From an uncultured Eubacteriales bacterium (lineage in GTDB: Bacteria; Bacillota; Clostridia; Christensenellales; Aristaeellaceae), in NCBI GenBank assembly GCA_900318145.1, contig ONJM01000009.1:93014-157013 (forward strand): a stretch of 64,000 bases of DNA, in the 5' to 3' direction. Shown piece after piece: positions 1 to 64,000 of the stretch (within the stretch, counting starts at the first letter, position 1; each line of letters begins with the position of its first letter). The position numbers and the translations under genes were made by a program. Below the pieces are notes generated by a model. The model was not told the DNA's origin. It did no database searches and worked only from the letters and a program-made list of their open reading frames with translations.

Positions 1-1
1 C

Positions 2-616
2 TGCTACAAGAACCGGCGCGAAAGCATCAGCCTGGATGTGGAGCTGTGCCTGAAGTACGGCGTCCGCATGACCTTTTTTCCGATTGTATACACCGGCTGC
101 CTGGAACCGCAGTACCGGGACATCTGGCAGTCCGTTCTGGACGCGGGCTGTGAAATCGGTTCCCACAGCTGGTCCCACTGGCAGCTGGGCAACCGGACCA
201 GCGCCGGAATCATTCAGGTGCTCGGGGACTGGCAGCAGGCGATCGACGAAACGCTCGGCTATCACTATGAAACCCGCTGGCTCCGTCCTCCCTACGGCAG
301 CATGACGGACAACCTGAAGGGAAACGACTCCCATACCCGCGTCACGAAGGCCATCCGGACCTACGGCTATGAGCATGTGGCGCTGTGGGACGTGAGCCAG
401 ACGGATCCGGACAAGGCGCTGAAAGCCGTCAAAAACGGAAGCATCATGCTGTTCCACGCCACGGTCAAGGATACAAAGTGCCTGGAGAAGCTGATTCCCG
501 CGCTGTTGGAGGAAGGCTACGAGCTGGTTACGCTCAGTGAGCTTTTCGGTTTTGATCCGCCGGAAACCGGCGGCGAGCTGTATGTGTTCGACAGGGAAAT
601 GTATAAGGGGAAGTGA
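2..616 (+). CDS. Polysaccharide deacetylase (NodB type), 5' end outside window
   Basis: The frame is open from the window edge, so the start and the first metal-binding motif (TFDDG) are not visible. The remaining part shows GSHSWSHW, which carries the zinc-binding histidines of NodB deacetylases, then RPPYGS of the active-site wall, and near the C-terminus LFHA. Known family members remove acetyl groups from peptidoglycan or other surface glycans; the substrate here is unknown. It is followed on the same strand by a secreted DUF6273-like protein and a secreted PIG-L deacetylase, so an envelope-glycan operon is likely. The GTG at 38 is internal, because homologous sequence continues upstream of it. 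Confidence 0.85.
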   Translation, partial: CYKNRRESISLDVELCLKYGVRMTFFPIVYTGCLEPQYRDIWQSVLDAGCEIGSHSWSHWQLGNRTSAGIIQVLGDWQQAIDETLGYHYETRWLRPPYGSMTDNLKGNDSHTRVTKAIRTYGYEHVALWDVSQTDPDKALKAVKNGSIMLFHATVKDTKCLEKLIPALLEEGYELVTLSELFGFDPPETGGELYVFDREMYKGK

Positions 617-621
617 ACGGA

Positions 622-1476
622 ATGCTCAGAAAATGGATCCCGGCGCTCCTGGCGCTGCTGCTGCTGTTCTCATCCGCCGCCGCGGAGGAGGAATTGCGCG
701 GATATGACGCGGAAGCAGGATACATCTATGTTACACTGGGAGAGTATCCTCAGGTGATTGACGGCGGCATCCCGGATGACGGAACCCAGGCCTGGCGCTG
801 GCGTAAATCGTTCCAGAAAAACAAAGTACCCGGAGAAATGCGGGAGGAAGGCATCGACCGGGACACGGTGGAGCCTTCGCCGATCCTGTGGCGGGTTTTA
901 CGCTTTGAGGAGGGGCAGGCGTTCCTTCTCAGCGAATACATCCTTTTCCCTTCTCCTGCACACTCGAGCACGAAAGAATATGAAGCAATCGGAAACGACT
1001 TCAGCCAGACAGATCTGAGCCGGATCCTGAACGGTGAGTTCATGGAAAAAGCGTTTACCGAAGCAGAACAGAACGCAATCATTCCCTATGAGACGCTTGG
1101 TAAAGTCTTCATTCTTTCCACAGCGGACCTGAAGGATCCGGACATCGGTTTCGGAAAAAACAAGAAAACCCGGAAAGCCTGGGCAACAGAATATGCGATC
1201 CGGGCATGCGGCGCTTTCGTCTATCAGACAACAAACGGTAACCATTCCCCCTACTGGACGCGAGACAAGTACCCGAACAAAGTGAAAAAGGGCAGTCCGG
1301 ACTATAATCCCCATGCCGCCCAGTGTACAAAAGCTGACGGGTCCGTCGGCTATTACAGCTGTACGAACCCGGAGGAAGGCGCCCGTCCGGCGCTCTATCT
1401 GGATATCGCGAAACTGAAAATCACGGAAGGGGACGGGACAAAGGAAAACCCGTTCCGGCTGAGCGCGGAAGAGTAA
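622..1476 (+). CDS. Secreted DUF6273-like protein
   Basis: About 284 residues with a clear signal peptide (hydrophobic leucine/alanine stretch, cleavage near SAAAEE, residues 20-24). The rest is soluble and matches the style of DUF6273 proteins of Clostridia: an early ILWRVL strand, a WR...LL segment, an asparagine/phenylalanine-rich middle and a GARPALYLD ending, a lectin-like fold of unknown function. I chose the ATG at 622 because AAGGGG at 604-610 sits at a suitable distance; the GTG at 613, overlapping the upstream stop, would be too close to it. It lies between a polysaccharide deacetylase and a PIG-L deacetylase, so a role at the cell surface is inferred. No catalytic residues are recognised. 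Confidence 0.75.
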   Translation: MLRKWIPALLALLLLFSSAAAEEELRGYDAEAGYIYVTLGEYPQVIDGGIPDDGTQAWRWRKSFQKNKVPGEMREEGIDRDTVEPSPILWRVLRFEEGQAFLLSEYILFPSPAHSSTKEYEAIGNDFSQTDLSRILNGEFMEKAFTEAEQNAIIPYETLGKVFILSTADLKDPDIGFGKNKKTRKAWATEYAIRACGAFVYQTTNGNHSPYWTRDKYPNKVKKGSPDYNPHAAQCTKADGSVGYYSCTNPEEGARPALYLDIAKLKITEGDGTKENPFRLSAEE

Positions 1477-1504
1477 GCTTCGCGCGCTTCTTTCAAGGAG
1501 CAAA

Positions 1505-3238
1505 ATGAAAGCAATCAGGATTATTCTGTTTACAGTCCTTTCGGCCCTTTTCCTGGCAGCGGCTTGCGCGCTGGCGGAATACAGCTATACCTCCTCCTGT
1601 CCGCAGTCCTTCCGGCTGCAGGGAATTGTGAACGCCGGAGACGAGGCCGCGATGCGTTCCTCCCCCGGCAAATCAAAAGCCGTCGCCTCTCTGAAGCCCG
1701 GTACGGTTGTCCGGGTCACAGGCATCGAGGACAAGTACTTCCGGGTTGAGCTGGAGGGGAACGAGGGATATGTCCGCACGAACCGGATCAGGCTGACCGC
1801 TTCGGCCTGGAAGGATACCCCCGAAGCCTTCTCCGGCACCTTTGCCCTGGAGAGAACGATGCCGTCGCGGGCGGAAAGCAACCGCATCACGTTCTCCGGC
1901 GAACTGCGCGCTCCCGCTCCGGTCAGTTCCTTCTTTTTCATCTTCTGGGACGAGCGGCAGCTGGCCGTGGAGAGTGTTTTCCCGTATCTGCCCGCACAGC
2001 CGGTGAGCGAAATCGACGGCTCTGCTTTTTATGACCTGATCAACGCAAGCCAGGTCAGCGCCGGAAGGAAAACCCTGGTGATCCAGGGAACCACGGAAAA
2101 CGGACAGGTGGTTCTGGCCAGGCTGTTTCTCTATATCAGCGGCAATGAAGCCGAACCCGCCCATATCACCGGTCAATGTACCTTCAGCTATCCGTGGAGC
2201 CTGGCCGACGACCGCCTCAATACCGTCTGGAAGCCGGATGAAAAGGAGCCGTCGCTGACCGTCGGATTTCCCGAAGGCGCCGGCGCGGCGCTGGTGACGC
2301 TGGAATGGTCGGTTCCGCCGGAATCCTGCGCTGTCCGGTATCTGGACGCGGGCGGCGCCCTGCTTTCCGAGGAAACGCTTGCAACCGGCTTTTACCTTGA
2401 TTCCCTGGAGCCTGTCAGCGGGGCCGCTTCCGTCCGCATCACGCCGGAAGGAAAAGGCTGCGCGCTTGCCACCGTGCGGGTTTATCCGGAACGGTACGCG
2501 TCCTTCGCGGTGCAGAAGTGGGAGCCGCTTCCCGAAAAAGTGGACCTGATGCTTTTCTCCACCCATCAGGATGATGAAGTCCTCTTCTTCGGCGGCATGA
2601 TCCCCTGGTACAGCGCCGCCGGAAAAACCGTTGCCGTCACCTATATGACAAACTGCGGGCGTGGACGCTACCGGGAGGCGCTGGACGGCCTGTGGACCGC
2701 GGGGCTGAAATACCATCCGGTCTTCCTGGGCTGGGCGGACGGGACGGAGGAAATGCAGTCCAGGGTGGAAAACGCGTATAACATCTGGCGGCGGGACAAT
2801 ACGCCGGATCCGCTCCTGGACCTGGTCCGCCTGATCCGCAGATACCGGCCGGAAGTGGTCGTGACCCATGACTTTGACGGGGAATACGGAAACATTCAGC
2901 ACCGCCTGACGGCGAAGCTGATCCCGGAAGCGGCGGAACTGGCGGCGGATCCGGCGTATGACGCGGATTTCAGCACGCCCTGGACGGTTAAGAAATGCTA
3001 TATTCACCTGTATAAGGAAACGGAAATCATGCTCGACTGGGACCGGCCGCTTTCCCCGGAGAATCCCGTGTTCACGCCGCGTTTTCTGGCAGAGGAGGCC
3101 TATGACAAGCACCGTACCCAGCACGTTTTCTACACGATGAAGATCGGAGAGCTTTATGACAACCGCTGCTTCGGCCTGTATTCCTCCGCGGTCGGGCCGG
3201 ACATCCTGAAAAACGACCTGTTTGAAAATATTCCCTGA
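1505..3238 (+). CDS. Secreted SH3-discoidin-PIG-L deacetylase
   Basis: 577 residues. Signal peptide (1-24), a bacterial SH3 domain (about 32-98), a linker beta domain (about 110-215), a discoidin-like beta domain (about 220-330) and a C-terminal PIG-L (GlcNAc-PI de-N-acetylase) domain from about 345. The metal and catalytic motif is intact as H354-Q-D-D-E358, and the second motif H455-D-x-D-G-E-Y-G-x-x-Q-H466 is also intact. Family members hydrolyse N-acetyl groups of N-acetylglucosamine-containing substrates using zinc. The SH3 and discoidin modules suggest it binds peptidoglycan or another surface glycan outside the cell. A close paralogue with the same architecture lies at 15036-16778, and a degenerate one is fused to a glycosidase at 47677-49728. 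Confidence 0.88.
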   Translation: MKAIRIILFTVLSALFLAAACALAEYSYTSSCPQSFRLQGIVNAGDEAAMRSSPGKSKAVASLKPGTVVRVTGIEDKYFRVELEGNEGYVRTNRIRLTASAWKDTPEAFSGTFALERTMPSRAESNRITFSGELRAPAPVSSFFFIFWDERQLAVESVFPYLPAQPVSEIDGSAFYDLINASQVSAGRKTLVIQGTTENGQVVLARLFLYISGNEAEPAHITGQCTFSYPWSLADDRLNTVWKPDEKEPSLTVGFPEGAGAALVTLEWSVPPESCAVRYLDAGGALLSEETLATGFYLDSLEPVSGAASVRITPEGKGCALATVRVYPERYASFAVQKWEPLPEKVDLMLFSTHQDDEVLFFGGMIPWYSAAGKTVAVTYMTNCGRGRYREALDGLWTAGLKYHPVFLGWADGTEEMQSRVENAYNIWRRDNTPDPLLDLVRLIRRYRPEVVVTHDFDGEYGNIQHRLTAKLIPEAAELAADPAYDADFSTPWTVKKCYIHLYKETEIMLDWDRPLSPENPVFTPRFLAEEAYDKHRTQHVFYTMKIGELYDNRCFGLYSSAVGPDILKNDLFENIP

Positions 3239-3246
3239 AAGCTTTT

Positions 3247-3276
3247 TCGCCGGAAACTGTTGACAGTTTCCGGCGA
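3247..3276. repeat. Perfect 13-bp inverted repeat overlapping a -35 box
   Basis: Two perfectly complementary 13-base arms (3247-3259 and 3264-3276) surround a TTGA loop. No T-tract follows on either strand, so it is not a standard intrinsic terminator. The loop and second arm contain the TTGACA -35 hexamer of the next operon's promoter, so it could equally be an operator or a mRNA 3'-end stabiliser for the PIG-L gene. Confidence 0.6.
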
Positions 3277-3288
3277 GTGCGTTATATA
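3260..3288 (+). promoter_or_regulatory. Sigma-A promoter for the COG0523 GTPase pair
   Basis: TTGACA at 3260-3265 (exact consensus), 17-base spacer, TATATA at 3283-3288. It drives the two metal-chaperone-like GTPases. Its -35 lies in the loop of the inverted repeat at 3247-3276, which suggests control by a DNA-binding protein; a Zur-type repressor would fit the gene content but no known Zur box is seen. Confidence 0.65.
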
Positions 3289-3328
3289 AGGGAAGCCGAT
3301 ATTTTTCGGTAGGAAAGAAGGTTTGTAA

Positions 3329-4453
3329 ATGGTTAAAATCAATGTTATCTCCGGCTTCCTCGGCGCCGGCAAAACCACCCTGATCAAAAAGCTCCTCACC
3401 GGCAGCCTCCGGAACGAGAAGGTTGTCCTCCTGGAAAACGAATACGGCGAAATCGGGATTGACGGCGGCTTTATGAAGGACGCCGGCATCACCGTTACCG
3501 AGCTGAACGCCGGCTGCATCTGCTGCACCCTCGCGGGCGACTTCCAGGCGGCTGTGGACCAGCTGATCGACACGTACCATCCGGACCGGATCCTTGTGGA
3601 GCCCACCGGCGTCGGAAAGCTCAGCGAGATCCTTTCCGCCGTGGAGAAGGCAAAAACCCGCCATCCCGAGATCGAGGTCGGCGGCAGCGCCACCGTGGTG
3701 GACGCCGGAAAGTGCCGGATGTATATGAAGAATTTCGGTGAGTTTTTCCTGGACCAGGTAAAGAGCGCCTCCACGGTCATCTTCAGCCGCACCCAGCTGC
3801 TGGACGCCGCCCGGGTGGAAAAGAGCCGTCTGCTGATTGCCGAAGCGCATCCGGACGCCCGGATTATCACGACTCCCTGGGACGATCTGGAGCCTGATTT
3901 CATGCTGGACGTCATCGAAAACGGCAAACCCCTTTACTTCGCGCCGCTGGAAGACGACGATGACGATGACGATGACGATGAGGATGAGCATGAACATCAT
4001 CATCACCATGACCATGAGGAAGAGCATCATCACCATCATGACGGGGATGACGACGATGACGATGACGGCGGCGATGAGGATGAGCATGAACATGAGCATC
4101 ATCATCACCATGACCATGAGCACGGTCACGAACATCATCATCACCATCACCACCACGGCGAGGGAGAGCACGACGCGGATGAAGTCTTCGGCAACATCGG
4201 CCTGGAGACAGCGCAGCGCTACGGGAAAGAGGAAATCCGATCCATCCTGGAAAAGCTGTCCGATGAAGAGGAATACGGCCGGATCCTCCGCGCCAAGGGC
4301 ATCCTGCAGACCGAGGACGGGGAATGGTTCCAGTTTGATTATGTTCCCGGTGAAATTGACCTGCGGGACGGCAGTGCCGATTATACCGGCCGCCTGTGCG
4401 TAATCGGAGCCGACCTGAACGAAAAAGCGTTAACGGAGCTGTTTCATTTATGA
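3329..4453 (+). CDS. COG0523/CobW-family GTPase with His/Asp-rich metal-binding loop
   Basis: 374 residues. The N-terminal G domain shows the Walker A motif GFLGAGKTT (9-17) and the family's metal-binding CxCC motif, C63-I-C65-C66, followed by a typical EPTGVG segment. Residues about 209-277 are a low-complexity insert made almost only of Asp, Glu and His, including runs of six or more histidines, a putative zinc or nickel store. The CobW C-terminal domain follows. COG0523 proteins are GTP-dependent metal chaperones or allocators, often for zinc. The start codon follows an AAGGTTTGTAA leader with a GGAAAGAAGG ribosome site. It overlaps the next GTPase gene by ATGA, so the two are translationally coupled. 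Confidence 0.88.
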   Translation: MVKINVISGFLGAGKTTLIKKLLTGSLRNEKVVLLENEYGEIGIDGGFMKDAGITVTELNAGCICCTLAGDFQAAVDQLIDTYHPDRILVEPTGVGKLSEILSAVEKAKTRHPEIEVGGSATVVDAGKCRMYMKNFGEFFLDQVKSASTVIFSRTQLLDAARVEKSRLLIAEAHPDARIITTPWDDLEPDFMLDVIENGKPLYFAPLEDDDDDDDDDEDEHEHHHHHDHEEEHHHHHDGDDDDDDDGGDEDEHEHEHHHHHDHEHGHEHHHHHHHHGEGEHDADEVFGNIGLETAQRYGKEEIRSILEKLSDEEEYGRILRAKGILQTEDGEWFQFDYVPGEIDLRDGSADYTGRLCVIGADLNEKALTELFHL

Positions 4454-5400
4454 TTCGCAGATTTGTACCGGTCTATCTGATCACCGGATTTCTTGAAAGC
4501 GGCAAAACCACGCTCGGCCTCACGGTTCTGGGGAACGAGCGCTTCACCAACGGCGGAAAAGCGCTGGTCATCTGCTGTGAGGAAGGCGAAAAAGAGTGGG
4601 ATGACGAATCCCTGAAAAAGAACAAAGGCGTCCTGGTCATGCTGGAGGAGGCGGAAGAGCTGACCTCCGCGCGCCTGCAGGCGCTGGAGGATGAGCATAA
4701 ACCCTCCTGCGTCATCCTGGAGTACAATTCCATGTGGGGAATCGACAGGCTGGATACGCTCCGCCTTCCCCGCCTCTGGGACTGGGCGCAGATGGTCACC
4801 GTCGCCGACGGCGGCACCTTCGACAACTACATGACCAACATGCGCAAGCTCCTGACGGATCCGATGAAAATCGCGGATATGATCTGCGTCAACCGCTGCG
4901 GCCCGGATTTCAGCAAGGCTTCCTGGCGCCGCCAGCTCCGCGCCATGAACGGAAACGCCACCATCTTCTTCGAGAATCTGGACGGCACCGTGGATGACGG
5001 GATCACCGACGAGGATCTCCCCTATGATATGAAAGCCGATCCGATCGCGATTGCGGAAGACCAGTTCGGGATCTTTTACGTGGACAGCATGGACCACCCC
5101 GAGCGGTACAGCGGAAAACGCGTCCGGCTGGTCGGCCAGGCCTGGAAGCGTTCCGGTTTCCCGAAGGGATACTACTATTTCGCCCGCAACGCCATGACCT
5201 GCTGCTCCAACGATATCGCCCCCTGCGGCTGGGTCTGCAAGGGGGAACGCACGCCGGACAACAAGACGTATTTTACCCTGACCGCCCGCTGCCAGCAGGT
5301 GCAGGGGCCGGACGGGCAGACCGCCCTCATGCTGAACGAACTCGCGACGGAAAAAGCGAAAACGCCGCATGAAGAGCTGGTGAGCTTTGTGAACCTGTAA
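4450..5400 (+). CDS. COG0523-like GTPase fused to a YcgQ/DUF1980-like C-terminal domain
   Basis: 316 residues when started at the ATG overlapping the previous stop. The G domain has GFLESGKTT (13-21) with the P-loop lysine K19, but the CxCC motif of classical COG0523 proteins is absent. From about residue 220 the sequence changes to a small domain with a GKRVRLVG strand and an RNAMTCCSNDI segment plus further cysteines, which resembles the C-terminal domain of YcgQ/TIGR03943 proteins. In Firmicutes, YcgR/YcgQ permeases are encoded beside COG0523 GTPases and are often zinc-regulated, so this looks like a fusion of neighbouring functions in metal trafficking. That link is inference; the fusion itself is visible. 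Confidence 0.75.
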   Translation: MIRRFVPVYLITGFLESGKTTLGLTVLGNERFTNGGKALVICCEEGEKEWDDESLKKNKGVLVMLEEAEELTSARLQALEDEHKPSCVILEYNSMWGIDRLDTLRLPRLWDWAQMVTVADGGTFDNYMTNMRKLLTDPMKIADMICVNRCGPDFSKASWRRQLRAMNGNATIFFENLDGTVDDGITDEDLPYDMKADPIAIAEDQFGIFYVDSMDHPERYSGKRVRLVGQAWKRSGFPKGYYYFARNAMTCCSNDIAPCGWVCKGERTPDNKTYFTLTARCQQVQGPDGQTALMLNELATEKAKTPHEELVSFVNL

Positions 5401-5427
5401 CGCCGGAAGCCGGCGCCCTTTCTCTTT
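5401..5427 (+). terminator. Intrinsic terminator after the GTPase operon
   Basis: Perfect 6-bp GC stem (CGCCGG/CCGGCG) with a 3-base loop starting right after the stop codon, followed by a pyrimidine tract CCCTTTCTCTTT. Confidence 0.65.
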
Positions 5428-5467
5428 CAGTTATACACAGATTGCACTGCACCTCCGCGCTGTCTTA

Positions 5468-5476
5468 TGCTATAAT
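5468..5476 (+). promoter_or_regulatory. Extended -10 promoter for the YidC-LtaS-like gene
   Basis: TGCTATAAT, a perfect extended -10 (TG at 5468-5469, TATAAT at 5471-5476). No well-spaced -35 is seen; TTGCAC at 5442-5447 is 23 bases upstream, too far. The leader would be very short, since GGAGGTG lies at 5484-5490 and the ATG at 5496. Confidence 0.55.
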
Positions 5477-5495
5477 GCATCGCGGAGGTGCGCGC

Positions 5496-8027
5496 ATGAT
5501 TTACCAGTTCCTGATCGGTCCGATCCGGATTCTTCTTGAATATATCTACGGCTTCGCAAACAGCCTGCTGAACAGCCCCGGCCTTTCCATCGTGGTGCTG
5601 AGCCTGTCCGTTAATCTTCTGCTCCTGCCCGTTTACAGGCGTGCGGACGCCATCCAGGAGCAGGAGCGCGCCGCTGAAAAGAAGATGGAAAAGGTCGTTT
5701 CCCATATCAAAAAAACATTCCGGGGCGACGAGTGGTTCATGATGCTCCGCGCGTACTACCGTGAAAATCATTATAAGCCTTATTATGTGCTGAAGGGCTT
5801 TCTTTCCCTGGCGCTGGAGATTCCTTTTTTTATTGCCGCCTACGGTTTCCTGTCCGGCAGCGCCGCCCTGTGGGGCGCAGCTTTCGGCCCTGTTTCCAAC
5901 CTCGGCGCGCCCGACGGGCTGCTGAAGATCGGCGGAATTACCGTAAACCTCCTGCCGCTGCTGATGACAGCCGCCAATCTCGCTTCAGGAGCCGTCTATA
6001 CGAAGGGCTGCCGCCCGAAGGAAAAAATCCAGCTGTACGGCATTGCCGCGGTCTTTCTCGTGCTGCTCTGGAATTCCCCGTCCGGCCTGGTGCTCTACTG
6101 GACGCTGAACAACCTTTTCTCCCTGGTGAAAAACCTGCTGCTCGCGGGAAAAAAGCGGCGGAATGCCGCGGCGGCTCCCTGCCCTTCCGACCCGGCGCCT
6201 GCCGCGGGCGGCAGAGCTTTTGTCTGCGGCGGAGTGCTGCTGGCCGTGCTCACGGGCGTGCTGATTCCTTCCTCCGTGGTGGCTTCCTCCCCGGCGGAAT
6301 TTATCAACGTTTCAGCCTACCGCCCGCCTGTCCTGCATGTCCTTGATTCAGCGCTGCTGGCCGCGGGCGCCTTTGTCTTCTGGCTGAACGTGTTTTACCG
6401 CATGTCCGGGGAAAAAGGAAAACGGCGTTTCACGCTGGCCGTATGGATCCTGTGCCTCCTGTCCCTGGTGAACTATATGTTCTTCGGCACCGGCCTGGGC
6501 CTCCTTTCCGCGGAGCTTCACTACGGGAACCGGCCGGAGTTTTCCGCCGGCGCCGTTCTCCTGAACCTGGCGGTTCTCGCGGCGGTTGCCGTCCCGGCGG
6601 TCCTGGTCTTTTTCAGATGGCGGAAAGCCGTCTTTCCGGTCCTTCTGGTGCTGCTGCTGGCCCTCTCCGGCATGGCCGGGGCAAATCTGCTGAAAATCCG
6701 CGCGGACTCCGCGGACCTTGGACGGATCGCCGCTGCCGCCGATGAGGAAAAAGCCCGTTTCACCCTCAGCCGCAACGGTAAAAATGTGGTGTTCATCATG
6801 GCGGACAAAGCCATCGGCAGCTACTTTCCCTATCTGCTGGAGGAAAAGCCGCAGCTGAAGGACCAGTTTGCCGGATTTACCTGGTACCCCAATACGCTGT
6901 CCTTCGGCGGCCATACCCTGTTTTCTTCCGCCGCGCTCTTCGGCGGCTATGACTACCGTCCGGCGGAACTGAACAGGCGAACCGGAGAACGCATGGCGGA
7001 AAAGCAGAACGAAGCCCTGAAGGTGCTGCCGGTCCTTTTCGGGGAAGCCGGATACCGGGTGACAGTCTGCGATCCGCCGCTCGCGGGTTTCCAGTGGATT
7101 TCGGATATCTCGATCTACAGCGAATACCCCTGGATCCGCGCCTTCAACACGGAGCAGGGGCAGTTCGCCCCGGCGGTCCGGGAGTCGCTGGACCTGCTCT
7201 GGCAGCGTAACTTTTTCTGCTACGGCATCATGAAATGCTGCCCGCTTCTGCTTCAGCCGACGGTTTATTCCGAAGGCACCTATTATTCAGCCATCCGGGA
7301 ATGCCCGCAGTTTGAAAAATCCTATGCGGTGCTGCAGGCGCTGCCCTCCATGGCGCAGATCAGCGAAGGCAGCGAAAACACCTTCCTGGCCATGTGCAAC
7401 CACACCACGCACGACCCCATCGTGCTGTCCGAACCCGCCTATGAACCGTCGGACAGGATTGACAATACGGAATACGACCGGGCGCATGAATGGCGCACGG
7501 CGGAAGGAATGCAGCCGATCCGGCTGGAAACGGAGGACCAGATCATCCATTACCACGCCAATATGGCCGCGATGCTTCAGATCGGCCGCTGGCTGGACTG
7601 GCTGCGTTCGGAAGGGCTGTACGCCAATACCCGGATTATCATCGCCGCGGATCACGGATACCGGCTGCATCATTCCGAAAGCTGGATTTTTGACCCGGAT
7701 CTGGAAGGAGGAGACGCCATGCTGTACAATCCTCTGCTCCTCGTCAAGGATTTCGGCAGCACGGAGCTCACCCGGGACGATTCCTTCATGACCAACGCGG
7801 ATGTCCCGGCGTGCCTGCTGCGGGATCTCGTGGAAAATCCGGTAAACCCCTTTACCGGAAATCCCGTCACCTCCGCCGCGAAGGAAACGGAGGAAATGCA
7901 GGTAACCACTTCCTATGACTGGCAGTTTGCGGAAAACAACGGCACGGCCTTTTTCCCGGCCGTCTGGTACGCGGTAAAGGACCGGGTGCTGGACGCTTCC
8001 TGCTGGAAAAAGCTCGGCGAATGGTAA
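5496..8027 (+). CDS. YidC/Oxa1 domain fused to an LtaS-like sulfatase-fold phosphotransferase
   Basis: 843 residues, two modules. Residues 1-225 look like a YidC/Oxa1 insertase: an early transmembrane helix, an arginine-bearing helix (NLLLLPVYRR), a cytoplasmic charged hairpin and the PSGLVLYWTLNN signature before the last helix. Further membrane helices follow (about 250-410). From about 425 the chain is an extracellular alkaline-phosphatase/sulfatase-fold domain: NVVFIMAD metal motif, GGHT with T474 at the nucleophile position of lipoteichoic acid synthases, NHTTHDP (H636, H639) and ADHG (D719, H720). LtaS enzymes transfer glycerolphosphate from phosphatidylglycerol. The gene is followed 13 bases later by a CDP-glycerol glycerophosphotransferase relative, which supports a role in a phosphodiester polymer. 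Both N- and C-terminal assignments rest on motifs only. Confidence 0.8.
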   Translation: MIYQFLIGPIRILLEYIYGFANSLLNSPGLSIVVLSLSVNLLLLPVYRRADAIQEQERAAEKKMEKVVSHIKKTFRGDEWFMMLRAYYRENHYKPYYVLKGFLSLALEIPFFIAAYGFLSGSAALWGAAFGPVSNLGAPDGLLKIGGITVNLLPLLMTAANLASGAVYTKGCRPKEKIQLYGIAAVFLVLLWNSPSGLVLYWTLNNLFSLVKNLLLAGKKRRNAAAAPCPSDPAPAAGGRAFVCGGVLLAVLTGVLIPSSVVASSPAEFINVSAYRPPVLHVLDSALLAAGAFVFWLNVFYRMSGEKGKRRFTLAVWILCLLSLVNYMFFGTGLGLLSAELHYGNRPEFSAGAVLLNLAVLAAVAVPAVLVFFRWRKAVFPVLLVLLLALSGMAGANLLKIRADSADLGRIAAAADEEKARFTLSRNGKNVVFIMADKAIGSYFPYLLEEKPQLKDQFAGFTWYPNTLSFGGHTLFSSAALFGGYDYRPAELNRRTGERMAEKQNEALKVLPVLFGEAGYRVTVCDPPLAGFQWISDISIYSEYPWIRAFNTEQGQFAPAVRESLDLLWQRNFFCYGIMKCCPLLLQPTVYSEGTYYSAIRECPQFEKSYAVLQALPSMAQISEGSENTFLAMCNHTTHDPIVLSEPAYEPSDRIDNTEYDRAHEWRTAEGMQPIRLETEDQIIHYHANMAAMLQIGRWLDWLRSEGLYANTRIIIAADHGYRLHHSESWIFDPDLEGGDAMLYNPLLLVKDFGSTELTRDDSFMTNADVPACLLRDLVENPVNPFTGNPVTSAAKETEEMQVTTSYDWQFAENNGTAFFPAVWYAVKDRVLDASCWKKLGEW

Positions 8028-8040
8028 GGAGGAGGCGCGC

Positions 8041-9276
8041 ATGATGCTGCTGTACATCGATCCCGGCACGGGAAGCATGCTGTTCACCATCCTCCTGGGA
8101 CTGCTGGGCACGGCGGGCTATCTTCTGCGGAACATATTTGTGAAGCTCCGGTTCCTCTTCAGCGGCGGAGCCGGAAAAAAAAGCGGCGGGGAGCGGATTC
8201 CCTTTGCGGTTTTCTCGGACGACAAACGCTACTGGACCACCTTTGAGCCCATCTGTGACGAGTTTGAAAAACGCGGCCGTCCCCTGGTGTATATGACGGC
8301 TTCCCCGGACGATCCCGCGCTGCGGAAAAGCTATGAGCATGTCAGCTGCCGGTTCATCGGGGAAGGCAACCGCGCCTACGCGAAGCTGAACCGCCTGCAG
8401 GCGGATATCCTGCTGTCCACCACGCCCGGCCTGGACATCTACCAGTGGCGGCGGTCCAAAGGCGTAAAATGGTATGTCCATGTGCTGCACATGGCCACGG
8501 ACCCCACGACCTACCGGATGTTCGGCCTGGACTGCTACGACGCCGTACTCCTCTCCGGCGCCTATCAGGCGGATCAGATCCGGACCCTGGAGAAACTGCG
8601 CGGCCTGCCTGCAAAGGAACTTCTGGTCACCGGCCTTCCCTATCTGGACCGCCTGCAGAAGCGGTATGAGGAAGCGCCTCCGCTGCCGGATCACCCGGTC
8701 ACGCTGCTCCTCGCCTCCTCCTGGGGCGCCAGCAGCCTGCTGAACCGGTACGGGGAGAAAATCCTGAAGGCCGCCCTGGCCACAGGATACCATATCATCG
8801 TCCGTCCCCATCCCCAGTCCTTTACCGCCGAAAAGGAGCTCCTGGCACGCCTTGCTGCCGCGTTTCCGGACAGCGGGCAGCTGGAATGGAACCGGGACGC
8901 GGACAACTTCGACGCGCTCCGGCGCTCCGACATCATGATCTCCGATTTTTCCGGCGTCATGCTGGACTTCTCCCTCGTGTTCGGGAAACCGGTGATCTAT
9001 GCCGATACCTCTTTTGACAAAAGCCCTTACGACGCCTGGTGGCTGGAAGATGAAAAATGGGTGTTCAAAGCGCTGCCGCGCATCGGCAGACAGCTCCTGC
9101 CGGAGCATCTGGACCGCCTGAAGGAGATTGTGGACGAAACCCTGAAAAGTCCGGGAATGCGGCAGTCCCTGGAGGAAGTGCGGAACGAGGCGTGGGCGCA
9201 CCGGGGAGAATCCGCCCGGCTTGTGGCGGACTATCTGCTGGAGAAGGAAAAGGAACTGGACGGCAGCGCGCGGTAA
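8041..9276 (+). CDS. CDP-glycerol glycerophosphotransferase family protein (TagB/TagF-like)
   Basis: 411 residues starting at ATG after GGAGGAGG. An N-terminal hydrophobic helix (about 10-40) is followed by a GT-B type fold. Motifs typical of the TagB/TagF family are visible: RPHPQS in the middle and SDFSGVMLDF near the C-terminus, the latter binding the donor's phosphates and cytidine. Such enzymes add glycerolphosphate from CDP-glycerol to a lipid-linked acceptor or polymer on the cytoplasmic face. It forms a two-gene unit with the YidC-LtaS-like fusion, so the pair may make and export, or decorate, a surface polymer. The exact donor and acceptor cannot be read. Confidence 0.87.
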   Translation: MMLLYIDPGTGSMLFTILLGLLGTAGYLLRNIFVKLRFLFSGGAGKKSGGERIPFAVFSDDKRYWTTFEPICDEFEKRGRPLVYMTASPDDPALRKSYEHVSCRFIGEGNRAYAKLNRLQADILLSTTPGLDIYQWRRSKGVKWYVHVLHMATDPTTYRMFGLDCYDAVLLSGAYQADQIRTLEKLRGLPAKELLVTGLPYLDRLQKRYEEAPPLPDHPVTLLLASSWGASSLLNRYGEKILKAALATGYHIIVRPHPQSFTAEKELLARLAAAFPDSGQLEWNRDADNFDALRRSDIMISDFSGVMLDFSLVFGKPVIYADTSFDKSPYDAWWLEDEKWVFKALPRIGRQLLPEHLDRLKEIVDETLKSPGMRQSLEEVRNEAWAHRGESARLVADYLLEKEKELDGSAR

Positions 9277-9336
9277 ATACAAAAGCGCGGGGCCTTTTTA
9301 CGGGCCGCCGTGCCTGTGCGGGAACATACTCTTTAC

Positions 9337-9358
9337 ACCGGGATTTCCCGGTTTTTTT
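9337..9358 (+). terminator. Intrinsic terminator after the glycerophosphotransferase
   Basis: Stem ACCGGG/CCCGGT with an ATTT loop followed by seven T. It separates the plus-strand unit from the convergent degV gene. Confidence 0.75.
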
Positions 9359-9361
9359 GTT

Positions 9362-10195
9362 TCAGAATCCGATGATCAGCCCGCGGCGTTCCGCGTAAAA
9401 GCTGTCCAGCCCTCGGGTTTTCATCAGCGTTACCCGGATCCCCCGGAAAGCCTGCTCCAGCTGTTCCTTCAGCGCCAGCGCGCATTTTTCGTTCTGGCAG
9501 TGGCTGATCACAATCTCTTTCCCGGCGGTTCCGATTCTCCGGATCTCGTCCACCAGGAAACGGATCATGCTTTTTTCACCCCGGGCTTTGCCGCGGATGG
9601 CGATCTCGCCCTCGTCGCTGCCGATACCGATGCCCCAGAAGCCCAGGTGCCCGGCGATAAACCCGATCAGGCGGCTCACCCGCCCGGCCTTGATCAGGTT
9701 CCGGTAGCTCGCCAGGGCAAAAACGGTGTGTATTCTCTCCGCTTCCCGGTTCAGGGCCGTTTCGATCTCGTCAAAAAGCTGCCCTTCCAGGATCATGTCC
9801 CGGGCTTTGTGAATCAGCATTGCCACTTCCGGTCCGGTCGCCTTGCTGTCGATCACGGCGATCTTTTTGCCGGGCTCTTCTTCCTGCAGCATCTGTTTTG
9901 CCGCGCACGCGCTGTTATAGCTTCCGGACAGCGCGCTGGAAATGGTAAAGGCGATCGCGGGGCCTTCGGCTGAAAGCTTCTCGCGCCAGTCTTCGGGAGA
10001 AGGGCAGGCTGTCTGTGCCAGTTCAGCCTGGCTCTCGTTGTCTGTCAGCATTTCTTCAACAGGCATATCGTCGTTATCGGTATATTCCCTGCTGCCGATC
10101 CGGATCGTGAAGGGAATCGTGGTGAAATCGAATACGCCTTCCCCTCCCTCCAGCGAATGCAGGTCGCAGCTGGAATCGGACACAATGTGCCACAT
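9362..10195 (-). CDS. DegV family fatty-acid-binding protein
   Basis: 277 residues, the usual length. The N-terminus HIVSDSSCDL, the TACPSPEDW segment, the TISSALSGSYNSA motif that contacts the fatty acid carboxylate, and IDSKATGPE followed by the late GRVSRL and glycine-rich block are all characteristic of DegV (FakB-like). Known members bind a fatty acid and present it to the kinase FakA for incorporation into phospholipid. It is the last gene of the galE-ppaC-degV group, 64 bases after ppaC, with AGGAGATGAGGAG upstream of the ATG. No fakA gene is visible in the window. Confidence 0.92.
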   Translation of the reverse strand: MWHIVSDSSCDLHSLEGGEGVFDFTTIPFTIRIGSREYTDNDDMPVEEMLTDNESQAELAQTACPSPEDWREKLSAEGPAIAFTISSALSGSYNSACAAKQMLQEEEPGKKIAVIDSKATGPEVAMLIHKARDMILEGQLFDEIETALNREAERIHTVFALASYRNLIKAGRVSRLIGFIAGHLGFWGIGIGSDEGEIAIRGKARGEKSMIRFLVDEIRRIGTAGKEIVISHCQNEKCALALKEQLEQAFRGIRVTLMKTRGLDSFYAERRGLIIGF

Positions 10196-10259
10196 TGCTC
10201 CTCATCTCCTTTTCTGTTCTGCGGCGGTTTCCCCCGGAAGCCGCCTCCCGGAAGGTCCG

Positions 10260-11873
10260 TCAGCCCCAGAGCGCCGTCAGGGCGGGAACCAGTTGCTTCT
10301 TTCTGGACACAAGGCCGGGAATAAACACATCGTTCTCCCGGATTTCCCGGAGATCGAAGGCGTGCTGGATGACTTCCCCGTCGCCCAGGAACAGCAGGTC
10401 TGTTCCCTCCCGCAGCACGTCCGTAATCATCAGCAGTACCATGTCCGCTTTCCGGTCCTTCCGGATTTTCTCCATCTCCGCCAGCAGCTCCTGCTTCCTG
10501 TTCATCAGGGAAGCGGAATCCATCGTGGTAATCTGGCTGATGATAATATAATGGTCGCTCAGGTTGAATTCCTTCAGATCCGTTCCCAGCAGCACGTCCG
10601 CCGTCTTGTCCGATGAGCTGGCGGAGAATACCTCCTGCCCGAGCTTTTCCAGGTCCAGCCCGGCGATCTTTGCCAGCCGCTCCGCCATCCGCCGGTCTCT
10701 CGGCGTGGTGGTGGGGGATTTGAACATAACCGTATCGCTGATGATGGCGGCCGCCATGAGGCCGGCCAGTTTTTCCCCGGGCATCAGCCCGTTCTCCTGG
10801 AACATGGTGGCAATGATCGTGTTCGTGGAGCCCACCGGTTCATTCCGGACATATACGGGATATCCGGTCTGTACGTCCGCCAGCCGGTGATGGTCGATCA
10901 CCGCGGCAAGCTCCGCCTGGTCCAGTCCGGCTACAGACTGCCCGGTTTCGTTATGGTCCACCAGTACGATCCGTTTCCGACGCGGCTGCAGCAGGTGGTA
11001 CCGGCTCAGCGTGCCGACCACTTTCTCCTGCCGGTCCAGAATCGGATAGCTCCGGTGCCGGCTCGTCAGCACCGCTTCCTTCACATCGTCCAGATAATCG
11101 TCCAGATGAAAAACCTTTACTTCCTCCGTTTTCGCGATCCTGCCCACCGGCGTGGCCAGATACAGCCACCGCGCCGCGCGCCATGCGTCCAGCGGTGTGG
11201 AAATCACACAGGTTTCCGACGCGATGCCCCGGTATTGTTCCGCCAGGCTGCTCTGGCAGAGAATTACGCACCCCGCGCCCTGCTTCAGCGCCGTATCCAC
11301 AACATCCGGCTGGCTGCCGCACAGCACGATGCTTTCCCGGCCGATATTACGCAGATTGTCCCCGCCGCCCGGCAGCGCGATGGTCACCTCGCCGGATATG
11401 CTTTCGAAATAGTCTTCCTCCCGGTTCAGGATATGCCCTTCCAGCGCGCTCAGCACGTTCAGGATCGGCGCGTCATGCACCACCGGCGTCTGGATCGTCT
11501 GCATATCGTTCTGGGCGATCGCGCTCCCGGTGATGACCCCGTACAGCGTCTCATCCTCCCGGATGATGGGAAACATGCTCAGGTTCGGATATTCCAGCAT
11601 CAGGTTCCAGGCGTAGCTTACCGGAACGCCGGCGGCAAGGCGCGGCGGCGTATCGTATTCCACGTCCCGCACCTGGGTGCGCACGGAGGTAATCCTGGCC
11701 GGCGGCTCAAACCCGAACCGGTTCAGCAGAAACGTCGACTCGTCGTTCAGGTGTCCCAGCCGTACCGGCACATAGTCGCTCTCCCCGAGCATGTTGTACA
11801 GCGCGGCGTAGGAAATCGCCGCGACAATGGAGTCCGTGTCCGGGTTCCTGTGACCGCATACATACGTTGTCAT
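10260..11873 (-). CDS. ppaC: Manganese-dependent family II inorganic pyrophosphatase with CBS-DRTGG-CBS insert
   Basis: 537 residues, longer than the roughly 310-residue simple form because a regulatory insert splits the DHH domain. The DHH motif region is visible at the start (GHRNPDTDSI), followed by two CBS domains (about 70-130 and 245-300) around a DRTGG domain, then the metal motif VDHNE and IDHHR, and the DHHA2 domain with SDTVMFKSPT. The enzyme hydrolyses pyrophosphate in the cytoplasm; CBS forms are controlled by adenine nucleotides. It lies 24 bases downstream of galE on the same strand. Confidence 0.93.
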   Translation of the reverse strand: MTTYVCGHRNPDTDSIVAAISYAALYNMLGESDYVPVRLGHLNDESTFLLNRFGFEPPARITSVRTQVRDVEYDTPPRLAAGVPVSYAWNLMLEYPNLSMFPIIREDETLYGVITGSAIAQNDMQTIQTPVVHDAPILNVLSALEGHILNREEDYFESISGEVTIALPGGGDNLRNIGRESIVLCGSQPDVVDTALKQGAGCVILCQSSLAEQYRGIASETCVISTPLDAWRAARWLYLATPVGRIAKTEEVKVFHLDDYLDDVKEAVLTSRHRSYPILDRQEKVVGTLSRYHLLQPRRKRIVLVDHNETGQSVAGLDQAELAAVIDHHRLADVQTGYPVYVRNEPVGSTNTIIATMFQENGLMPGEKLAGLMAAAIISDTVMFKSPTTTPRDRRMAERLAKIAGLDLEKLGQEVFSASSSDKTADVLLGTDLKEFNLSDHYIIISQITTMDSASLMNRKQELLAEMEKIRKDRKADMVLLMITDVLREGTDLLFLGDGEVIQHAFDLREIRENDVFIPGLVSRKKQLVPALTALWG

Positions 11874-11897
11874 GGTTTGCCGCGTCCTTTCCCGCTG

Positions 11898-12929
11898 TCA
11901 GTCGTTCCCGTCTCCTGTCCGGTATCCGTCCGGGTTCATGCTCTGCCACCGCCAGGAATCAGCGCACATGTCTTCAATGCCGTACTGCGCTTCCCACCCG
12001 AGCTCCTCCCGGGCTTTTCCCGGATCGCAGTAGCATTCGGCGATATCCCCGGGCCGGCGGGGTTTCACGGCGCAGGGAATCGCGTGCCCGCAGGCGCGTT
12101 CAAAAGCGCGCACCACCTCCAGCACGCTGTACCCGTGGCCGGTGCCCAGGTTGTAAACCCGCACCGCGTTCTCTTCCTTGAATTTGCGGAGCGCCGCCAC
12201 ATGGCCCTTCGCCAGGTCCACAACATGAATATAGTCCCGCACGCCGGTTCCGTCCGGCGTATCGTAATCATCCCCGAACACTCCGAGCTCCGGCAGCTTT
12301 CCGATCGCCACCTGCGCCACATAGGGAACCAGGTTGTTGGGGATACCCTTCGGATCTTCCCCGATTTTTCCGCTCCGGTGCGCGCCGATAGGGTTAAAGT
12401 ACCGCAGCAGGATCACGCTCCATTCCGGATCGGAGGTATGGATATCGGTCAGGATCTGTTCCAGCATCCACTTCGTCCATCCGTACGGGTTGGTGCACAC
12501 ACCCTTGGGGCATTCCTCGGTGATCGGCACAAAAGCCGGGTCCCCGTATACCGTGGCGGAAGAGCTGAAAATAATTTTCTTCACGCCGTGCTTCCGCATC
12601 AGGTCCGTCAGCGTCAGCGTGCCGTACAGATTGTTCGTGTAATATTCGATGGGCTTCGCCACCGATTCGCCCACCGCCTTGTAGCCCGCGAAATGAATCA
12701 CCGCGTCAAAGCTGTGCTCGGCGAAAACCCGTTCCATAGCCGCCCGGTCGCACAGATCCGCCTGGTAAAACACCGGCGTCTTCCCGGTAATCTCCGCAAC
12801 CCGGTCCACCGCTTTCCGGCTGGCATTGTACAGGTTGTCCACAATGACAACCTCGTGCCCCGCTTCCAGCAGCTCCACGCAGGTATGGCTCCCGATGTAT
12901 CCTGCTCCCCCGGTAACCAGTATTTTCAT
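11898..12929 (-). CDS. galE: UDP-glucose 4-epimerase
   Basis: 343 residues, typical length. The Rossmann motif [10 protein letters not shown] at the N-terminus, the catalytic [10 protein letters not shown] serine and the YxxxK site (Y in NPYGWTK) and the [11 protein letters not shown] substrate-binding segment identify GalE. It interconverts UDP-glucose and UDP-galactose for surface glycans or galactose use. It is the first gene of a minus-strand group with ppaC and degV and has an AACAGGAGG ribosome site. The overlapping ends of the group suggest co-transcription from the promoter at 12963-12991. Confidence 0.95.
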
Positions 12930-12962
12930 TGTCAGCCTCCTGTTACTTCGGTTTCTTCTCTG

Positions 12963-12991
12963 ATTTTACCATGAATTTCCTGAAAGAACAA
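12963..12991 (-). promoter_or_regulatory. Promoter for galE-ppaC-degV
   Basis: Reading the minus strand: TTGTTC (12986-12991), 17-base spacer, TAAAAT (12963-12968), then the GGAGG site of galE. Confidence 0.5.
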
Positions 12992-13027
12992 CCGTTTCCC
13001 GGCCTCCGGGCGCAATGCCGGTCCGCC

Positions 13028-13057
13028 TTGAACGCGCGGCGGTTTTTGTGATAGAAT
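13028..13057 (+). promoter_or_regulatory. Promoter for the first Lgt-like gene
   Basis: TTGAAC at 13028-13033, 18-base spacer, TAGAAT at 13052-13057. It lies divergent to the galE promoter. Confidence 0.55.
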
Positions 13058-13115
13058 AGCCGGTGCTGCGGCCCGGCCGCGGCGAAAAACGCCCGCGCAC
13101 ACGGAGGTGTTCGGA

Positions 13116-14084
13116 ATGGATATCAGTACGCCGTATAATCTCACTGCCTACCTGATCGCAATGGGAGCGAGCGCGTTGTGCGCCTGCGCCCTGCTCTTTT
13201 TCAGCTTCCGGAAGGAGCCTGCCGTCCGCGCGGACCAGGCTCTTTCCATGAGCGCCTGCGTTCTGCTGCTGGGCTGCCTGCTCGGGATTCTGGGCGCCAA
13301 GCTGTTTTATTTCATATTCAATCTTTCCTATCTGCTGCAGCAGGATGCCGGCGCGTTCTGGACTTCCCTGCGCGCGGAGGAGCTGTCCTACTACGGCGGC
13401 GTCGCCGGTGTAACCCTCGCGGCCGCGCTGACCGGAAAGCTCTTCGGCCTTCGTCCTGTGCGGGCGCTGAACGCCTTCGCCCCTGCCGGGGCGCTGATGG
13501 CCGCCGCCGCGCGCTTTGCGGAATACTTCCTCTACCCGGTCGGAACCGGCGCCTATCTTGACGCCGCGCTGCCTTTCCCGCTGGCGGTCGGCGTCTGGTA
13601 CAGCGAGGATTATACGGAATATGTTCTGGCCGTCTTCATGTTCGAGGGCCTGGTTTCCCTGGCCGCCTTCGCGCTTTCCCTGGCGCACCGCGGCGAGCCG
13701 CGCCGTTTTCTCCGCACGCTGTTCTACCTCTGTATGCCGCAGGTCCTGCTGGAAAGCCTTCGCAATGATTCCATCAGCCTGCTGTTCATCAAACTGGAGC
13801 AGCTGACCTGCTTCCTGTTTGTGGAAGGCGTGCTGGTGTGGTACGGCTGGGCCTGCAGAAAAAAAGGCTTCTCCGCGTGGATTCCGGCCGTTGCCGGCCT
13901 CGTGGTCTGCGGGCTGACGGTTCTTGAGGAGTTTATGCTCGACGGCAAGGTGCGCGTCGGCGGCACGTTTGTTCCCGAAATCATTACCTATTCCATGATG
14001 GCCGCCGGCCTGGCGGTGCTCGCCGTCATGGAGCACCGGGGGAACCGCCTGCTTTACCTGGAAAAATCCGCGCTGGCGAAATAA
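13116..14084 (+). CDS. Lgt-like integral membrane protein, paralogue 1
   Basis: 322 residues, about seven to eight membrane helices. ATG at 13116 follows GGAGG with 8-base spacing. The order of motifs follows prolipoprotein diacylglyceryl transferase (Lgt): YYGGVAG at 92-98 where Lgt has YGGLIGG, and an arginine (R133 in ARFAEYF) where Lgt has the invariant arginine of GRxGNF. The asparagine and phenylalanine of that motif differ and the protein is longer than usual Lgt, so lipoprotein lipidation is doubtful. It lies convergent to, and overlaps by 31 bases, a NAGPA-domain gene; the same two families are paired twice more (32054-33962 and 42698-44797). A role in transferring a glycerol- or lipid-phosphate group at the membrane is an inference. 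Confidence 0.72.
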   Translation: MDISTPYNLTAYLIAMGASALCACALLFFSFRKEPAVRADQALSMSACVLLLGCLLGILGAKLFYFIFNLSYLLQQDAGAFWTSLRAEELSYYGGVAGVTLAAALTGKLFGLRPVRALNAFAPAGALMAAAARFAEYFLYPVGTGAYLDAALPFPLAVGVWYSEDYTEYVLAVFMFEGLVSLAAFALSLAHRGEPRRFLRTLFYLCMPQVLLESLRNDSISLLFIKLEQLTCFLFVEGVLVWYGWACRKKGFSAWIPAVAGLVVCGLTVLEEFMLDGKVRVGGTFVPEIITYSMMAAGLAVLAVMEHRGNRLLYLEKSALAK

Positions 14085-14989
14085 ATTATATCCCCGATAT
14101 CCCTCGCGTTGTTTTTCGTATCCTCCAGGTTTACCTGGCTCTTCAGATAAATCATCTGCGCGGAGTTTCCTCCGTCCAGCACATACAGCGTCCTGCACGA
14201 CGGCACGAGGCTGAGCGCGAAATCCCTGAACTGCGCCAGGTCCATGCCGTCCCAGCATGTCAGCACAAAATAGCTCAGCCGGTCGATCTGGCCGATGCAC
14301 ATCCGTGCCGTATGCTCGTCCGGGTTAGCGCCCCAGGGTGAATGCGCGGGATCTGTGACATATTCGTCCGCGACGGGTTCCCCGTTCAGCACCAGCGCCG
14401 GTCCGAACTGGAAGGCGTTGATCACTTTCCTGCCGTCAATCTCTTCCTTGCTGATTCCGGCAAGCTCCGGCCCGCCCGGAATCACATGGAAATCCCCTTC
14501 CTCGTCAATCATCAGCATGTCGAGTTTTTCAGCCAGCGTGTCCCGGTATATTTTCCCCTGGCGCAGGCAGAACTTGCTGCTTTCGGTCTGCACGTGGAAA
14601 TTGCTGAAATCCCCGTTGACGGCGAGCACCGCGTTCACCCGTTTGGCCATGTTCTTGGCCGGGCACCACCGGGCGCGGTTGAAATCGGTTGGATCTGCCG
14701 CCGCCGTCCGCAGCTGCGAAGCGTGCTGAATCTGCACCAGGGCATAGAAGTAGAATACCTTTCCCTGGTTCGGCACATCCGTCTTTCCCTTGAAAAACTG
14801 AACGCTGATCGTGGGATCCTCGTATGATTCGGGATTTGATTTGTATGTCTGCTTATAAGGCGCGCCGCCGGAAAGGTCGATCGGAAGTACAGCAATTTCA
14901 CTTTCCGCAAACCCCGCGGCCGCTGCCGCCGCCAGCAGCATGGTGATCAGCGCCAGCAGGCTGATCCGGATCATCGTCTTTTTTTTCAT
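14054..14989 (-). CDS. Secreted NAGPA-domain phosphodiester glycosidase, paralogue 1
   Basis: 311 residues from the ATG at 14989 (AGGAGGGAAC just upstream). Signal peptide of about 25 residues. The rest is one NAGPA (PF09992, formerly DUF2233) domain with the motifs LAVNGDF, GPALVLNG and LDGGNSAQM, which form the active site in this family. The human member removes GlcNAc from a phosphodiester on lysosomal enzymes; bacterial members are extracellular and poorly characterised. It follows the PIG-L gene (15036-16778) by 46 bases on the same strand, and its 3' end overlaps the convergent Lgt-like gene. Confidence 0.86.
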   Translation of the reverse strand: MKKKTMIRISLLALITMLLAAAAAAGFAESEIAVLPIDLSGGAPYKQTYKSNPESYEDPTISVQFFKGKTDVPNQGKVFYFYALVQIQHASQLRTAAADPTDFNRARWCPAKNMAKRVNAVLAVNGDFSNFHVQTESSKFCLRQGKIYRDTLAEKLDMLMIDEEGDFHVIPGGPELAGISKEEIDGRKVINAFQFGPALVLNGEPVADEYVTDPAHSPWGANPDEHTARMCIGQIDRLSYFVLTCWDGMDLAQFRDFALSLVPSCRTLYVLDGGNSAQMIYLKSQVNLEDTKNNARDIGDIIYFASADFSR

Positions 14990-15035
14990 GGTTCCCTCCT
15001 GCAATCTGTATATTCACGCGAATCGCACCGGATTC

Positions 15036-16778
15036 TCAGGGGATGTTTTCAAACAGGTCATCTTTTTTCACGTCTTCCCCGACCCTGGAAAAAAAGAGGC
15101 CGAAGAGGCGGTTGTCATACAGGACGCCGTGTTTGTCCATCTGGAAGGCCTCCTGCTGGGACCGGTGCTTGCTGTATGCTTCCTTTGCCAGGAAAATCGG
15201 CGTCAGCGTCTTCTCCGTCCCGTCCTCCGGGGGCCGGGTCCAGTCCATTTCAATCTGTCCCTGTTCATACAGGTGGATATATACCTTCTTTACTTCCCAG
15301 GGGTCCAGGCCGGAATCCGGATCGCAGGACGCGTCCCCCGCCAGGACGGCGGCCTCGGAAATCAGCTCCGCTGTCAGAATATGCTGTACGTGGCCGTACT
15401 CGCCGTTAAAATCGTGTGTCACCACCACTTCCGGGCGGTATTTCCGGATCACCCGCACCATTTCCAGCAGCGGATCCCGCTTCACATCCTGCGATACGTT
15501 CCTCCACATGCTTTTGGCTACGTTTATGCTGCCTACCAGGCCGTCCCGCCAGCCCATGAACACCGGATGGTATTTCATGCCTGCCGTCCACAGGCCGTCC
15601 AGCGCCTCCGCGTAGCGGTCCCGGCCGCAGTCGGCCATATAGACCACGCCGACCGTCTTTCCGGCCGCGCAGTAGAACGGAATCATTCCGCCGAAAAAGA
15701 GCAGCTCGTCGTCCTGATGGGCGGAGAACAGCAGCAGGTCCACCTTGTCCGGAAGGGGTTCCCACCGCTGCACCGCGAACGCCGCGTATTCCTCCGGGTA
15801 AATCCTTACGGTACCCAGGGCACACCGGCGTCCTGCCGGCGTGACCGTAATCCCGCCGACCTTGTCGTCCAGGGCAACGCTGTCCGCGTAAAAACCGGTT
15901 TCATAACGTGTTTCCGAGAGCTTTTCGCCGTTTCTTCCGGTCAGGATAACCGTGAAGTGCTCCGGCGGTTTTTTCCATTCCAGCGTCAGCAGCGCGGCGT
16001 TCACATCCGCGGGTATCTCAATTTTCAGGGAAGGATTCTCCTCCCTGGGAGACCAGGCTGATTCCACATTGCTGTCCAGCAGCGACTTGTAGGGAATTTT
16101 GCACAGGTCCGTAATGTGGCGCGGATCCTTTTCCCTGCCCGGCGCCGTAAAAAACAGCCTGCCGAGCACATACTGCTTCCCGCCGGCGCTTCCCTGGATT
16201 ACCAGCGTTTTCCGGCCGCCCGCAAGCCTGCCTGCGTTGACGCTCTGATCCATCACCGACGCGCTGACGGTGTCCGACGGCTCCTTCAGCTGCAGAACCA
16301 GCGCTTTTTCCAGCGCAAGCGCGCGCTCATCCCATATATACAGGAAAAGCGTATCCACCGCTTCCGGCGCCCAGAGGTCGCCGGAAAATGTCAGATATCC
16401 GAAAAGCGTCTGCGCCTGGATCGGGTTCTCCACCCGCAGTGTATCCGAGATGGATTCCGCCGTTTGCTCCGCCGCTTCCCCTGTCAGATCCAGCAGGTCT
16501 TTATGAATATAGCCGGTTTTCCCGTTGGCTTCCGCGAAATAATGGATTCCCTCCCTGCCGAGCACAGACACGGCCGTCCCCTTTTTCAGGCGGATCCGCT
16601 CCCCGGATTCGAAGCTCCCGACGGAAAAGGTCGCGGCGTTATTGACCGTCCCCAGCATCCTGAAGGACTGCGGACAGGAGCTTGTGAAGCCGGACGCGCC
16701 AGCGGCGGCGCACAGTGCGGAAAACAGCAGGCAGATCCCTGCGAGAATAACGGTAACCAGTTGCCTCGGACGCTTCAT
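15036..16778 (-). CDS. Secreted SH3-discoidin-PIG-L deacetylase, paralogue 2
   Basis: 580 residues from the ATG at 16778, which follows GGAGGAGATT. Same architecture as the gene at 1505: signal peptide, SH3 domain with an EANGKTGYIH strand, intermediate beta domains, then a PIG-L domain with intact AHQDDE and HDFNGEYGHVQH metal motifs. The C-terminal tail ending in DDLFENIP is also shared with the 1505 protein. It is predicted to remove N-acetyl groups from a surface glycan using zinc. It is the first gene of a two-gene unit with a NAGPA glycosidase, linking deacetylation with phosphodiester cleavage. Confidence 0.88.
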   Translation of the reverse strand: MKRPRQLVTVILAGICLLFSALCAAAGASGFTSSCPQSFRMLGTVNNAATFSVGSFESGERIRLKKGTAVSVLGREGIHYFAEANGKTGYIHKDLLDLTGEAAEQTAESISDTLRVENPIQAQTLFGYLTFSGDLWAPEAVDTLFLYIWDERALALEKALVLQLKEPSDTVSASVMDQSVNAGRLAGGRKTLVIQGSAGGKQYVLGRLFFTAPGREKDPRHITDLCKIPYKSLLDSNVESAWSPREENPSLKIEIPADVNAALLTLEWKKPPEHFTVILTGRNGEKLSETRYETGFYADSVALDDKVGGITVTPAGRRCALGTVRIYPEEYAAFAVQRWEPLPDKVDLLLFSAHQDDELLFFGGMIPFYCAAGKTVGVVYMADCGRDRYAEALDGLWTAGMKYHPVFMGWRDGLVGSINVAKSMWRNVSQDVKRDPLLEMVRVIRKYRPEVVVTHDFNGEYGHVQHILTAELISEAAVLAGDASCDPDSGLDPWEVKKVYIHLYEQGQIEMDWTRPPEDGTEKTLTPIFLAKEAYSKHRSQQEAFQMDKHGVLYDNRLFGLFFSRVGEDVKKDDLFENIP

Positions 16779-16811
16779 AATCTCCTCCGGCTTGCATTTC
16801 ACTGATTTTAT

Positions 16812-16841
16812 ATTATAGCATTAAACCCGATCCGCGGGCAA
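16812..16841 (-). promoter_or_regulatory. Extended -10 promoter for the PIG-L/NAGPA unit
   Basis: Reading the minus strand: TTGCCC (16836-16841), 18-base spacer, extended -10 TGCTATAAT ending at 16812. Confidence 0.6.
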
Positions 16842-17032
16842 CCGCGGCGCTTCTCCTGCCGGTTCTTTTTTGCTGTTTTTTCCCCTGCCGCCCGGCAGGT
16901 TTTTCTCCGGGAGGAGGAACAAAACCCTGTTGAAGAATCGTCAGATTTATGTAATACTTGTTTTCGTCAGAGGGGCCGGCGCGGTTGTATGAAAACGCGC
17001 GCCCCTGCAGGAAAGAAAGGAATGTATGCCAT

Positions 17033-17779
17033 ATGAAACGGATTCTCTCCCTGCTGATGCTGCTGGTGACGGTGTTCTGCGCTTCCTCCGCCGGAGCGGC
17101 CGGATCGAAGGCCTCGCCGACGCCGCCTCCCGCGGAGCTGGACGAAACCTTCACGGAAGAGATCCCCTTCGAAATTCAGAACCTGCTGGACATCGTCCGT
17201 ACCGAGCTGGAGGAGACCGGCGGGAAAAACCTGAAGAAGAAAAACAAGTACACTGCCTGGTTCAATCAGTATGAGTGGGAATGGTGCGCCGGATTTGTCA
17301 CCTGGTGCATGAAGGAAGCAGGCATTCCCCAGGAGGATTACCGCACGATCGAACCCGCGGAGAAGGAAGGCGTCTATCACGCCACCGCCTCCGCCCCCGG
17401 CAAGATGGTGGAAGGCTACTCCCGCATGTACCGGACCACCATGATCCCCCGGAAGGGCTTCATCGCCGTTTACGGCAGCAAAAACTACGGAAAATTCTGG
17501 CATGTGGGCTTCGTGTATGATGTGGAAAAGCTCGATAACGGCCGGCTCCGCCTCACCACCATCGAGGGAAATGTGAACAACCACAGCGTATGCATGTTTG
17601 TCCGGGATTATGATCCCCGCAGCGAAAAGAAAACCTCCAACTTTTTCCAGGTGCCAAAGGACGAACGCGTCCGGGAGGAGGATAAGACTTTCTCCTACAA
17701 GTTCACCTACAATGACAAAACCCAGTATGTAACGATGTTCCTGATGCCCTGGGTCCCGGAGTCCGCCGGAGAGGAGTAA
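17033..17779 (+). CDS. Secreted CHAP-type cysteine amidase
   Basis: 248 residues. Signal peptide (hydrophobic core LLMLLVTVFC, residues 6-15, cleavage near 23) and a proline-rich linker, then a papain-like CHAP domain. The catalytic cysteine is in EWCAGFVTWC (about residue 85) and the histidine in WHVGFVYDV (about 162). CHAP enzymes cut peptide cross-bridges or the amide link of peptidoglycan. The ATG at 17033 is preceded by GAAAGG. An earlier in-frame start would give a non-signal N-terminus. It lies between the envelope-modifying PIG-L gene and a lipid-type synthase and has its own strong terminator. Confidence 0.82.
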   Translation: MKRILSLLMLLVTVFCASSAGAAGSKASPTPPPAELDETFTEEIPFEIQNLLDIVRTELEETGGKNLKKKNKYTAWFNQYEWEWCAGFVTWCMKEAGIPQEDYRTIEPAEKEGVYHATASAPGKMVEGYSRMYRTTMIPRKGFIAVYGSKNYGKFWHVGFVYDVEKLDNGRLRLTTIEGNVNNHSVCMFVRDYDPRSEKKTSNFFQVPKDERVREEDKTFSYKFTYNDKTQYVTMFLMPWVPESAGEE

Positions 17780-17792
17780 TACAGGCCGTTCC

Positions 17793-17832
17793 GCACCGGA
17801 TCTCCCGAAGAAGGAGATCCGGTGCTGTTTTT
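17793..17832 (+). terminator. Strong intrinsic terminator after the CHAP gene
   Basis: Perfect 13-bp stem (17793-17805 with 17813-17825), 7-base loop, then TGTTTTT. Confidence 0.9.
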
Positions 17833-17880
17833 GGGCGGTTTTCCGGCCAAAAATGATTTGTATGCACAAACCGCAAAACA

Positions 17881-17889
17881 TGATATAAT
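17881..17889 (+). promoter_or_regulatory. Extended -10 promoter for the acyl-ligase/ACP/AOS gene
   Basis: TGATATAAT with the TG at 17881-17882 and TATAAT at 17884-17889. TTGTAT lies 20 bases upstream, a long spacer. About 100 bases of leader follow before the AAGGAGG site at 17984-17990. Confidence 0.55.
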
Positions 17890-17995
17890 GAGATGATGCG
17901 GTTGTGACGGGGCTTTATTGCTGTTTTATACGTCCTTATTTTCACCCCGCTCCCGCAGGACAAACGCTCAAGCCGACATTCGGAAGGAGGCCATC

Positions 17996-20900
17996 ATGAG
18001 CAATATGGATATTCTGCAGGTCAGCGCGCGTCTGGAGGAAGACCGCCGGCTCTGCGTCCTGTTTGACATTCTGCGGGATTACGGGGACACGCCTGCCGCT
18101 CTCTGGCTGAAGGGAGACAAGGAGCTGTCCCTTTCCTTCGCGGAAATGACCCGCCGGGCGGACGATTACGCCGCGTATCTTACCGCCAATACGCCTGAAG
18201 GCGGCTGGATCGCCATCGCCGTGGACACCTGCCCCAACTGGCCCACCCTGTTCTGGGGCGTCATCCGTTCAGGGCACAACGTGCTGCTGCTGGACGCCTC
18301 CGCGGCGGACAGTATGGTGCAGAGCCTCCTGGAGGAAGCGGGCTGCAAAGTGATCATCTCCCGCAAGCCCCGGGGGCTGACCGGCGATATCCGGCAGATC
18401 GACTATAAAGCCGTCGCCGACTCGCCGCGCACCATCGGCTTCACCCCTGTCTGGGGCGATTATGTGGCCATGTGCACCAGCGGAACCACCGGCCGCAGCC
18501 GGATCTTCGCCTATTCCGGCGCGGCAGTCTGCGAACAGGCGCTGGCCACCGTGCAGATTCACCGGGAGAACACCCGGATCATCCGGGAGGATAACCGCGG
18601 CCGCCGCGCGCTGGCTTTCCTGCCTTTCCATCATGTGCTGGGTTTTATGGCCAACGTTGTGCTGGTTCCCTTCTGCGGCGCTGCCAACGTGTACCTGCCG
18701 GACCGGACGCCCAATTCCATCATGAACGTCTGCCGTCACTTCCCGCCCAACCTGCTGATCGTCGTGCCGCTTGTCGGCAACAACCTGATCAAGTCCCTGA
18801 AGAAATCGGTCAAAAAGGAAAAGCCCTTCAGGCGCTGGCTTTTTAAAGTTTCCTCCGCCCTGTCGCTGGGCGTGCAGTCCGTGGCGCCGTCTTTCGGCCT
18901 GCGCCTCGCGGAAAAAAAGCTTTTTGCTTCCGTTGATTCCCGCCTGCTGGGCACTGAGGTGGACGTGGTGATTCTCGGCGGCAGCCATACGCCGCTGGAA
19001 ACCCTGCGCACCCTGAACGCCCTGGGGTACTACACCGTCAACGGTTTCGGAATGACCGAAACCGCCATCAACGGTTTTGAAACCTCCCTGAGCCTGCGCA
19101 AAAGGCTGAACGGCTCTGTCGGCGCCACCCTCGGCGCCGCCGAGTACCGCATTGCCGGCGGGGAAAACGCCGCGGGGGAACTGCAGATCCGCGGTGCCGG
19201 CATTCATTCCGGCCGCGTTGTGAAGGGCGAAATCCTTCCGCCGGATACGCTGGACGGCGGCTGGTTCCCGACCGGCGACGTCGCGAAGATGGACGCTTCC
19301 GGCCGTGTTTTCATCAAAGGGCGCCTGAAGGATGTCATCATCAACGAATCCGGTGAAAACGTCTATCCGGATGATCTGGAGGATTCCTTCGCTTCCCTTC
19401 CCGGCGTGGAGCAGCTCTGCGTGGTGGGCTTCCCCCGCAACAAGCGGGATAACAACGAGGACGTGGTCCTCGTGCTGAATGTCGGCGAGAACTACACCGA
19501 CAAGAATTACCTGAACGCGCTGGCCGGCAGAATCGCCGCGGTCAACGCGCGGCTCCCCCTCTACGCCCAGCTGGACCGGGCGCTCGTCACACCCATGTCC
19601 CTGCCCCTGGTCAGCGGAATCAAGGTCAAGCGGATAGAGCTGAAGCGCCTGTATGAAGAGAAGGAACTGATCTACAAGGAGCTGGATCTCCGGGCGCAGA
19701 GCGCCGGCGCGGAAGTGGCCGTTTCCGAAAAAGCCCGCACCAAGTCCGCCGTGCAGGATGAAATCCGCAGGAAGGTCCGGGCGATGTACGCGGAAGCCCT
19801 GGATATCCCGGAGAAGGAAATCTCCGACAGCGCGAATTTCATCGAGGATCTGCAGGGCGACAGCCTCCAGGTGCTCAGTATTGCCCTGAAAGCCGAAGAG
19901 GAATGGGGAATCACCATTCCCGCCGAAGAATACGGCCAGTGCGCCACCGTGGAGAGCATGTCCCGCGTGGTGGAGGATCTGCTGAACGGCACCGCCGATA
20001 CCGGCAAACCACGGGAACGCGTTCCCGTGCGTCCCATCACGCGCTTCGAGGATTCCCCCGAATACCTGCATTTCCTGGAACGCCAGAAGGCGCTCGTCGG
20101 AAACGGTGACAATCCCTATTTCGTCGCCCATGAGTCGCCCCTGCTGGATACCGGCATCGTCGACGGAAAGGAAATTCTCGAATTCGGCAGCTACAATTAT
20201 GTCGGAATGAGCGGCCGAAAGGAAGTCATGGACGCCGCGAAGGCTGCCATCGACAAATACGGCACCAGCGCCAGCGGCAGCCGCCTGCTGGCCGGTGAAA
20301 AAATGATCCACAAGGAGCTGGAAAAAGAACTGGCCGACTGGAAGCATACCGAGGACGCCATCGTCTGCGTCGGCGGCCATTCCACCAATGTCACCTTCGT
20401 GGGCAACTTCTGCGGCAAAAATGACCTGATTCTTTACGACGCCCTGGCCCACAATTCCATCGAGCAGGGCTGCAAGCTGAGCGACGCGACGTCCCGGCCC
20501 TTCCCCCACAGTGATGTGGCGGCGCTGGAAACCATCCTGAAGAGCCAGCGCGCCTATTTCGAAAAAGTCCTTATCGTCATTGAGGGTGCCTACAGCATGG
20601 ACGGCGATATCGCTCCCGTGCCGGATTTTGTCCGTGTCAAGAAGGAGTACGGCTGCTTCCTCATGGTGGACGAGGCCCACAGCGCCTGCGTCATCGGCGA
20701 GCACGGCGGCGGCGTGGACGAGTACTTCAATCTGGACGGCAATGATATCGATATCAAGTACGGCACCCTTTCCAAGGGCCTGGGCACCTGCGGCGGCTAT
20801 CTGGCCGGAAAGAAGTGCCTGATTGATTACCTACGGTACAATATGCCCGGCTTTGTCTTCTCCGTCGGTATTTCCCCGGCGCTTGCCGCCGGCTCCCTGG

Positions 20901-21262
20901 CCGCCATCCGTACCCTGCGCAGCCACCCGGAGATCATGGAACACCTGCGCACCGCGATCCGTTCTTTCACCGAGAGTGCCAAACGCCGCCACCTGGACAT
21001 CTGCCTGGCAGGCGAAACCGCCGTCCTTCCCGTTCTGGTCGGCAAGGACGAGGACGCGTGGTTCCTGTCCAACGAACTGAAAAAGCGGGGAGTCAGCGTT
21101 CCCCCCGCCATGTATCCCGCCGTTCCGAAGGGCAAAGCCCGCCTCCGCTTCTGCGTGATCAGCGAACATAAGCCGGAGCAGATCGAACGCGCCCTGGATA
21201 TTCTGGAAAGCACCGCCGCGGAATTCGGCATCGAACTCCCGCGCCGGAACTATGATCAGTAA
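17996..21262 (+). CDS. Acyl-AMP ligase - ACP - alpha-oxoamine synthase fusion
   Basis: 1088 residues in three modules. Residues about 20-575 are an ANL-type acyl-adenylating enzyme: phosphate loop CTSGTTGRS (from about 160), NGFGMTE and the GRLKDVIINESGENVYPDD hinge. Residues about 585-665 are an acyl carrier domain with phosphopantetheine serine S623 in GDSLQVLS. Residues about 700-1080 are a PLP-dependent alpha-oxoamine synthase, with YNYVGMS, DEAHSA and the PLP lysine K927 in TLSKGLG. The enzyme probably activates a fatty acid, loads it on its own carrier and condenses it with an amino acid, losing CO2, as serine palmitoyltransferase or KBL/BioF do. Serine as substrate, and a sphingoid-base product, are guesses. 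A 45-residue membrane protein follows. Confidence 0.85.
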   Translation: MSNMDILQVSARLEEDRRLCVLFDILRDYGDTPAALWLKGDKELSLSFAEMTRRADDYAAYLTANTPEGGWIAIAVDTCPNWPTLFWGVIRSGHNVLLLDASAADSMVQSLLEEAGCKVIISRKPRGLTGDIRQIDYKAVADSPRTIGFTPVWGDYVAMCTSGTTGRSRIFAYSGAAVCEQALATVQIHRENTRIIREDNRGRRALAFLPFHHVLGFMANVVLVPFCGAANVYLPDRTPNSIMNVCRHFPPNLLIVVPLVGNNLIKSLKKSVKKEKPFRRWLFKVSSALSLGVQSVAPSFGLRLAEKKLFASVDSRLLGTEVDVVILGGSHTPLETLRTLNALGYYTVNGFGMTETAINGFETSLSLRKRLNGSVGATLGAAEYRIAGGENAAGELQIRGAGIHSGRVVKGEILPPDTLDGGWFPTGDVAKMDASGRVFIKGRLKDVIINESGENVYPDDLEDSFASLPGVEQLCVVGFPRNKRDNNEDVVLVLNVGENYTDKNYLNALAGRIAAVNARLPLYAQLDRALVTPMSLPLVSGIKVKRIELKRLYEEKELIYKELDLRAQSAGAEVAVSEKARTKSAVQDEIRRKVRAMYAEALDIPEKEISDSANFIEDLQGDSLQVLSIALKAEEEWGITIPAEEYGQCATVESMSRVVEDLLNGTADTGKPRERVPVRPITRFEDSPEYLHFLERQKALVGNGDNPYFVAHESPLLDTGIVDGKEILEFGSYNYVGMSGRKEVMDAAKAAIDKYGTSASGSRLLAGEKMIHKELEKELADWKHTEDAIVCVGGHSTNVTFVGNFCGKNDLILYDALAHNSIEQGCKLSDATSRPFPHSDVAALETILKSQRAYFEKVLIVIEGAYSMDGDIAPVPDFVRVKKEYGCFLMVDEAHSACVIGEHGGGVDEYFNLDGNDIDIKYGTLSKGLGTCGGYLAGKKCLIDYLRYNMPGFVFSVGISPALAAGSLAAIRTLRSHPEIMEHLRTAIRSFTESAKRRHLDICLAGETAVLPVLVGKDEDAWFLSNELKKRGVSVPPAMYPAVPKGKARLRFCVISEHKPEQIERALDILESTAAEFGIELPRRNYDQ

Positions 21263-21310
21263 TCTCATTATCTGACGGCCGCCGGCCGCTGTTATGAGGA
21301 GGATATTGTT

Positions 21311-21448
21311 ATGGAAACCGGAGTAGTTGTAGCCATCGCCGTCGTTCTCTTTATTGCTGTCTTCGCGGTTCTGATCTGCGTTTTCGGCAGCGTGGCCGGA
21401 ACAGTCAGTGCCATCAAGCACACCAATGATGAGGACACCCAGGCGTAA
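21311..21448 (+). CDS. Small single-pass membrane protein
   Basis: 45 residues, with a GAGGAGG ribosome site eight bases before the ATG. It has one long hydrophobic helix (residues about 4-33) and a polar C-terminus, KHTNDEDTQA. It lies 48 bases after the acyl-ligase/ACP/AOS gene and before a terminator, so it is probably in the same transcript. Its function is unknown; an anchoring or scaffolding role for the synthase is a guess. It resembles no family I recognise. Confidence 0.65.
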   Translation: METGVVVAIAVVLFIAVFAVLICVFGSVAGTVSAIKHTNDEDTQA

Positions 21449-21472
21449 ACGCGGAGCCTGAGGCGGCATCGG

Positions 21473-21518
21473 AAAAGGGCGCGGACAGATTCCTGTCAGG
21501 ATCTGTCCTGCGCCCTTT
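21473..21518. terminator. Bidirectional terminator between the AOS unit and mnmG
   Basis: A long stem pairs 21477-21490 with 21501-21515, with a small internal bulge, flanked by AAAA on the left and TTTT on the right, so it can stop transcripts from both sides. The mnmG stop codon (21496-21498) lies in the loop. Confidence 0.75.
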
Positions 21519-23364
21519 TCTGCTTTTCAAGCCATACTGTCAGCACCGCCACATCCGCGGGATTCACGCCCGGGATCCGGCCGGCCGCCGCCAGCGATAC
21601 CGGTTTCTGCCGGGCCAGCTTCTGCCGGGCTTCCAGCCGCAGATGCTCAATCTGTTCGTAGGGAATATCCTCCGGCAGCCGGGTTTCCTCCATGCGGCGC
21701 GCCTGTTCGATCATATGCTTCTGCTTCTCAAGATAACCGGCGTATTTTACGGCAATTTCCGCCTGTTCCGCGGCGGCGGGCGAAACCGCCTGCCATTCCG
21801 GTTTCATTTCCCGCAGGTCCGTAAGGGAGATTTCCGGCCGGCGCAGCAGCTCTTCCGCGTTCAGGGATCCCGCTGTCTCCGGCTGGCCCCTGCCCCGCAG
21901 GAAAGCGTTCAGCGCTTCATTCGGCGCGAATCGCGTCGTGCGAAGCTCCCGCAGCAGTTTGTCCGTTTCTTCCCGTTTCCGCCTGGTCCTTTCCAGCCTT
22001 TCCTCTGACGCCAGTCCCGCCCGGAAACCGATTTCCGTCAGCCGCAGGTCCGCGTTGTCCTGCCGCAGGTACAGCCGGTGCTCCGCGCGGGAGGTCATCA
22101 TCCGGTAGGGTTCGTCGGTTCCCTTGGTGGTCAGGTCGTCCGTCAGCACACCGATATACGCCATATCCCGGGTCAGGATCACCTGTTCCTTTCCCTGGAT
22201 CCGCAGCGCGGCGTTCATGCCGGCCAGCAGTCCCTGACAGGCCGCTTCCTCGTATCCGCTGGTGCCGTTGATCTGCCCCGCGAAATACAGCCCGCCGATC
22301 CGCAGGCTTTCCAGCGTCGGCCGCAGCTCCAGGCTGTCGATACAGTCGTATTCGATCGCGTATCCCAGCCGGGTGAACTCACATCTCCGCAGGCCCGGGA
22401 TCGTCCGGTACATGGCCCACTGCACATCCTCCGGCATGGAAGTGGACATGCCCTGCACATACCACTCCCGGCTTTCCTTCCCTTCCGGCTCCAGGAAAAT
22501 CTGGTGCCGGTCCTTATCCGCGAAGCGAACCACCTTATCCTCAATGCTCGGGCAGTATCTCGGCCCGATCCCGTGGATTTTCCCGCTGTACAGCGGCGCC
22601 CGGTCCAGGTTGTCAAGGATAATCCGGTGCGTCTCCGGCGTTGTCCATGTCAGGTAGCAGCTGTAGGTGTTTTCCAGTTTCCTGTCCGTCAGGAAGGAAA
22701 ACGGAACAACGGGCTCGTCGCCTTTCTGCTCCTGCATCTCGTCAAAATCCACCGACCGTACGTCGACCCGCGCCGGCGTCCCGGTCTTGAACCTGCGCAG
22801 CGTAAATCCGAGCTCCGCCAGGCTGCCGGAAAGCAGGGACGCGTTCATAAGTCCCTGGGGCCCGCCGTCATGCCGGTGTTCTCCGATGATGATGCTGCCC
22901 TGCAGGTATACGCCGGTGGCCGCCACCACGGCGCGGCAGGGAATCCGCGCGCCCGTGGAGGTAGTCACAGCGGTCACTCTGTTGTTTTCTGTCTCAATGG
23001 AAGCCGCCTCACCCTGCCGTACCGTCAGGTGTCCGCAGGTCATCAGCGCCTTCCGCATCCGGTTCTGGTATGCCTGCTTGTCCGCCTGCGCCCGCAGGGA
23101 ATGGACCGCGGGCCCCTTTCCCATATTCAGCATCCGGCTCTGCAGGAACGTATCGTCAATCGCGAGGCCCATCTCGCCGCCCAGCGCGTCCAGTTCCCGT
23201 ACCAGGTGGCCTTTGGCGGAACCTCCGATTACCGGATTGCAGGCCATCAGCGCTATGCCGTCCATGTTCAGCGTCAGCAGCAGTGTATCGATGCCCATCC
23301 GGGCGGCGGCCAGGGCCGCTTCACATCCCGCGTGCCCTGCGCCGATAATAATCAGGTCAGCCAT
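21496..23364 (-). CDS. mnmG: tRNA uridine-5-carboxymethylaminomethyl modification enzyme MnmG (GidA)
   Basis: 622 residues, full length. The FAD-binding motif GAGHAGCEAAL is at the N-terminus, followed by the MNMGKGPAVHSLRAQ and LYFAGQINGT segments typical of MnmG and a helical C-terminal tRNA-binding domain. With MnmE it makes the cmnm5 modification at wobble uridine. The start overlaps the end of the Big2 protein gene by context (stop codon one base away), with GAGGAATAAA inside that gene as ribosome site, so the two are translationally coupled. mnmE is not in the window. Confidence 0.95.
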   Translation of the reverse strand: MADLIIIGAGHAGCEAALAAARMGIDTLLLTLNMDGIALMACNPVIGGSAKGHLVRELDALGGEMGLAIDDTFLQSRMLNMGKGPAVHSLRAQADKQAYQNRMRKALMTCGHLTVRQGEAASIETENNRVTAVTTSTGARIPCRAVVAATGVYLQGSIIIGEHRHDGGPQGLMNASLLSGSLAELGFTLRRFKTGTPARVDVRSVDFDEMQEQKGDEPVVPFSFLTDRKLENTYSCYLTWTTPETHRIILDNLDRAPLYSGKIHGIGPRYCPSIEDKVVRFADKDRHQIFLEPEGKESREWYVQGMSTSMPEDVQWAMYRTIPGLRRCEFTRLGYAIEYDCIDSLELRPTLESLRIGGLYFAGQINGTSGYEEAACQGLLAGMNAALRIQGKEQVILTRDMAYIGVLTDDLTTKGTDEPYRMMTSRAEHRLYLRQDNADLRLTEIGFRAGLASEERLERTRRKREETDKLLRELRTTRFAPNEALNAFLRGRGQPETAGSLNAEELLRRPEISLTDLREMKPEWQAVSPAAAEQAEIAVKYAGYLEKQKHMIEQARRMEETRLPEDIPYEQIEHLRLEARQKLARQKPVSLAAAGRIPGVNPADVAVLTVWLEKQKRAQDRS

Positions 23365-23365
23365 T

Positions 23366-25522
23366 TTATTCCTCTGTTACAATGGGCGGAGCCAGAGTCG
23401 GTTCCCACATGTGCGACGACACTCTGGACTGGCAGCTGAGTTCCTTCTGGACATTTTCCGGAACGCTCCAGCGCTGCCCGTTCTCCAGATCGTATCCTGT
23501 CACGGTGATGACCGCGTAACCCAGCATACCGTTCTCTTTATAGTTGATAAACCGGAACTGTCCGTGCTCGGACCGGCCGCCGGCATATATGGTCTGCGAA
23601 TAGCTCGCGTCTAAGGAGGTGCTCACGCCGTCCGTATTGCAGATCATCGGATGCGCCCAGGTATCGTAGCATTCCACGCGCATATTGACCCGGGTTACGT
23701 TAAATTCCTGGCTCATGTTCACAATGGTCATCCGGATCTTATTGTTTTCATCGATATACGCGCTCTGGCAGAAAACCATTCCGTCGAAATCGTCCACCTG
23801 CACATTTGTGGAAGTGGAGAATCCGCCATCCTCAGTGGTGGCTGTGATGGTCACCCAGCCGCGCCGCCGTCCGTAAACCTGGCCGTAGCTTGTTCCGACG
23901 CTCTTGATGGTGGCGACGGACGTATCGCTGCTGCTCCAGAGAATCCGCTGGTTGTTCGCGTTGCTGGGGTATACGGTGGCCTTGAGGTTGTAGCCCCTGT
24001 AAAGCGGCGCGTAATACATCGATCCCATGGGATTGATGCCTTCCACCGGCTGGATAACGCTGACCCTGTAGGAACGGCTCTTCCCGCTGCCGTCCGTCGC
24101 CTTCGCGACGATGTCCGCCTGGCCTCTGCTGATGCCCGTGACGATACCGTTCGCGTCCACGACGGCAACCTTCTCGTTCTTGCTGCTGAAGGTGACGTCC
24201 TTGATGGACGCGTCGTCCGGAAGAACGGTCCAGTCCAGCTGGATGCTGTCTCCGACGTTGAACGACTGCCCCGCGGGCGTCAGGAACCGGACCTCCGTAA
24301 CCATCTGGATCACGCGCACCGGAATGCTCGCCGAAACCGACGGGTTGGACGCGCTGGTGCAGGTAACGGTACAGGTTCCCGCCTTTTTGCCGGTAATGCC
24401 GCCGTAGCCGTTGACGGTCGCGATGCTTTCATCCGAGGAGCTCCAGAGAAGCTTCTTGTTGTCCGCGTCCTTCGGCTCCACAGTCACATGCAGATTCGAC
24501 GCGGTTCTCTTTGTCGCCACCGTGATATCCGTTTCCTTGATGGAAAGGCCTGTCACATCCTGCATGACCGTAACAAAAATCGTTGCGGTAACGTTCGTTC
24601 CGTCCGCGGATTTCGCGTCGATCGCCACCTGGCCTCTGCTGACGCCTGTCACCAGGCCGTTCTCGTCCACGGTGGCGGTCTGCGGTTTGCGGGAGCTCCA
24701 GACGATGCGTTTGTCGCTCGCCTCGGCAGGCAGGGCTTCTGCGTCGATCTGAAGCGTGCTGCCGGCAAACACAGTTCTTTCCTTGGTGTTGATCTGGATC
24801 TTTTTCACAGGCTGAACAACCAGCACGTGGAACGTCTCCGTCACCTCGGGGCTCTGGCTGCTGTGAATAATCAGCCTGCATTCCCCGGCCTTCAGGGCGG
24901 TCAGCACGCCGTTCCTGTTCGCCAGAATGCTCTCGTCGCTGATTTCAAAGGTCGCTTTCTTATGCGCGTAGGCCACGTCGCCCGGCGCGTAGGTGATCCG
25001 GGGCGTGAAGCCCTTCCCGACGGACATTTCCAGCACCCGGTCCTTCAGCCAGTTTTCACCGGTTTCCTCTCCTTCCGCGCTGCCTTCCGGTTCCTCTTCC
25101 TCCGGCAGGCGGTGAACCAGGGACAGGATTTCCGCGTCATCCGGCTCATAGACCCTGAGCCCCTTCGTGTCCAGCGTAACGCTTTCGACCTTGCGGAACA
25201 CTTTGATTACGGTCTGCGCGCGTTTGACGGTTTTTCCGTCCTTTTTCAGGTCCGCGTACAGGTACATTTCACCGGGGCCGATGCCGGTTACGGTTCCGGT
25301 CTGATCCACCGACCCGACCTTTTCCTTTCCCTTGTTCTGGGAAAAGACCAGCTCTCCTTCCGTGAACTTTCCGTCCTGCAGAAGCTCAGGCTGCACGGTT
25401 TCACCGACGAAAACATTCACCGTCTGCTCCGCGAATTTGAAAACGTCGGCAGCCAGCGCCGGCAGCGAGGCAAGCAGGCAGACGATACCGATCAGAACCG
25501 CCGCAGCCAGTTTTTTCTTCAT
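23366..25522 (-). CDS. Secreted multi-domain Big2 (bacterial Ig-like) protein
   Basis: 718 residues from the ATG at 25522. Signal peptide (first 24 residues) then at least five bacterial Ig-like Big2 repeats, each recognised by WSSSDESIATVNGYG-type strands and a VTGxSRGxAxI turn (about residues 220-560). No catalytic motif and no LPxTG or membrane anchor are visible, so it is likely an exported structural or adhesive protein. Its stop abuts the start of mnmG, an unusual neighbour for a housekeeping gene. A terminator and ireB lie upstream. Confidence 0.85.
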   Translation of the reverse strand: MKKKLAAAVLIGIVCLLASLPALAADVFKFAEQTVNVFVGETVQPELLQDGKFTEGELVFSQNKGKEKVGSVDQTGTVTGIGPGEMYLYADLKKDGKTVKRAQTVIKVFRKVESVTLDTKGLRVYEPDDAEILSLVHRLPEEEEPEGSAEGEETGENWLKDRVLEMSVGKGFTPRITYAPGDVAYAHKKATFEISDESILANRNGVLTALKAGECRLIIHSSQSPEVTETFHVLVVQPVKKIQINTKERTVFAGSTLQIDAEALPAEASDKRIVWSSRKPQTATVDENGLVTGVSRGQVAIDAKSADGTNVTATIFVTVMQDVTGLSIKETDITVATKRTASNLHVTVEPKDADNKKLLWSSSDESIATVNGYGGITGKKAGTCTVTCTSASNPSVSASIPVRVIQMVTEVRFLTPAGQSFNVGDSIQLDWTVLPDDASIKDVTFSSKNEKVAVVDANGIVTGISRGQADIVAKATDGSGKSRSYRVSVIQPVEGINPMGSMYYAPLYRGYNLKATVYPSNANNQRILWSSSDTSVATIKSVGTSYGQVYGRRRGWVTITATTEDGGFSTSTNVQVDDFDGMVFCQSAYIDENNKIRMTIVNMSQEFNVTRVNMRVECYDTWAHPMICNTDGVSTSLDASYSQTIYAGGRSEHGQFRFINYKENGMLGYAVITVTGYDLENGQRWSVPENVQKELSCQSRVSSHMWEPTLAPPIVTEE

Positions 25523-25593
25523 GATATAAGTCCCTCCCAAATCAAACTGGATCCTTCCGCTTATTCAACGGGTTTTCCGTCCTTCTTCTTCCC

Positions 25594-25628
25594 AAAAAAA
25601 CAGACGGTGCATTTTTCAGCGCCGTCCG
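25594..25628 (-). terminator. Intrinsic terminator after ireB
   Basis: Minus-strand stem GACGGCGC/GCACCGTC with one mismatch around a TGAAAAAT loop, followed by a run of seven T (the AAAAAAA at 25594-25600 on the plus strand). It separates ireB from the Big2 gene. Confidence 0.65.
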
Positions 25629-25634
25629 CTAAAG

Positions 25635-25889
25635 TCAGTGTGTCTCCAGGTAGGATCGGACAAGCTCCTCCAGCAGGGTATCCCGGTCCACTCTGCCGAT
25701 CAGGCTTCGGGCGGAATTGTAGCTGGTGATGTATGTTGGATCGCCCGTAATGATGTAACCGACAATCTGATCCACCGGGTCGTACCCTTTCACCTGCAGG
25801 GCCTGATAGACGAACATCAGGATATCCCGCGCGTCGTTCCCTGTTCCGACAATCGGATTATGCTTCATGGTGTTGAACTGATCTTCCAC
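25635..25889 (-). CDS. ireB: IreB family regulatory phosphoprotein
   Basis: 84 residues, the exact family size (DUF965). The sequence matches IreB in its start, the [12 protein letters not shown] region, the threonine-bearing N-terminus and [13 protein letters not shown]. In enterococci IreB is a substrate of the PASTA-type Ser/Thr kinase IreK and helps control cell-wall stress responses. It is encoded alone, from a good promoter. The kinase itself is not in the window. Confidence 0.93.
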
Positions 25890-25927
25890 ACCAATCCCCC
25901 CTGTCTGTTTGTTCTCTGATTTAATAT

Positions 25928-25957
25928 ATTATACTCCATCCGGCATTGTCATGACAA
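25928..25957 (-). promoter_or_regulatory. Promoter for ireB with palindromic -35 region
   Basis: Minus strand: TTGTCA (25952-25957), 18-base spacer, TATAAT (25928-25933). The -35 lies within a perfect 12-bp palindrome at 25946-25957 (TTGTCATGACAA). Confidence 0.65.
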
Positions 25958-26023
25958 GCGTTTCATTGACTGTTTTGCGCTGTTTTTGCGCTTTTTCCTC
26001 CCTTTTTAGCACACAAAAAAAAC

Positions 26024-26052
26024 TTGTGCGTGCTTTGGCCGCGGTACATAAT
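26024..26052 (+). promoter_or_regulatory. Probable promoter for ald
   Basis: TTGTGC at 26024-26029, 17-base spacer, CATAAT at 26047-26052, about 57 bases before the ald start. Confidence 0.4.
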
Positions 26053-26108
26053 AAAACCGGATCCCGGGAAGCCTTCCGCGGTTTCCCGCACAGAAAGGAT
26101 GGGTTTTC

Positions 26109-27224
26109 GTGAAAATCGGCTGCGTCAGAGAAATCAAGAACAATGAATTCCGTGTCGGGTTGACTCCGGACAACGTCCGTGCCTATATTGCGGCCGGGCA
26201 TCATGTCTATATCGAAAAAAGCGCCGGCGTCGGCTCCGGCTTTTCGGACAACGAATATGTGGACGCGGGAGCGTCCCTCATCGACAACGCCGCAGATGTC
26301 TGGCACCTGGCGGATATGATGGTCAAGGTCAAGGAGCCGCTGGAAAGCGAGTATCCGCTCTTCCGGAGGGGTCTGATCCTGTATACCTATCTCCACCTTG
26401 CGGCGGACAAGCAGCAGATGGACGCCCTGCTGGCGGGCGGGGTCAATGCCGTGGCGTATGAAACCCTGCAGGAGAAGGATCGCTCCCTGCCCCTTCTCTC
26501 CCCCATGAGCCAGATCGCGGGCCGCCTCTCCATTCAGGAAGGCGCCAAGTACCTGGAAAAGAAATTCGGCGGCGAGGGCATTCTGCTGGCCGGTGTTCCC
26601 GGCACCCCGAAAGCCAACGTGGTCATCCTGGGCGGCGGCACCGTGGGCATGAACGCCTGCAAGATCGCCGTAGGCATGGGCGCCAACGTCACGATCCTGG
26701 ATATCAGCCTGAAGCGGCTGGAAGAGCTGGACAACATGTTCGGCGCCCATATCCAGACGCTGGTTTCCAACGACAGCAATGTGGAGCGCGTTCTGAAGGA
26801 CGCGGACCTGGTGATCGGTTCCGTGCTGATCCCCGGCGGCTCCACGCCCAAGCTTTTCAAGAAAAAGTACCTGCCTGAAATGAAAGACGGCGCCGTCTTT
26901 GTGGACGTCGCCATCGACCAGGGCGGCTGCGGCGAGGCTTCCCACGTCACCACCCATGATGATCCGGTATATACAGTGGACGGCGTGGTACACTACTGCG
27001 TCGGCAACATGCCCGGCGCCGTTCCGCGCACAAGCACCATCGCCCTCACCAACGCCACCGTCCGCTACGGGCTCGAGATCGCGTCCGCCGGTCTGGAAGC
27101 AGCCTGCCGCGGCAGCGAAGTCATTTGCTCCGGCGTCAATACCTATCTCGGCAAACTGACCAACCGGAATGTGGCCGCCGCCCACGGATATGAGTACTCC
27201 GACCTGCGGGAACTGATCGGCTGA
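26109..27224 (+). CDS. ald: Alanine dehydrogenase
   Basis: 371 residues, full length, opening with MKIGCVREIKNNE and showing the catalytic lysine and histidine regions (VKVKEP; the histidine of YLHLA) and the NAD-binding motif GGGTVGMNA. It reversibly converts alanine to pyruvate and ammonia with NAD. The stop TGA abuts the convergent hflX stop with no spacer, so no separate terminator exists between them. Confidence 0.95.
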   Translation: MKIGCVREIKNNEFRVGLTPDNVRAYIAAGHHVYIEKSAGVGSGFSDNEYVDAGASLIDNAADVWHLADMMVKVKEPLESEYPLFRRGLILYTYLHLAADKQQMDALLAGGVNAVAYETLQEKDRSLPLLSPMSQIAGRLSIQEGAKYLEKKFGGEGILLAGVPGTPKANVVILGGGTVGMNACKIAVGMGANVTILDISLKRLEELDNMFGAHIQTLVSNDSNVERVLKDADLVIGSVLIPGGSTPKLFKKKYLPEMKDGAVFVDVAIDQGGCGEASHVTTHDDPVYTVDGVVHYCVGNMPGAVPRTSTIALTNATVRYGLEIASAGLEAACRGSEVICSGVNTYLGKLTNRNVAAAHGYEYSDLRELIG

Positions 27225-29003
27225 TCACGCCTGACCGGGCCGGAAATCCTTCAGGATTTCCCCGCCGTGCTTCCGGATCATCCGGTCCACGTCCTCCCGC
27301 GCCACCATTGCGGTGATTTCCGTGCCGTTCTCCGTATGCTCCTCCGTGATTACCCGCCCCAGGGCGTGAATCTCCGACAGGATGCCGTACCGGCTGAACG
27401 GCACCGAAAAGGTCACCGGCGCGTAGGTTTCCTGCAGTGCCGCCGCAATCGCCGCCTTCAGGTCTTCCAGTCCCTCGCCGGTCTTTGCGGACACCATGAC
27501 CGCTCCGGGGAACGCCGGCGGCGGATCCGCGATGTCGCATTTATTGATGACTTCGATCCGTTTCTGATCCGCGGCCCCGAGTTCTTCCAGCACCTGTTCC
27601 ACCGTGTCATGCTGCGCGGCCATGTCCGGACTTGCCCCGTCGGAGACAATCACCAGCACGTCCGCCAGCGCCGCTTCCTCCAGCGTGGACCGGAAGGCGT
27701 CGACCAGCGTATGCGGCAGTTTCCGGATAAATCCCACCGTATCTGTCAGCAGGTACGGTGTTTTTTCTGCTGTTTCCATGCGCCTGGAAACTGCGTCCAG
27801 CGTGGCAAACAGCTGATCCTGCACATAGACGTCCGCTCCGGTCAGCGCGTTGAGCAATGTGGATTTTCCCGCGTTCGTATATCCCACCAGCGCCACGACG
27901 GGCACTTCGTTCCGCTCCCGGTTTTTGCGCCGGACGGAGCGCTGCTTTTCAAGTTCGTCCAGGCGCCGGCGCAGCTCCGTCATCCGCTCCCGGATCCGGC
28001 GGCGGCTCATTTCCAGCTTGCTTTCGCCGGGGCCCCGGGTACCGATACCGCCGGCCAGCCGGCTCAGCACCGTCCCCATGCCGATCAGCCTTGCGGACCG
28101 GTACTGCAGCTGGGCCAGTTCCACCTGCAGCTTGCCCTCCGCGCTGGCAGCCCGCTGGGCAAAGATATCAAGAATCAGCGTGGTCCGGTCGATTACCTTG
28201 ACCCGCAGAATCTCCTCCAGGTTCCGGACCTGCATTCCCGTCAGTTCCTCGTCAAAAATGCATACGTCGGCTTCCAGCGCCTGGCAGTCCCTTGCCAGTT
28301 CCTCCGCCCGGCCCTTTCCGATGTACAGTGCGCCGTCCGGTTTGTCCCGCTTCTGGAGGAAAATGCCGGCCACCTCCGCTCCCGCGGTTTCGGCGAGCCG
28401 TTTCAGTTCCTCCAGGGATTCGCGGCTTTCAATGCCCATCAGCACCGCCTTTTCACGTTCCGCGGAAAGCGTCTTCGCCTCCTCCCGGCCCACCAGGGAA
28501 TCGCTGATCTCAATCTGGCTTATCCATTCCGTGTCCGGAACTTTATACCAGCGAACCGGTTCATCCATAATCAGGCTTTCCTTTTCTCCCAGAAAAGCGG
28601 TCTGAACAAAGGTCGGCTCACCGTCCCGGACTCCGACGGCAGTCATGGCGTCATACCGGAAGATTTTCAGCGCGCTCAGATCCACGTCGCTCAGCCGGCC
28701 GTCGCCGTCCGGATGCGTATGCACGCAGCGCACGCGGCTCAGCCGGTTCGCGTTGCGCCGCAGCCTGTAATCCGTCAGTTCCACGTCGCAGTCCGTGCCC
28801 ACCGCAACGTTCACAATCTCGCCGTCCCGGGTAATGTACACGGCGATTTCCCGGTTCAGCGCGCACGAGCACTCCGCCAGAAGCTTCATCAGCTCCCGCG
28901 GAAGAAAGGCGTCCTCCTCCGTCTCAAAGCTGTACAGGCTGTCCAGCCTGGCCAGCATGGCGTCCCGGATGCCTTCGGTGTTTCCGTTAACCTGATATTT
29001 CAT
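27225..29003 (-). CDS. hflX: GTPase HflX with N-terminal JAMM-like domain
   Basis: 592 residues; HflX usually has about 420. The C-terminal two-thirds is standard: an N-terminal HflX domain with GKGRAEELA, then a G domain with the P-loop [14 protein letters not shown] and NKCD. It is a ribosome-associated GTPase. The extra N-terminal 180 residues contain H95-T-H97-P, S105 and D108, spaced exactly as HxHPx6SxxD of JAMM/MPN metalloproteases, with E52 as candidate catalytic glutamate. It is the last gene of the rsmA-dut-GNAT/manA-hflX operon. Whether the JAMM domain is active is unknown. Confidence 0.9.
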
Positions 29004-29016
29004 GCGATTCCTTTCC

Positions 29017-30474
29017 TTATCCGTTCGGCATCGCCAGCGCGGCGGATCCGCCGCCCTGCAGATGCATGGCCGGCGCGCTCTTCGGCAGCAGGAAGGTCTC
29101 GCCTTCCCGCAGCGCCATCCGGCCGTTTTCCCACTCCAGCGTCAGTTTTCCCTGCAGCGCGGTCAGCAGGCCGAATTCCCTGACCTCCGGCAGGCGCTCC
29201 GCCCCGCCGCACCGGATCACGTCCAGCGTAAATCTTTCTTCGTTCACAACCCGGTGAATACCGCAGGTCTCCGGCACCCGCACCGGCAGTGGAGCAAAGT
29301 TCAGGTCCGCTACGTCCAGCGCTTTGTCCAGATGCAGCTCCCGCCCTCTTCCGGCCGCATCCTTCCGGTCCCAGTCATAGAACCGGTATGTAAGGTCGGA
29401 GGATTCCTGTATCTCGTACAGCAGGATTCCCGCGCCGATTGCATGGATGCATCCCGCCGGAATGTCGCATACGTCTCCCGGCCTGACACGGACCCTGCGC
29501 AGCAGGGGTTCGACTTCCTTTCCCTTCTCGCAGGCTTCCCGCAGCTCCCGCAGTCCGGTTCCCGGCTTCAGCCCGTATACAAGCTCGCTGCCTTCCGGTG
29601 CTTCCAGCACCAGCCATGCCTCGCTCTTTCCCAGCTTGCCGTGCTCATTGGCAGCCGCGTATGCGTCTCCGGGGTGTACCTGTACGCTCAGCTGTTCCCG
29701 GGCGTCAATCAGCTTCAGCAGCAGCGGAAACTGCCTGTCCGCGTATTTTCCGGCCAGCTTTTCCCCGAATTCGCGGACCAGGTCCGGCAGCTTCCGGCCC
29801 ATCGGGTCCGTGCTTTCCTTTCCTGGAATGCAGCTGGCCTCCATGCTTTCTCCGGTGCGCGGATCCGCGCAGTTCTTGCCGTAACGTTCCCGCAGCTTTT
29901 CCCCGCCCCAGGGCGTTTCCGCGCCGCAGCGGAATGCGGGAATCATCCGGACAGGCCACAGCGGCGCTTCCGGAGTCAGCGCTTTGTCAAAGGCGATATT
30001 GTCCCCGGGAACCTCTGCCCAGTGCAGCCGGCCGCAGCGCCGGAAACCCTGCTTTTCATAGAAGCGGATCGCCGGCAGATTTCCTTCCGCTGTGTCGCAG
30101 CGGATACAGTCGCACCCGCCGTCCCGCAGCAGCCGCTGTATTTCCTCCAGCATAAGCCTGCCCAGTCCCGTACGCTGCGCGGAAGGATCCACCGCCAGCC
30201 GGTGAAAGCTTCCGGGATGTACGCCGCAGGTCCAGGAAAGCGCGTCATACGCTTCTTCCTGCCCGAAGGTGATCCCTGCCGCCGCCGCTATGGCGCCGCC
30301 GCTGCGCAGACAATACTGGTTTCCGTTTTCCACGTCCCTGCGGATCATTTCCGCGGTGGGGTACAATCCCCAGTGCCAGTGGCGGATCCCGTCCTTTTCC
30401 ATCCTTTCCGCGGTACGCTGATAAAACAGAAGCAGCTCCTCCAGGTCCTTCCCGGTCGCGCGGATAATCTCCAT
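29017..30474 (-). CDS. GNAT acetyltransferase fused to class I mannose-6-phosphate isomerase
   Basis: 485 residues from the ATG at 30474, with AAAGGAGAG upstream. Residues 1-150 are a GNAT domain ([19 protein letters not shown] acetyl-CoA loop, FYEKQGF end). From about 170 the sequence is a cupin-type phosphomannose isomerase: zinc-binding QVHPGD, the KSEAWLVL segment, and IPAGCIHAI. The isomerase interconverts mannose-6-phosphate and fructose-6-phosphate for GDP-mannose or catabolism; the GNAT substrate is unknown. The two are one continuous frame without a stop. It lies between dut and hflX in an otherwise housekeeping operon. Confidence 0.85.
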
Positions 30475-30487
30475 CTCTTTCTCTCCT

Positions 30488-30973
30488 TTATTTTCCGGTG
30501 GATCCGAATCCCCCGGAACGCTCTGTGAACTCACTGTCCTCCTCCGCGGTTCCGTAGGGCAGAAAAACCCCCTGGCAGAACCGTTCCCCGCGCCCGATCG
30601 TTACCGGTGCGTCCGACGGGTTCCGGAGTTTTACCATGATGTGCCCTTCATTCTTCGCGAAGGCATAATCGCTGTCAATGATGCCGGCGGTATTGCTCAG
30701 CCGGATCCCTGTCCTGATACCCAGGGAGCTCCGGGGGAAAAGCATCAGCACCCATCCCGGCTCCATCTCCGCCCGGATCCCCGTATGGATCAGCGCGCTG
30801 CCGCCCGCGGGGATCACCGTCTCCGCAGGGGCGGTAAAATCGTAGCCCGCGCTCCCGGCGGTTGCCCGGCGCGGAAGCGGAATCTCTTCCAGCGGAATCG
30901 CGTCCGCCGCCCTGTCACCCATGGCTTCCTTCCATTGTTCCGGGGATATATGCCCGAATCTTGCGATACTCAT
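30488..30973 (-). CDS. dut: Deoxyuridine 5'-triphosphate nucleotidohydrolase
   Basis: 161 residues, trimeric dUTPase size. The five motifs are readable: AGYDF, PRSSLGIRTG, NTAGIIDSDY, GERFCQG and the C-terminal RSGGFGSTG loop. It hydrolyses dUTP to dUMP, keeping uracil out of DNA. The start overlaps the rsmA stop by ATGA, so translation is coupled. About 20 extra N-terminal residues precede the usual motif 1. Confidence 0.93.
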   Translation of the reverse strand: MSIARFGHISPEQWKEAMGDRAADAIPLEEIPLPRRATAGSAGYDFTAPAETVIPAGGSALIHTGIRAEMEPGWVLMLFPRSSLGIRTGIRLSNTAGIIDSDYAFAKNEGHIMVKLRNPSDAPVTIGRGERFCQGVFLPYGTAEEDSEFTERSGGFGSTGK

Positions 30974-31851
30974 CCGTTCCTGCCTCCCTGTGCCCCGGCG
31001 CTGCCTGCTTCCAGCCGCCGGCCGCTGTAAATCGTATCCGCCAGCCGGCCCAGCTCCTCCAGGGTCAGCTTCTCGCCGCGGATCATCGGATCGATGCCCG
31101 CCTGCTCCAGCCAGCCCTCCGCTTCCTGCCGTTCCGTCCGGAACACGGCGCAAAGGCTGTTCAGCAGGGTCTTGCGCCGCAGCGCGAAAGCGGCGTTCAC
31201 CGTACGGAAAAACATTTCCTCACTGCGCACCTTCACCGCCGGTTCCGCCCGCAGCGGCAGAACCACGAAGGTGCTGTCCACCTTCGGCGGCGGTGTAAAG
31301 CATTCCGCCGGAACCTCCATAGCCCGCCGCGGTTCGCACATGTACCGGCAGCGCACCGCCAGAGGTCCCCATCCTTCCCCGCCCGGGGAGGACAGAATCT
31401 TGTCCGCCACTTCCTTCTGCACCATCAGGGCAAGCCGGCTGACGGGAAGGCCGCATGTCAGCAGCCGCTGAATCAGCGGCGTTGTGATATAGTACGGAAT
31501 ATTTGCAACCACGGCAAACGGTTTCCGAAGTCCCTCCGTCACCTTCCGAAGATCCAGCTCCATGATGTCGCCCTGAACGGCGTGCCAGTTCTTTTCCCCG
31601 GCCAGGAACGCCTCCAGCAGCGGGATCAGGCGTCCATCCAGCTCCACGCTCACCACCTGGTGCGCCGCCGCGCAAAGATGCTTCGTCAGGCTGCCGCACC
31701 CCGGGCCGATCTCCAGCACGTCCTCCGTATCCGTCACGCCGGCCGCCTCTGTCAGCGCCGCCAGCAGCCCGTCGTCGTAGATGAAGTTCTGCCCCAGCGA
31801 CTGTTTGTACCGCAGATTGCTTTCCCGGATCCGTTCCTTCGTCTTGCTCAT
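30970..31851 (-). CDS. rsmA: 16S rRNA dimethyladenosine transferase RsmA (KsgA)
   Basis: 293 residues. The SAM-binding EIGPGCGSLTKHL, the NIPYYITTP motif that contacts the target adenines, and an early QNFIYD segment define KsgA. It dimethylates two adjacent adenines near the 3' end of 16S rRNA. First gene of the minus-strand operon rsmA-dut-GNAT/manA-hflX; a ribosome site GAGGGG precedes the ATG. Confidence 0.95.
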   Translation of the reverse strand: MSKTKERIRESNLRYKQSLGQNFIYDDGLLAALTEAAGVTDTEDVLEIGPGCGSLTKHLCAAAHQVVSVELDGRLIPLLEAFLAGEKNWHAVQGDIMELDLRKVTEGLRKPFAVVANIPYYITTPLIQRLLTCGLPVSRLALMVQKEVADKILSSPGGEGWGPLAVRCRYMCEPRRAMEVPAECFTPPPKVDSTFVVLPLRAEPAVKVRSEEMFFRTVNAAFALRRKTLLNSLCAVFRTERQEAEGWLEQAGIDPMIRGEKLTLEELGRLADTIYSGRRLEAGSAGAQGGRNG

Positions 31852-31879
31852 GGTTCCCCTCTGACAATTTTTTCATCGT

Positions 31880-31908
31880 ATTGTATCATCTATGAAGCGG
31901 CAGGGCAA
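31880..31908 (-). promoter_or_regulatory. Promoter for the rsmA operon
   Basis: Minus strand: TTGCCC (31903-31908), 17-base spacer, TACAAT (31880-31885), about 30 bases before the rsmA start. Confidence 0.6.
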
Positions 31909-31942
31909 GCCGTTTCCCGCACTGCAGCGTTCCGCCCGGCCA

Positions 31943-31972
31943 TTGACGGTTTCCGTCTCCGGATGGTATACT
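31943..31972 (+). promoter_or_regulatory. Promoter for the second NAGPA/Lgt-like pair
   Basis: TTGACG at 31943-31948, 18-base spacer, TATACT at 31967-31972, about 80 bases before the NAGPA gene start. Divergent from the rsmA promoter. Confidence 0.6.
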
Positions 31973-32053
31973 TCGGTGGGTTTTCCCGGCGTTCCGGGCG
32001 AAGGACGGTTCCGCGCCGATCTTCAGTGACAAACAGTTCTGTCGAGGTTTCAG

Positions 32054-33013
32054 ATGATGCGAAAAATCCTGTGTGCCCTGTGTCTTCTCTCCGTTTTCCT
32101 GCTTGTCTTCACCGCGTCCGCGGAGCAGGACGGTATCACTGTAAAGGAGGAGGACGGCGGCGAATTCCGGCCGCTTCCCGTCAGTCTGGAGGGCGGTTCT
32201 CCTCTGCCCTTCACCTATAAATACAATCAGAAGCTCTCTTTTTATGAGGATCCCACCATCCGGGTGGACCGTTATCGGGTAGACCATTCCGAATGGGGTG
32301 TCACTTACTGGTACGCGGACATTACCATCCGGGATCCTTCCCAGATCCGTACGGCCGCCGCCGATGAAAACACTCCTTTTACCGGCTCCGCCATGGTGCC
32401 CGGCACAGTGATCGCGAAACGGAAAAAAGCGGTGCTGGCCGTCGACGGAGACTACTGCGCCTCCTTCTCGGGGCAGAAGCCTCCGAATTATATTCTCCGG
32501 CAGGGCACCGTTTACCGGGATATCGTTACGCCCAACCTGGAAATCCTGCTGATCGATGAGGATGGGGACTTCCATGTCGTCCGTCCCGCCGGCACGGATC
32601 TGGAAACGCTGGACAAGACCACCGTGGACGGGAAAAAGGTCATCAACGCCCTGCAGTTCGGCCCCGCTCTTGTGCTGAACGGGGAGCCCGTTCCGGATGA
32701 GGTGGTCCTGGATTACGACCGCTCCCCGACATATTCCGAACCGGACCGCCGCGCGCAGCGCATGTGCATCTGCCAGATTGATAAACTGCGCTACAGGGCT
32801 GTCAGCTGCGCGAACTACGGTACGGATCTTGCCACTTTCCGGGATCTGGTGATGTCCCTGGGCCCTGTTCAGACCGCGTATATGCTCGACGGCGGAGAAT
32901 CCTCCCAGATGGTTTTTCTCGGCCACCGCATCAATACGCCCAACTCCTCCAACGGAAAGGACCGCGGCCTTACAGACGCGATCTATTTCGCCAGCGCCTG
33001 GTTTACTGACTGA
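32054..33013 (+). CDS. Secreted NAGPA-domain phosphodiester glycosidase, paralogue 2
   Basis: 319 residues. Signal peptide (about 1-23, ending TASAEQ) then a single NAGPA domain with LAVDGDYC, GPALVLNGEPV and LDGGESSQM motifs. It is close in sequence to the protein at 14054-14989, sharing the YEDPTI, QIRTAAAD and GDFHV segments, so the two are recent paralogues. The Lgt-like gene follows 22 bases later on the same strand. Role inferred: cleaving sugar-phosphodiester links outside the cell. The exact substrate is unknown. Confidence 0.86.
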   Translation: MMRKILCALCLLSVFLLVFTASAEQDGITVKEEDGGEFRPLPVSLEGGSPLPFTYKYNQKLSFYEDPTIRVDRYRVDHSEWGVTYWYADITIRDPSQIRTAAADENTPFTGSAMVPGTVIAKRKKAVLAVDGDYCASFSGQKPPNYILRQGTVYRDIVTPNLEILLIDEDGDFHVVRPAGTDLETLDKTTVDGKKVINALQFGPALVLNGEPVPDEVVLDYDRSPTYSEPDRRAQRMCICQIDKLRYRAVSCANYGTDLATFRDLVMSLGPVQTAYMLDGGESSQMVFLGHRINTPNSSNGKDRGLTDAIYFASAWFTD

Positions 33014-33035
33014 TCTGATACGGAGACACGCGTTT

Positions 33036-33962
33036 ATGGAAGTACGCCTTGTACCTTACCTGATTTTTACCGGATGCAGTGCGGCCGCCTGCATCCTCTG
33101 GTTTTTCCTTGCGGACCGGCAGCGCCGCCCGGACGGAAAATCCCTGTCCCTCAGCCTGCTGATCCTGCTGCTGGGCGTGCTGTCCGGCGCGGCCTGCGCC
33201 CGCCTTGTCTGGGTCCTTTTCCGGATCATGATGCGCCCGCCGCTTTTCGCCCTGCCCGTAGAGGAACTCTCGTATTACGGCGGGGTCGCCGGAGTGATCC
33301 TGGCTGTAGCCGCGGCGGCGCGCGTCTGCGGGCGCGGCCCCCGGGAAACCCTGAACACCTTCGTGCCCGCGGGCGCTTTCCTGGCGGCAATGTTCCGCTT
33401 TGCGGAAGGCTTCCTCGGCACGCTCGGTTTCGGCACCTATCTGGAGGAAGGAATCTTCTTCCCCGTCACGGTTGAAATCGTCTGGGATGAATACTTCAGT
33501 GAATATTACATCGCGGTTTTTATGCTGGAAGGATTCCTTGGCCTCGCTGCCATGGTATTCGCGCTCCTGCGCGCAAAGGACCGGAACCGCTGGATCCGTA
33601 CGCTGTTCTATCTCTGCCTTCCGCAGGTTCTCTGTGAAAGCCTCCGGATCCAGTCCATCCGCTGGCTCTTTATCCGTGCGGAACAGCTGGTCTGCTTTCT
33701 CCTGTGCGAAGGTGTGCTTGTGTGGTACGCGCTGCGCCGCGGCCCGCGCGGCCTTCGTTCCTGGTTTCCCGCGCTTACGGGGCTCCTCGTCTGCGGGCTG
33801 GTGATTGCCGTCGAATTTGCCCTGGACGGAAAAATCACCGTCGGCGGCCAGGGGCTTTCCCCCTGGCTGCTGTATGCGCTCATGGCCGCCGGCCTTTGCG
33901 CTATGGCCGCCGCCGAGCACTGCGCGCACGGCACGGACAGCCGGGCTGTCTCAGGCCGCTGA
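33036..33962 (+). CDS. Lgt-like integral membrane protein, paralogue 2
   Basis: 308 residues, mainly membrane helices. It shares with the 13116 protein the EELSYYGGVAGV block (about residues 76-87), the FVPAGA-RFAEGF block with the Lgt-type arginine, and an EYYIAVFMLEG helix at the place of the LYE helix of Lgt. The start is ATG at 33036 with a GGAG ribosome site at about 33021. Co-directional and 22 bases behind a NAGPA gene. It keeps the general Lgt plan but not the conserved asparagine, so it is unlikely to be the housekeeping lipoprotein enzyme. Confidence 0.72.
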   Translation: MEVRLVPYLIFTGCSAAACILWFFLADRQRRPDGKSLSLSLLILLLGVLSGAACARLVWVLFRIMMRPPLFALPVEELSYYGGVAGVILAVAAAARVCGRGPRETLNTFVPAGAFLAAMFRFAEGFLGTLGFGTYLEEGIFFPVTVEIVWDEYFSEYYIAVFMLEGFLGLAAMVFALLRAKDRNRWIRTLFYLCLPQVLCESLRIQSIRWLFIRAEQLVCFLLCEGVLVWYALRRGPRGLRSWFPALTGLLVCGLVIAVEFALDGKITVGGQGLSPWLLYALMAAGLCAMAAAEHCAHGTDSRAVSGR

Positions 33963-33993
33963 CTGCCGGCTGCCGGACGCCGGACGGAATTGA

Positions 33994-34029
33994 AAAAGGG
34001 GATTGCCGCTTATGCGGCAATCCCCTTTT
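33994..34029. terminator. Bidirectional terminator between Lgt-like 2 and nifJ
   Basis: Perfect 12-bp stem (33998-34009 with 34014-34025) and TTAT loop, with AAAA before and TTTT after, extending the pairing to 16 bp. Confidence 0.9.
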
Positions 34030-34040
34030 CAGTTGGTTTC

Positions 34041-37000
34041 TTATGCCTGTCCGGCCAGTTTCTTGTAGGATTCGAGGCGGAACTTGGCATCTTCCTCCTG
34101 CTGCACGAACAGCTTCGCCGCAGCATCCGGGAACTGCTGGGCCAGCGCGGTGTAACGCACTTCGCCCTTCAGGAATTCCTGGTAATCGCCGGTGGGATCC
34201 TTGCTGTCGATCGTCATCGGCTTCTCCAGGGTCGGGTTGTAGCGGTACAGCTGCCAGTAACCGCAGTCCACTGCCCTCTTGATTTCCGCCTGGGCCTTGC
34301 CCATGCCGCCCTTGGCCTTCAGGCCGTGGTTGATGCAGGGCGCGTAGGCGATGATCAGGCTGGGTCCGTCATAGGCTTCCGCTTCCAGCATGGCCTTGAT
34401 AACCTGCTGCGGGTTGCTCATGGCGACCTGCGCCACGTACACGTAACCGTAGCTCATAGCCATCATGCCCAGGTCCTTTTTCTTGGTCCGCTTGCCGGCC
34501 GCGGCGAACTTGGCCACGGAACCGGTGGGCGTCGACTTGGAGGCCTGGCCGCCGGTGTTGGAGTACACTTCGGTATCCAGTACGAGGATGTTCACATCCT
34601 GGTTCTGCGCCAGTACGTGGTCCACGCCGCCGTATCCGATGTCGTATGCCCATCCGTCGCCGCCGAAGATCCAGATGCTCTTCTTGGTCAGCAGATCCTT
34701 GTTGGCCAGGATATATTCACGGCGTTCGCAGCCCTTCTTGTCGGCCTGCGCTTCCAGCGCGGCAACCAGCTTTTCGCCGGCGGCGCGGGAGCCTTCCGCG
34801 TCGTTCATGTTCTCGAGCCATTCCTTCGCGGCCGCGACCACTTCTTCAACCTTGCCCACCTCGGTGACCTCGCGGATCACGTCAGCCAGCTTGGCGCGGC
34901 GCTGCTGGGTAGCCAGGTTCATGCCGAAGCCGAACTCCGCGTTGTCTTCAAACAGGCTGTTGGACCAGGCGGGACCGAAGCCCTTCTCATTCGTGGTATA
35001 GGGGCAGGTCGGAGCGCTGCCGCCGTAGATGGAAGAGCAGCCCGTCGCGTTGGCGATCATCATCCGGTCGCCGAACAGCTGGGTAACCAGCTTGACGTAG
35101 GGCGTCTCGCCGCAGCCGGCGCAGGCGCCGCTGAACTCGAACAGGGGCTTCAGAGCCTGGCTGTTCTTCACGGAGTTCTTGTTCTCCAGCTTGATTTCCG
35201 GAACGGTCATGGCGAACTCCCAGTTCGCTTCTTCCTTCCGCTGGCTGTCCAGGGGCTTCATGACCAGCGCCTTCTGGGTGGGATCGTCCTTCTTCTTGCC
35301 CAGGCAGACGTCAACGCAGTTGCCGCAGCCGGTACAGTCGAGCGGAGATACCTGCACGCGCAGCTTCATGCCGGCGAATTCCTTGCCGATGCCGTTCTTG
35401 GTTACATAGCCTTCCGGTACTTCCATATCGGCGGGGCTGTAGATCGTGCGGATGGCGGCGTGCGGGCACACCACGGAGCACATGCCGCAGCTCACGCAGA
35501 TGTCGGGCTGCCACTCGGGCACGGTCACGGCGATGCCGCGCTTTTCGAACTTTGTGGTGCCGGTGGGCACGATACCGCGGGGATCCATCTTGCTCACGGG
35601 CAGCTTGTTGCCTTCCTGAGCCAGAATCGGCGCGACGAATTCATCGAAGTAGGGGGTGGTTCCCGGAACCTTGGCGGGTACGGCGCCTTCCGTGGTGGTC
35701 GCCCAGTCGGCGGGAATGTCGACCTTGACCAGACCGGTCAGGGCTGCGTCGATCGCGGCAAAGTTCATGTTCACGACGTCCTGGCCCTTCTTGCCGTAGG
35801 AAGCCACAACCTTTTCCTTCATGTACTTGTCGGCATCCTCATAGGGAATGATGTCCGCCAGCTTGAAGAAGGCTGCCTGCATGGTGGTGTTGGTGCGTCC
35901 GCCCATGCCGACCTTGCGGGCCAGGTCAATGGCGTTGATGATGTAGAATTTCGCGTGCTTGGCCGCCAGCTTGTTCTTCATGGAGGCGGGCAGGCGCTCG
36001 TCCAGCTCCTTCACGTCCCACTGGCAGTTCAGCAGGAAGGTGCCGCCGTCACGCAGCGGGGAAACCATGTCGTACATGGTCACGTACGCCGGGTTAGAGC
36101 AGCTGATGAAGTCGGCCACGTCGATCAGGTAGGGGCTCTGGATCGGAGTGTCGCCGAAGCGCAAGTGGGAAACGGTCAGGCCGCCGCTCTTCTTGGAATC
36201 ATAGAAGAAGTAGGCCTGCGCGTATTTGTCGGTGTGGTCGCCGATAATCTTGATGCTGTTCTTGTTGGCGCCGACGGTACCGTCGCTGCCCAGGCCGTAG
36301 AACATGCAGGCGCTGGTGCCGGCGGGAGCGGCCGCGAAGGTCTCGCCCAGTTTCAGGCTGGTGTTGCTCACATCGTCGTCAATGCCGACGGTGAAGTGGT
36401 TCTTCATTTCGCCGTCCAGGTTGGCGAACACGGCCTTCACCATGGTGGGGGTGAATTCCTTGCTGCCCAGGCCGTAACGGCCGCCCACGACCTTGATGTC
36501 GCTGCGTCCGGCTTCCGCCAGGGCGGATACGATATCCAGGTACAGAGGCTCGCCCAGGGATCCGGATTCCTTCGTCCGGTCCAGAACGGCGATCTTCTTC
36601 ACGGTCTTCGGAAGCACCTTCATCAGGTATTCCACGGAGAAGGGACGGTACAGATGGCACTTCACAACGCCGACCTTTTCGCCGCTCTCGAGCATCTTGT
36701 TCACGGTTTCGTGCGCGACGTCGCAGCTGGAGCCCATGGAGATGATGACTTTTTCAGCGTCCGGAGCGCCGTCATACTGGAAGGGCTTGTAGACGCGGCC
36801 GGTCAGCTTCGCCACTTCGTCCATGCACTCTTCAACGATGGCGGGCACGGCTTTGTAGAAGTTGTTGGCGGCTTCACGTCCCTGGAAGTAGATATCGCTG
36901 TTCTGCGCGGTACCTGCCTGATGGGGATGTTCGGGGTTCAGGGCGCGGGCGCGGAACTCCTCAATCTTGTCCCACGGCACCAGGGCCTTGATCTCTTCAT

Positions 37001-37571
37001 AGTCGTTCTTGGGGTCGATCGCGTCGATCTTCTGGATTTCGTGGCTTGTACGGAAACCGTCGAAGAAGTGCAGGAACGGCACGGAGCTCTTCAGCGTCGC
37101 CAGATGGGCAACCAGGGCCATGTCGTGCGCTTCCTGGACGGAGTTGCTGGCCAGCATCGCGAATCCGGTCTGCCGGCAGGCCATAACGTCACTGTGGTCG
37201 CCGAAAATGTTCAGGGCGTGGTACGCCAGGGCACGGGCGCTGACATGGAAGACCGCGGGCGTCACTTCGCCGGAGATCTTGTACATGTTGGGGATCATCA
37301 GCAGCAGGCCCTGGGAAGCGGTAAAGGTCGTGGTCAGGGCGCCGGCGGACAGGGAGCCGTGCACAGCGCCGGCCGCGCCGGCTTCACTCTGCATTTCGGT
37401 GATGCGCACCGTCTGGCCGAAAAGGTTCTTCCGGTCATGCGCAGCCCACTCGTCCGCGACTTCCGCCATGGGGGAAGAAGGGGTAATCGGATAGATCGCC
37501 GCCACATCGCTGAAAGCGTACGCGACGTGGCTGACGGCGGTATTGCCGTCAATTGTCAGTTTGATGGACAT
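34041..37571 (-). CDS. nifJ: Pyruvate:ferredoxin (flavodoxin) oxidoreductase
   Basis: 1176 residues, the usual single-chain size. Opening domain with YPITPSSPMAE (pyruvate-binding), the gamma and transketolase-like domains, two 4Fe-4S ferredoxin motifs (CVSCGMCSVVC and CTGCGNCVDVC) in the middle, a further cysteine set CAGCGETP, and the TPP-binding GDGWAYDIGYGG motif near the C-terminus. It splits pyruvate to acetyl-CoA and CO2 and reduces ferredoxin, the hallmark of anaerobic metabolism. It is a single gene with a consensus promoter. Confidence 0.97.
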   Translation of the reverse strand: MSIKLTIDGNTAVSHVAYAFSDVAAIYPITPSSPMAEVADEWAAHDRKNLFGQTVRITEMQSEAGAAGAVHGSLSAGALTTTFTASQGLLLMIPNMYKISGEVTPAVFHVSARALAYHALNIFGDHSDVMACRQTGFAMLASNSVQEAHDMALVAHLATLKSSVPFLHFFDGFRTSHEIQKIDAIDPKNDYEEIKALVPWDKIEEFRARALNPEHPHQAGTAQNSDIYFQGREAANNFYKAVPAIVEECMDEVAKLTGRVYKPFQYDGAPDAEKVIISMGSSCDVAHETVNKMLESGEKVGVVKCHLYRPFSVEYLMKVLPKTVKKIAVLDRTKESGSLGEPLYLDIVSALAEAGRSDIKVVGGRYGLGSKEFTPTMVKAVFANLDGEMKNHFTVGIDDDVSNTSLKLGETFAAAPAGTSACMFYGLGSDGTVGANKNSIKIIGDHTDKYAQAYFFYDSKKSGGLTVSHLRFGDTPIQSPYLIDVADFISCSNPAYVTMYDMVSPLRDGGTFLLNCQWDVKELDERLPASMKNKLAAKHAKFYIINAIDLARKVGMGGRTNTTMQAAFFKLADIIPYEDADKYMKEKVVASYGKKGQDVVNMNFAAIDAALTGLVKVDIPADWATTTEGAVPAKVPGTTPYFDEFVAPILAQEGNKLPVSKMDPRGIVPTGTTKFEKRGIAVTVPEWQPDICVSCGMCSVVCPHAAIRTIYSPADMEVPEGYVTKNGIGKEFAGMKLRVQVSPLDCTGCGNCVDVCLGKKKDDPTQKALVMKPLDSQRKEEANWEFAMTVPEIKLENKNSVKNSQALKPLFEFSGACAGCGETPYVKLVTQLFGDRMMIANATGCSSIYGGSAPTCPYTTNEKGFGPAWSNSLFEDNAEFGFGMNLATQQRRAKLADVIREVTEVGKVEEVVAAAKEWLENMNDAEGSRAAGEKLVAALEAQADKKGCERREYILANKDLLTKKSIWIFGGDGWAYDIGYGGVDHVLAQNQDVNILVLDTEVYSNTGGQASKSTPTGSVAKFAAAGKRTKKKDLGMMAMSYGYVYVAQVAMSNPQQVIKAMLEAEAYDGPSLIIAYAPCINHGLKAKGGMGKAQAEIKRAVDCGYWQLYRYNPTLEKPMTIDSKDPTGDYQEFLKGEVRYTALAQQFPDAAAKLFVQQEEDAKFRLESYKKLAGQA

Positions 37572-37651
37572 GAACTTACCTCCTGTTCATATTGTAAACC
37601 GTTTTTCCCTGCGAAAAGGCACGAAAAAAACAGTCTCCCGCTTATCTACAA

Positions 37652-37680
37652 ATTATATGCGCACCGGTCTTGAATGTCAA
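37652..37680 (-). promoter_or_regulatory. Consensus sigma-A promoter for nifJ
   Basis: Minus strand: TTGACA (37675-37680), 17-base spacer, TATAAT (37652-37657), a perfect match to consensus. The leader is about 75 bases. Confidence 0.85.
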
Positions 37681-37687
37681 TGAATAG

Positions 37688-37717
37688 TTGCCTTTTGTAA
37701 CGCTTTTGTGATAGTAT
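37688..37717 (+). promoter_or_regulatory. Promoter for argS
   Basis: TTGCCT at 37688-37693, 18-base spacer, TAGTAT at 37712-37717; an AT-rich stretch extends downstream. It lies back-to-back with the nifJ promoter. Confidence 0.5.
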
Positions 37718-37791
37718 ATATTGGTTTATTGTGGATCTGTCTTTACAGGCAATTCCGCCGTTTTTCATTTATTTTCCCGGAGGAAATAATC

Positions 37792-39510
37792 ATGGATACG
37801 ATGACCCGCCTTTCCGCGCTTCTTGCGGACTGTATGAAATCCCTCTGGCCCGAAGCTGAAGGTCTCCCCGCCGCGGAAGAGCTCCGCGGCCTGTTGGCCG
37901 TCCCGCCGGATCCCGCGCTCGGCGACTACGCCTTCCCCTGCTTCCGCCTGGCCCGGCCGCTGCGCACAGCTCCGCCCCGGATCGCCGAGGCGATTTGCGC
38001 AGCCTGGAGCCATGAGGACGTCGCCGCGGTGCAGCCGGTCAACGGATATCTGAATTTCTTCCTGAACCGGGTGAATTTTGCCGCCGAAACCATGGCCGCG
38101 CTGCAGGCCGCCGGGGACCGCTACGGCGCTTCGGACATCGGCGCCGGGAAAACCGTGTGCCTCGACTATTCATCCATCAATATCGCCAAGCGTTTCCACA
38201 TCGGCCACCTTTCCACCACCATGATCGGCCACAGCCTGAAGCGGATTTACGACTGGCTGGGCTATACCACCGTCGGCATCAATCATCTGGGCGACTGGGG
38301 CACCCAGTTCGGCAAAATGATCTGCGCCTACAAGAAGTGGGGCAGCCGCGAGCAGGTGGAAAAAGGCGGCGTCGATGCGATGACCGAACTGTACGTCCGT
38401 TTCCACAGCGAGGCGGAAAAGGATCCCTCCCTCGAGGATGAAGGCCGCGCCTGGTTTAAAAAGATTGAGGACGGCGATCCCGAAGCCATGGAAATTTTCA
38501 CATGGTTCAAGGACGTTACCCTCCGGGACGCTGCGAAGGTATACGATCAGCTCGGCGTGGAATTTGACAGCTACGCCGGCGAAAGCTTTTACATCGACAA
38601 AATGGAGCCGGTGATTCAGGAACTGCGGGACAAGGGGCTGCTGGTTCAGTCCGAAGGCGCGTGGGTCGTGGATCTCTCCGGGGACAATATGCCGCCCTGC
38701 CTGATTCTGAAGAGCGACGGCGCCACGATTTATGCCACCCGGGATATTACCGCCGCCATCTACCGGCAGAACACCTATCATTTTGACAAGTGCCTGTATG
38801 TTGTTGCCTACCAGCAGGATCTGCATTTCCGCCAGATCTTCCGGGTACTGGAAAAAATGGGATATCCCTGGGCAAAAGACTGTGTGCATGTTTCCTTCGG
38901 GATGGTTTCCTTCGAGGGAGAAGCCCTCTCCACCCGCAAAGGCAACGTCGTCTACCTGGAGGATCTGCTGAACCAGGCGGTCGCCCGTGCCCGTGATATC
39001 ATTGAGGAGAAATCTCCGAATCTTGAAAACAAGGATGAAATCGCCCGCCAGGTCGGCATCGGCGCGGTCATCTATACGGACCTGTCCGCCAACCGGATCA
39101 AGGATATCGATTTCCACTGGGACCGTGCCCTGAATTTCGACGGAGAGTCCGGCCCCTACGTACAATATACGCACGCGCGGTGCTGCAGCGTCCTGCGCAA
39201 AGCCGGGAATCCGGCGGGTGCCGCGCCGGACTGGTCCGCTCTGACGGACGACGAAGCCCAGGCGCTGCTGCGGCTTCTGTCCCGTTTCCCGGACGTCATC
39301 CGCGAAGCCGCTGACAAGTACGAGCCGAGCATGATTACCCGGGCAGTCACCGATATCGCTCAGGCCTACAACAAATACTACTACGAGCACCGGATCCTGG
39401 ACGGGGAACCCGCGCAGACCGCCGCCCGCGTCGCGCTGACAGACGCCGCCCGCCGGGTGATCAGAACCGGTCTGTGGCTCATCGGTATCGAAGCTCCCGA
39501 ACGGATGTGA
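37792..39510 (+). CDS. argS: Arginyl-tRNA synthetase
   Basis: 572 residues from the ATG at 37792 (CGGAGGAAA upstream). The class I HIGH motif is read as FHIGHLS, preceded by the SSINIAK segment of ArgRS; the KMSKS equivalent is LSTRKGN. The C-terminal anticodon-binding helical domain with YTHARCCSVLR follows. It charges tRNA-Arg. Transcribed alone, opposite to nifJ. Confidence 0.95.
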   Translation: MDTMTRLSALLADCMKSLWPEAEGLPAAEELRGLLAVPPDPALGDYAFPCFRLARPLRTAPPRIAEAICAAWSHEDVAAVQPVNGYLNFFLNRVNFAAETMAALQAAGDRYGASDIGAGKTVCLDYSSINIAKRFHIGHLSTTMIGHSLKRIYDWLGYTTVGINHLGDWGTQFGKMICAYKKWGSREQVEKGGVDAMTELYVRFHSEAEKDPSLEDEGRAWFKKIEDGDPEAMEIFTWFKDVTLRDAAKVYDQLGVEFDSYAGESFYIDKMEPVIQELRDKGLLVQSEGAWVVDLSGDNMPPCLILKSDGATIYATRDITAAIYRQNTYHFDKCLYVVAYQQDLHFRQIFRVLEKMGYPWAKDCVHVSFGMVSFEGEALSTRKGNVVYLEDLLNQAVARARDIIEEKSPNLENKDEIARQVGIGAVIYTDLSANRIKDIDFHWDRALNFDGESGPYVQYTHARCCSVLRKAGNPAGAAPDWSALTDDEAQALLRLLSRFPDVIREAADKYEPSMITRAVTDIAQAYNKYYYEHRILDGEPAQTAARVALTDAARRVIRTGLWLIGIEAPERM

Positions 39511-39660
39511 TCCGCCCGGGAAGCCCTTCGGCAGGCTGCAAAGGAATTTTGCAAAAAGAAAGAAGGATTTTTACAATCCTGTGACGAACTTTTTAAGGAA
39601 AGATGATTATTTCCCAGGAATCCTTCCCGGATAACGTTTTTCAAAGGCAGGTGTAAATCC

Positions 39661-40824
39661 ATGAGCAGAAAGAGAAAAAAGAGCAAAGCTGTCCCGGTGG
39701 TGCTGATTATCACCATCCTGGTGGCCGCCCTGGCCGCAGGCTGCTTCCTGGTCAAGCCCCTCGTCACGGATCCGATCCGGAAAGCTTCCGCCGCGGATCT
39801 GGCGAAGAAACAGGCGGAAGTAACCAAACAGAATGAGGAGATCATGGCGGAGTATTACGCCGCGATCGAAGACCTGAAAAACGAGCATGACGCGGCTTCC
39901 AGGTCAGCCGCCAATCCCTCCTGGCCGGATCATAAGTCCGAGGGCTGGGATGTGATTGATCTGACCAATTATCCGCTGGAAAACCAGTCGGCCACCGTCG
40001 CCTCCCGGGCGGATCTGATGACCGGCGGTATGCTGCTGGTCAACGAATGGCATTCCCGCCCCGCTGATTTTGACGATTCAAAGGTGGTCAGCGTCGGAAA
40101 ATACCTGGGCGGAAATTCCAAAATCCAGACCAAGGATTATAACGTCCTCCTCTTCACCAACGCCTGCGACGCTCTGATGGAGGCGCTCAACGCCGCCAGG
40201 GCTGAAGGCATGGAACATTACCTGGTGGAGGAAGGCTACCGTTCCTGGGAAACCCAGAACACCTACTTCCAGAATAAAATGGACAAGCTGAAGGACCGGT
40301 ATTCCGGGGACGCGCTCATCGCCGCGGCGAAAAAGGAAGTCAACTACCCCGGCACCAGCGAATTCAACTCCGGCCTGGCCTTCACCCTCCGTCTCTATGA
40401 CAAGAGCAATCCGGAGGTCGCGAAGCCCAAGTACTCCACCACCGATCAGGGCAAGTGGATGAACGAAAACTGCTGGAAGTACGGTCTCGCGGTCCGCTTC
40501 CCGTTGGAAAGCTGGCCGCTGGAAACCACGCAGGACAAGAGCTTTAAAACCGGCGTCACCGTTAAGCTGAACCTGTACCGTTTCGTCGGAAAAGGCAACG
40601 CCGCGGTCATGCACTACTTCGACTTCTGCATGGAGGAATACATCGAATACCTCCAGGAGCATCCCCATATCGCGGTCTTTGAGGACGGAACGCTGAAGTA
40701 TGAAATCTACCGCCAGTATGTCGGGGACGCCGCTTCCTTCAATCTCCAGCTGACCCGCAGCGCCCGTTCCTACACCTCCTCCCTCGACAACATGGGAGCG
40801 GTCATCACCGTATTCGAATACTGA
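39661..40824 (+). CDS. VanY/M15-like membrane-anchored protein lacking zinc ligands
   Basis: 387 residues. A positively charged N-terminus and one membrane helix (about 10-32) anchor it, followed by a coiled-coil-like linker and a domain with the layout of D-Ala-D-Ala carboxypeptidase VanY (M15B): VEEGYRSWETQ and YPGTSEFNSGLAF. In VanY the equivalent block is SxHxxGxAxD, where H and D bind zinc; here S233 is present but F235 replaces the histidine and T242 the aspartate. The later EPWH histidine motif is not seen either. It may be a non-catalytic peptidoglycan-binding relative. It is followed one base later by an SDR gene. Confidence 0.65.
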   Translation: MSRKRKKSKAVPVVLIITILVAALAAGCFLVKPLVTDPIRKASAADLAKKQAEVTKQNEEIMAEYYAAIEDLKNEHDAASRSAANPSWPDHKSEGWDVIDLTNYPLENQSATVASRADLMTGGMLLVNEWHSRPADFDDSKVVSVGKYLGGNSKIQTKDYNVLLFTNACDALMEALNAARAEGMEHYLVEEGYRSWETQNTYFQNKMDKLKDRYSGDALIAAAKKEVNYPGTSEFNSGLAFTLRLYDKSNPEVAKPKYSTTDQGKWMNENCWKYGLAVRFPLESWPLETTQDKSFKTGVTVKLNLYRFVGKGNAAVMHYFDFCMEEYIEYLQEHPHIAVFEDGTLKYEIYRQYVGDAASFNLQLTRSARSYTSSLDNMGAVITVFEY

Positions 40825-40825
40825 T

Positions 40826-41548
40826 ATGAGCACCCTTCTGATTACCGGCGCTTCACGGGGCATCGGCCGGGCCATGGCGCTGGCGTGCGCCCGGTCCGGA
40901 AAATACAGTAAAATAATACTCAACGGCGGATCGGACGCCGCCGCGCTGGAAGAGACCTCCCGCCTTGTTGCCTCGGCGGGGGATCTTCTTTGTTGTTCTT
41001 CCCTGGGAGACGCGGGCGATCTTGCCTATGTGGAGGATCTCCGCCGGCGTTTCGGTCCGGTTAACGTACTGGTGAACAATGCCGCCGTTTCCCGCGTCGG
41101 CCTTCTTACAGACCTGGCGCCGGAGGACTGGGACATCCTGTTCCGGACCAATGTAACCTCCCTGTATAACACATGCCATACCTTCGTTCCGGACATGGTT
41201 TCCGCGCAGTCCGGGAAAATCCTGAACATCTCCTCCGTGTGGGGAATCGCGGGAGCTTCCTGCGAAGTCGCCTACAGCGCCGCCAAGGGCGCCGTCAACG
41301 CCTTCACACGCGCGCTGGCCCGGGAACTCGCGCCGTCCCATATCCAGGTAAATGCCCTGGCCCCGGGCATCGTGAACACCCGGATGAACGCCCGCCTTTC
41401 CGAAAAAGAAACCGCGGAAATCGTTTCACAGATTCCCGCGGGATATATTGCCTCTCCGGAGGAAGTGGCGGAAGCCGCTCTCCGTATTCTGGAGATGCCG
41501 GAGTATTTCAACGGCGAAGTTGTCCGTCTCGACGGCTGCTGGACCTGA
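40826..41548 (+). CDS. Short-chain dehydrogenase/reductase, FabG-like
   Basis: 240 residues. NAD(P)-binding TGASRGIG near the N-terminus, NNAAVS, catalytic Ser (SSVWG), Tyr/Lys pair in YSAAKGA, and the PGIVNT motif give a classical SDR. The ending with VVRLDGCWT resembles 3-oxoacyl-ACP reductase (FabG), but sugar or other alcohol substrates are possible. It starts one base after the VanY-like stop, so the two are likely co-translated. Confidence 0.88.
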   Translation: MSTLLITGASRGIGRAMALACARSGKYSKIILNGGSDAAALEETSRLVASAGDLLCCSSLGDAGDLAYVEDLRRRFGPVNVLVNNAAVSRVGLLTDLAPEDWDILFRTNVTSLYNTCHTFVPDMVSAQSGKILNISSVWGIAGASCEVAYSAAKGAVNAFTRALARELAPSHIQVNALAPGIVNTRMNARLSEKETAEIVSQIPAGYIASPEEVAEAALRILEMPEYFNGEVVRLDGCWT

Positions 41549-41570
41549 CATGACCGCCGCCGGCCGCCGG

Positions 41571-42518
41571 TCATTTCCGTTTCTTTTCCTGCTTTTCCTG
41601 TTTCTTTACCTGTTCGGATGAATACGCCTGGTTCACATACCAGTCCTTCCCGTCTGTTTCCATTACAATGCTCCCGTAGCTGGTCCGCTTCCACGCGATG
41701 CCCGCGCCGTTCAGCTGCTTCAGGCATTCCTCTGTTCGGTTGACCTTTCCGGTCATAATCACCAGCTTTGGATCCACCGCCTTCAGAAGGTCTGTGTTCA
41801 CTGCCGTTTTTCCGTGGTGGGGCGCCTTCAGGATATCCGATTTCAGCTTTCCGCTGCCGTAATCCGCCGCCAGCATTTTCTGGATCGTTCCGCCGATGTC
41901 CGCCGTCAGCAGGATGGAGCATTCACCGAACCGGGCATGCAGCACGGCGCTCATATCGTTCACATCCATGCCTCTTCCGTCCGGCTTTTTCGTTTCTCCG
42001 TCATAACGGTATACGGTCATCTCCGCGGCGCCCAGGGTCAGTACGTCCCCGTTAAATACCTGGCGGAAAGGTATTTCCCTGTTCTGCAGGACCCGCGCCG
42101 TTTTCCGCTGCAGGTCCAGAATCCCGTATGCCCAGTAATTCTCCGGAAACGGCGACATGAAAACGTCCGTCGTGATCTGTTCCAGCTTCAGGGCGTTGTA
42201 TACCGCTTCCAGATGATCGTCATGCGGATGGGAACTGAAAATAATATCGGGATGCTCCCAGCCGTGCTCCTTCAGGAAATCCACCAGATCCTTCCTTTTC
42301 GGACCGTTCCCGCCGTCCAGCAGCATCGACTGTCCTCCGCATTCGAAAACGAAGGAATCACAGTCAAGCGCGTACAGCGCGTAAATCCGCAGCAGGTCCC
42401 GTTCCTCCCAGTCCGCCGGTTTTTCCTGGTCAATATACACTTCAGCCTGCCCGGCGCAGATCATCACAGCCAGAAGAAACAGTATGCAAATCATTTCCCG
42501 GATCAGTCTGCGAATCAT
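41571..42518 (-). CDS. Secreted ComEC-like metallo-beta-lactamase-fold hydrolase
   Basis: 315 residues from the ATG at 42518 with AAGGAG upstream. The N-terminal hydrophobic segment (about 8-25) is a signal or anchor. The MBL fold shows SSHPHDDHLEAV (the HxHxDH-like metal motif, here HPHDDH), TADIGG, and PHHG, the arrangement in ComEC-type MBL domains. These are extracellular hydrolases of nucleic acids or phosphodiesters in some cases, but no function is proven for this form. It is convergent to the SDR gene. Confidence 0.8.
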   Translation of the reverse strand: MIRRLIREMICILFLLAVMICAGQAEVYIDQEKPADWEERDLLRIYALYALDCDSFVFECGGQSMLLDGGNGPKRKDLVDFLKEHGWEHPDIIFSSHPHDDHLEAVYNALKLEQITTDVFMSPFPENYWAYGILDLQRKTARVLQNREIPFRQVFNGDVLTLGAAEMTVYRYDGETKKPDGRGMDVNDMSAVLHARFGECSILLTADIGGTIQKMLAADYGSGKLKSDILKAPHHGKTAVNTDLLKAVDPKLVIMTGKVNRTEECLKQLNGAGIAWKRTSYGSIVMETDGKDWYVNQAYSSEQVKKQEKQEKKRK

Positions 42519-42697
42519 TTCATTGCTCCTTTTATGCCGGAATACCGGCAGCTTTTTATACCATTTTTTTTCGCTGACCGTCAAGCTCTTCCCCGCTTTC
42601 CGTCCCGCGCTGAATGTCCCCGAAACTGTACAAAGCAGCCGGAACGTGGTATATTATCTGGGTTATAAACCTGTTGAAAGGTGAAAGGGGAAGGCGT

Positions 42698-43732
42698 ATG
42701 GACCGTTCAGTGCTCCGGTGGATTCTCGCCGCGCTCATGGCGCTGGCGCTGGCCTTTGTCCTTTCCTGCCCTTATGAGGCGGAAGCGGAAATCGTCATAG
42801 ACGACTGGGAGGAAATCCTTCCCGTTGCCCTTCCGCTGGATTACAGGGAGGGCGGAAAACCGCTGCGGGAGGACCGTTGGGTGCTGAACGGAAAAAAACC
42901 GGTCTCCTATTCGGATTCCACCATCCAGGTTACCTTTGAGACGGACTCCGTTACCCACAAGCTCAGATCCGGCAATCATAAAGGCAAAACCGTGACGGAC
43001 GATATCTGGATTGCCCGGATTAAAATCATGCACGTATCCCAGCTCCGTACCGCGGTTTCCTACGATACCTATAAAAGCGACGGCCGGGCGAAATCCACCC
43101 GGATCGCCCTGGAAAAAAACGCTGTCGTCGCCATGAACGGAGACTATTTCAAGGTTGAAAACACCGACGCGGGATATATCGTCCGTCAGGGCGAACTGAT
43201 CCGGGACGCCACCCATAACGCCCGCGGCCTTGTCTTTGACACGCTGCTCATCGACAGCGAAGGCGATTTTCATGTGGTTTACGCCGCGGTTACGGAAACC
43301 ATTGAAGCATATATCCGTGAAAATCTGGAGCCGCTGGGCCGCACCGTACTGGATTCCTTCAATATCGGTCCGGTTCTTGTGCTCAACGGGGAAGTGCAGG
43401 ACGTTGCCCATTCCGAAGTCACAAAGCACGGGGACAAGCGGGAAGGCATGTTCCAGTGGTCCACTCCGATTCAGCGGATCGCCATCGTACAGACGGGGCA
43501 TCTGGAATACGCCATCGTCGCCGCCAACGGAGAAGGCGAACGCAGATCCGGTTTCACCATGGCCGAATTCGCGGCGATTGTGGCGGAACGGTGTCCCGGC
43601 GCCATCCTCGCCTACAATCTGGACGGGGGCGGTTCCGCTCAGCTCGTCGCGCACGGGGCCAAACTTTTTACCAACAAATACAACGCCCGTCATATATGCG
43701 ATATGATCTATTTCGCTTCTGCCGAGGAGTAA
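42698..43732 (+). CDS. Secreted NAGPA-domain phosphodiester glycosidase, paralogue 3
   Basis: 344 residues from the ATG at 42698 (AGGGGAAGG ribosome site). Signal peptide (about 1-26), then a NAGPA domain with VAMNGDYF, GPVLVLNGEV and LDGGGSAQL motifs. More diverged than paralogues 1 and 2 and with a longer mid region. It is followed 3 bases later by the third Lgt-like gene and then by a serine hydrolase, forming a three-gene unit. A -10 of TATATT with TGTACA 17 bases upstream (42627-42655) may drive it. Confidence 0.85.
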   Translation: MDRSVLRWILAALMALALAFVLSCPYEAEAEIVIDDWEEILPVALPLDYREGGKPLREDRWVLNGKKPVSYSDSTIQVTFETDSVTHKLRSGNHKGKTVTDDIWIARIKIMHVSQLRTAVSYDTYKSDGRAKSTRIALEKNAVVAMNGDYFKVENTDAGYIVRQGELIRDATHNARGLVFDTLLIDSEGDFHVVYAAVTETIEAYIRENLEPLGRTVLDSFNIGPVLVLNGEVQDVAHSEVTKHGDKREGMFQWSTPIQRIAIVQTGHLEYAIVAANGEGERRSGFTMAEFAAIVAERCPGAILAYNLDGGGSAQLVAHGAKLFTNKYNARHICDMIYFASAEE

Positions 43733-43735
43733 CCT

Positions 43736-44797
43736 ATGGAACCGATTCAGCTTGGGCCGCTCAGGCTTTTCCCTTTCGGGCTTATCACCGCGTTCCTGCT
43801 GCTGCCTTTTTTTGTGTGGGCGGCACATCTCATGCGGAAAAACGACCTGAAGCGGGAAACCGCAAGCTGGTTCGCCCTTCTGGCTGTGCCTTTCTCCCTG
43901 ATACTCTCCCGGCTCGGTTTCTGTCTGCTGATCCTGGACCGGCTGACCGGCCTGCGTGATCCCGGCTTTTTCTTCCGTTTCGGCGAAGGCGGTTTCCTCC
44001 TCTGGGGCGCGGTTGCCGGCGCGCTGCTGGCAGCGGCGGTTGCCGGAAAAATCACGAAGCAGTCCGGCGCGGCAATCGCGGATTCAGTAATCGCTCCCTT
44101 CTGCCTGCTGATTTCCGCGATCCGTCTCCTCTGCGGGCTCCTGTTCAGGGATATCGGCGTCGGTCTCTCGCTGGAGGACTGGTTTGCCCCGGAAGTCACG
44201 GATTATGCCTACCGTTTCAGTCTCTTCAGGCTGGAAAACTATTCCTTCTTTGAGCGATTCCCCTTTGCCGTGCAGGATTATTACGGCAGCTGGTGCTGGG
44301 CTGTTTTCGTGCTGCAGGCGCTCTGGGCCGGCTGCATTCCCCTCTTTCTCCGGCAGCCGCACGCTGCCCCCGGCGGCAGGACCGTTCTTTTCGTCATCCT
44401 GTACGCCGCCGGAACCATGGTGACGGAGTCCATGCTCGTCGGCGGCCATATCCTTTCCCTGCCCTGGCAGAGCTTCATCAAAGCCAATGAACTGCTCAGC
44501 GCTGTCATCCTGGCCGCCGTTCTCCCTGTCTGTATCCGCCGGATTCCGGCCGGGCAGCGGCTGAGAGCGGCCGCCCCCGCGTTCCTCTGCTTCCTCTCCG
44601 CGATCGGCGTCGTGATCCTGATGGAATTCGCCGCCTACGACAAGCGGATTTCCTGGATTGAATGGCTCCCGGCGGACGCCTGCCATGTGCTCACGGCGCT
44701 GGCCTGCCTGGCGGTCATTCTGTCCTTCCGTTCCTTATGGGAAAAGGCGTATGCGCCCTCGGCCCCTGAAAAAAACAATCTGGGAGAAAAGCCATGA
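43736..44797 (+). CDS. Lgt-like integral membrane protein, paralogue 3
   Basis: 353 residues, eight or so membrane helices. The most diverged of the three: the YYGG block is replaced by FLLWGAVAG, but the spacing to the helix with an arginine (AIRLLCG) is kept. Loss of the tyrosine-glycine-glycine residues makes lipoprotein acyltransferase activity unlikely. Identification rests on this positional similarity and on its place just after a NAGPA gene. It overlaps the next start by ATGA (44794-44797). Confidence 0.6.
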   Translation: MEPIQLGPLRLFPFGLITAFLLLPFFVWAAHLMRKNDLKRETASWFALLAVPFSLILSRLGFCLLILDRLTGLRDPGFFFRFGEGGFLLWGAVAGALLAAAVAGKITKQSGAAIADSVIAPFCLLISAIRLLCGLLFRDIGVGLSLEDWFAPEVTDYAYRFSLFRLENYSFFERFPFAVQDYYGSWCWAVFVLQALWAGCIPLFLRQPHAAPGGRTVLFVILYAAGTMVTESMLVGGHILSLPWQSFIKANELLSAVILAAVLPVCIRRIPAGQRLRAAAPAFLCFLSAIGVVILMEFAAYDKRISWIEWLPADACHVLTALACLAVILSFRSLWEKAYAPSAPEKNNLGEKP

Positions 44798-45936
44798 ATT
44801 CATTCCGTATCCTTCCGAAACGTTTTCTCTGTCTGCTGTGTATTCTCGGGCTGCTTCCCCTGTATGCCTCCGCGGAAAGCAGGAATGCCGCGCTGGATCA
44901 GAAAGTGCACGATATCTTCAAACGGTTCAGCACTGTCGGCGGAATGGTCGCAGCGGCAAAAGACGGGAAAATCGTCTATGAATACTGCTACGGCTACGCG
45001 GACAAATCCCGGAAGCTCATGGCGACCCCGGACTGCTACTATCGTCTTGCCTCCGTCTCCAAGCTGGTCACCGCCTGCTCCGTCATGCGCCTGGTGGAAA
45101 CCGGCCGGCTGGATCTGGACGCGAATCTCGGTGAAATCATCGGAGGGGACGAGCCGTATTTTGCGGCCAATCCTTCCTTTCCGAAAACCGGTATCACGCC
45201 TCGGATGCTCATGTCCCACACGTCAACCATCTGGGACAGTAATTTTGCCACCAAAATGGATCTGCGCAACGCTCTGAAGCAGAAGACATCCTATTATAAA
45301 AACGAACGCCCCGGCACTGCCTACCACTACTCCAATTACGCCGCCGGCATCTGCGGGATCATCCTGGAAGCCGTCACGGGGCTCCATCTCAGTGAAGCCG
45401 CCTCCACGCTGCTTTTCGACCGGATGGGTATCGACGCCGCCTATTCCCCGGATCTTCTGGAGCATCCGGACATCACCACCTCCACCTTTGCCCGGGCCTA
45501 CAGTGAGGAAATCAATCTGGAGCGTGATTACTACATTTCCTACGGCGGATGCTGGATGAAGGGGGAAGATCTCTGCAGAATCGGCATGATGCTCTGTGAT
45601 TACGGGATCATCGACGGGACCCGCATCCTGGAAGATTCTTCCGTCCGCGAAATGCTCTCCTCCCAGGAAGGAAAAGGCGGCATTACTGTCGACTCCCCTT
45701 ACGGACTGAATGTACACAGACTGAAAAACCTGGTGCCCGACAGAATTATCTACGGCCACCAGGGCAGAATTGACGATACGCTTTGCAATTTGTACTTTGA
45801 TCCGCAGTCCCGTTTTGTTTTCGCGATGGTTACCAGTTCCTGCGTGCCCGGTGATACAGCTTACGGAGTCCGCCCCCCGGCCTACACGCTCATGAAGCTG
45901 CTCTGGTCGGAATTCGTCGGCCCCTGGCAGCACTGA
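44794..45936 (+). CDS. Secreted beta-lactamase-family serine hydrolase
   Basis: 380 residues. Signal peptide (about 1-28). The serine-type active site is SVSK (SxxK), followed by YSNYA as the tyrosine motif and HQG where class C enzymes and DD-peptidases have KTG. Such proteins act on peptidoglycan peptides, esters or D-amino acid bonds. It is the third gene of the NAGPA/Lgt-like unit, overlapping the Lgt-like stop. This operon link suggests a role on the same surface substrate, by inference. Confidence 0.85.
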   Translation: MNSFRILPKRFLCLLCILGLLPLYASAESRNAALDQKVHDIFKRFSTVGGMVAAAKDGKIVYEYCYGYADKSRKLMATPDCYYRLASVSKLVTACSVMRLVETGRLDLDANLGEIIGGDEPYFAANPSFPKTGITPRMLMSHTSTIWDSNFATKMDLRNALKQKTSYYKNERPGTAYHYSNYAAGICGIILEAVTGLHLSEAASTLLFDRMGIDAAYSPDLLEHPDITTSTFARAYSEEINLERDYYISYGGCWMKGEDLCRIGMMLCDYGIIDGTRILEDSSVREMLSSQEGKGGITVDSPYGLNVHRLKNLVPDRIIYGHQGRIDDTLCNLYFDPQSRFVFAMVTSSCVPGDTAYGVRPPAYTLMKLLWSEFVGPWQH

Positions 45937-45940
45937 CGGT

Positions 45941-46810
45941 TTACCGCCGGTTTTCCGTCGCTGTATAGGCTACAGTGGATCCGGCAGGCACCGAATGCGT
46001 CAGCCAGGTATTGCCGCCGATCACGCATCCGTCCCCGATCACCGTATCGCCGCCGAGAATCGTGGCATTGGCGTAAATCACCACATGATTGCCGATATCC
46101 GGATGCCGCTTGATTTTTTTCACGGGATTCCCGTCCTCATCCAGTTCAAAACTCCGGGCGCCGAGCGTCACGCCCTGATACAGTTTCACATGATCCCCGA
46201 TTGTGGTGGTCTCTCCCACCACAATCCCTGTTCCGTGGTCAATAAAGAAGTATTCTCCCACTGTGGCCCCCGGATGAATATCAATTCCGGTCTTTTCATG
46301 GGCAAACTCCGTCATAATCCGGGGAATCAGCGGCGCGTGCAGCGTCTGCAGCTCATGCGCCAGGCGGTAAATGGAAATCGCGTAGAATCCGGGATAGCAG
46401 ATCATGACCTCTTCCCGGCTTTCCGCCGCGGGATCGCCCTCGTACAGCGCCTCCACGTCCTTCACAAGCAGCTCCTTGATCTTCGGCAGCCGGTCCATGA
46501 ATACGCCGCAAAGCTCCCGTGCCGCCAGTTCCGGATCGTCGGCCGCGCCGGACCGGAACCGCATCGCGGCGCATACTTCCCTGCACAGCAGCCGCTCTGT
46601 ATCTTCCAGCAGCTGCTCGTCCGTCATCTCAGGATCTTCCCGCCGGAAGCACATCGGAAACAGAAGTGCCTGCAGCCCTTTGATCACCCGCACAACCTGC
46701 CGGCGATCCGGCGGCGGACAGGCATGCTGCCCTTTCCTCTCTGCTGTCACCCGGTTCAGTGCTTCCAGTATTTTCCCGGTTTCTTCTCTCATCTCGACAA
46801 TATCTCCCAT
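45941..46810 (-). CDS. epsC: Serine O-acetyltransferase (CysE/EpsC type)
   Basis: 289 residues from the ATG at 46810. N-terminal helical domain, then a left-handed beta-helix of hexapeptide repeats: HPGATVGEYFFIDHG, VVGETT and NATILGG are the conserved segments of serine acetyltransferase (EpsC-type). It makes O-acetylserine for cysteine synthesis. A -10 TACAAT (46838-46843 on the complement) lies upstream. It is convergent to the beta-lactamase-like gene with only 4 bases between stops. Confidence 0.9.
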   Translation of the reverse strand: MGDIVEMREETGKILEALNRVTAERKGQHACPPPDRRQVVRVIKGLQALLFPMCFRREDPEMTDEQLLEDTERLLCREVCAAMRFRSGAADDPELAARELCGVFMDRLPKIKELLVKDVEALYEGDPAAESREEVMICYPGFYAISIYRLAHELQTLHAPLIPRIMTEFAHEKTGIDIHPGATVGEYFFIDHGTGIVVGETTTIGDHVKLYQGVTLGARSFELDEDGNPVKKIKRHPDIGNHVVIYANATILGGDTVIGDGCVIGGNTWLTHSVPAGSTVAYTATENRR

Positions 46811-46952
46811 CCGGCTTCCGCCGGTAAATGTGAATACATTGTACCATGCCTCCCCCTTTTCGTACAGTCTCTTTCCCCGGTTCACGTTGCGCTTCCCATA
46901 ATTCCGCCCTTGCGTTATAATGGCTTCAGTAACTCATCAGGAGGATTCCGGT

Positions 46953-47576
46953 ATGCGTATCGCCCTGACCTTTGATGACGGTCCCAACACCACGACAACT
47001 CCGCAGGTACTCGATCTGCTGGAGGAGTACGGAATTGTCGGCACTTTCTTTCTGATTGCCGGCAATATTAATCCGGAATCGGCAAAAATGGTACGCCGTG
47101 CCTGCTCCCTGGGCTGCGATATCGAAAACCACTCCGTTACGCATGGATTCATGGATAAAATGCCCCCGGAAACCATCCGCCGCGAGGTTTCTGAATGTTC
47201 CTGGAAGATTGCTGAAATCACCGGCCGGAAACCCGCTTTCTTCCGTCCCCCTTTTATTGCCGTAAACCGGCAGCTCTTTGACGAAGTGGATCTGACTTTC
47301 ATCTGCGGCTCCGGCTGTGAGGACTGGGTCCCTTCCGTTTCCGCGGAAGAACGTGCCAGCCGCACCCTTGCCAACGCGAAAGACGGTGAAATCATCCTTC
47401 TCCATGACATGCAGGGGAATATCAATACCGTGGAAGCCCTGAAAACAGTCATTCCCGTTCTGAAGAGCCGAGGTTTCACCTTCCATACCGTCGCGGATCT
47501 TTTCAGGTCCTGCGGCGTCACCCCCGTCCGGAACCGTCTCTATTCCAACGTCTTCCAAAAGAGCGACCGCCCATAG
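46953..47576 (+). CDS. NodB-type polysaccharide deacetylase
   Basis: 207 residues from the ATG at 46953, AGGAGG upstream. All motifs are present: TFDDGPN (catalytic base and metal), HSVTHGF (zinc histidines), FRPPF and HDM near the C-terminus. No signal peptide or membrane helix, so it may be cytoplasmic or exported by another path. A TATAAT lies at 46916-46921. Its stop is TAG. The fused PIG-L/NAGPA gene follows after 100 bases on the same strand. Confidence 0.9.
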   Translation: MRIALTFDDGPNTTTTPQVLDLLEEYGIVGTFFLIAGNINPESAKMVRRACSLGCDIENHSVTHGFMDKMPPETIRREVSECSWKIAEITGRKPAFFRPPFIAVNRQLFDEVDLTFICGSGCEDWVPSVSAEERASRTLANAKDGEIILLHDMQGNINTVEALKTVIPVLKSRGFTFHTVADLFRSCGVTPVRNRLYSNVFQKSDRP

Positions 47577-47676
47577 CGCCGCCTTCCCCGACTGTTTCCT
47601 TCCCGTGTTATCCCGGGCATCGCGAAGAAACTTTCCCGACCATAGCCACTAAAACTACAGGAGTTGTATACCGGAA

Positions 47677-49728
47677 ATGAAAAAGATCATGATCGTAATC
47701 CTGATGATTCTGCTTACACTTTGGGCAGGCGCTGCCCTGGCTGAAAAGGAAGCCGCCGAACTTACAGCTGACTGCACCATCAGTCTCAACGGTGAGCGGA
47801 ACAGCAAAAATGTCAGGGACCACCGGTTCACCTCCTATTGGGCGACGAAAAACGTCAAAAACCCCACTGTCACCATTTCCTCCCCGGAGCCTGTCTACGG
47901 GCTTTATCTCTGCTTCAGCTCCATGCCGGCCTATGAGGTTCAGGTGGACCGGGGAAACGGCTGGGAAACCTACGCGGAAGGCAATCCGGAAATACTGCAC
48001 ATGTTCTATGAGATGGACGGAGTCACGGAAATCCGGATCCGGGCTACAGGGGATTCAAGAGTCTCCCTCGGATTCAATGAAATCGGCGTCTTCGGCGAAG
48101 GGAAAGCACCTGAATGGGTCCAGCGCTGGGAACCCGTGCCGGAAAAAACAGATCTCCTTTTTGTCGTCGGATGCCCGGACGAGGAGCTGCTTTATCTGGG
48201 CGGCGCCATCCCGGTCTACGCCTGCGAAAAGCAGCGTTCCGCCGCGGTTGCGTGCCTTTCCTACGGCAATCCGTCCCGGCGCAGCGAACTGCTTAACAGC
48301 CTCTGGTCCATGGGCTACCGCTTCTACCCGCTGATCGGTCCGGATAAGCAGCTCAGCAAGCAGCAGTCAAAGGCCGCCACGGACTTCCTGACCGGCGCCG
48401 TTCAGCGCTGCCGGCCGGAAGTCGTCGTCACGCTGGATGAGAAGGGAGAAGGAAACAACGCCCAGCGCAAGCTGGCCGTCTCCTTCTGCAAGAGCGCCTT
48501 TGATCTGGCGGCAGAGGGCAATAACGCCTGGCAGGCAAAAAAACTGTATCTGCATCTCTATGGAAGCGACCCCACTGTGCTCGACTGGAGCCAGCCCCTT
48601 CAGTCCCAGAGCGGAAAAGACGGTATCGGCGCTGCCCGCTATGCCTACCTGTACTACAAGACCCAGGACAATACGGACAAGGACGTGCTTCTCTCCGACG
48701 CGAAATACCCGACCACTGTCTTCGGCCTGTACAAATCCCTTGTCGGCGACGATGTGGAAAAGAATGATTTCCTTGAAAACATTCCCGAATCGGATCTGAC
48801 GCCCGCTCCTTCCCTTGCGGATCTTACAGTGCGCAGGGAGGAGGGAATCCTTCCCGCTCTGAATGAGAAGGGATATATCGATGAAGGCGAGTTCATCTAT
48901 ACCGACGATGCGGCCGGCCTGTATATCTATATCTCCCCTACCGTGAAGGTCATCCTGAACCGGCGGTTCGACGGAGCGCTCCCTCTCACCTGGTTTGAAA
49001 CGGAGATCTGGTGTGATACGGAAGCCGGCGAATACGTGCAGAATATCGAGCGGGATCCGGAAAAACGCCACAGGGACCGGGGAGACATCGCGGAAACAGC
49101 TCTCATGCATCATGTTGTCTTTGCGGTCAACGGCGATTACTATACCTATCGCATGGGCTCCAAAAACGGGCATCCGGTCGGCATTGAAATCCGGAACGGG
49201 GAAATCTATTTCGACACCCAGTACAAAAAGATCACCGATTTCTTCCCGAATCTGGATACCCTTGCGTTCTACAGGGACGGTCGGGTGGACGTCCATTACA
49301 GCTATGAGCTTTCGCCCCAGGAATACCTGGACAACGGTGCCTACAATGTTTTCTCCTTCGGTCCCTTCCTGATCCGGGACGGAAAACTCAGCGACTGGGT
49401 TATGGACGGTTCAAAAACAAAAGCGAAGAATCCGCGCCATGTTTTCGGCATGATCGAGCCGGGCCACTATGTGGACATCATGTGCGAAGGACGTCTCGGC
49501 AGCCGTTCCGAAGGCGTGACTATGTCCCAGATGGCCCTGATGGCCCAGTCCCGCGGCCTCGTCGAGTGCTGCAATCTGGACGGCGGCCAGACAGCAGCTG
49601 TCGTCTTCATGGGCAAGCGGCTGAACCAGATTCCCGCCTACGACAACAATAACACCAATCCCCGCCCCACCTGTGAAGTCCTTGCTGTCGGCATCTCTGA
49701 TCAGGTCGGCATTTACGAAGTAAAGTGA
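47677..49728 (+). CDS. Discoidin - degenerate PIG-L - NAGPA fusion protein
   Basis: 683 residues. Signal peptide (1-22), a discoidin-like domain (about 25-145), a PIG-L-like domain (about 160-390) and a C-terminal NAGPA domain (about 400-680). The PIG-L part has the correct fold markers, but the active-site motif reads GCPDEE where the paralogues have AHQDDE, so the metal histidine is replaced by cysteine, and the second motif has lost its histidines (LDEKGEGNN against HDFNGEYGH). It is probably not an active deacetylase. The NAGPA domain keeps AVNGDYY, GPFLIRDG and LDGGQTAAV. The fusion ties PIG-L and NAGPA to one process. Confidence 0.85.
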   Translation: MKKIMIVILMILLTLWAGAALAEKEAAELTADCTISLNGERNSKNVRDHRFTSYWATKNVKNPTVTISSPEPVYGLYLCFSSMPAYEVQVDRGNGWETYAEGNPEILHMFYEMDGVTEIRIRATGDSRVSLGFNEIGVFGEGKAPEWVQRWEPVPEKTDLLFVVGCPDEELLYLGGAIPVYACEKQRSAAVACLSYGNPSRRSELLNSLWSMGYRFYPLIGPDKQLSKQQSKAATDFLTGAVQRCRPEVVVTLDEKGEGNNAQRKLAVSFCKSAFDLAAEGNNAWQAKKLYLHLYGSDPTVLDWSQPLQSQSGKDGIGAARYAYLYYKTQDNTDKDVLLSDAKYPTTVFGLYKSLVGDDVEKNDFLENIPESDLTPAPSLADLTVRREEGILPALNEKGYIDEGEFIYTDDAAGLYIYISPTVKVILNRRFDGALPLTWFETEIWCDTEAGEYVQNIERDPEKRHRDRGDIAETALMHHVVFAVNGDYYTYRMGSKNGHPVGIEIRNGEIYFDTQYKKITDFFPNLDTLAFYRDGRVDVHYSYELSPQEYLDNGAYNVFSFGPFLIRDGKLSDWVMDGSKTKAKNPRHVFGMIEPGHYVDIMCEGRLGSRSEGVTMSQMALMAQSRGLVECCNLDGGQTAAVVFMGKRLNQIPAYDNNNTNPRPTCEVLAVGISDQVGIYEVK

Positions 49729-49736
49729 TTTTCATC

Positions 49737-49765
49737 TTGACCAATTCTTTCCTGTATGCTATAAT
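49737..49765 (+). promoter_or_regulatory. Strong promoter for the tRNA-Val unit
   Basis: TTGACC (49737-49742), 17-base spacer, extended -10 TGCTATAAT (TATAAT 49760-49765). A short hairpin (49771-49788) follows just after the expected start site. Confidence 0.75.
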
Positions 49766-49792
49766 TTCCTCTGTTCCACCCGGAACAGGTCT

Positions 49793-49846
49793 GGTGGCAT
49801 GGCTCAGTCGGTAGGACACCTTGGTAGGAACTTCAAACCGAAGCGT
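49793..49846 (+). repeat. tRNA-Val 5'-half fragment (leader module)
   Basis: The first 22 bases copy positions 1-22 of the adjacent tRNA-Val exactly; then it diverges and ends with a TTCAAACC segment. It cannot fold as a tRNA. Related, more decayed modules precede the tRNA copy at 52093. Confidence 0.7.
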
Positions 49847-49922
49847 GGTGGCATGGCTCAGTCGGTAGAGCACATCGTTCACATCGATGGGGTCGTTGGT
49901 TCGAGTCCAACTGTCACCACCA
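49847..49922 (+). tRNA. tRNA-Val (anticodon CAC), copy 1
   Basis: 76 bases including encoded CCA. Acceptor stem GGTGGCA/TGTCACC (one G-U pair), 4-bp D stem, anticodon stem CATCG/CGATG with loop TTCACAT (anticodon CAC, codon GUG), 5-base variable loop and T arm GTTGG/CCAAC. A perfect promoter lies upstream and an intrinsic terminator downstream, so this copy should be functional. Confidence 0.95.
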
Positions 49923-49926
49923 AAGC

Positions 49927-49959
49927 GCAGCCCTTGAAAATCAAGGGCTGCAACTTTTT
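49927..49959 (+). terminator. Intrinsic terminator of tRNA-Val copy 1
   Basis: Perfect 11-bp stem (49927-49937 with 49941-49951), AAA loop, then AACTTTTTT. Confidence 0.92.
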
Positions 49960-49962
49960 TAT

Positions 49963-49986
49963 CCCCTCGGCATCACTGCCGAGGGG
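49963..49986. repeat. Second hairpin after tRNA-Val copy 1
   Basis: Perfect 10-bp stem CCCCTCGGCA/TGCCGAGGGG with a TCAC loop, immediately after the tRNA terminator. No T-tract on the right; it may be a back-up terminator or processing site. Nothing else coding is seen between here and 50182. Confidence 0.55.
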
Positions 49987-50182
49987 TTCACTTTCTTCAG
50001 GGTTCACTTCGGCGACGTGAACGGCTCGAACCGCCATTCCGTTCACACGGTCGTCTGGCTCAGTTGCCGGAAAATCGGGGTGGCTCGCTTTGTGGAATCG
50101 TTGCGGAGAAGGGCATTACCGAAGTGCTGCTCGGATGATGCCCTTAATCTGATTAACTCCGGTTTCATTATACTCTGGTTTT

Positions 50183-51532
50183 TTAGTCTGTTAGCTTTTT
50201 TCTGGTCTTCACCATATAAACAGTGATCAGAAAAACTGTCATGATTACCCAAGTGACCGGTTCTGTTACGCAGACCCCGGCAAACCCAAATGAAGGGATC
50301 AACCACAGGGCAGAGAAAATCTTCATCAGCAGTTCAATTACGCTGGAGATCACTGGCGCTGTCTTCTGCCCCATACTTTGCATGCTGACCCGCATTGCCA
50401 GCAGAACACCCAGTACCGGGAAGAAGGGGAAGTGGATGCGCAGGCTCAGTACTGCATTGTCCAGGATCTCCGTGCTGTGTGTTCCGGTTACAAACTGAAT
50501 GATGGGCCTCCCAAACAAGTATACAATCAGGCAGGAAAACAGGCCCCAGGCAATCTCCATCCCAATAATCTTTTTCAACGTGTCCCGGATTCTTTGCTTC
50601 TGCTTCGCACCCCAATTCTGACCGACAAAGGTGCCTGAAGCATTCATCATGCCGCTCATGGGCTGCATCAGGATATTGATGATCCGCCGTGCAGCTGTAT
50701 GGGCTGCAATATACATCTCACCAAGAGCATTTGCTGCCCCTTGGAATACTACGGAGCCCAGATCCACAACGCTGTACATAAATCCCATCGCTCCGCCGGT
50801 GGCAAGCATCTCTATTGTCAGACTTTTCTCCAGTCTGAAATCTTCTTTTGTTGGCATCATATCGAGGTAATTGCGATATACATAGATACCGGTCAGAACT
50901 CCTGAAACGGCTTGCGCCACAACCGTAGCCAGTGCAGCGCCAACCACACCCATATGGAATACTGCCACAAAGAGCAGATCTAGGCCAATGTTCAGCAGGC
51001 TGGAGAAAATCAGGAAATAAAGCGGTGTTCTGCTGTTTCCGAATGCCCGCAGAATTCCGGCGAACATGTTATAGCAGGTGGTTACCAGCATGCCTGCGAA
51101 GATCACTTTTATGTAGCTGTATGCCTGATCGAAGATGCCTTCAGGGGTATTCATCAGTCTCATCAGAGAAGGCAGGAAAATCAATGCAAGGACCGTCAGA
51201 ATCATAGCGATGATCCCGTCCAGTACCATCATATGGCCGATGGATTTGCGGATACTCCCCTGCTCATGTGCGCCGAAAGCCTGCGTCACGATCAGTGCAA
51301 ATCCGCTGTTCAGACCCCACGCAAGGTCAATGATCAGACCGTACAGGGAAGATGTTGCTCCGATTGCGGCAATCGCCTGGTCTCCCAGACAGTATCCGGC
51401 CACCATGGTATCCACCATGGAATAGACCTGCTGGAAGATGTTTCCAATAAACAGAGGGATCGCGAAGGTCAGGATCATCCTGACCGCGTTTCCATTTGTC
51501 ATATCCAGAACCGTTGCTTTACGATTCGACAC
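50183..51532 (-). CDS. MATE family efflux transporter
   Basis: 449 residues, 12 membrane helices as in the family. N-terminal FAIPLFIGNIFQQVYSMVDTMV and the mid ILRAFGNSRTPLYF segment are typical of DinF/NorM-type MATE proteins. It exports drugs or metabolites using a sodium or proton gradient. Base composition is richer in AT than the genes before 49.7 kb. It lies alone between two tRNA-Val copies and on the opposite strand. Confidence 0.93.
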   Translation of the reverse strand: MSNRKATVLDMTNGNAVRMILTFAIPLFIGNIFQQVYSMVDTMVAGYCLGDQAIAAIGATSSLYGLIIDLAWGLNSGFALIVTQAFGAHEQGSIRKSIGHMMVLDGIIAMILTVLALIFLPSLMRLMNTPEGIFDQAYSYIKVIFAGMLVTTCYNMFAGILRAFGNSRTPLYFLIFSSLLNIGLDLLFVAVFHMGVVGAALATVVAQAVSGVLTGIYVYRNYLDMMPTKEDFRLEKSLTIEMLATGGAMGFMYSVVDLGSVVFQGAANALGEMYIAAHTAARRIINILMQPMSGMMNASGTFVGQNWGAKQKQRIRDTLKKIIGMEIAWGLFSCLIVYLFGRPIIQFVTGTHSTEILDNAVLSLRIHFPFFPVLGVLLAMRVSMQSMGQKTAPVISSVIELLMKIFSALWLIPSFGFAGVCVTEPVTWVIMTVFLITVYMVKTRKKLTD

Positions 51533-51630
51533 TTATTTCAATCCCCTTAATGTATCCGGCAGGCACTCCGCCAAGCATACTTTGGTGATAACTCCTCGGT
51601 CATCACCTGCCTATAATACCATATTCCCCA

Positions 51631-51675
51631 AAAACAAAAAACCCCGCAGAGCTCGAAAAATTAAGCTCTGCGGGG
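51631..51675 (-). terminator. Intrinsic terminator on the minus strand
   Basis: Perfect 12-bp stem (51642-51653 with 51664-51675); on the minus strand it is followed by TTTTTT at 51641-51636. It would stop a transcript entering from the right, although only a gene remnant is seen there. Confidence 0.85.
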
Positions 51676-51688
51676 TACGCGTCTGCCG

Positions 51689-51761
51689 TCAGGCACTGGC
51701 TTCCGTTTTTCTTCCAAGGAACTGCTCCGCTGTCATGCGCCAATGAATGGTAATACCAATA
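51689..51761 (-). pseudogene. Possible 3' remnant of a lost gene
   Basis: A 24-codon open stretch ends with a TGA at 51689-51691 and reads WRMTAEQFLGRKTEASA near its end. A strong terminator follows directly, as expected for the end of a gene, but the rest of the gene is absent and the family cannot be recognised. Chance reading frame cannot be excluded. Confidence 0.25.
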
Positions 51762-52011
51762 CTATTCCTGCGACACTATATCGATCATGTAAAAAGATTC
51801 TAGATGCTCTAATACGGCAATCATCATCCAAAGCATATTATATTCGGGATTACATGTTGAAATCCAAAAGAACAATGTAATGAATTAGATTTGATTGCTT
51901 CGCTTTTTGTCCTTCTTTTACTTTTGCGAGCAAATTAAAAAAACCGGAAAGCTGCGAAAAACCACATAATATTGTGTCTCTATAGCTATGGCCATACTAC
52001 ATATGTAGTCC

Positions 52012-52092
52012 GAGGTGGTAGGTTCTTCAAACCGGTAAACGTGGTCTGTTGGCTCAGTTGGTAGTCCCTTGTGGTCGGAACATCAAACGCGT
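52012..52092 (+). repeat. Decayed tRNA-like leader modules
   Basis: Two degenerate modules resemble the one at 49793-49846. The nearer one (about 52041-52092) reads GGTCTGTTGGCTCAGTTGGT and ends in CATCAAACGCG; the farther one (about 52012-52040) keeps GGTAGGTTCTTCAAACCG. They suggest repeated duplication of a leader plus tRNA-Val unit. Confidence 0.5.
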
Positions 52093-52168
52093 GGTGGCAT
52101 GGCTCAGTCGGTAGAGCACATCGTTCACATCGATGGGGTCGTTGGTTCGAGTCCAACTGTCACCACCA
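52093..52168 (+). tRNA. tRNA-Val (anticodon CAC), copy 2
   Basis: Identical over all 76 bases to copy 1 at 49847, including CCA, so the cloverleaf is intact. No consensus promoter (only weak boxes near 51972-51998) and no T-tract terminator are evident; an imperfect hairpin with CTTTTGTGG follows. Expression is uncertain. Confidence 0.85.
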
Positions 52169-52333
52169 CGTGTTCACTCACAAAAGTACCATATTGTATA
52201 GTAGCTTTTGTGGTGGATTCGGTCTGGCTTTTGCGCCTGCGTATGTGTGAACAGCGTGGTTGCAGGCAGGAATCAGGGGTGTCCATAACAAGAAGTTTCA
52301 ATTCCACTTGCCTTCCATCAGTAACGGAAGTAC

Positions 52334-53308
52334 TCATTTCAAATGTGTATATCCGCCTAATAGCCAGGGCATTCTCTCTGTTTTAGAGTAAGCATAGGCT
52401 TCTGCGTAAATCATATAAGTACTTCCCTCAGTCCATTCTGTATCAGACAGATTGCTGATTAACAGCGAAAACGGTACCCGCTCATCGTCCACGTCGAAAA
52501 CTGCTCTCTGAACTGTTCCGGGAATGACATATCTTACGGTTCCCGTGACTGCATATATTTGCCTTGAAGCGATTCTATCGGTCAGATTTTCAAGCAAATC
52601 ATCAAAGGCTGTCCCGTTCATGAGCCAGGCCGCATTGTAGCATTCTTCTGCTGTTTTATCATATTCCACTGCTCTCTGGTTCAGTAAAAAAGGAGAAAGC
52701 TCAGCACGCAGGCAAACCCGAGTCTCTGCGGGGTCAAAGTCATCTGCCAAAAGGCTGATGGCATCACCGGATAAAGCGATCAATTCATTTCCTGTAAGAT
52801 AAATATGGAGTTTCTGATCTCTGCCTTCATACCGGAACCAATATAAATCATACCATTCGTCTCCAAAATGTGCTTCATTGACTTGCCATCTACCGTCCTC
52901 GTTTTTATGAAAAACTACATACAGGAATTCCGGACCATCAGAAGTCCTGTATTCGATATTTGGATATCCTTTCAACGTTTGATCCATGACCTGAACTGTG
53001 CCTTTGTCAAGTGGGATTCCTTCCAGTATTTTATCATTACAGAATTCAACCCCGGCGGTAGGCTGTTCTGTATTCACTATCATTGTAGCAAGCTTTTCTT
53101 CAGAATCCAGCGTGAGTACGATATATTCTGTTTTCTTTGGTCCAATCGGTGCAAACTTTAATAGCACACAATCCGGATAGCTTTCCTGAATGACAGCGGT
53201 AAGCAGGCTTTCGACTGGTTCATTATCCGCCTGTGCTCCGGAACTGAACACAGGAATCATGAGGACGCAAAGAAGCAATAGTGCAATAGAAACCACGTGC
53301 CGATTCAT
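52334..53308 (-). CDS. Secreted protein of unknown function
   Basis: 324 residues from the ATG at 53308 with GGAGGAAG upstream. Signal peptide with core VSIALLLLCVLMIP. The rest is soluble with many acidic and aromatic residues, no known motif, and a C-terminus ending LLGGYTHLK. It lies downstream of two further secreted, SH3-containing genes on the same strand (53329-54418, 54493-55317), which probably form one operon. The family is not recognised. Low GC suggests it was acquired. Confidence 0.65.
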   Translation of the reverse strand: MNRHVVSIALLLLCVLMIPVFSSGAQADNEPVESLLTAVIQESYPDCVLLKFAPIGPKKTEYIVLTLDSEEKLATMIVNTEQPTAGVEFCNDKILEGIPLDKGTVQVMDQTLKGYPNIEYRTSDGPEFLYVVFHKNEDGRWQVNEAHFGDEWYDLYWFRYEGRDQKLHIYLTGNELIALSGDAISLLADDFDPAETRVCLRAELSPFLLNQRAVEYDKTAEECYNAAWLMNGTAFDDLLENLTDRIASRQIYAVTGTVRYVIPGTVQRAVFDVDDERVPFSLLISNLSDTEWTEGSTYMIYAEAYAYSKTERMPWLLGGYTHLK

Positions 53309-53328
53309 AACAAATCTTCCTCCAAGTA

Positions 53329-54418
53329 TCATCCTTCCGTCCACATGGGCGGGAGCTTCAGTCGAGAATCATAAGACAGATCATCCACGGATATGAGCCA
53401 GCCGTAATACGATTGGTCTCCTACGGGGATCTCGCATGATACCCAGACAGTACCTTCTGTCAGATACTGGCCCCACCCGGTTCTCTGACCATCCTGGTCA
53501 AGGCTGGTCAGTATCTGATACTTCCTTTGCCGCTTTCTTCCACAAAGGACTGCTGGATGTAAAAGGGAAATGTTTCATATGCCTGCTCATCTACCCAAGT
53601 TCTTCCCTCGCAGAAATACAGGGGCATTTTTTTGCTTCCTGTTATTCCGAGAATAAACAACGGATCATTCTGATAAACTTCACCTACGCTGCTGCCGGAA
53701 ACGATAGCACTGGGCTGCTTGAGCATTCCCCATTGCGGGATGAGTAATGGCTCTCCGCCGGATGAAAAGTCAAGATAGTCATCACGGACATATCCGCTCA
53801 CGCTTGCGTTTCGCACCCGCCTGGATAAAGTTTGCATACAGAGTTGGATTTGATATCTGTGTCTGCTCGGACATTAACAGGCAGGTCAGCTCGATCTGAA
53901 CGAATTCTTGCATGTCTAAGGTTATCTGTCCATGAAATTTTTTCCATGATGCAATCACCATACAGGACTTCATTGTTCTGAAAATGGGCTTCCACATGAA
54001 CATTAGTTTCGCCAATTGTCCCCAGAACATACAAAAGCGTATTCTCGGGAATCCGATGCTCCTTACCTTCCAGATCAATCAGTGCGATACAGCCATCCGG
54101 GTCAGGATATGCAATTTGGCCGTACGGTGCGTTTACGGCAACCGGGATGCCGTCCTGAAGATAGGATTTCATCATCCAACCAGAACGTCCGCCAATTGTC
54201 ACATGTACCCATCCATTCTTTTCTTCATCAGCAGTATAGTGAGCACCATAATAGTACTGACCAATGATTTTCCCTTTGGGAGTTTCACGCAATTTTACTC
54301 TGGCATCAAGATCTTTACCGACGACAGAAACAATTCCCTCAGTGGTTGAACTCGCATGAGCAATGGCAATTACCATTAGCAGCATAATCGCAACGCATAA
54401 TAAGATCTTTGTTTTCAC
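53329..54418 (-). pseudogene. Frameshifted secreted SH3-domain protein
   Basis: About 363 codons over three reading frames. The first frame (54418 to about 53815) encodes a signal peptide and an SH3-like segment (KLRETPKGKIIGQYYYG, GGRSGWM) and stops at 53798. The continuation lies in a second frame (about 53830 to 53515) with NASVSGYVRDD, and a third frame (about 53520 to 53329) completes it with TEGTVWVSCEIPVG. Two single-base shifts are therefore needed, near GGCGGGTGCG and GGCAAAGGAAG. The stop of the last frame abuts the next gene region. Sequencing error is possible; otherwise it is a decayed gene. The start may be GTG 54418 or TTG 54424. Confidence 0.65.
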
Positions 54419-54492
54419 AATCAACGCCCCTTTTTACCAAGGCAACGATCCCGAAGGTGATTTCTGTTCCTGTTCGCAAGAAAAATCAAAAT

Positions 54493-55317
54493 TCAATGTT
54501 CCTCGATTATTCTTTTCATTAATGCTTGTTCAAGCGTCTGATCCCTGCCCGAAGTCGGGCCTTGAGGGTTTGTATGCAAGTCGTTGGGATGAACGAATAG
54601 AACGATTGATCCTTTGGATATTATTCCCCAGATATCATCTGTTCCATAATGCTCCTGAAGAACGCCAGCGGCAACCACATCCTTTTCCCTTGCGGTCACA
54701 TTGGGATCTGTCAGCTTGTCATAGGCAGCATTGCGGCAAATGAAACCGTACTCAAAGAGCTTTGTTGCAAACTGGATTTTCATATCCTCCGGGATCATGG
54801 ACTGATTCCCACGAACGCTCATCGGCGCAATACTGACCTGCCTTTCAGAGCCGACTGTTTCAATCACTGAAAGGCCATGATCTAACTGATAGCTGGCCAT
54901 CCAGTATGCAAAGAGAACCATGTTGTTAGAAATCACGTCTTCTGTTTCTGACAGTGGCCACCAGTTCATATTGTTCCAGACAGGTTTTGCATAAGTACCA
55001 ATCACAAATCCTTCACCGTATTCTGCAGACCGTGCACAATACCAGAGCTCTCCCTTGTATTGTAATTCATACATGCATTCCAGAAGATCACCGCCTTGCA
55101 ATCTGCCAAGCACTTTCCCTCCCGGAGTCTCCCGGAAATTGACATCATTATGAACAACCTGCAACTGATCAGACAGCACAATCTCTTTCCCAGCATATGA
55201 TACCAGTATCTCATCTAACTGTGACTGTCCATACGGCAGCGCAGTTTCTGCAAACGAACCTACGGTTATAAAACACAAAATGGCCAGAGACAAAAAAGTT
55301 ACAATCCTCTTTCTCAT
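54493..55317 (-). CDS. Secreted SH3-like protein
   Basis: 274 residues from the ATG at 55317 with GGAGG nine bases upstream. Signal peptide (about 1-24), then an SH3-type region with VNFRETPGGKVLGRLQGGD and GEGFVIGTY, and a C-terminal part without recognised motif. First gene of the three-gene secreted set. Likely binds cell wall; the partner is unknown. AT-rich composition fits the accessory region. Confidence 0.7.
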   Translation of the reverse strand: MRKRIVTFLSLAILCFITVGSFAETALPYGQSQLDEILVSYAGKEIVLSDQLQVVHNDVNFRETPGGKVLGRLQGGDLLECMYELQYKGELWYCARSAEYGEGFVIGTYAKPVWNNMNWWPLSETEDVISNNMVLFAYWMASYQLDHGLSVIETVGSERQVSIAPMSVRGNQSMIPEDMKIQFATKLFEYGFICRNAAYDKLTDPNVTAREKDVVAAGVLQEHYGTDDIWGIISKGSIVLFVHPNDLHTNPQGPTSGRDQTLEQALMKRIIEEH

Positions 55318-55386
55318 AGTCTGCAACCTCCTTCATATAGAGAAAACGATCTGCATCGTAATTTCTGTCCTTGATGGCACGGAAAA

Positions 55387-56250
55387 TCAAAAAACATGGC
55401 TCAGTCGGTAGAGCACATCGTTCACATCGATGGGGTCGTTGGTTCGAGTCCAACTGTCACCACCACCCAGAGAAGCTTGAGAAATCAGGCTTCTCTTTCT
55501 TTTTATCGCCACAGCAGTGAACTCCCCAGGCATTGTTTCATCTTCCCATGCGGGATGTTCATCAAAGCGCTTCAAAGTAAACCCATTGCTGATGATGGCA
55601 TTTATAATCTCACTGACCGTATATCTTCTGTATAGGCACTTGGGAAATTGTTTCCGAGTGTCCTTATCGTAAAAACGTGCATGCGCCATTTCGCCTTCAA
55701 ACACATCCGTTGAAAAATAATTCATGGTTAGTGTCTCTAATTTCAGCGTATCCATAATCTTGATGAACGGATGAAAGTCACTGCAGATCATTTTCCCTCC
55801 TTTCTTAAGAAGACCACACATAATACGCATGAATGCGTTGATATCATGGAAATAAGCAAGTATTCCACCTTCCATAAAGACCACGTCGAAAGTTCCACCA
55901 TACTGGCCCAAGTCAATATCCATCACATCACCCACAACATAATTGATACTGACGTTCGCAGCATGCGCGGTTTCTAAAGCATAACGTTTATTCTCCTCAG
56001 AAATATCAAAAACCGTCACTTCAGCGCCAAGGAGTGCTAAAGGGATTGCTTTCTTTCCGCAAGATCCGCAGATGTTAGCAATTTTTACCCCTTCGTAGTG
56101 ATCAAAATAAGAAGCATATTTCCGAAGCATCTTTGTCGGGTTTTCGACGTCCTCTTTGGCTCTCACTTCTGGCGTTCCATTATGCTTAACCCAGAAATTG
56201 TATGCATCGTACTCCCATGCTCTTTTATGCTGTTTCCCCGCATCGTTCAT
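55387..56250 (-). CDS. Class I SAM-dependent methyltransferase with altered C-terminus
   Basis: 287 residues. Rossmann-type methyltransferase: NICGSCGKKAIPLALLGA (motif I), VFDISEEN (motif II), GDVMDID and FMEGGIL. The target is not readable. The last 33 or so residues are translated from the antisense of the tRNA-Val copy and its terminator, ending with a SWTRTNDPIDVNDVLYRLSH segment. That shows the natural 3' end was replaced when the tRNA sequence arrived; the domain itself seems complete, so activity may be kept. The neighbour at 56272 is a second methyltransferase. Confidence 0.8.
   Translation of the reverse strand: MNDAGKQHKRAWEYDAYNFWVKHNGTPEVRAKEDVENPTKMLRKYASYFDHYEGVKIANICGSCGKKAIPLALLGAEVTVFDISEENKRYALETAHAANVSINYVVGDVMDIDLGQYGGTFDVVFMEGGILAYFHDINAFMRIMCGLLKKGGKMICSDFHPFIKIMDTLKLETLTMNYFSTDVFEGEMAHARFYDKDTRKQFPKCLYRRYTVSEIINAIISNGFTLKRFDEHPAWEDETMPGEFTAVAIKRKRSLISQASLGGGDSWTRTNDPIDVNDVLYRLSHVF
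55390..55465 (+). pseudogene. tRNA-Val copy 3, 5' acceptor strand lost
   Basis: Positions 6 to 76 match copies 1 and 2 exactly, including CCA, but the first five bases GGTGG are replaced by AAAAA, so the acceptor stem cannot form. A full tRNA-type terminator follows (55469-55504), indicating that a complete gene once stood here. Antisense to it, the methyltransferase gene below reads through this sequence. Confidence 0.85.
55469..55504 (+). terminator. Intrinsic terminator of the tRNA-Val copy 3 remnant
   Basis: 12-bp stem (55469-55480 with 55485-55496, one G-U pair) closed by a GAAA tetraloop, then TTTCTTTTT. Confidence 0.9.
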
Positions 56251-56271
56251 ATTCGAAACTCCTTACATTTC

Positions 56272-57201
56272 TTATATTTCCCCGACAGCCAGCAAATTAT
56301 CTTTTCCCATGCCGCATACATACAGGTTGGAATCATACCGGTAACAGAAATCTAAAAAGTCCTGTTTCTGCTTTGGATCATTCATAATCTTAGTCAGGAT
56401 TTCCCGTGGAATTGTTCTCACGTAGGCACCTGGGCCTGAAAGCTGAATGTTTCGCACCCCGTAACCGGATAGAATTCTCTCCAGTTCATCCGGCATGAAC
56501 GTGTAGGTGATGCACCATGGTGCGCCGCCCTGTTCATACTGAGCGATCTCTTCTTCGCCTCCCATCAGGCCGTCTGGCAGCAGCTTTTCAGCATTCTGCT
56601 TGTTAAAGGTGAATCCGCTGATCATCTGCTCCTGATTTGTAATGCACCACTGCACAAAGGGATCGTCACAATTCTCGTCCAGAATAAACTGATTCTTCTG
56701 GATCGGATTGGCCAGATACGGCAGCGAGCCCAACCGGCTGGAAACGCTGATCATAATCCGTTTCCCGGCAATTCGTACCAGTTCACCGATTACCTTGTTC
56801 TGATTAGGATACGTATAGGAGATTGGCGCATCAAAGGATATAACCAGATCAAATTGCCGATCATGGTATGCGCTCAGATCTTCTATAGCGCCTTTCACGA
56901 AGGTGATTCTGTCGAGTACACCTTCCTTCGCTGCAAGGTGCTGCGCTTTTTCGATCATCGGCTGTGAGATATCAAAATGTGTCACTTGGCAGCCTTGTTT
57001 TGCAAGCAGGATAGAGAACCTGCCGCTTCCGGCTCCTCCATCGAATACGGTGCGGATGCCATCAAGACGTTCCAACAGTTTCCGTTGGATATGATTCTTC
57101 TGAACAATATCATCAATATAAGTGGCTTCCCTGCGGCTTTCCAGTTCACCCTTGTCCGGGAGATTCCACTGCCGTTCAGAAATCTTTTGACTGTAATCCA
57201 T
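56272..57201 (-). CDS. Class I SAM-dependent methyltransferase
   Basis: 309 residues. SAM motif VFDGGAGSGRFSILLA (about 52-67), THFDISQPM, an acidic DLVISFDAP and a C-terminal region rich in aromatic residues. Looks like a small-molecule methyltransferase of the UbiE/Coq5-like group; no better assignment. GTG/ATG region at 57201 is preceded by AGGAGGAAC. It is 21 bases before the MTase at 55387-56250, so the pair is co-transcribed. Confidence 0.85.
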   Translation of the reverse strand: MDYSQKISERQWNLPDKGELESRREATYIDDIVQKNHIQRKLLERLDGIRTVFDGGAGSGRFSILLAKQGCQVTHFDISQPMIEKAQHLAAKEGVLDRITFVKGAIEDLSAYHDRQFDLVISFDAPISYTYPNQNKVIGELVRIAGKRIMISVSSRLGSLPYLANPIQKNQFILDENCDDPFVQWCITNQEQMISGFTFNKQNAEKLLPDGLMGGEEEIAQYEQGGAPWCITYTFMPDELERILSGYGVRNIQLSGPGAYVRTIPREILTKIMNDPKQKQDFLDFCYRYDSNLYVCGMGKDNLLAVGEI

Positions 57202-57219
57202 ATGTTCCTCCTGTGCCAG

Positions 57220-57675
57220 TTATCTCTCCAGTAAAAATCTGGCAAGTTCCACATTACCGTCTTTTTCTATTCCAACGATCTGAAATCCGCATCTTTCCGT
57301 ATAGAATCTGACATTTTCACGCTTGTACAGGGGCGTTACCAAAGTCAGGCGTTTCCAGTCATCAAAATGATCCTGCACAAACCTGACGGCCTGTGTACCT
57401 ATTCCTTTTCCCTGGTACTCCGGGATGACGCACAGGCACCCAATCTCGTATTCCTGTGGTTCACCAGGATGGCACGATACGCAACCGACAGGTTTATTGT
57501 CACACAGGATGATATGTTTCGGATATAAACGGATGGATTCTTCCATCATTTCGATTGTTTTTCCGTATCCCGGGCATGCTCCGAATCGCTGATAATCGCT
57601 GAAAAAGGAAGCGTTATATATATCGACCAAAAGCCCGGCATCATCAATTGTCGCCTGTCTGAAATCTATGATCAT
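57220..57675 (-). CDS. GNAT family N-acetyltransferase
   Basis: 151 residues from the ATG at 57675, AAAGGAGG upstream. Motif A EYQGKGIGTQAVRFV binds acetyl-CoA; FYTERCGFQIVG is the C-terminal motif. Substrate unknown. The start lies one base after the stop of the kinase-like gene. Confidence 0.88.
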   Translation of the reverse strand: MIIDFRQATIDDAGLLVDIYNASFFSDYQRFGACPGYGKTIEMMEESIRLYPKHIILCDNKPVGCVSCHPGEPQEYEIGCLCVIPEYQGKGIGTQAVRFVQDHFDDWKRLTLVTPLYKRENVRFYTERCGFQIVGIEKDGNVELARFLLER

Positions 57676-57676
57676 A

Positions 57677-58204
57677 TCAGGCATCCTCCTTTGGTAATAC
57701 CGAAACAAGATAATCCACGTTTTCCTCAACCGGCAGTGTCCCGTCCATCCGGATCACAGGACAACCAACCGTTTCCAGCCAGTCTGTGACATAAGTCTCC
57801 GGCCTGCTGTTCGTCAACGAAAACCACTTGCTCTCTTTATCATACAGATCACCACCCGGAAGGATCCTGTCTCCGAATTTCTGATAAGAGCGATCCTGAA
57901 CGCGCTGGTTGCGGATCTGCTTCGGAACTTCAATCAGGACGATATGATCCAGTGCGGCAATCAGTCTGTCGCCATAATTTCCCCTAACAGCCGCGAAGAT
58001 GAACCGATTGTTCCCGCTGATCCTTTCTTCCAGAAGTCGGATCACCTCTTCTTTGCTTCTCGGATTGGAAAACGTGTACAAAGGATCTTCCTTCGGGAAA
58101 AAGAGATCTTCATTATCTATGAACTCATATCTCATCCGGTCAGCAAGCAATCTACCCAGGGTGCTTTTCCCCGTTCCGTTGAGGCCGCATATCAGAATGC
58201 CCAT
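57677..58204 (-). CDS. P-loop NTPase (adenylate/shikimate kinase-like)
   Basis: 175 residues from the ATG at 58204 after GAGG. Walker A GLNGTGKSTLG close to the N-terminus, an RSxx LID-like loop, and a length typical of small nucleotide or metabolite kinases. Substrate not determined. Its downstream neighbour is a GNAT enzyme, its upstream a frameshifted fragment. Confidence 0.75.
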   Translation of the reverse strand: MGILICGLNGTGKSTLGRLLADRMRYEFIDNEDLFFPKEDPLYTFSNPRSKEEVIRLLEERISGNNRFIFAAVRGNYGDRLIAALDHIVLIEVPKQIRNQRVQDRSYQKFGDRILPGGDLYDKESKWFSLTNSRPETYVTDWLETVGCPVIRMDGTLPVEENVDYLVSVLPKEDA

Positions 58205-58217
58205 ATAGATCCTCACA

Positions 58218-58398
58218 TTATTTCGGCGCTTTCATTTCTTCCAATGCCATGTTCCAATACTGCTCAGGTATGTTCTTCCAGTCGTTTATCCCTGTACTGC
58301 CCTTTTTCCGCACCGAAGGTATCGCAGAAGATCTCTATGAACCGATCTTCCGCACCGCTGTTGCCGGTGTTTTTTCTGGTTACTGCCATACTGCTCAT
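58218..58398 (-). pseudogene. Small frameshifted gene
   Basis: About 60 codons. The ATG at 58398 overlaps the MazG-like stop (ATGA). The first frame reads EDRFIEIFCDTFGAEKGQ and then runs into TGA after EEHT, while a one-base shift restores a sensible ending INDWKNIPEQYWNMALEE, APK and a TAA at 58218. Either a decayed gene or a sequence error. Not recognised. Confidence 0.45.
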
Positions 58399-58718
58399 CC
58401 TTCTCTGACTTCTATCAGTCGGATCCCTTTTTCAAAGCCGCCGCGTTCTTCTTTTTTCCGGAAACGTTCTGCTTCCACTTGATTCCAGTCAATCCCTGCA
58501 TGAAAAGCAATCCCATGAAGCACTTCCAGCACATCCGCCATTTCCTCAACAGAGTGGCTTTCCAGGAATTCCTTTACTTCTTCCTGAAGCTTTCGATCCA
58601 ATGCAGCCTGCATATTCGCAGAAGGAATCCTGTCAGTCACAGCTGTCTTTCCGGAAGCTTCAATGATAGAAGGAATCTTGTCCCGCACAAGCTTGTCATA
58701 GCGAATTACATCGGTCAC
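58395..58718 (-). CDS. MazG-like/phosphoribosyl-ATP pyrophosphohydrolase-like protein
   Basis: 107 residues from the GTG at 58718 (GAGGGGGC upstream). KLVRDKIPSII and the metal-binding EEVKEF and EEMADVLEV segments match the helical nucleoside triphosphate pyrophosphohydrolases of the MazG/HisE type. Likely hydrolyses a nucleoside triphosphate or a related compound. Upstream in-frame ATG at 58811 lacks a ribosome site. Confidence 0.83.
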   Translation of the reverse strand: MTDVIRYDKLVRDKIPSIIEASGKTAVTDRIPSANMQAALDRKLQEEVKEFLESHSVEEMADVLEVLHGIAFHAGIDWNQVEAERFRKKEERGGFEKGIRLIEVREG

Positions 58719-58752
58719 AGTTCTGCCCCCTCGTCCGGATATGTTTCCTGCG

Positions 58753-59106
58753 TCAAAGCAGCTTTTCCTTCCATTCCTCTTCTTTGAATCCGGTAAGTAC
58801 AAAGGAATCACCGATCAGCAGCGGACGCTTGACCAGCATGCCGTCCGTGGCCAGGAGAGCCAGCTGCTCATCCTCGGTCATATCCTGCAGCTTCTTCGAT
58901 AGTTCCAGTTCCCTGTAGGGAATACCACTGGTATTGAAGAAACGCTTCAGCGGAAGGCCGCTCACTGCGTAGTATTTCCGCAACGTTTTTTCATCCGGAT
59001 GTTCGCTTTTGATATCGATCATTGTATGTTCGATCCCGTGATCCTCCAGCCACTTCAGAGCTTTTTTGCAGGTGGTACACCTGCTGTAGCAATAGACCTT
59101 CAGCAT
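58753..59106 (-). CDS. ArsC/Spx family thiol protein
   Basis: 117 residues from the ATG at 59106. Thioredoxin-like fold with CTTCKKALKWL near the N-terminus (CxxC), GLPLKRFFNTSG and LLVKRPLL-type end, as in Spx and arsenate-reductase-like proteins. It could be an arsenate reductase or a transcription-linked Spx regulator. One of the train of small minus-strand genes. Confidence 0.85.
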   Translation of the reverse strand: MLKVYCYSRCTTCKKALKWLEDHGIEHTMIDIKSEHPDEKTLRKYYAVSGLPLKRFFNTSGIPYRELELSKKLQDMTEDEQLALLATDGMLVKRPLLIGDSFVLTGFKEEEWKEKLL

Positions 59107-59138
59107 GTTGTTCTCCTCCTCTTTTTCAGCTTCCTGCA

Positions 59139-59357
59139 TTATCCCCGCACAAACGGAGCCGAATAGTCTGCGTTGATTTCCCGGATCTCTTTCAGCCCGT
59201 CAATGTACGGCTGATAGATGCTTTCAATTCTGCCGCCGCCGCGATTATCGCAGCCGGAGCAGAATTCACAGTCAATGCCGCAGGCTCCCCAAAGAGCCTG
59301 ATGAACAATCCGAATCCGTTCCTCCCGGGTTGTGTCCTTAATCAGAATAGATTTCAT
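59139..59357 (-). CDS. Small cysteine-rich conserved protein
   Basis: 72 residues. The middle reads CGIDCEFCSGCDNRGGGR, four cysteines in short spacing suited to bind iron or zinc. The ATG overlaps the stop of the YjbR-like gene (ATGA at 59354-59357), supporting translation. No function is known. Confidence 0.65.
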   Translation of the reverse strand: MKSILIKDTTREERIRIVHQALWGACGIDCEFCSGCDNRGGGRIESIYQPYIDGLKEIREINADYSAPFVRG

Positions 59358-59734
59358 GATGAACGCGCCTTTCTGATCTTACTGACCGTCATCCCATAGC
59401 TCATGGCCAGCAGGGCCTTGATCTCCTCCTGCTCCGCCGAACCATCCAGCAGGATCGTGATCCATTTATCCTTGTTCATATGGTATGCCGGGCGGAAACC
59501 CGGCTTTCCGCGGAGGGATCCCATCATGATCGGATCACATTTGACATTCAGGATATCGACATTGGCATCCTTATTGATTCCAATGGTTCTGTACGGAATG
59601 ACCATGGCAATCCCGAACCATTTCCGGTTGTCGATATGCCGGAAGACGCACGTCACATCGTCCATCCGGAAGGGGAAATCCGGCTCAACGCTATATTCGT
59701 CAAAGATATAGTCGATCAGTTCCTGTTTTGTCAT
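59354..59734 (-). CDS. MmcQ/YjbR family protein
   Basis: 126 residues. The fold is recognised from the WFGIAMVIPY and GKPGFRPAYHMNKDKWITI segments shared with the YjbR/MmcQ family (DUF419), small alpha-beta proteins of unknown role with a possible DNA-binding fold. It stops one base upstream of the small Cys-rich gene's start. Confidence 0.85.
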   Translation of the reverse strand: MTKQELIDYIFDEYSVEPDFPFRMDDVTCVFRHIDNRKWFGIAMVIPYRTIGINKDANVDILNVKCDPIMMGSLRGKPGFRPAYHMNKDKWITILLDGSAEQEEIKALLAMSYGMTVSKIRKARSS

Positions 59735-59735
59735 T

Positions 59736-60017
59736 TTATCTGATCTCCCGTGTTTCTTCCAGAATCTCCGTCTCGCAGTTTTCTTCCACGAACAGGGAGA
59801 TCTCTTCCATCAGACTGTCCGCCATCGCATTGTGCGGGACGATGGCTGCAACGCCGATCACGATGATCTGGTGTATATCCTGCTCATCGATTTCAGCAGC
59901 TGAAACATGGAATTTGTTCTGCAGCTGCGCTGTCATGCTTTTCACGATCATCCGTTTTTCCTTCAGGCTGTGAACCCAGGATGCCCGGAGTCGGAAGGTC
60001 ATTGCTGCTATGTTCAT
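59736..60017 (-). CDS. DUF503 (YlxP-like) protein
   Basis: 93 residues. RASWVHSLKEKRMIVKSM and the late LFVEENCETEIL helix match DUF503, ribosome-linked or stress-related small proteins often encoded near rbfA. Here it lies in a different context. The start overlaps the stop of the SGNH gene by four bases. Confidence 0.85.
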   Translation of the reverse strand: MNIAAMTFRLRASWVHSLKEKRMIVKSMTAQLQNKFHVSAAEIDEQDIHQIIVIGVAAIVPHNAMADSLMEEISLFVEENCETEILEETREIR

Positions 60018-60580
60018 GTTCTTTCCTTCCGATAAAGGTCCATACGGATTTCTTCCCAGATATACTTGGCTGCGAAATCCGAACCTGCGCGGGATGCATG
60101 TGCACCATCTTCGTCATACATTTCAAGATTCGGCCAGCTATCTTTATAGCTCCACCAGTTTTCACCCACCGGCGCAACGAGAGCTCCGATCTCTTCGGCA
60201 ACGTGCCGGTGAACTTGGTTCATATGATCCTAGAGCTCCGGCTCGTCCTCTTTTGCCCAGCACTCATAGATGATGGGAGTACTGCCTGCTTCGCGGATCA
60301 TCTTGTTCAGCGTGATTGCAGCATCCAAGAACTCTTCTTCAGGCCCGAAGGGATGAGCATGTTCCTGAAGAACGACATAATCATATTTGCCATACAGGAT
60401 ATTGAAACGAGCCTCCGGCTCCTCCGCATGCTGGGAAAGGAACCAGTTCGGATGGGCCAGCATGGTTACCCGGCAGTTGAAGCCTCCGTCATCCGCCCGG
60501 CGCTTTACCATCAGGGGCATATCGTTGAAGTAAGTATGGCTGTTTCCGATGAAAAGGATGTTCAGGTCTTTCTTCTTCAT
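60014..60580 (-). pseudogene. SGNH/GDSL-type hydrolase interrupted by an in-frame TAG
   Basis: 189 codons with a single in-frame stop. The first part (60580-60233) has GNSHTYF, with the catalytic serine of the SGNH fold, and YDYVVLQEHAHPF. A TAG at 60230-60232 follows the EPEL segment; the frame continues directly through DHMNQVHRHV to a DGAHASRAGS end, whose Asp/His pair would complete the catalytic set. The gene is thus broken by a nonsense mutation rather than a frameshift. TAG is a normal stop elsewhere in the window (47574-47576). Confidence 0.75.
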
Positions 60581-61029
60581 TTGGATTCTTCCTCCGCCTG
60601 CGTAATCATTCGTTCAAAGCTTTCCGCAAAACGCCTGTCATCTTCCTCTGTACGCTTGGCTGGGCTTTTCAGATGATGCTTTCCGCTGCGCCTGGCTTTC
60701 TTTGCCAGATGGCGCTCCATCAGCAAGCCGTCAATGTTGTCATCCGTATACCATTTTCCGCTCTGATGGATTGCCTTTGCACCTTTTCCAAGTGCCAGTG
60801 CAGCCACGCCATAATCCTGCGTGACAACGATGTCCCCGCGCTTGCAGAGATTGATCAGGGCAATATCCACCGCATCCGCACCAGCACCGATGACCTTGAC
60901 GGTACTGTAATCCGATGTCAACTGATGATTGGTATCGCAGAGCAGAGTGACCGGGATACCGTACTTCCGGGCGATATCCTCTGCGATCCGGGTCACCGGG
61001 CAGGCATCCGCATCAATGTAGATCGTCAT
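60577..61029 (-). CDS. DUF188/YaiI family protein
   Basis: 150 residues from the ATG at 61029. Opening with IYIDADACPVTRI and containing ADAVDIALI and VVTQDYGVAALAL, the conserved acidic sites of YaiI/YqxD. These proteins have a PIN-like nuclease fold but no proven activity. The start overlaps the next gene's stop (61013) by 17 bases. Confidence 0.9.
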   Translation of the reverse strand: MTIYIDADACPVTRIAEDIARKYGIPVTLLCDTNHQLTSDYSTVKVIGAGADAVDIALINLCKRGDIVVTQDYGVAALALGKGAKAIHQSGKWYTDDNIDGLLMERHLAKKARRSGKHHLKSPAKRTEEDDRRFAESFERMITQAEEESK

Positions 61030-62155
61030 CGTATTCTCCGTATTCACATCCGATATGGGTGGCTTCGACCTCATCCACAAGGATCAGCTGTCCGTCCTTT
61101 TTATCATAAAGTTTCACCGTGCCCCAGCCATTGCCGCCGTTCCAGAGACGGTTGTGGCGTTTGCTTCCGTCCGGTGCTTCATAGTTTACGAAGAGCATAT
61201 CCTTCTTTTTACAAAAGACCTCCGTTTCCATCATGGCATGGATGTTCTCCTGGCGCACATGCCAGACAACCAGATTATCCTGTTCATCAAAGGAGAAATC
61301 CGTTTTCACCAGCAGATGCAGCTTAGAGAAATTGAAGTCATACTCCTTGCCTTCATACCAGAACACACCCAGCAGTCGGCGATCCAGTGGGACGAAGTAA
61401 ATCTTCGGTCTACCTCCGCCAATATCGAATACGCTGTCCTGCAGCAGCTGCCCGGTCTTTTTGCTTCTCAGGCAACAGGAGGAGAGCCAGACCCAGGGGG
61501 ATGTGAAATCCCGGCCCCAGTTCTTATCCGCGTATCCGAAACTTTTTTCCGGTGTGACAATATACTGCTTTCCATTCAGGATGATTGTTCCGCTGAAGGC
61601 GCTCTTCATGCCTTCCGCGTGCCAGTACATAGCAAAGGCCTCTGCGTCCCGGAACGGCTTGCTGGCACCATAGCCAACATTGAAGGCCACCTGTTTGTCA
61701 ATGGTCAGGTCCCAGGACATTCCTCCGGCATCGCACATCCATTCCGGATGTGCAATTGCCTCTTCCGGACTGATCTGGATGTTGCCCTTCAGCTCCGTTT
61801 CGCAGGCCAGGCAATCTGCCGCTTCAATCCGGTACGGCGCATTCCCATGGATGGAAACATCCTTCCAGGCAAAGAATCGATGAAGCTGGCAGTGATTTTC
61901 TCCCCAGGTACCGGCTTTGACCATCAGATAAGAAGGGAGCTTTCCGGTAGCCTTGTTCTCCGGCAGCTGGCCGAAGACCGGTTCATCCTCCGCCAGGGCG
62001 GGATTGCAGGTGAAGAACTCAATGAAAAACGGTTTGTCCTCCCCGGTTTCCGCATCCTGCGCTGTGAAGGAATGCCACCACCAGTCATATCCATGGTGCG
62101 CCAGAGGGCCATGAAGCATGAACGCATTCCGGTTAATATCATGATGATTAAACAT
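61013..62155 (-). CDS. Tocopherol cyclase/lipocalin-like (AttH/CrtC-type) protein
   Basis: 380 residues from the ATG at 62155 (AGGAG). HGYDWWWHSFTAQ near the N-terminus, a WGENHCQLHRF segment, and NWGRDFTSPWVWL in the middle are the aromatic signatures of the tocopherol cyclase/CrtC/AttH beta-barrel family. The name is by family; the organism shows no tocopherol pathway, so a different hydrophobic substrate is likely. It ends the train of small enzymes and has no signal peptide. Confidence 0.65.
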   Translation of the reverse strand: MFNHHDINRNAFMLHGPLAHHGYDWWWHSFTAQDAETGEDKPFFIEFFTCNPALAEDEPVFGQLPENKATGKLPSYLMVKAGTWGENHCQLHRFFAWKDVSIHGNAPYRIEAADCLACETELKGNIQISPEEAIAHPEWMCDAGGMSWDLTIDKQVAFNVGYGASKPFRDAEAFAMYWHAEGMKSAFSGTIILNGKQYIVTPEKSFGYADKNWGRDFTSPWVWLSSCCLRSKKTGQLLQDSVFDIGGGRPKIYFVPLDRRLLGVFWYEGKEYDFNFSKLHLLVKTDFSFDEQDNLVVWHVRQENIHAMMETEVFCKKKDMLFVNYEAPDGSKRHNRLWNGGNGWGTVKLYDKKDGQLILVDEVEATHIGCEYGEYDDDLH

Positions 62156-62218
62156 AAACACTCCTGATTACAAATCGTTATTGGTCACTACTGCCTATAA
62201 TTCATTTCTGGTAACACG

Positions 62219-62662
62219 TCAGTCGTTCTGCTTTGCTTGCCTTTTTCGGGCATCACAATCCTGTCGGTTTTTTCGTTTCCTGGCCAGACGGCATTCAGGA
62301 TTATCTTCTTCGTCACAATATTCCTGTCTGGGGCCATTAGGAGAGAATAGAATTACACCTGCAACACCGATGGTACAGATAATGACACTTACAAAAACTC
62401 TTCTATTATCAGCTGATATATTAAGAATCTGTTGGAATACTACATCTAAGATTAGTGCAATAAAGGCCCATATTACGCCTCTTATGCCTTCTTTCAATGC
62501 TTGTCTGGCAATTACATGCTTTATTGAAGAGCTTTCCTTAATTACTTCGGCCCTATCCATGTACGTATAAAGCAAAGATTTACATCTGAAGCCAATACTC
62601 TGAATCAATTTTCTTGCTTTCCAATATACCTTTGTGCTCATTGCTGACTTCAAATCTTTCAT
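62219..62662 (-). CDS. Hypothetical membrane protein
   Basis: 147 residues with two probable membrane helices (about residues 62-80 and 90-106), flanked by a basic N-terminus and a very charged C-terminus rich in Arg, Lys and Asp. No motif is recognised. ATG at 62662 has AAAGGTGG directly before it, a tight spacing; ATG at 62641 is an alternative. AT-rich. Confidence 0.5.
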   Translation of the reverse strand: MKDLKSAMSTKVYWKARKLIQSIGFRCKSLLYTYMDRAEVIKESSSIKHVIARQALKEGIRGVIWAFIALILDVVFQQILNISADNRRVFVSVIICTIGVAGVILFSPNGPRQEYCDEEDNPECRLARKRKNRQDCDARKRQAKQND

Positions 62663-62705
62663 CCACCTTTATTGATTTAAAAAGCTATTGGGGTATACAT
62701 GGTAA

Positions 62706-63896
62706 TTATCGACCCAACCAGGTTGAAACATCTGTGACAAGTATTCCCTCATACTGATAATCAGCTTGCCGTGTACGAGCAATGAGTATTTTAGGATATG
62801 CATCCTTAATACTCAAAAGAGGAGCAGTTTCTCTCTGAAAAGTTGATTCACGGCTGATATCATCTGATACCTGAATATATATTTTTTCATTACGCCGAAT
62901 TGCTACAAAATCGATTTCCTTTTGATAAAGCACTCCGGCATAAACTTCATAACCTCTGCGAAGAAGTTCAATGGCAACAATATTCTCAATCAGTTTTCCA
63001 TAATCCATGTTCTTTGTGCCAAGTTTGGCATATCTGAACGCTTGATCGACAAGATAGTACTTGTCATTACTGGCCAGATACTTTTTCCCCTTAATGTCAT
63101 ATCTGCGGATTTTGTAAAAGGCAAATGCATTGCAAAGATACTGCAGATAAGATGCTACGGTTTTGTGATTGATCTTTTCCTGATTGCTGTTTAAAGTATC
63201 AGCAATGCTTCTTGCAGAAGATCGGTTTGAGATATTATCCATCAGGAAATCTACGATACGATCCATCAGAATCGTATTGCGGATTTTATATTTTTGACGG
63301 ATATCCCGGATGATCAGCGTGTTAAATACATCGGCAATATAGTCATACTTTGATTCCTGTTCCTGATATACATAAGAACCGGACATTCCGCCTTCCAGCA
63401 TGTAATGATCAAAGGCAGTAAAAGAATCATTAAGCTGATAATACTGAGTAAATTCCTGAAAGGAAAAAGGGAACACCTTGATTTCAAATGTTCTCCCAGT
63501 AAACAGTGTTGCAAGATCCGAACTGAGAAGAAATGCATTTGATCCGGTGATATATATATCAAATTGTTCCGATGCATGTAGACCGTTTATTGCCTTCTCA
63601 AAGCCATCACACATCTGTACCTCATCGATCAGAACAAAGTTTTCTGAGTCGGGTTTATACTGAGCTTTTATATGGTTATATAAAGCTTTGTAATTCAAGT
63701 ATTCATCATATTCAGGAAGGTTGAAGTTTATATGAATAATATTAGCGTTCGTCAAATGCTTTTCAATATAAGCCTTAAACATTTCCAGCAACTTTGATTT
63801 CCCGCTACGGCGCACCCCGGTAATAACCTTGATATCAGGCGTACCCATTACACCTATTATTTTTTCCAGATACTGCGGTCGTTCTATCAATTTCAT
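62706..63896 (-). CDS. AAA ATPase with DUF4143 (ATP-binding protein)
   Basis: 396 residues when started at the ATG at 63896. Walker A GVRRSGKSKLLEMF (about 22-35), Walker B FVLIDEVQM, a YITGSNAFLLSS sensor, then a C-terminal DUF4143 with a nuclease-like EIDFVA motif. This is a widespread family of P-loop proteins often found in variable regions; the substrate is unknown. An upstream extension of the frame reads into the group II intron and is not part of the protein. Confidence 0.88.
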   Translation of the reverse strand: MKLIERPQYLEKIIGVMGTPDIKVITGVRRSGKSKLLEMFKAYIEKHLTNANIIHINFNLPEYDEYLNYKALYNHIKAQYKPDSENFVLIDEVQMCDGFEKAINGLHASEQFDIYITGSNAFLLSSDLATLFTGRTFEIKVFPFSFQEFTQYYQLNDSFTAFDHYMLEGGMSGSYVYQEQESKYDYIADVFNTLIIRDIRQKYKIRNTILMDRIVDFLMDNISNRSSARSIADTLNSNQEKINHKTVASYLQYLCNAFAFYKIRRYDIKGKKYLASNDKYYLVDQAFRYAKLGTKNMDYGKLIENIVAIELLRRGYEVYAGVLYQKEIDFVAIRRNEKIYIQVSDDISRESTFQRETAPLLSIKDAYPKILIARTRQADYQYEGILVTDVSTWLGR

Positions 63897-63947
63897 TCTG
63901 TTCAGTCGAGTAGACAGCTCGACACTCCTTTCAAGTATTTCAGCTTG

Positions 63948-64000
63948 TGAAGGGATGTCGCTGCCCCTCACAGAACCGTACGTGCGGTTTTTCCGCATAC
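63948..64000 (-). mobile_element. 3' end of a group II intron (domains V and VI)
   Basis: On the minus strand the last bases of the window read GTATGCGGAAAAACCGCACG followed by TACGGTTCT, the right part of the conserved domain V hairpin. It is followed by domain VI (63948-63970: TGAGGGG paired with CCCTTCA). The intron body lies outside the window; the splice site should be near 63946-63948. Confidence 0.75.

What the first reader, a model, noticed from the sequence alone, without database searches (positions are those of the whole stretch)
13116..44797. Three NAGPA glycosidase / Lgt-like membrane protein pairs
Three loci each hold a secreted NAGPA-domain protein beside an Lgt-like multi-helix membrane protein: 14054-14989 with 13116-14084 (convergent, overlapping), 32054-33013 with 33036-33962 (22-base gap), and 42698-43732 with 43736-44797 (3-base gap). 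NAGPA enzymes cleave sugar phosphodiesters; Lgt transfers the diacylglyceryl part of phosphatidylglycerol. Repeated pairing in both orientations suggests selection, not chance. Inference: they jointly attach and release a phospholipid-derived group on a surface glycan.
Basis: partly seen in the sequence, partly recalled or inferred. Interest (0 to 1): 0.88.

Follow-up and report, generated by a model that had tools for sequence, protein, structure and literature searches.

The report
Paired surface glycosidase and altered Lgt
In a family of gut and rumen bacteria, a changed copy of a lipid-attaching membrane enzyme is usually encoded next to a secreted sugar-phosphate-cleaving enzyme, and the two have been copied and inherited together many times, which points to an undescribed way of editing lipids or glycans on the cell surface.

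The parts
13107..14084 (+). Pair 1, Lgt-like membrane protein (325 aa)
   Evidence: PF01790 45.1 bits; N146 to E, R239 to Q and a C-terminal EFMLDG motif
14054..15004 (-). Pair 1, secreted NAGPA protein (316 aa; the ATG at 14989 is an alternative start); convergent, 31-nt overlap with its partner
   Evidence: PF09992 61.1 bits
32054..33013 (+). Pair 2, secreted NAGPA protein (319 aa)
   Evidence: PF09992 64.4 bits; AlphaFold model pLDDT 87.8 matches NAGPA catalytic domains, Foldseek E 1.4e-14
33036..33962 (+). Pair 2, Lgt-like membrane protein (308 aa), nine predicted helices long enough to span the membrane
42614..43732 (+). Pair 3, secreted NAGPA protein (372 aa; the ATG at 42698 is a likelier start)
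   Evidence: PF09992 68.9 bits
43736..44797 (+). Pair 3, Lgt-like membrane protein (353 aa)
   Evidence: PF01790 47.2 bits; C-terminal EFAAYDK motif
44794..45936 (+). Serine beta-lactamase / D-aminopeptidase-like protein overlapping the end of pair 3 by 4 nt; a same-family gene follows a pair in L052
   Evidence: PF00144 134 bits; L052 neighbour PF00144 142 bits
15036..16802 (-). PIG-L deacetylase-family protein with an SH3-type domain, beside the NAGPA of pair 1 on the same strand
   Evidence: PF02585 51.4 bits
47677..49728 (+). PIG-L-like plus NAGPA fusion (683 aa), no Lgt-like neighbour
   Evidence: PF09992 74.4 bits; PF02585 21.4 bits, below its cut-off of 28.2; PIG-L in the same open frame as NAGPA in 7 of 10 genomes

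Best explanation
These are copies of a two-gene cell-envelope module that spread inside one bacterial family. SHOWN by calculation: a signal-peptide-bearing NAGPA-fold protein and a nine-helix Lgt-fold protein are encoded together, duplicate together, co-diverge and are under purifying selection. The Lgt-fold protein keeps part of Lgt's conserved network (R143, E243, R246) but replaces N146 by Glu and R239 by Gln, and it carries a conserved acidic motif ([EQ][FY]xx[DE]) that predicted topology puts at the outer membrane face. INFERRED: the Lgt-like protein is a neofunctionalised member of the Lgt fold that binds a membrane phospholipid whose head group is not plain glycerol, most likely a sugar phosphate. 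It presents it, or transfers its lipid part, at the outer face, and the paired NAGPA cleaves or transfers the sugar at the sugar-1-phosphodiester bond. Different copies would have diverged for different sugars or acceptors. The PIG-L (GlcNAc-deacetylase family) domains fused to or beside NAGPA suggest GlcNAc-type sugars. I hold it about 0.95 likely that the pair is a real functional unit and about 0.35 likely that this is its chemistry.
For: Pairing: 41 of 54 against 0 of 10 canonical Lgt in ten genomes; 27 of 29 against 0 of 15 in 17 genomes of other genera (two rows moved to canonical); NAGPA immediately adjacent in 17 of 20 named loci. Same-strand gaps have a median of 15 nt in 45 pairs. 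Trees match: 50 pairs r 0.89 (shuffle maximum 0.17), 20 thinned pairs r 0.83 (maximum 0.38), 47 non-redundant pairs r 0.89. The NAGPA and Lgt-like families are the ones shared across unrelated loci (35 and 34 of 41 regions; the next family is in 9, all one locus type). Fold of both proteins. Residues in 53 representatives: R143 50, N146 to E 48, R239 to Q 38, E243 53, R246 45, motif 52. Control: 18 of 18 canonical Lgt read have N146, N149, E151 and R239, and none has the motif. The motif pattern is in the last 110 residues of 12 of 288 other proteins. Loop charges mostly alternate and put the motif outside. Paired NAGPA keep R236, D279-G280-G281, D133 and R304 in 50 of 50. PIG-L lies within 2.5 kb of NAGPA for 12 of 29, in one frame for 7. 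One conserved locus also carries GT2-GtrA and a second, partial Lgt-like gene.
Against: No substrate, reaction or physical contact was tested. Thirteen of 54 and 2 of 29 paralogs have no NAGPA within 1 kb, and 62 of 103 NAGPA domains have no Lgt-like partner within 1 kb. One paired LGT match (G041 C21) has neither the Glu/Gln changes nor the motif, and it also lacks R143, R239 and E243, so the residue pattern is not universal among pairs. Three of 53 representatives keep R239. The extra C-terminal helices are not special to the paralogs: canonical Lgt of the genus are also long (most 327-375 aa) and three of them match the profile to position 304-306; only the motif is. Canonical Lgt was not found in 8 of 25 genus genomes, all incomplete (58-85%), so retention everywhere is not shown. 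Most neighbours are unrelated. Obvious glycan pathways are not universal: Stealth in 2 of 10, TagF-like in 8 of 10, and 2 of 10 genomes have pairs but no PIG-L match. Matching trees may reflect joint duplication and not direct interaction. The PlsC-like match at the conserved locus is below its cut-off.
Confidence: 0.35

Rival explanations
1. One reading: the Lgt-like protein still transfers diacylglyceryl from phosphatidylglycerol, but to a surface glycan (or to the NAGPA protein), and NAGPA releases it.
For: Lgt fold with R143, E243 and R246 mostly kept; NAGPA fold intact.
Against: N146 and R239 are replaced; in E. coli R239A/E/H/K/Q and N146A are inactive (PMC4728403, PMC13251419, passages), while canonical Lgt of the same family keep both (18 of 18). 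Only 6 of 50 paired NAGPA have even a lipobox-like cysteine, so most NAGPA are not the lipidated product.
Confidence: 0.15
2. The Lgt-like protein is no longer an enzyme. It is a membrane anchor, chaperone or sensor for its own NAGPA, and lipid binding only positions the complex.
For: Loss of two residues essential in E. coli Lgt; pairing and co-divergence.
Against: The substitutions are fairly uniform (Glu in 48 of 53, Gln in 38 of 53) and a charged motif is kept in 52 of 53; decayed enzymes usually vary freely at such positions.
Confidence: 0.25
3. NAGPA works as a retaining transglycosylase on polyprenyl-phosphate sugars, and the Lgt-like protein binds the polyprenyl-phosphate carrier.
For: The locus found in 9 of the ten genomes fetched around this gene pairs them with a GT2-GtrA protein, a family that includes polyprenyl-phosphate-sugar synthases (family function recalled). 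Polyprenyl-phosphate sugars are sugar-1-phosphodiesters.
Against: GT2-GtrA is seen at one locus type only. The known ligand of the Lgt fold is phosphatidylglycerol (5azb title).
Confidence: 0.2
4. Passive hitchhiking: the two genes happened to be adjacent once and were copied together without a shared function.
For: Joint duplication alone would give matching trees. Three family genomes (G059, G234, G286) have NAGPA genes but no paralog was printed for them.
Against: Pairs stay together between diverged copies (17-31% identity to the first sequence for most rows) while other neighbours change; small gaps; purifying selection on both genes; the two family genomes without any NAGPA (G223, G296) also show no paralog.
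Confidence: 0.05

Closest known systems
Lgt, phosphatidylglycerol:prolipoprotein diacylglyceryl transferase (PF01790; E. coli Lgt 5azb)
   Different: N146 to Glu and R239 to Gln, no N149, E151 mostly lost, an acidic C-terminal motif, and the tie to NAGPA. In the ten genomes compared a canonical lgt is present elsewhere.
Lgt homologs lacking R143 and R239 in Deinococci, Acidimicrobiales and others (PMC13251419, passage)
   Same: Divergent Lgt-fold proteins that lost donor-site residues; the authors suggest another substrate or mechanism.
   Different: Here R143 is mostly kept, the substitutions are specific, and there is a NAGPA partner. Pairing in those taxa was not tested here.
NAGPA / DUF2233, 'uncovering enzyme' (vertebrate NAGPA 6pki, 6pkg, 6pku; bacterial BACOVA_00430 3ohg)
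   Same: Fold (Foldseek E 1.4e-14 to 6pki and 1.7e-12 to 3ohg) and the R...DGG core.
   Different: The paired class has its own signatures: YxDx[TS]IxV, and NGD where the two relatives aligned (5h3k, 6u11) have Gly at the Asp position. It has a membrane partner.
NAGPA fused to TelC Lipocone or calcineurin-like domains (PMC12419801, PMC11488536, passages)
   Same: NAGPA combined with lipid or phosphoester chemistry at the cell surface.
   Different: Fusions within large surface proteins; no Lgt relation in the passages seen.

Membership tests
Lgt (prolipoprotein diacylglyceryl transferase) | Lgt fold / PF01790 homology | tested here: met
Lgt (prolipoprotein diacylglyceryl transferase) | R143, N146 and R239 of the catalytic site | tested here: not met
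   R143 in 50 of 53, but N146 in 0 of 53 (Glu in 48) and R239 in 3 of 53 (Gln in 38); kept in 18 of 18 canonical Lgt of the family; essential in E. coli per PMC4728403 and PMC13251419 (passages)
Lgt (prolipoprotein diacylglyceryl transferase) | NCBIfam equivalog score for lgt | tested here: not met
   Lgt-model scores of 15-19 bits against cut-offs of 118.9-636 for two proteins; no lgt model listed for the third
Lgt (prolipoprotein diacylglyceryl transferase) | Transfers diacylglyceryl from phosphatidylglycerol to a lipobox cysteine | not testable with these tools
   Needs an enzyme assay; only 6 of 50 partner NAGPA have a lipobox-like cysteine in the first 70 residues
NAGPA phosphodiester glycosidase | PF09992 homology and NAGPA fold | tested here: met
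   61-69 bits against a cut-off of 25; Foldseek E 1.4e-14 to 6pki
NAGPA phosphodiester glycosidase | Conserved Arg and DGG core | tested here: met
   R236 and D279-G280-G281 in 50 of 50 paired proteins; correspondence to the catalytic residues of vertebrate NAGPA was not traced
NAGPA phosphodiester glycosidase | Hydrolyses GlcNAc-1-phosphodiesters | not testable with these tools
   Needs an enzyme assay

The most novel reading that the evidence does not exclude
A new class of extracytoplasmic enzyme pair: an Lgt fold rebuilt with a Glu/Gln centre and an outer-face acidic motif works on sugar-phosphate lipids instead of phosphatidylglycerol and shares its substrate directly with a dedicated NAGPA glycosidase. 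Two to six diverged pairs per genome would each write or erase a different phosphodiester-linked glycolipid on the envelope of rumen and gut bacteria.
Probability: 0.3. Interest if true: 0.8.

Novelty: new variant of a known kind. Interest (0 to 1): 0.62.

Why it matters
Lgt is usually treated as a one-reaction fold and a drug target. A family-wide set of Lgt-fold paralogs with two essential residues replaced in a regular way, most of them tied to a phosphodiester glycosidase of their own, says that the fold has been put to other use, and it names the partner that should reveal the substrate. Bacterial NAGPA proteins have rarely been assigned a substrate (my impression from the few papers found), and a dedicated membrane partner makes theirs testable by lipidomics. 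The bacteria are rumen and gut Clostridia known mostly from metagenomes.

Tried and rejected
Chance adjacency: rejected. Redundant ordinary Lgt copies: rejected, because the paralogs lose N146/R239 while canonical Lgt of the same genomes keep them. Lgt-like proteins that lipidate their own NAGPA at a lipobox: not supported (6 of 50). H103 to Tyr as evidence of inactivity: dropped, because all 18 canonical Lgt read have Tyr there and PMC13251419 says the position varies. Extra C-terminal helices as a mark of the paralogs: dropped; canonical Lgt of the genus are long too. Substrate from Stealth or TagF glycans: not universal in ten genomes. Viral contigs: no relative found with the pair-2 protein. 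Context for function: of 20 proteins scanned (one is itself a paired NAGPA) most were unrelated to envelope work; LRR domains turned up at three loci, and PGA_cap, a polysaccharide deacetylase, MatE/MurJ-like and a PBP at one each. Paired against solo NAGPA: the YxDx[TS]IxV-type motif is in 47 of 50 paired and 3 of 19 hand-picked solo proteins; the later alignment of solo proteins is gappy and includes PIG-L proteins (window_13, window_3), so one search is used for the paired set only. The place of the C-terminal motif relative to the active site was not measured, as model coordinates were not in the Python box.

Selections and rows: the ten genomes are 10 of the 25 genus genomes seen (G000-G024), chosen as well assembled. 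They have 55 non-canonical LGT matches in the table, of which 54 were printed and used, fragments and sub-cut-off matches included. One search used the 44 of 49 matches printed for 17 genomes and split them by whether the match reaches position 280 of 320 (31 and 13). Reading four doubtful ones and others showed that two of the 31 (G059, G234) are canonical Lgt, so the figures given are 27 of 29 and 0 of 15; 8 of those 15 were read. Printed match lists are cut off. One search used the 21 of 103 NAGPA matches on contigs that also hold PIG-L and nearest to it. The 58 paralogs include two duplicate sequences; one search gives 56 distinct, 53 under 90% identity. None of these mends changes my odds.
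Full report
CHECK OF THE OBSERVATION. All three pairs are present at the stated places. Pfam scores every Lgt-like protein above the LGT cut-off (45.1, 27.5 and 47.2 bits; cut-off 24.9) and every partner above the NAGPA cut-off (61.1, 64.4 and 68.9; cut-off 25). NCBIfam calls none of the three an Lgt: lgt-model scores are 15-19 bits where curated cut-offs run from 118.9 to 636, and the third protein has no lgt model listed. The window's own genome has 12 NAGPA matches and 8 LGT matches. One LGT match is the canonical enzyme (209 bits) on another contig, 192 kb from a NAGPA; 5 of the other 7 lie within 1 kb of a NAGPA.

MORE THAN CHANCE. For ten of the 25 genus genomes I took the printed LGT matches (54 of 55 non-canonical ones) and all NAGPA matches and measured distances. 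Of 54 non-canonical LGT matches, 41 lie within 1 kb of a NAGPA domain; of 10 canonical Lgt, none does. In 39 of the 41 the NAGPA gene comes first on the same strand; 2 are convergent. Five of the 13 unpaired matches sit 1.84-1.87 kb upstream of the NAGPA of another pair at one conserved locus; the other eight are simply unpaired. Of 103 NAGPA domains, 41 are in pairs. In 17 genomes of other genera, 31 printed matches that reach position 280 or beyond in the 320-position profile gave 27 pairs (26 NAGPA first), and 13 shorter ones gave none. Reading sequences showed that two of the 31, both unpaired (G059, G234), are canonical Lgt, so the figures are 27 of 29 against 0 of 15. A scan of genome contigs returned 20 named loci, all titled as Clostridia, Clostridiales or Ruminococcaceae MAGs; titles that name a source name goat, sheep or buffalo gut or rumen. 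NAGPA is the immediate neighbour in 17 of 20. In L070 a gene lies between them, in L063 my gene caller missed it although the same contig shows a NAGPA domain 52 nt away (G008 C39), and in L073 no genes were called. Three of the 20 (L061, L063, L066) are the same contigs as G013 C30, G008 C39 and G012 C22, so they are not independent.

WHAT IS CONSERVED. I called genes in 40 fetched regions and the window and clustered them. The regions were chosen around pairs, other LGT or NAGPA matches and canonical lgt. Orthologous loci keep their flanks: pairs 2 and 3 of the window sit between the same genes in L054. Across different loci the NAGPA family (35 of 41 regions) and the Lgt-like family (34 of 41) recur; the next family is in 9 regions, all of one locus type. 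For 45 same-strand pairs the gap has a median of 15 nt; 5 of 50 pairs are convergent with 16-31 nt overlaps. Trees of the two partners over 50 pairs give distance correlation 0.89 against a maximum of 0.17 in 5,000 shuffles; 20 thinned, strongly diverged pairs give 0.83 against 0.38; 47 non-redundant pairs give 0.89 against 0.15 in 2,000. The nearest neighbour agrees in 33 of 50. dN/dS (Nei-Gojobori) for the window genes against orthologs is about 0.22-0.38, with dS near or above 1. The pair is therefore mostly inherited and duplicated as a unit under purifying selection.

DISTRIBUTION. With the paralog profile, 270 of 297 genomes of the order gave matches; most are canonical Lgt, and outside the family no printed row ran past position 279. 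Paralogs (by long match, with G059 and G234 removed) are in all 6 genus genomes of that sample and in 12 of the 17 others of the family. The five without are G059, G223, G234, G286 and G296; G223 and G296 also have no NAGPA, the other three have three NAGPA each. In 398 genomes of the phylum only the own genome matched at E 1e-40 or better. The printed list is cut at about E 2.5e-33, so weak or very diverged copies elsewhere are not excluded. The genus is unnamed in the tools. Contig lengths equate G008 with isolate RUG111, G013 with RGIG3319 (goat reticulum) and G012 with RUG10998. I suspect Aristaeella or its family from memory; the passages seen on Aristaeella (PMC12694931) fit the habitat but prove nothing.

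THE SECRETED PROTEIN. The NAGPA model (pLDDT 87.8) matches vertebrate NAGPA catalytic domains and bacterial 3ohg. Across 50 paired proteins D66, Q97, R99, D133, L165, D168, G171, G203, P204, G210, R236, Q241, L245, Y247, D279, G280, G281 and R304 are invariant among the positions tabulated. An N-terminal YxDx[TS]IxV-type motif occurs in 47 of 50 paired and 3 of 19 hand-picked solo proteins.

CONTEXT. PIG-L domains lie within 2.5 kb of NAGPA for 12 of 29 and share its open frame in 7, two of these below the Pfam cut-off; the window has both forms. One locus type found in 9 of the ten genomes adds GT2-GtrA and, in 7, a partial Lgt-like gene; a following large protein matches PlsC-type acyltransferases below the cut-off. 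Other neighbours are mixed: LRR proteins (fused to NAGPA in L031; separate in L067 and L072), PGA_cap between NAGPA and Lgt-like in L056, a polysaccharide deacetylase, a beta-lactamase-type hydrolase after pair 3 and in L052, and many unrelated genes such as Rnf, UvrA, a sugar-type ABC transporter and a nucleoside phosphorylase. Stealth and TagF families are not universal.

INTERPRETATION. Shown: a real, family-restricted (within the samples searched), repeatedly duplicated pair of an intact NAGPA fold and an Lgt fold with a changed catalytic centre. Inferred: the Lgt-like protein handles a membrane lipid with a sugar-phosphate head, and its NAGPA acts on the sugar-phosphate bond. PIG-L, NAGPA and Lgt-like together would fit a GlcNAc-phospholipid theme. 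Anchor or sensor, polyprenyl-phosphate and plain diacylglyceryl-transfer models remain open.

LITERATURE. Full-text searches of the held open-licence library found no paper with both Pfam accessions, none of the listed papers joining NAGPA or phosphodiester glycosidase to prolipoprotein diacylglyceryl transferase, one use of 'lgt paralog' (Leptospira) and four papers with NAGPA-family terms; some searches were seen as listings only. Absence from print is not proven. PMC13251419 already notes Lgt homologs lacking R143 and R239 in other phyla and proposes another substrate or mechanism (passage).

Noticed in passing
window 47677-49728: A fourth NAGPA in the window, fused to a PIG-L-like domain; the same arrangement is in 7 of 10 genus genomes searched.
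   Followed up: partly
L021 6167-13991 (G000 C57) and the same locus type in L029, L036, L045, L048, L049, L053, L057, L060: A conserved locus with GT2-GtrA, in most a partial Lgt-like gene and DUF1292, then NAGPA, Lgt-like and a large protein with a weak PlsC-type match; it looks like a lipid-linked sugar cluster.
   Followed up: partly
L099 (G041 C21:11295-12170): An LGT match beside a NAGPA that lacks R143, R239, E243 and the C-terminal motif: a second divergent type of paired Lgt-like protein.
   Followed up: partly
window 1505-12929: Likely surface-glycan genes upstream of pair 1: a PIG-L match (G000 C35:95562), a Glyphos_transf-like match (C35:101597) and a UDP-glucose 4-epimerase-like gene at 11898-12929 (named from its sequence by eye, not searched).
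   Followed up: no
L031 7667-9589, L067 3149-4036, L072 6898-7848: Leucine-rich-repeat domains fused to or beside paired NAGPA genes, perhaps a surface recognition part.
   Followed up: no
L056 5831-9516: NAGPA and Lgt-like genes separated by a PGA_cap (capsule synthesis) gene in the same direction.
   Followed up: no
window 58756-59139: Small thioredoxin-like protein matching PHROG 16693 (99.6 bits) in a run of short minus-strand genes (about 53-62 kb); the other PHROG matches among ten proteins scanned there were weak, so no clear prophage.
   Followed up: no
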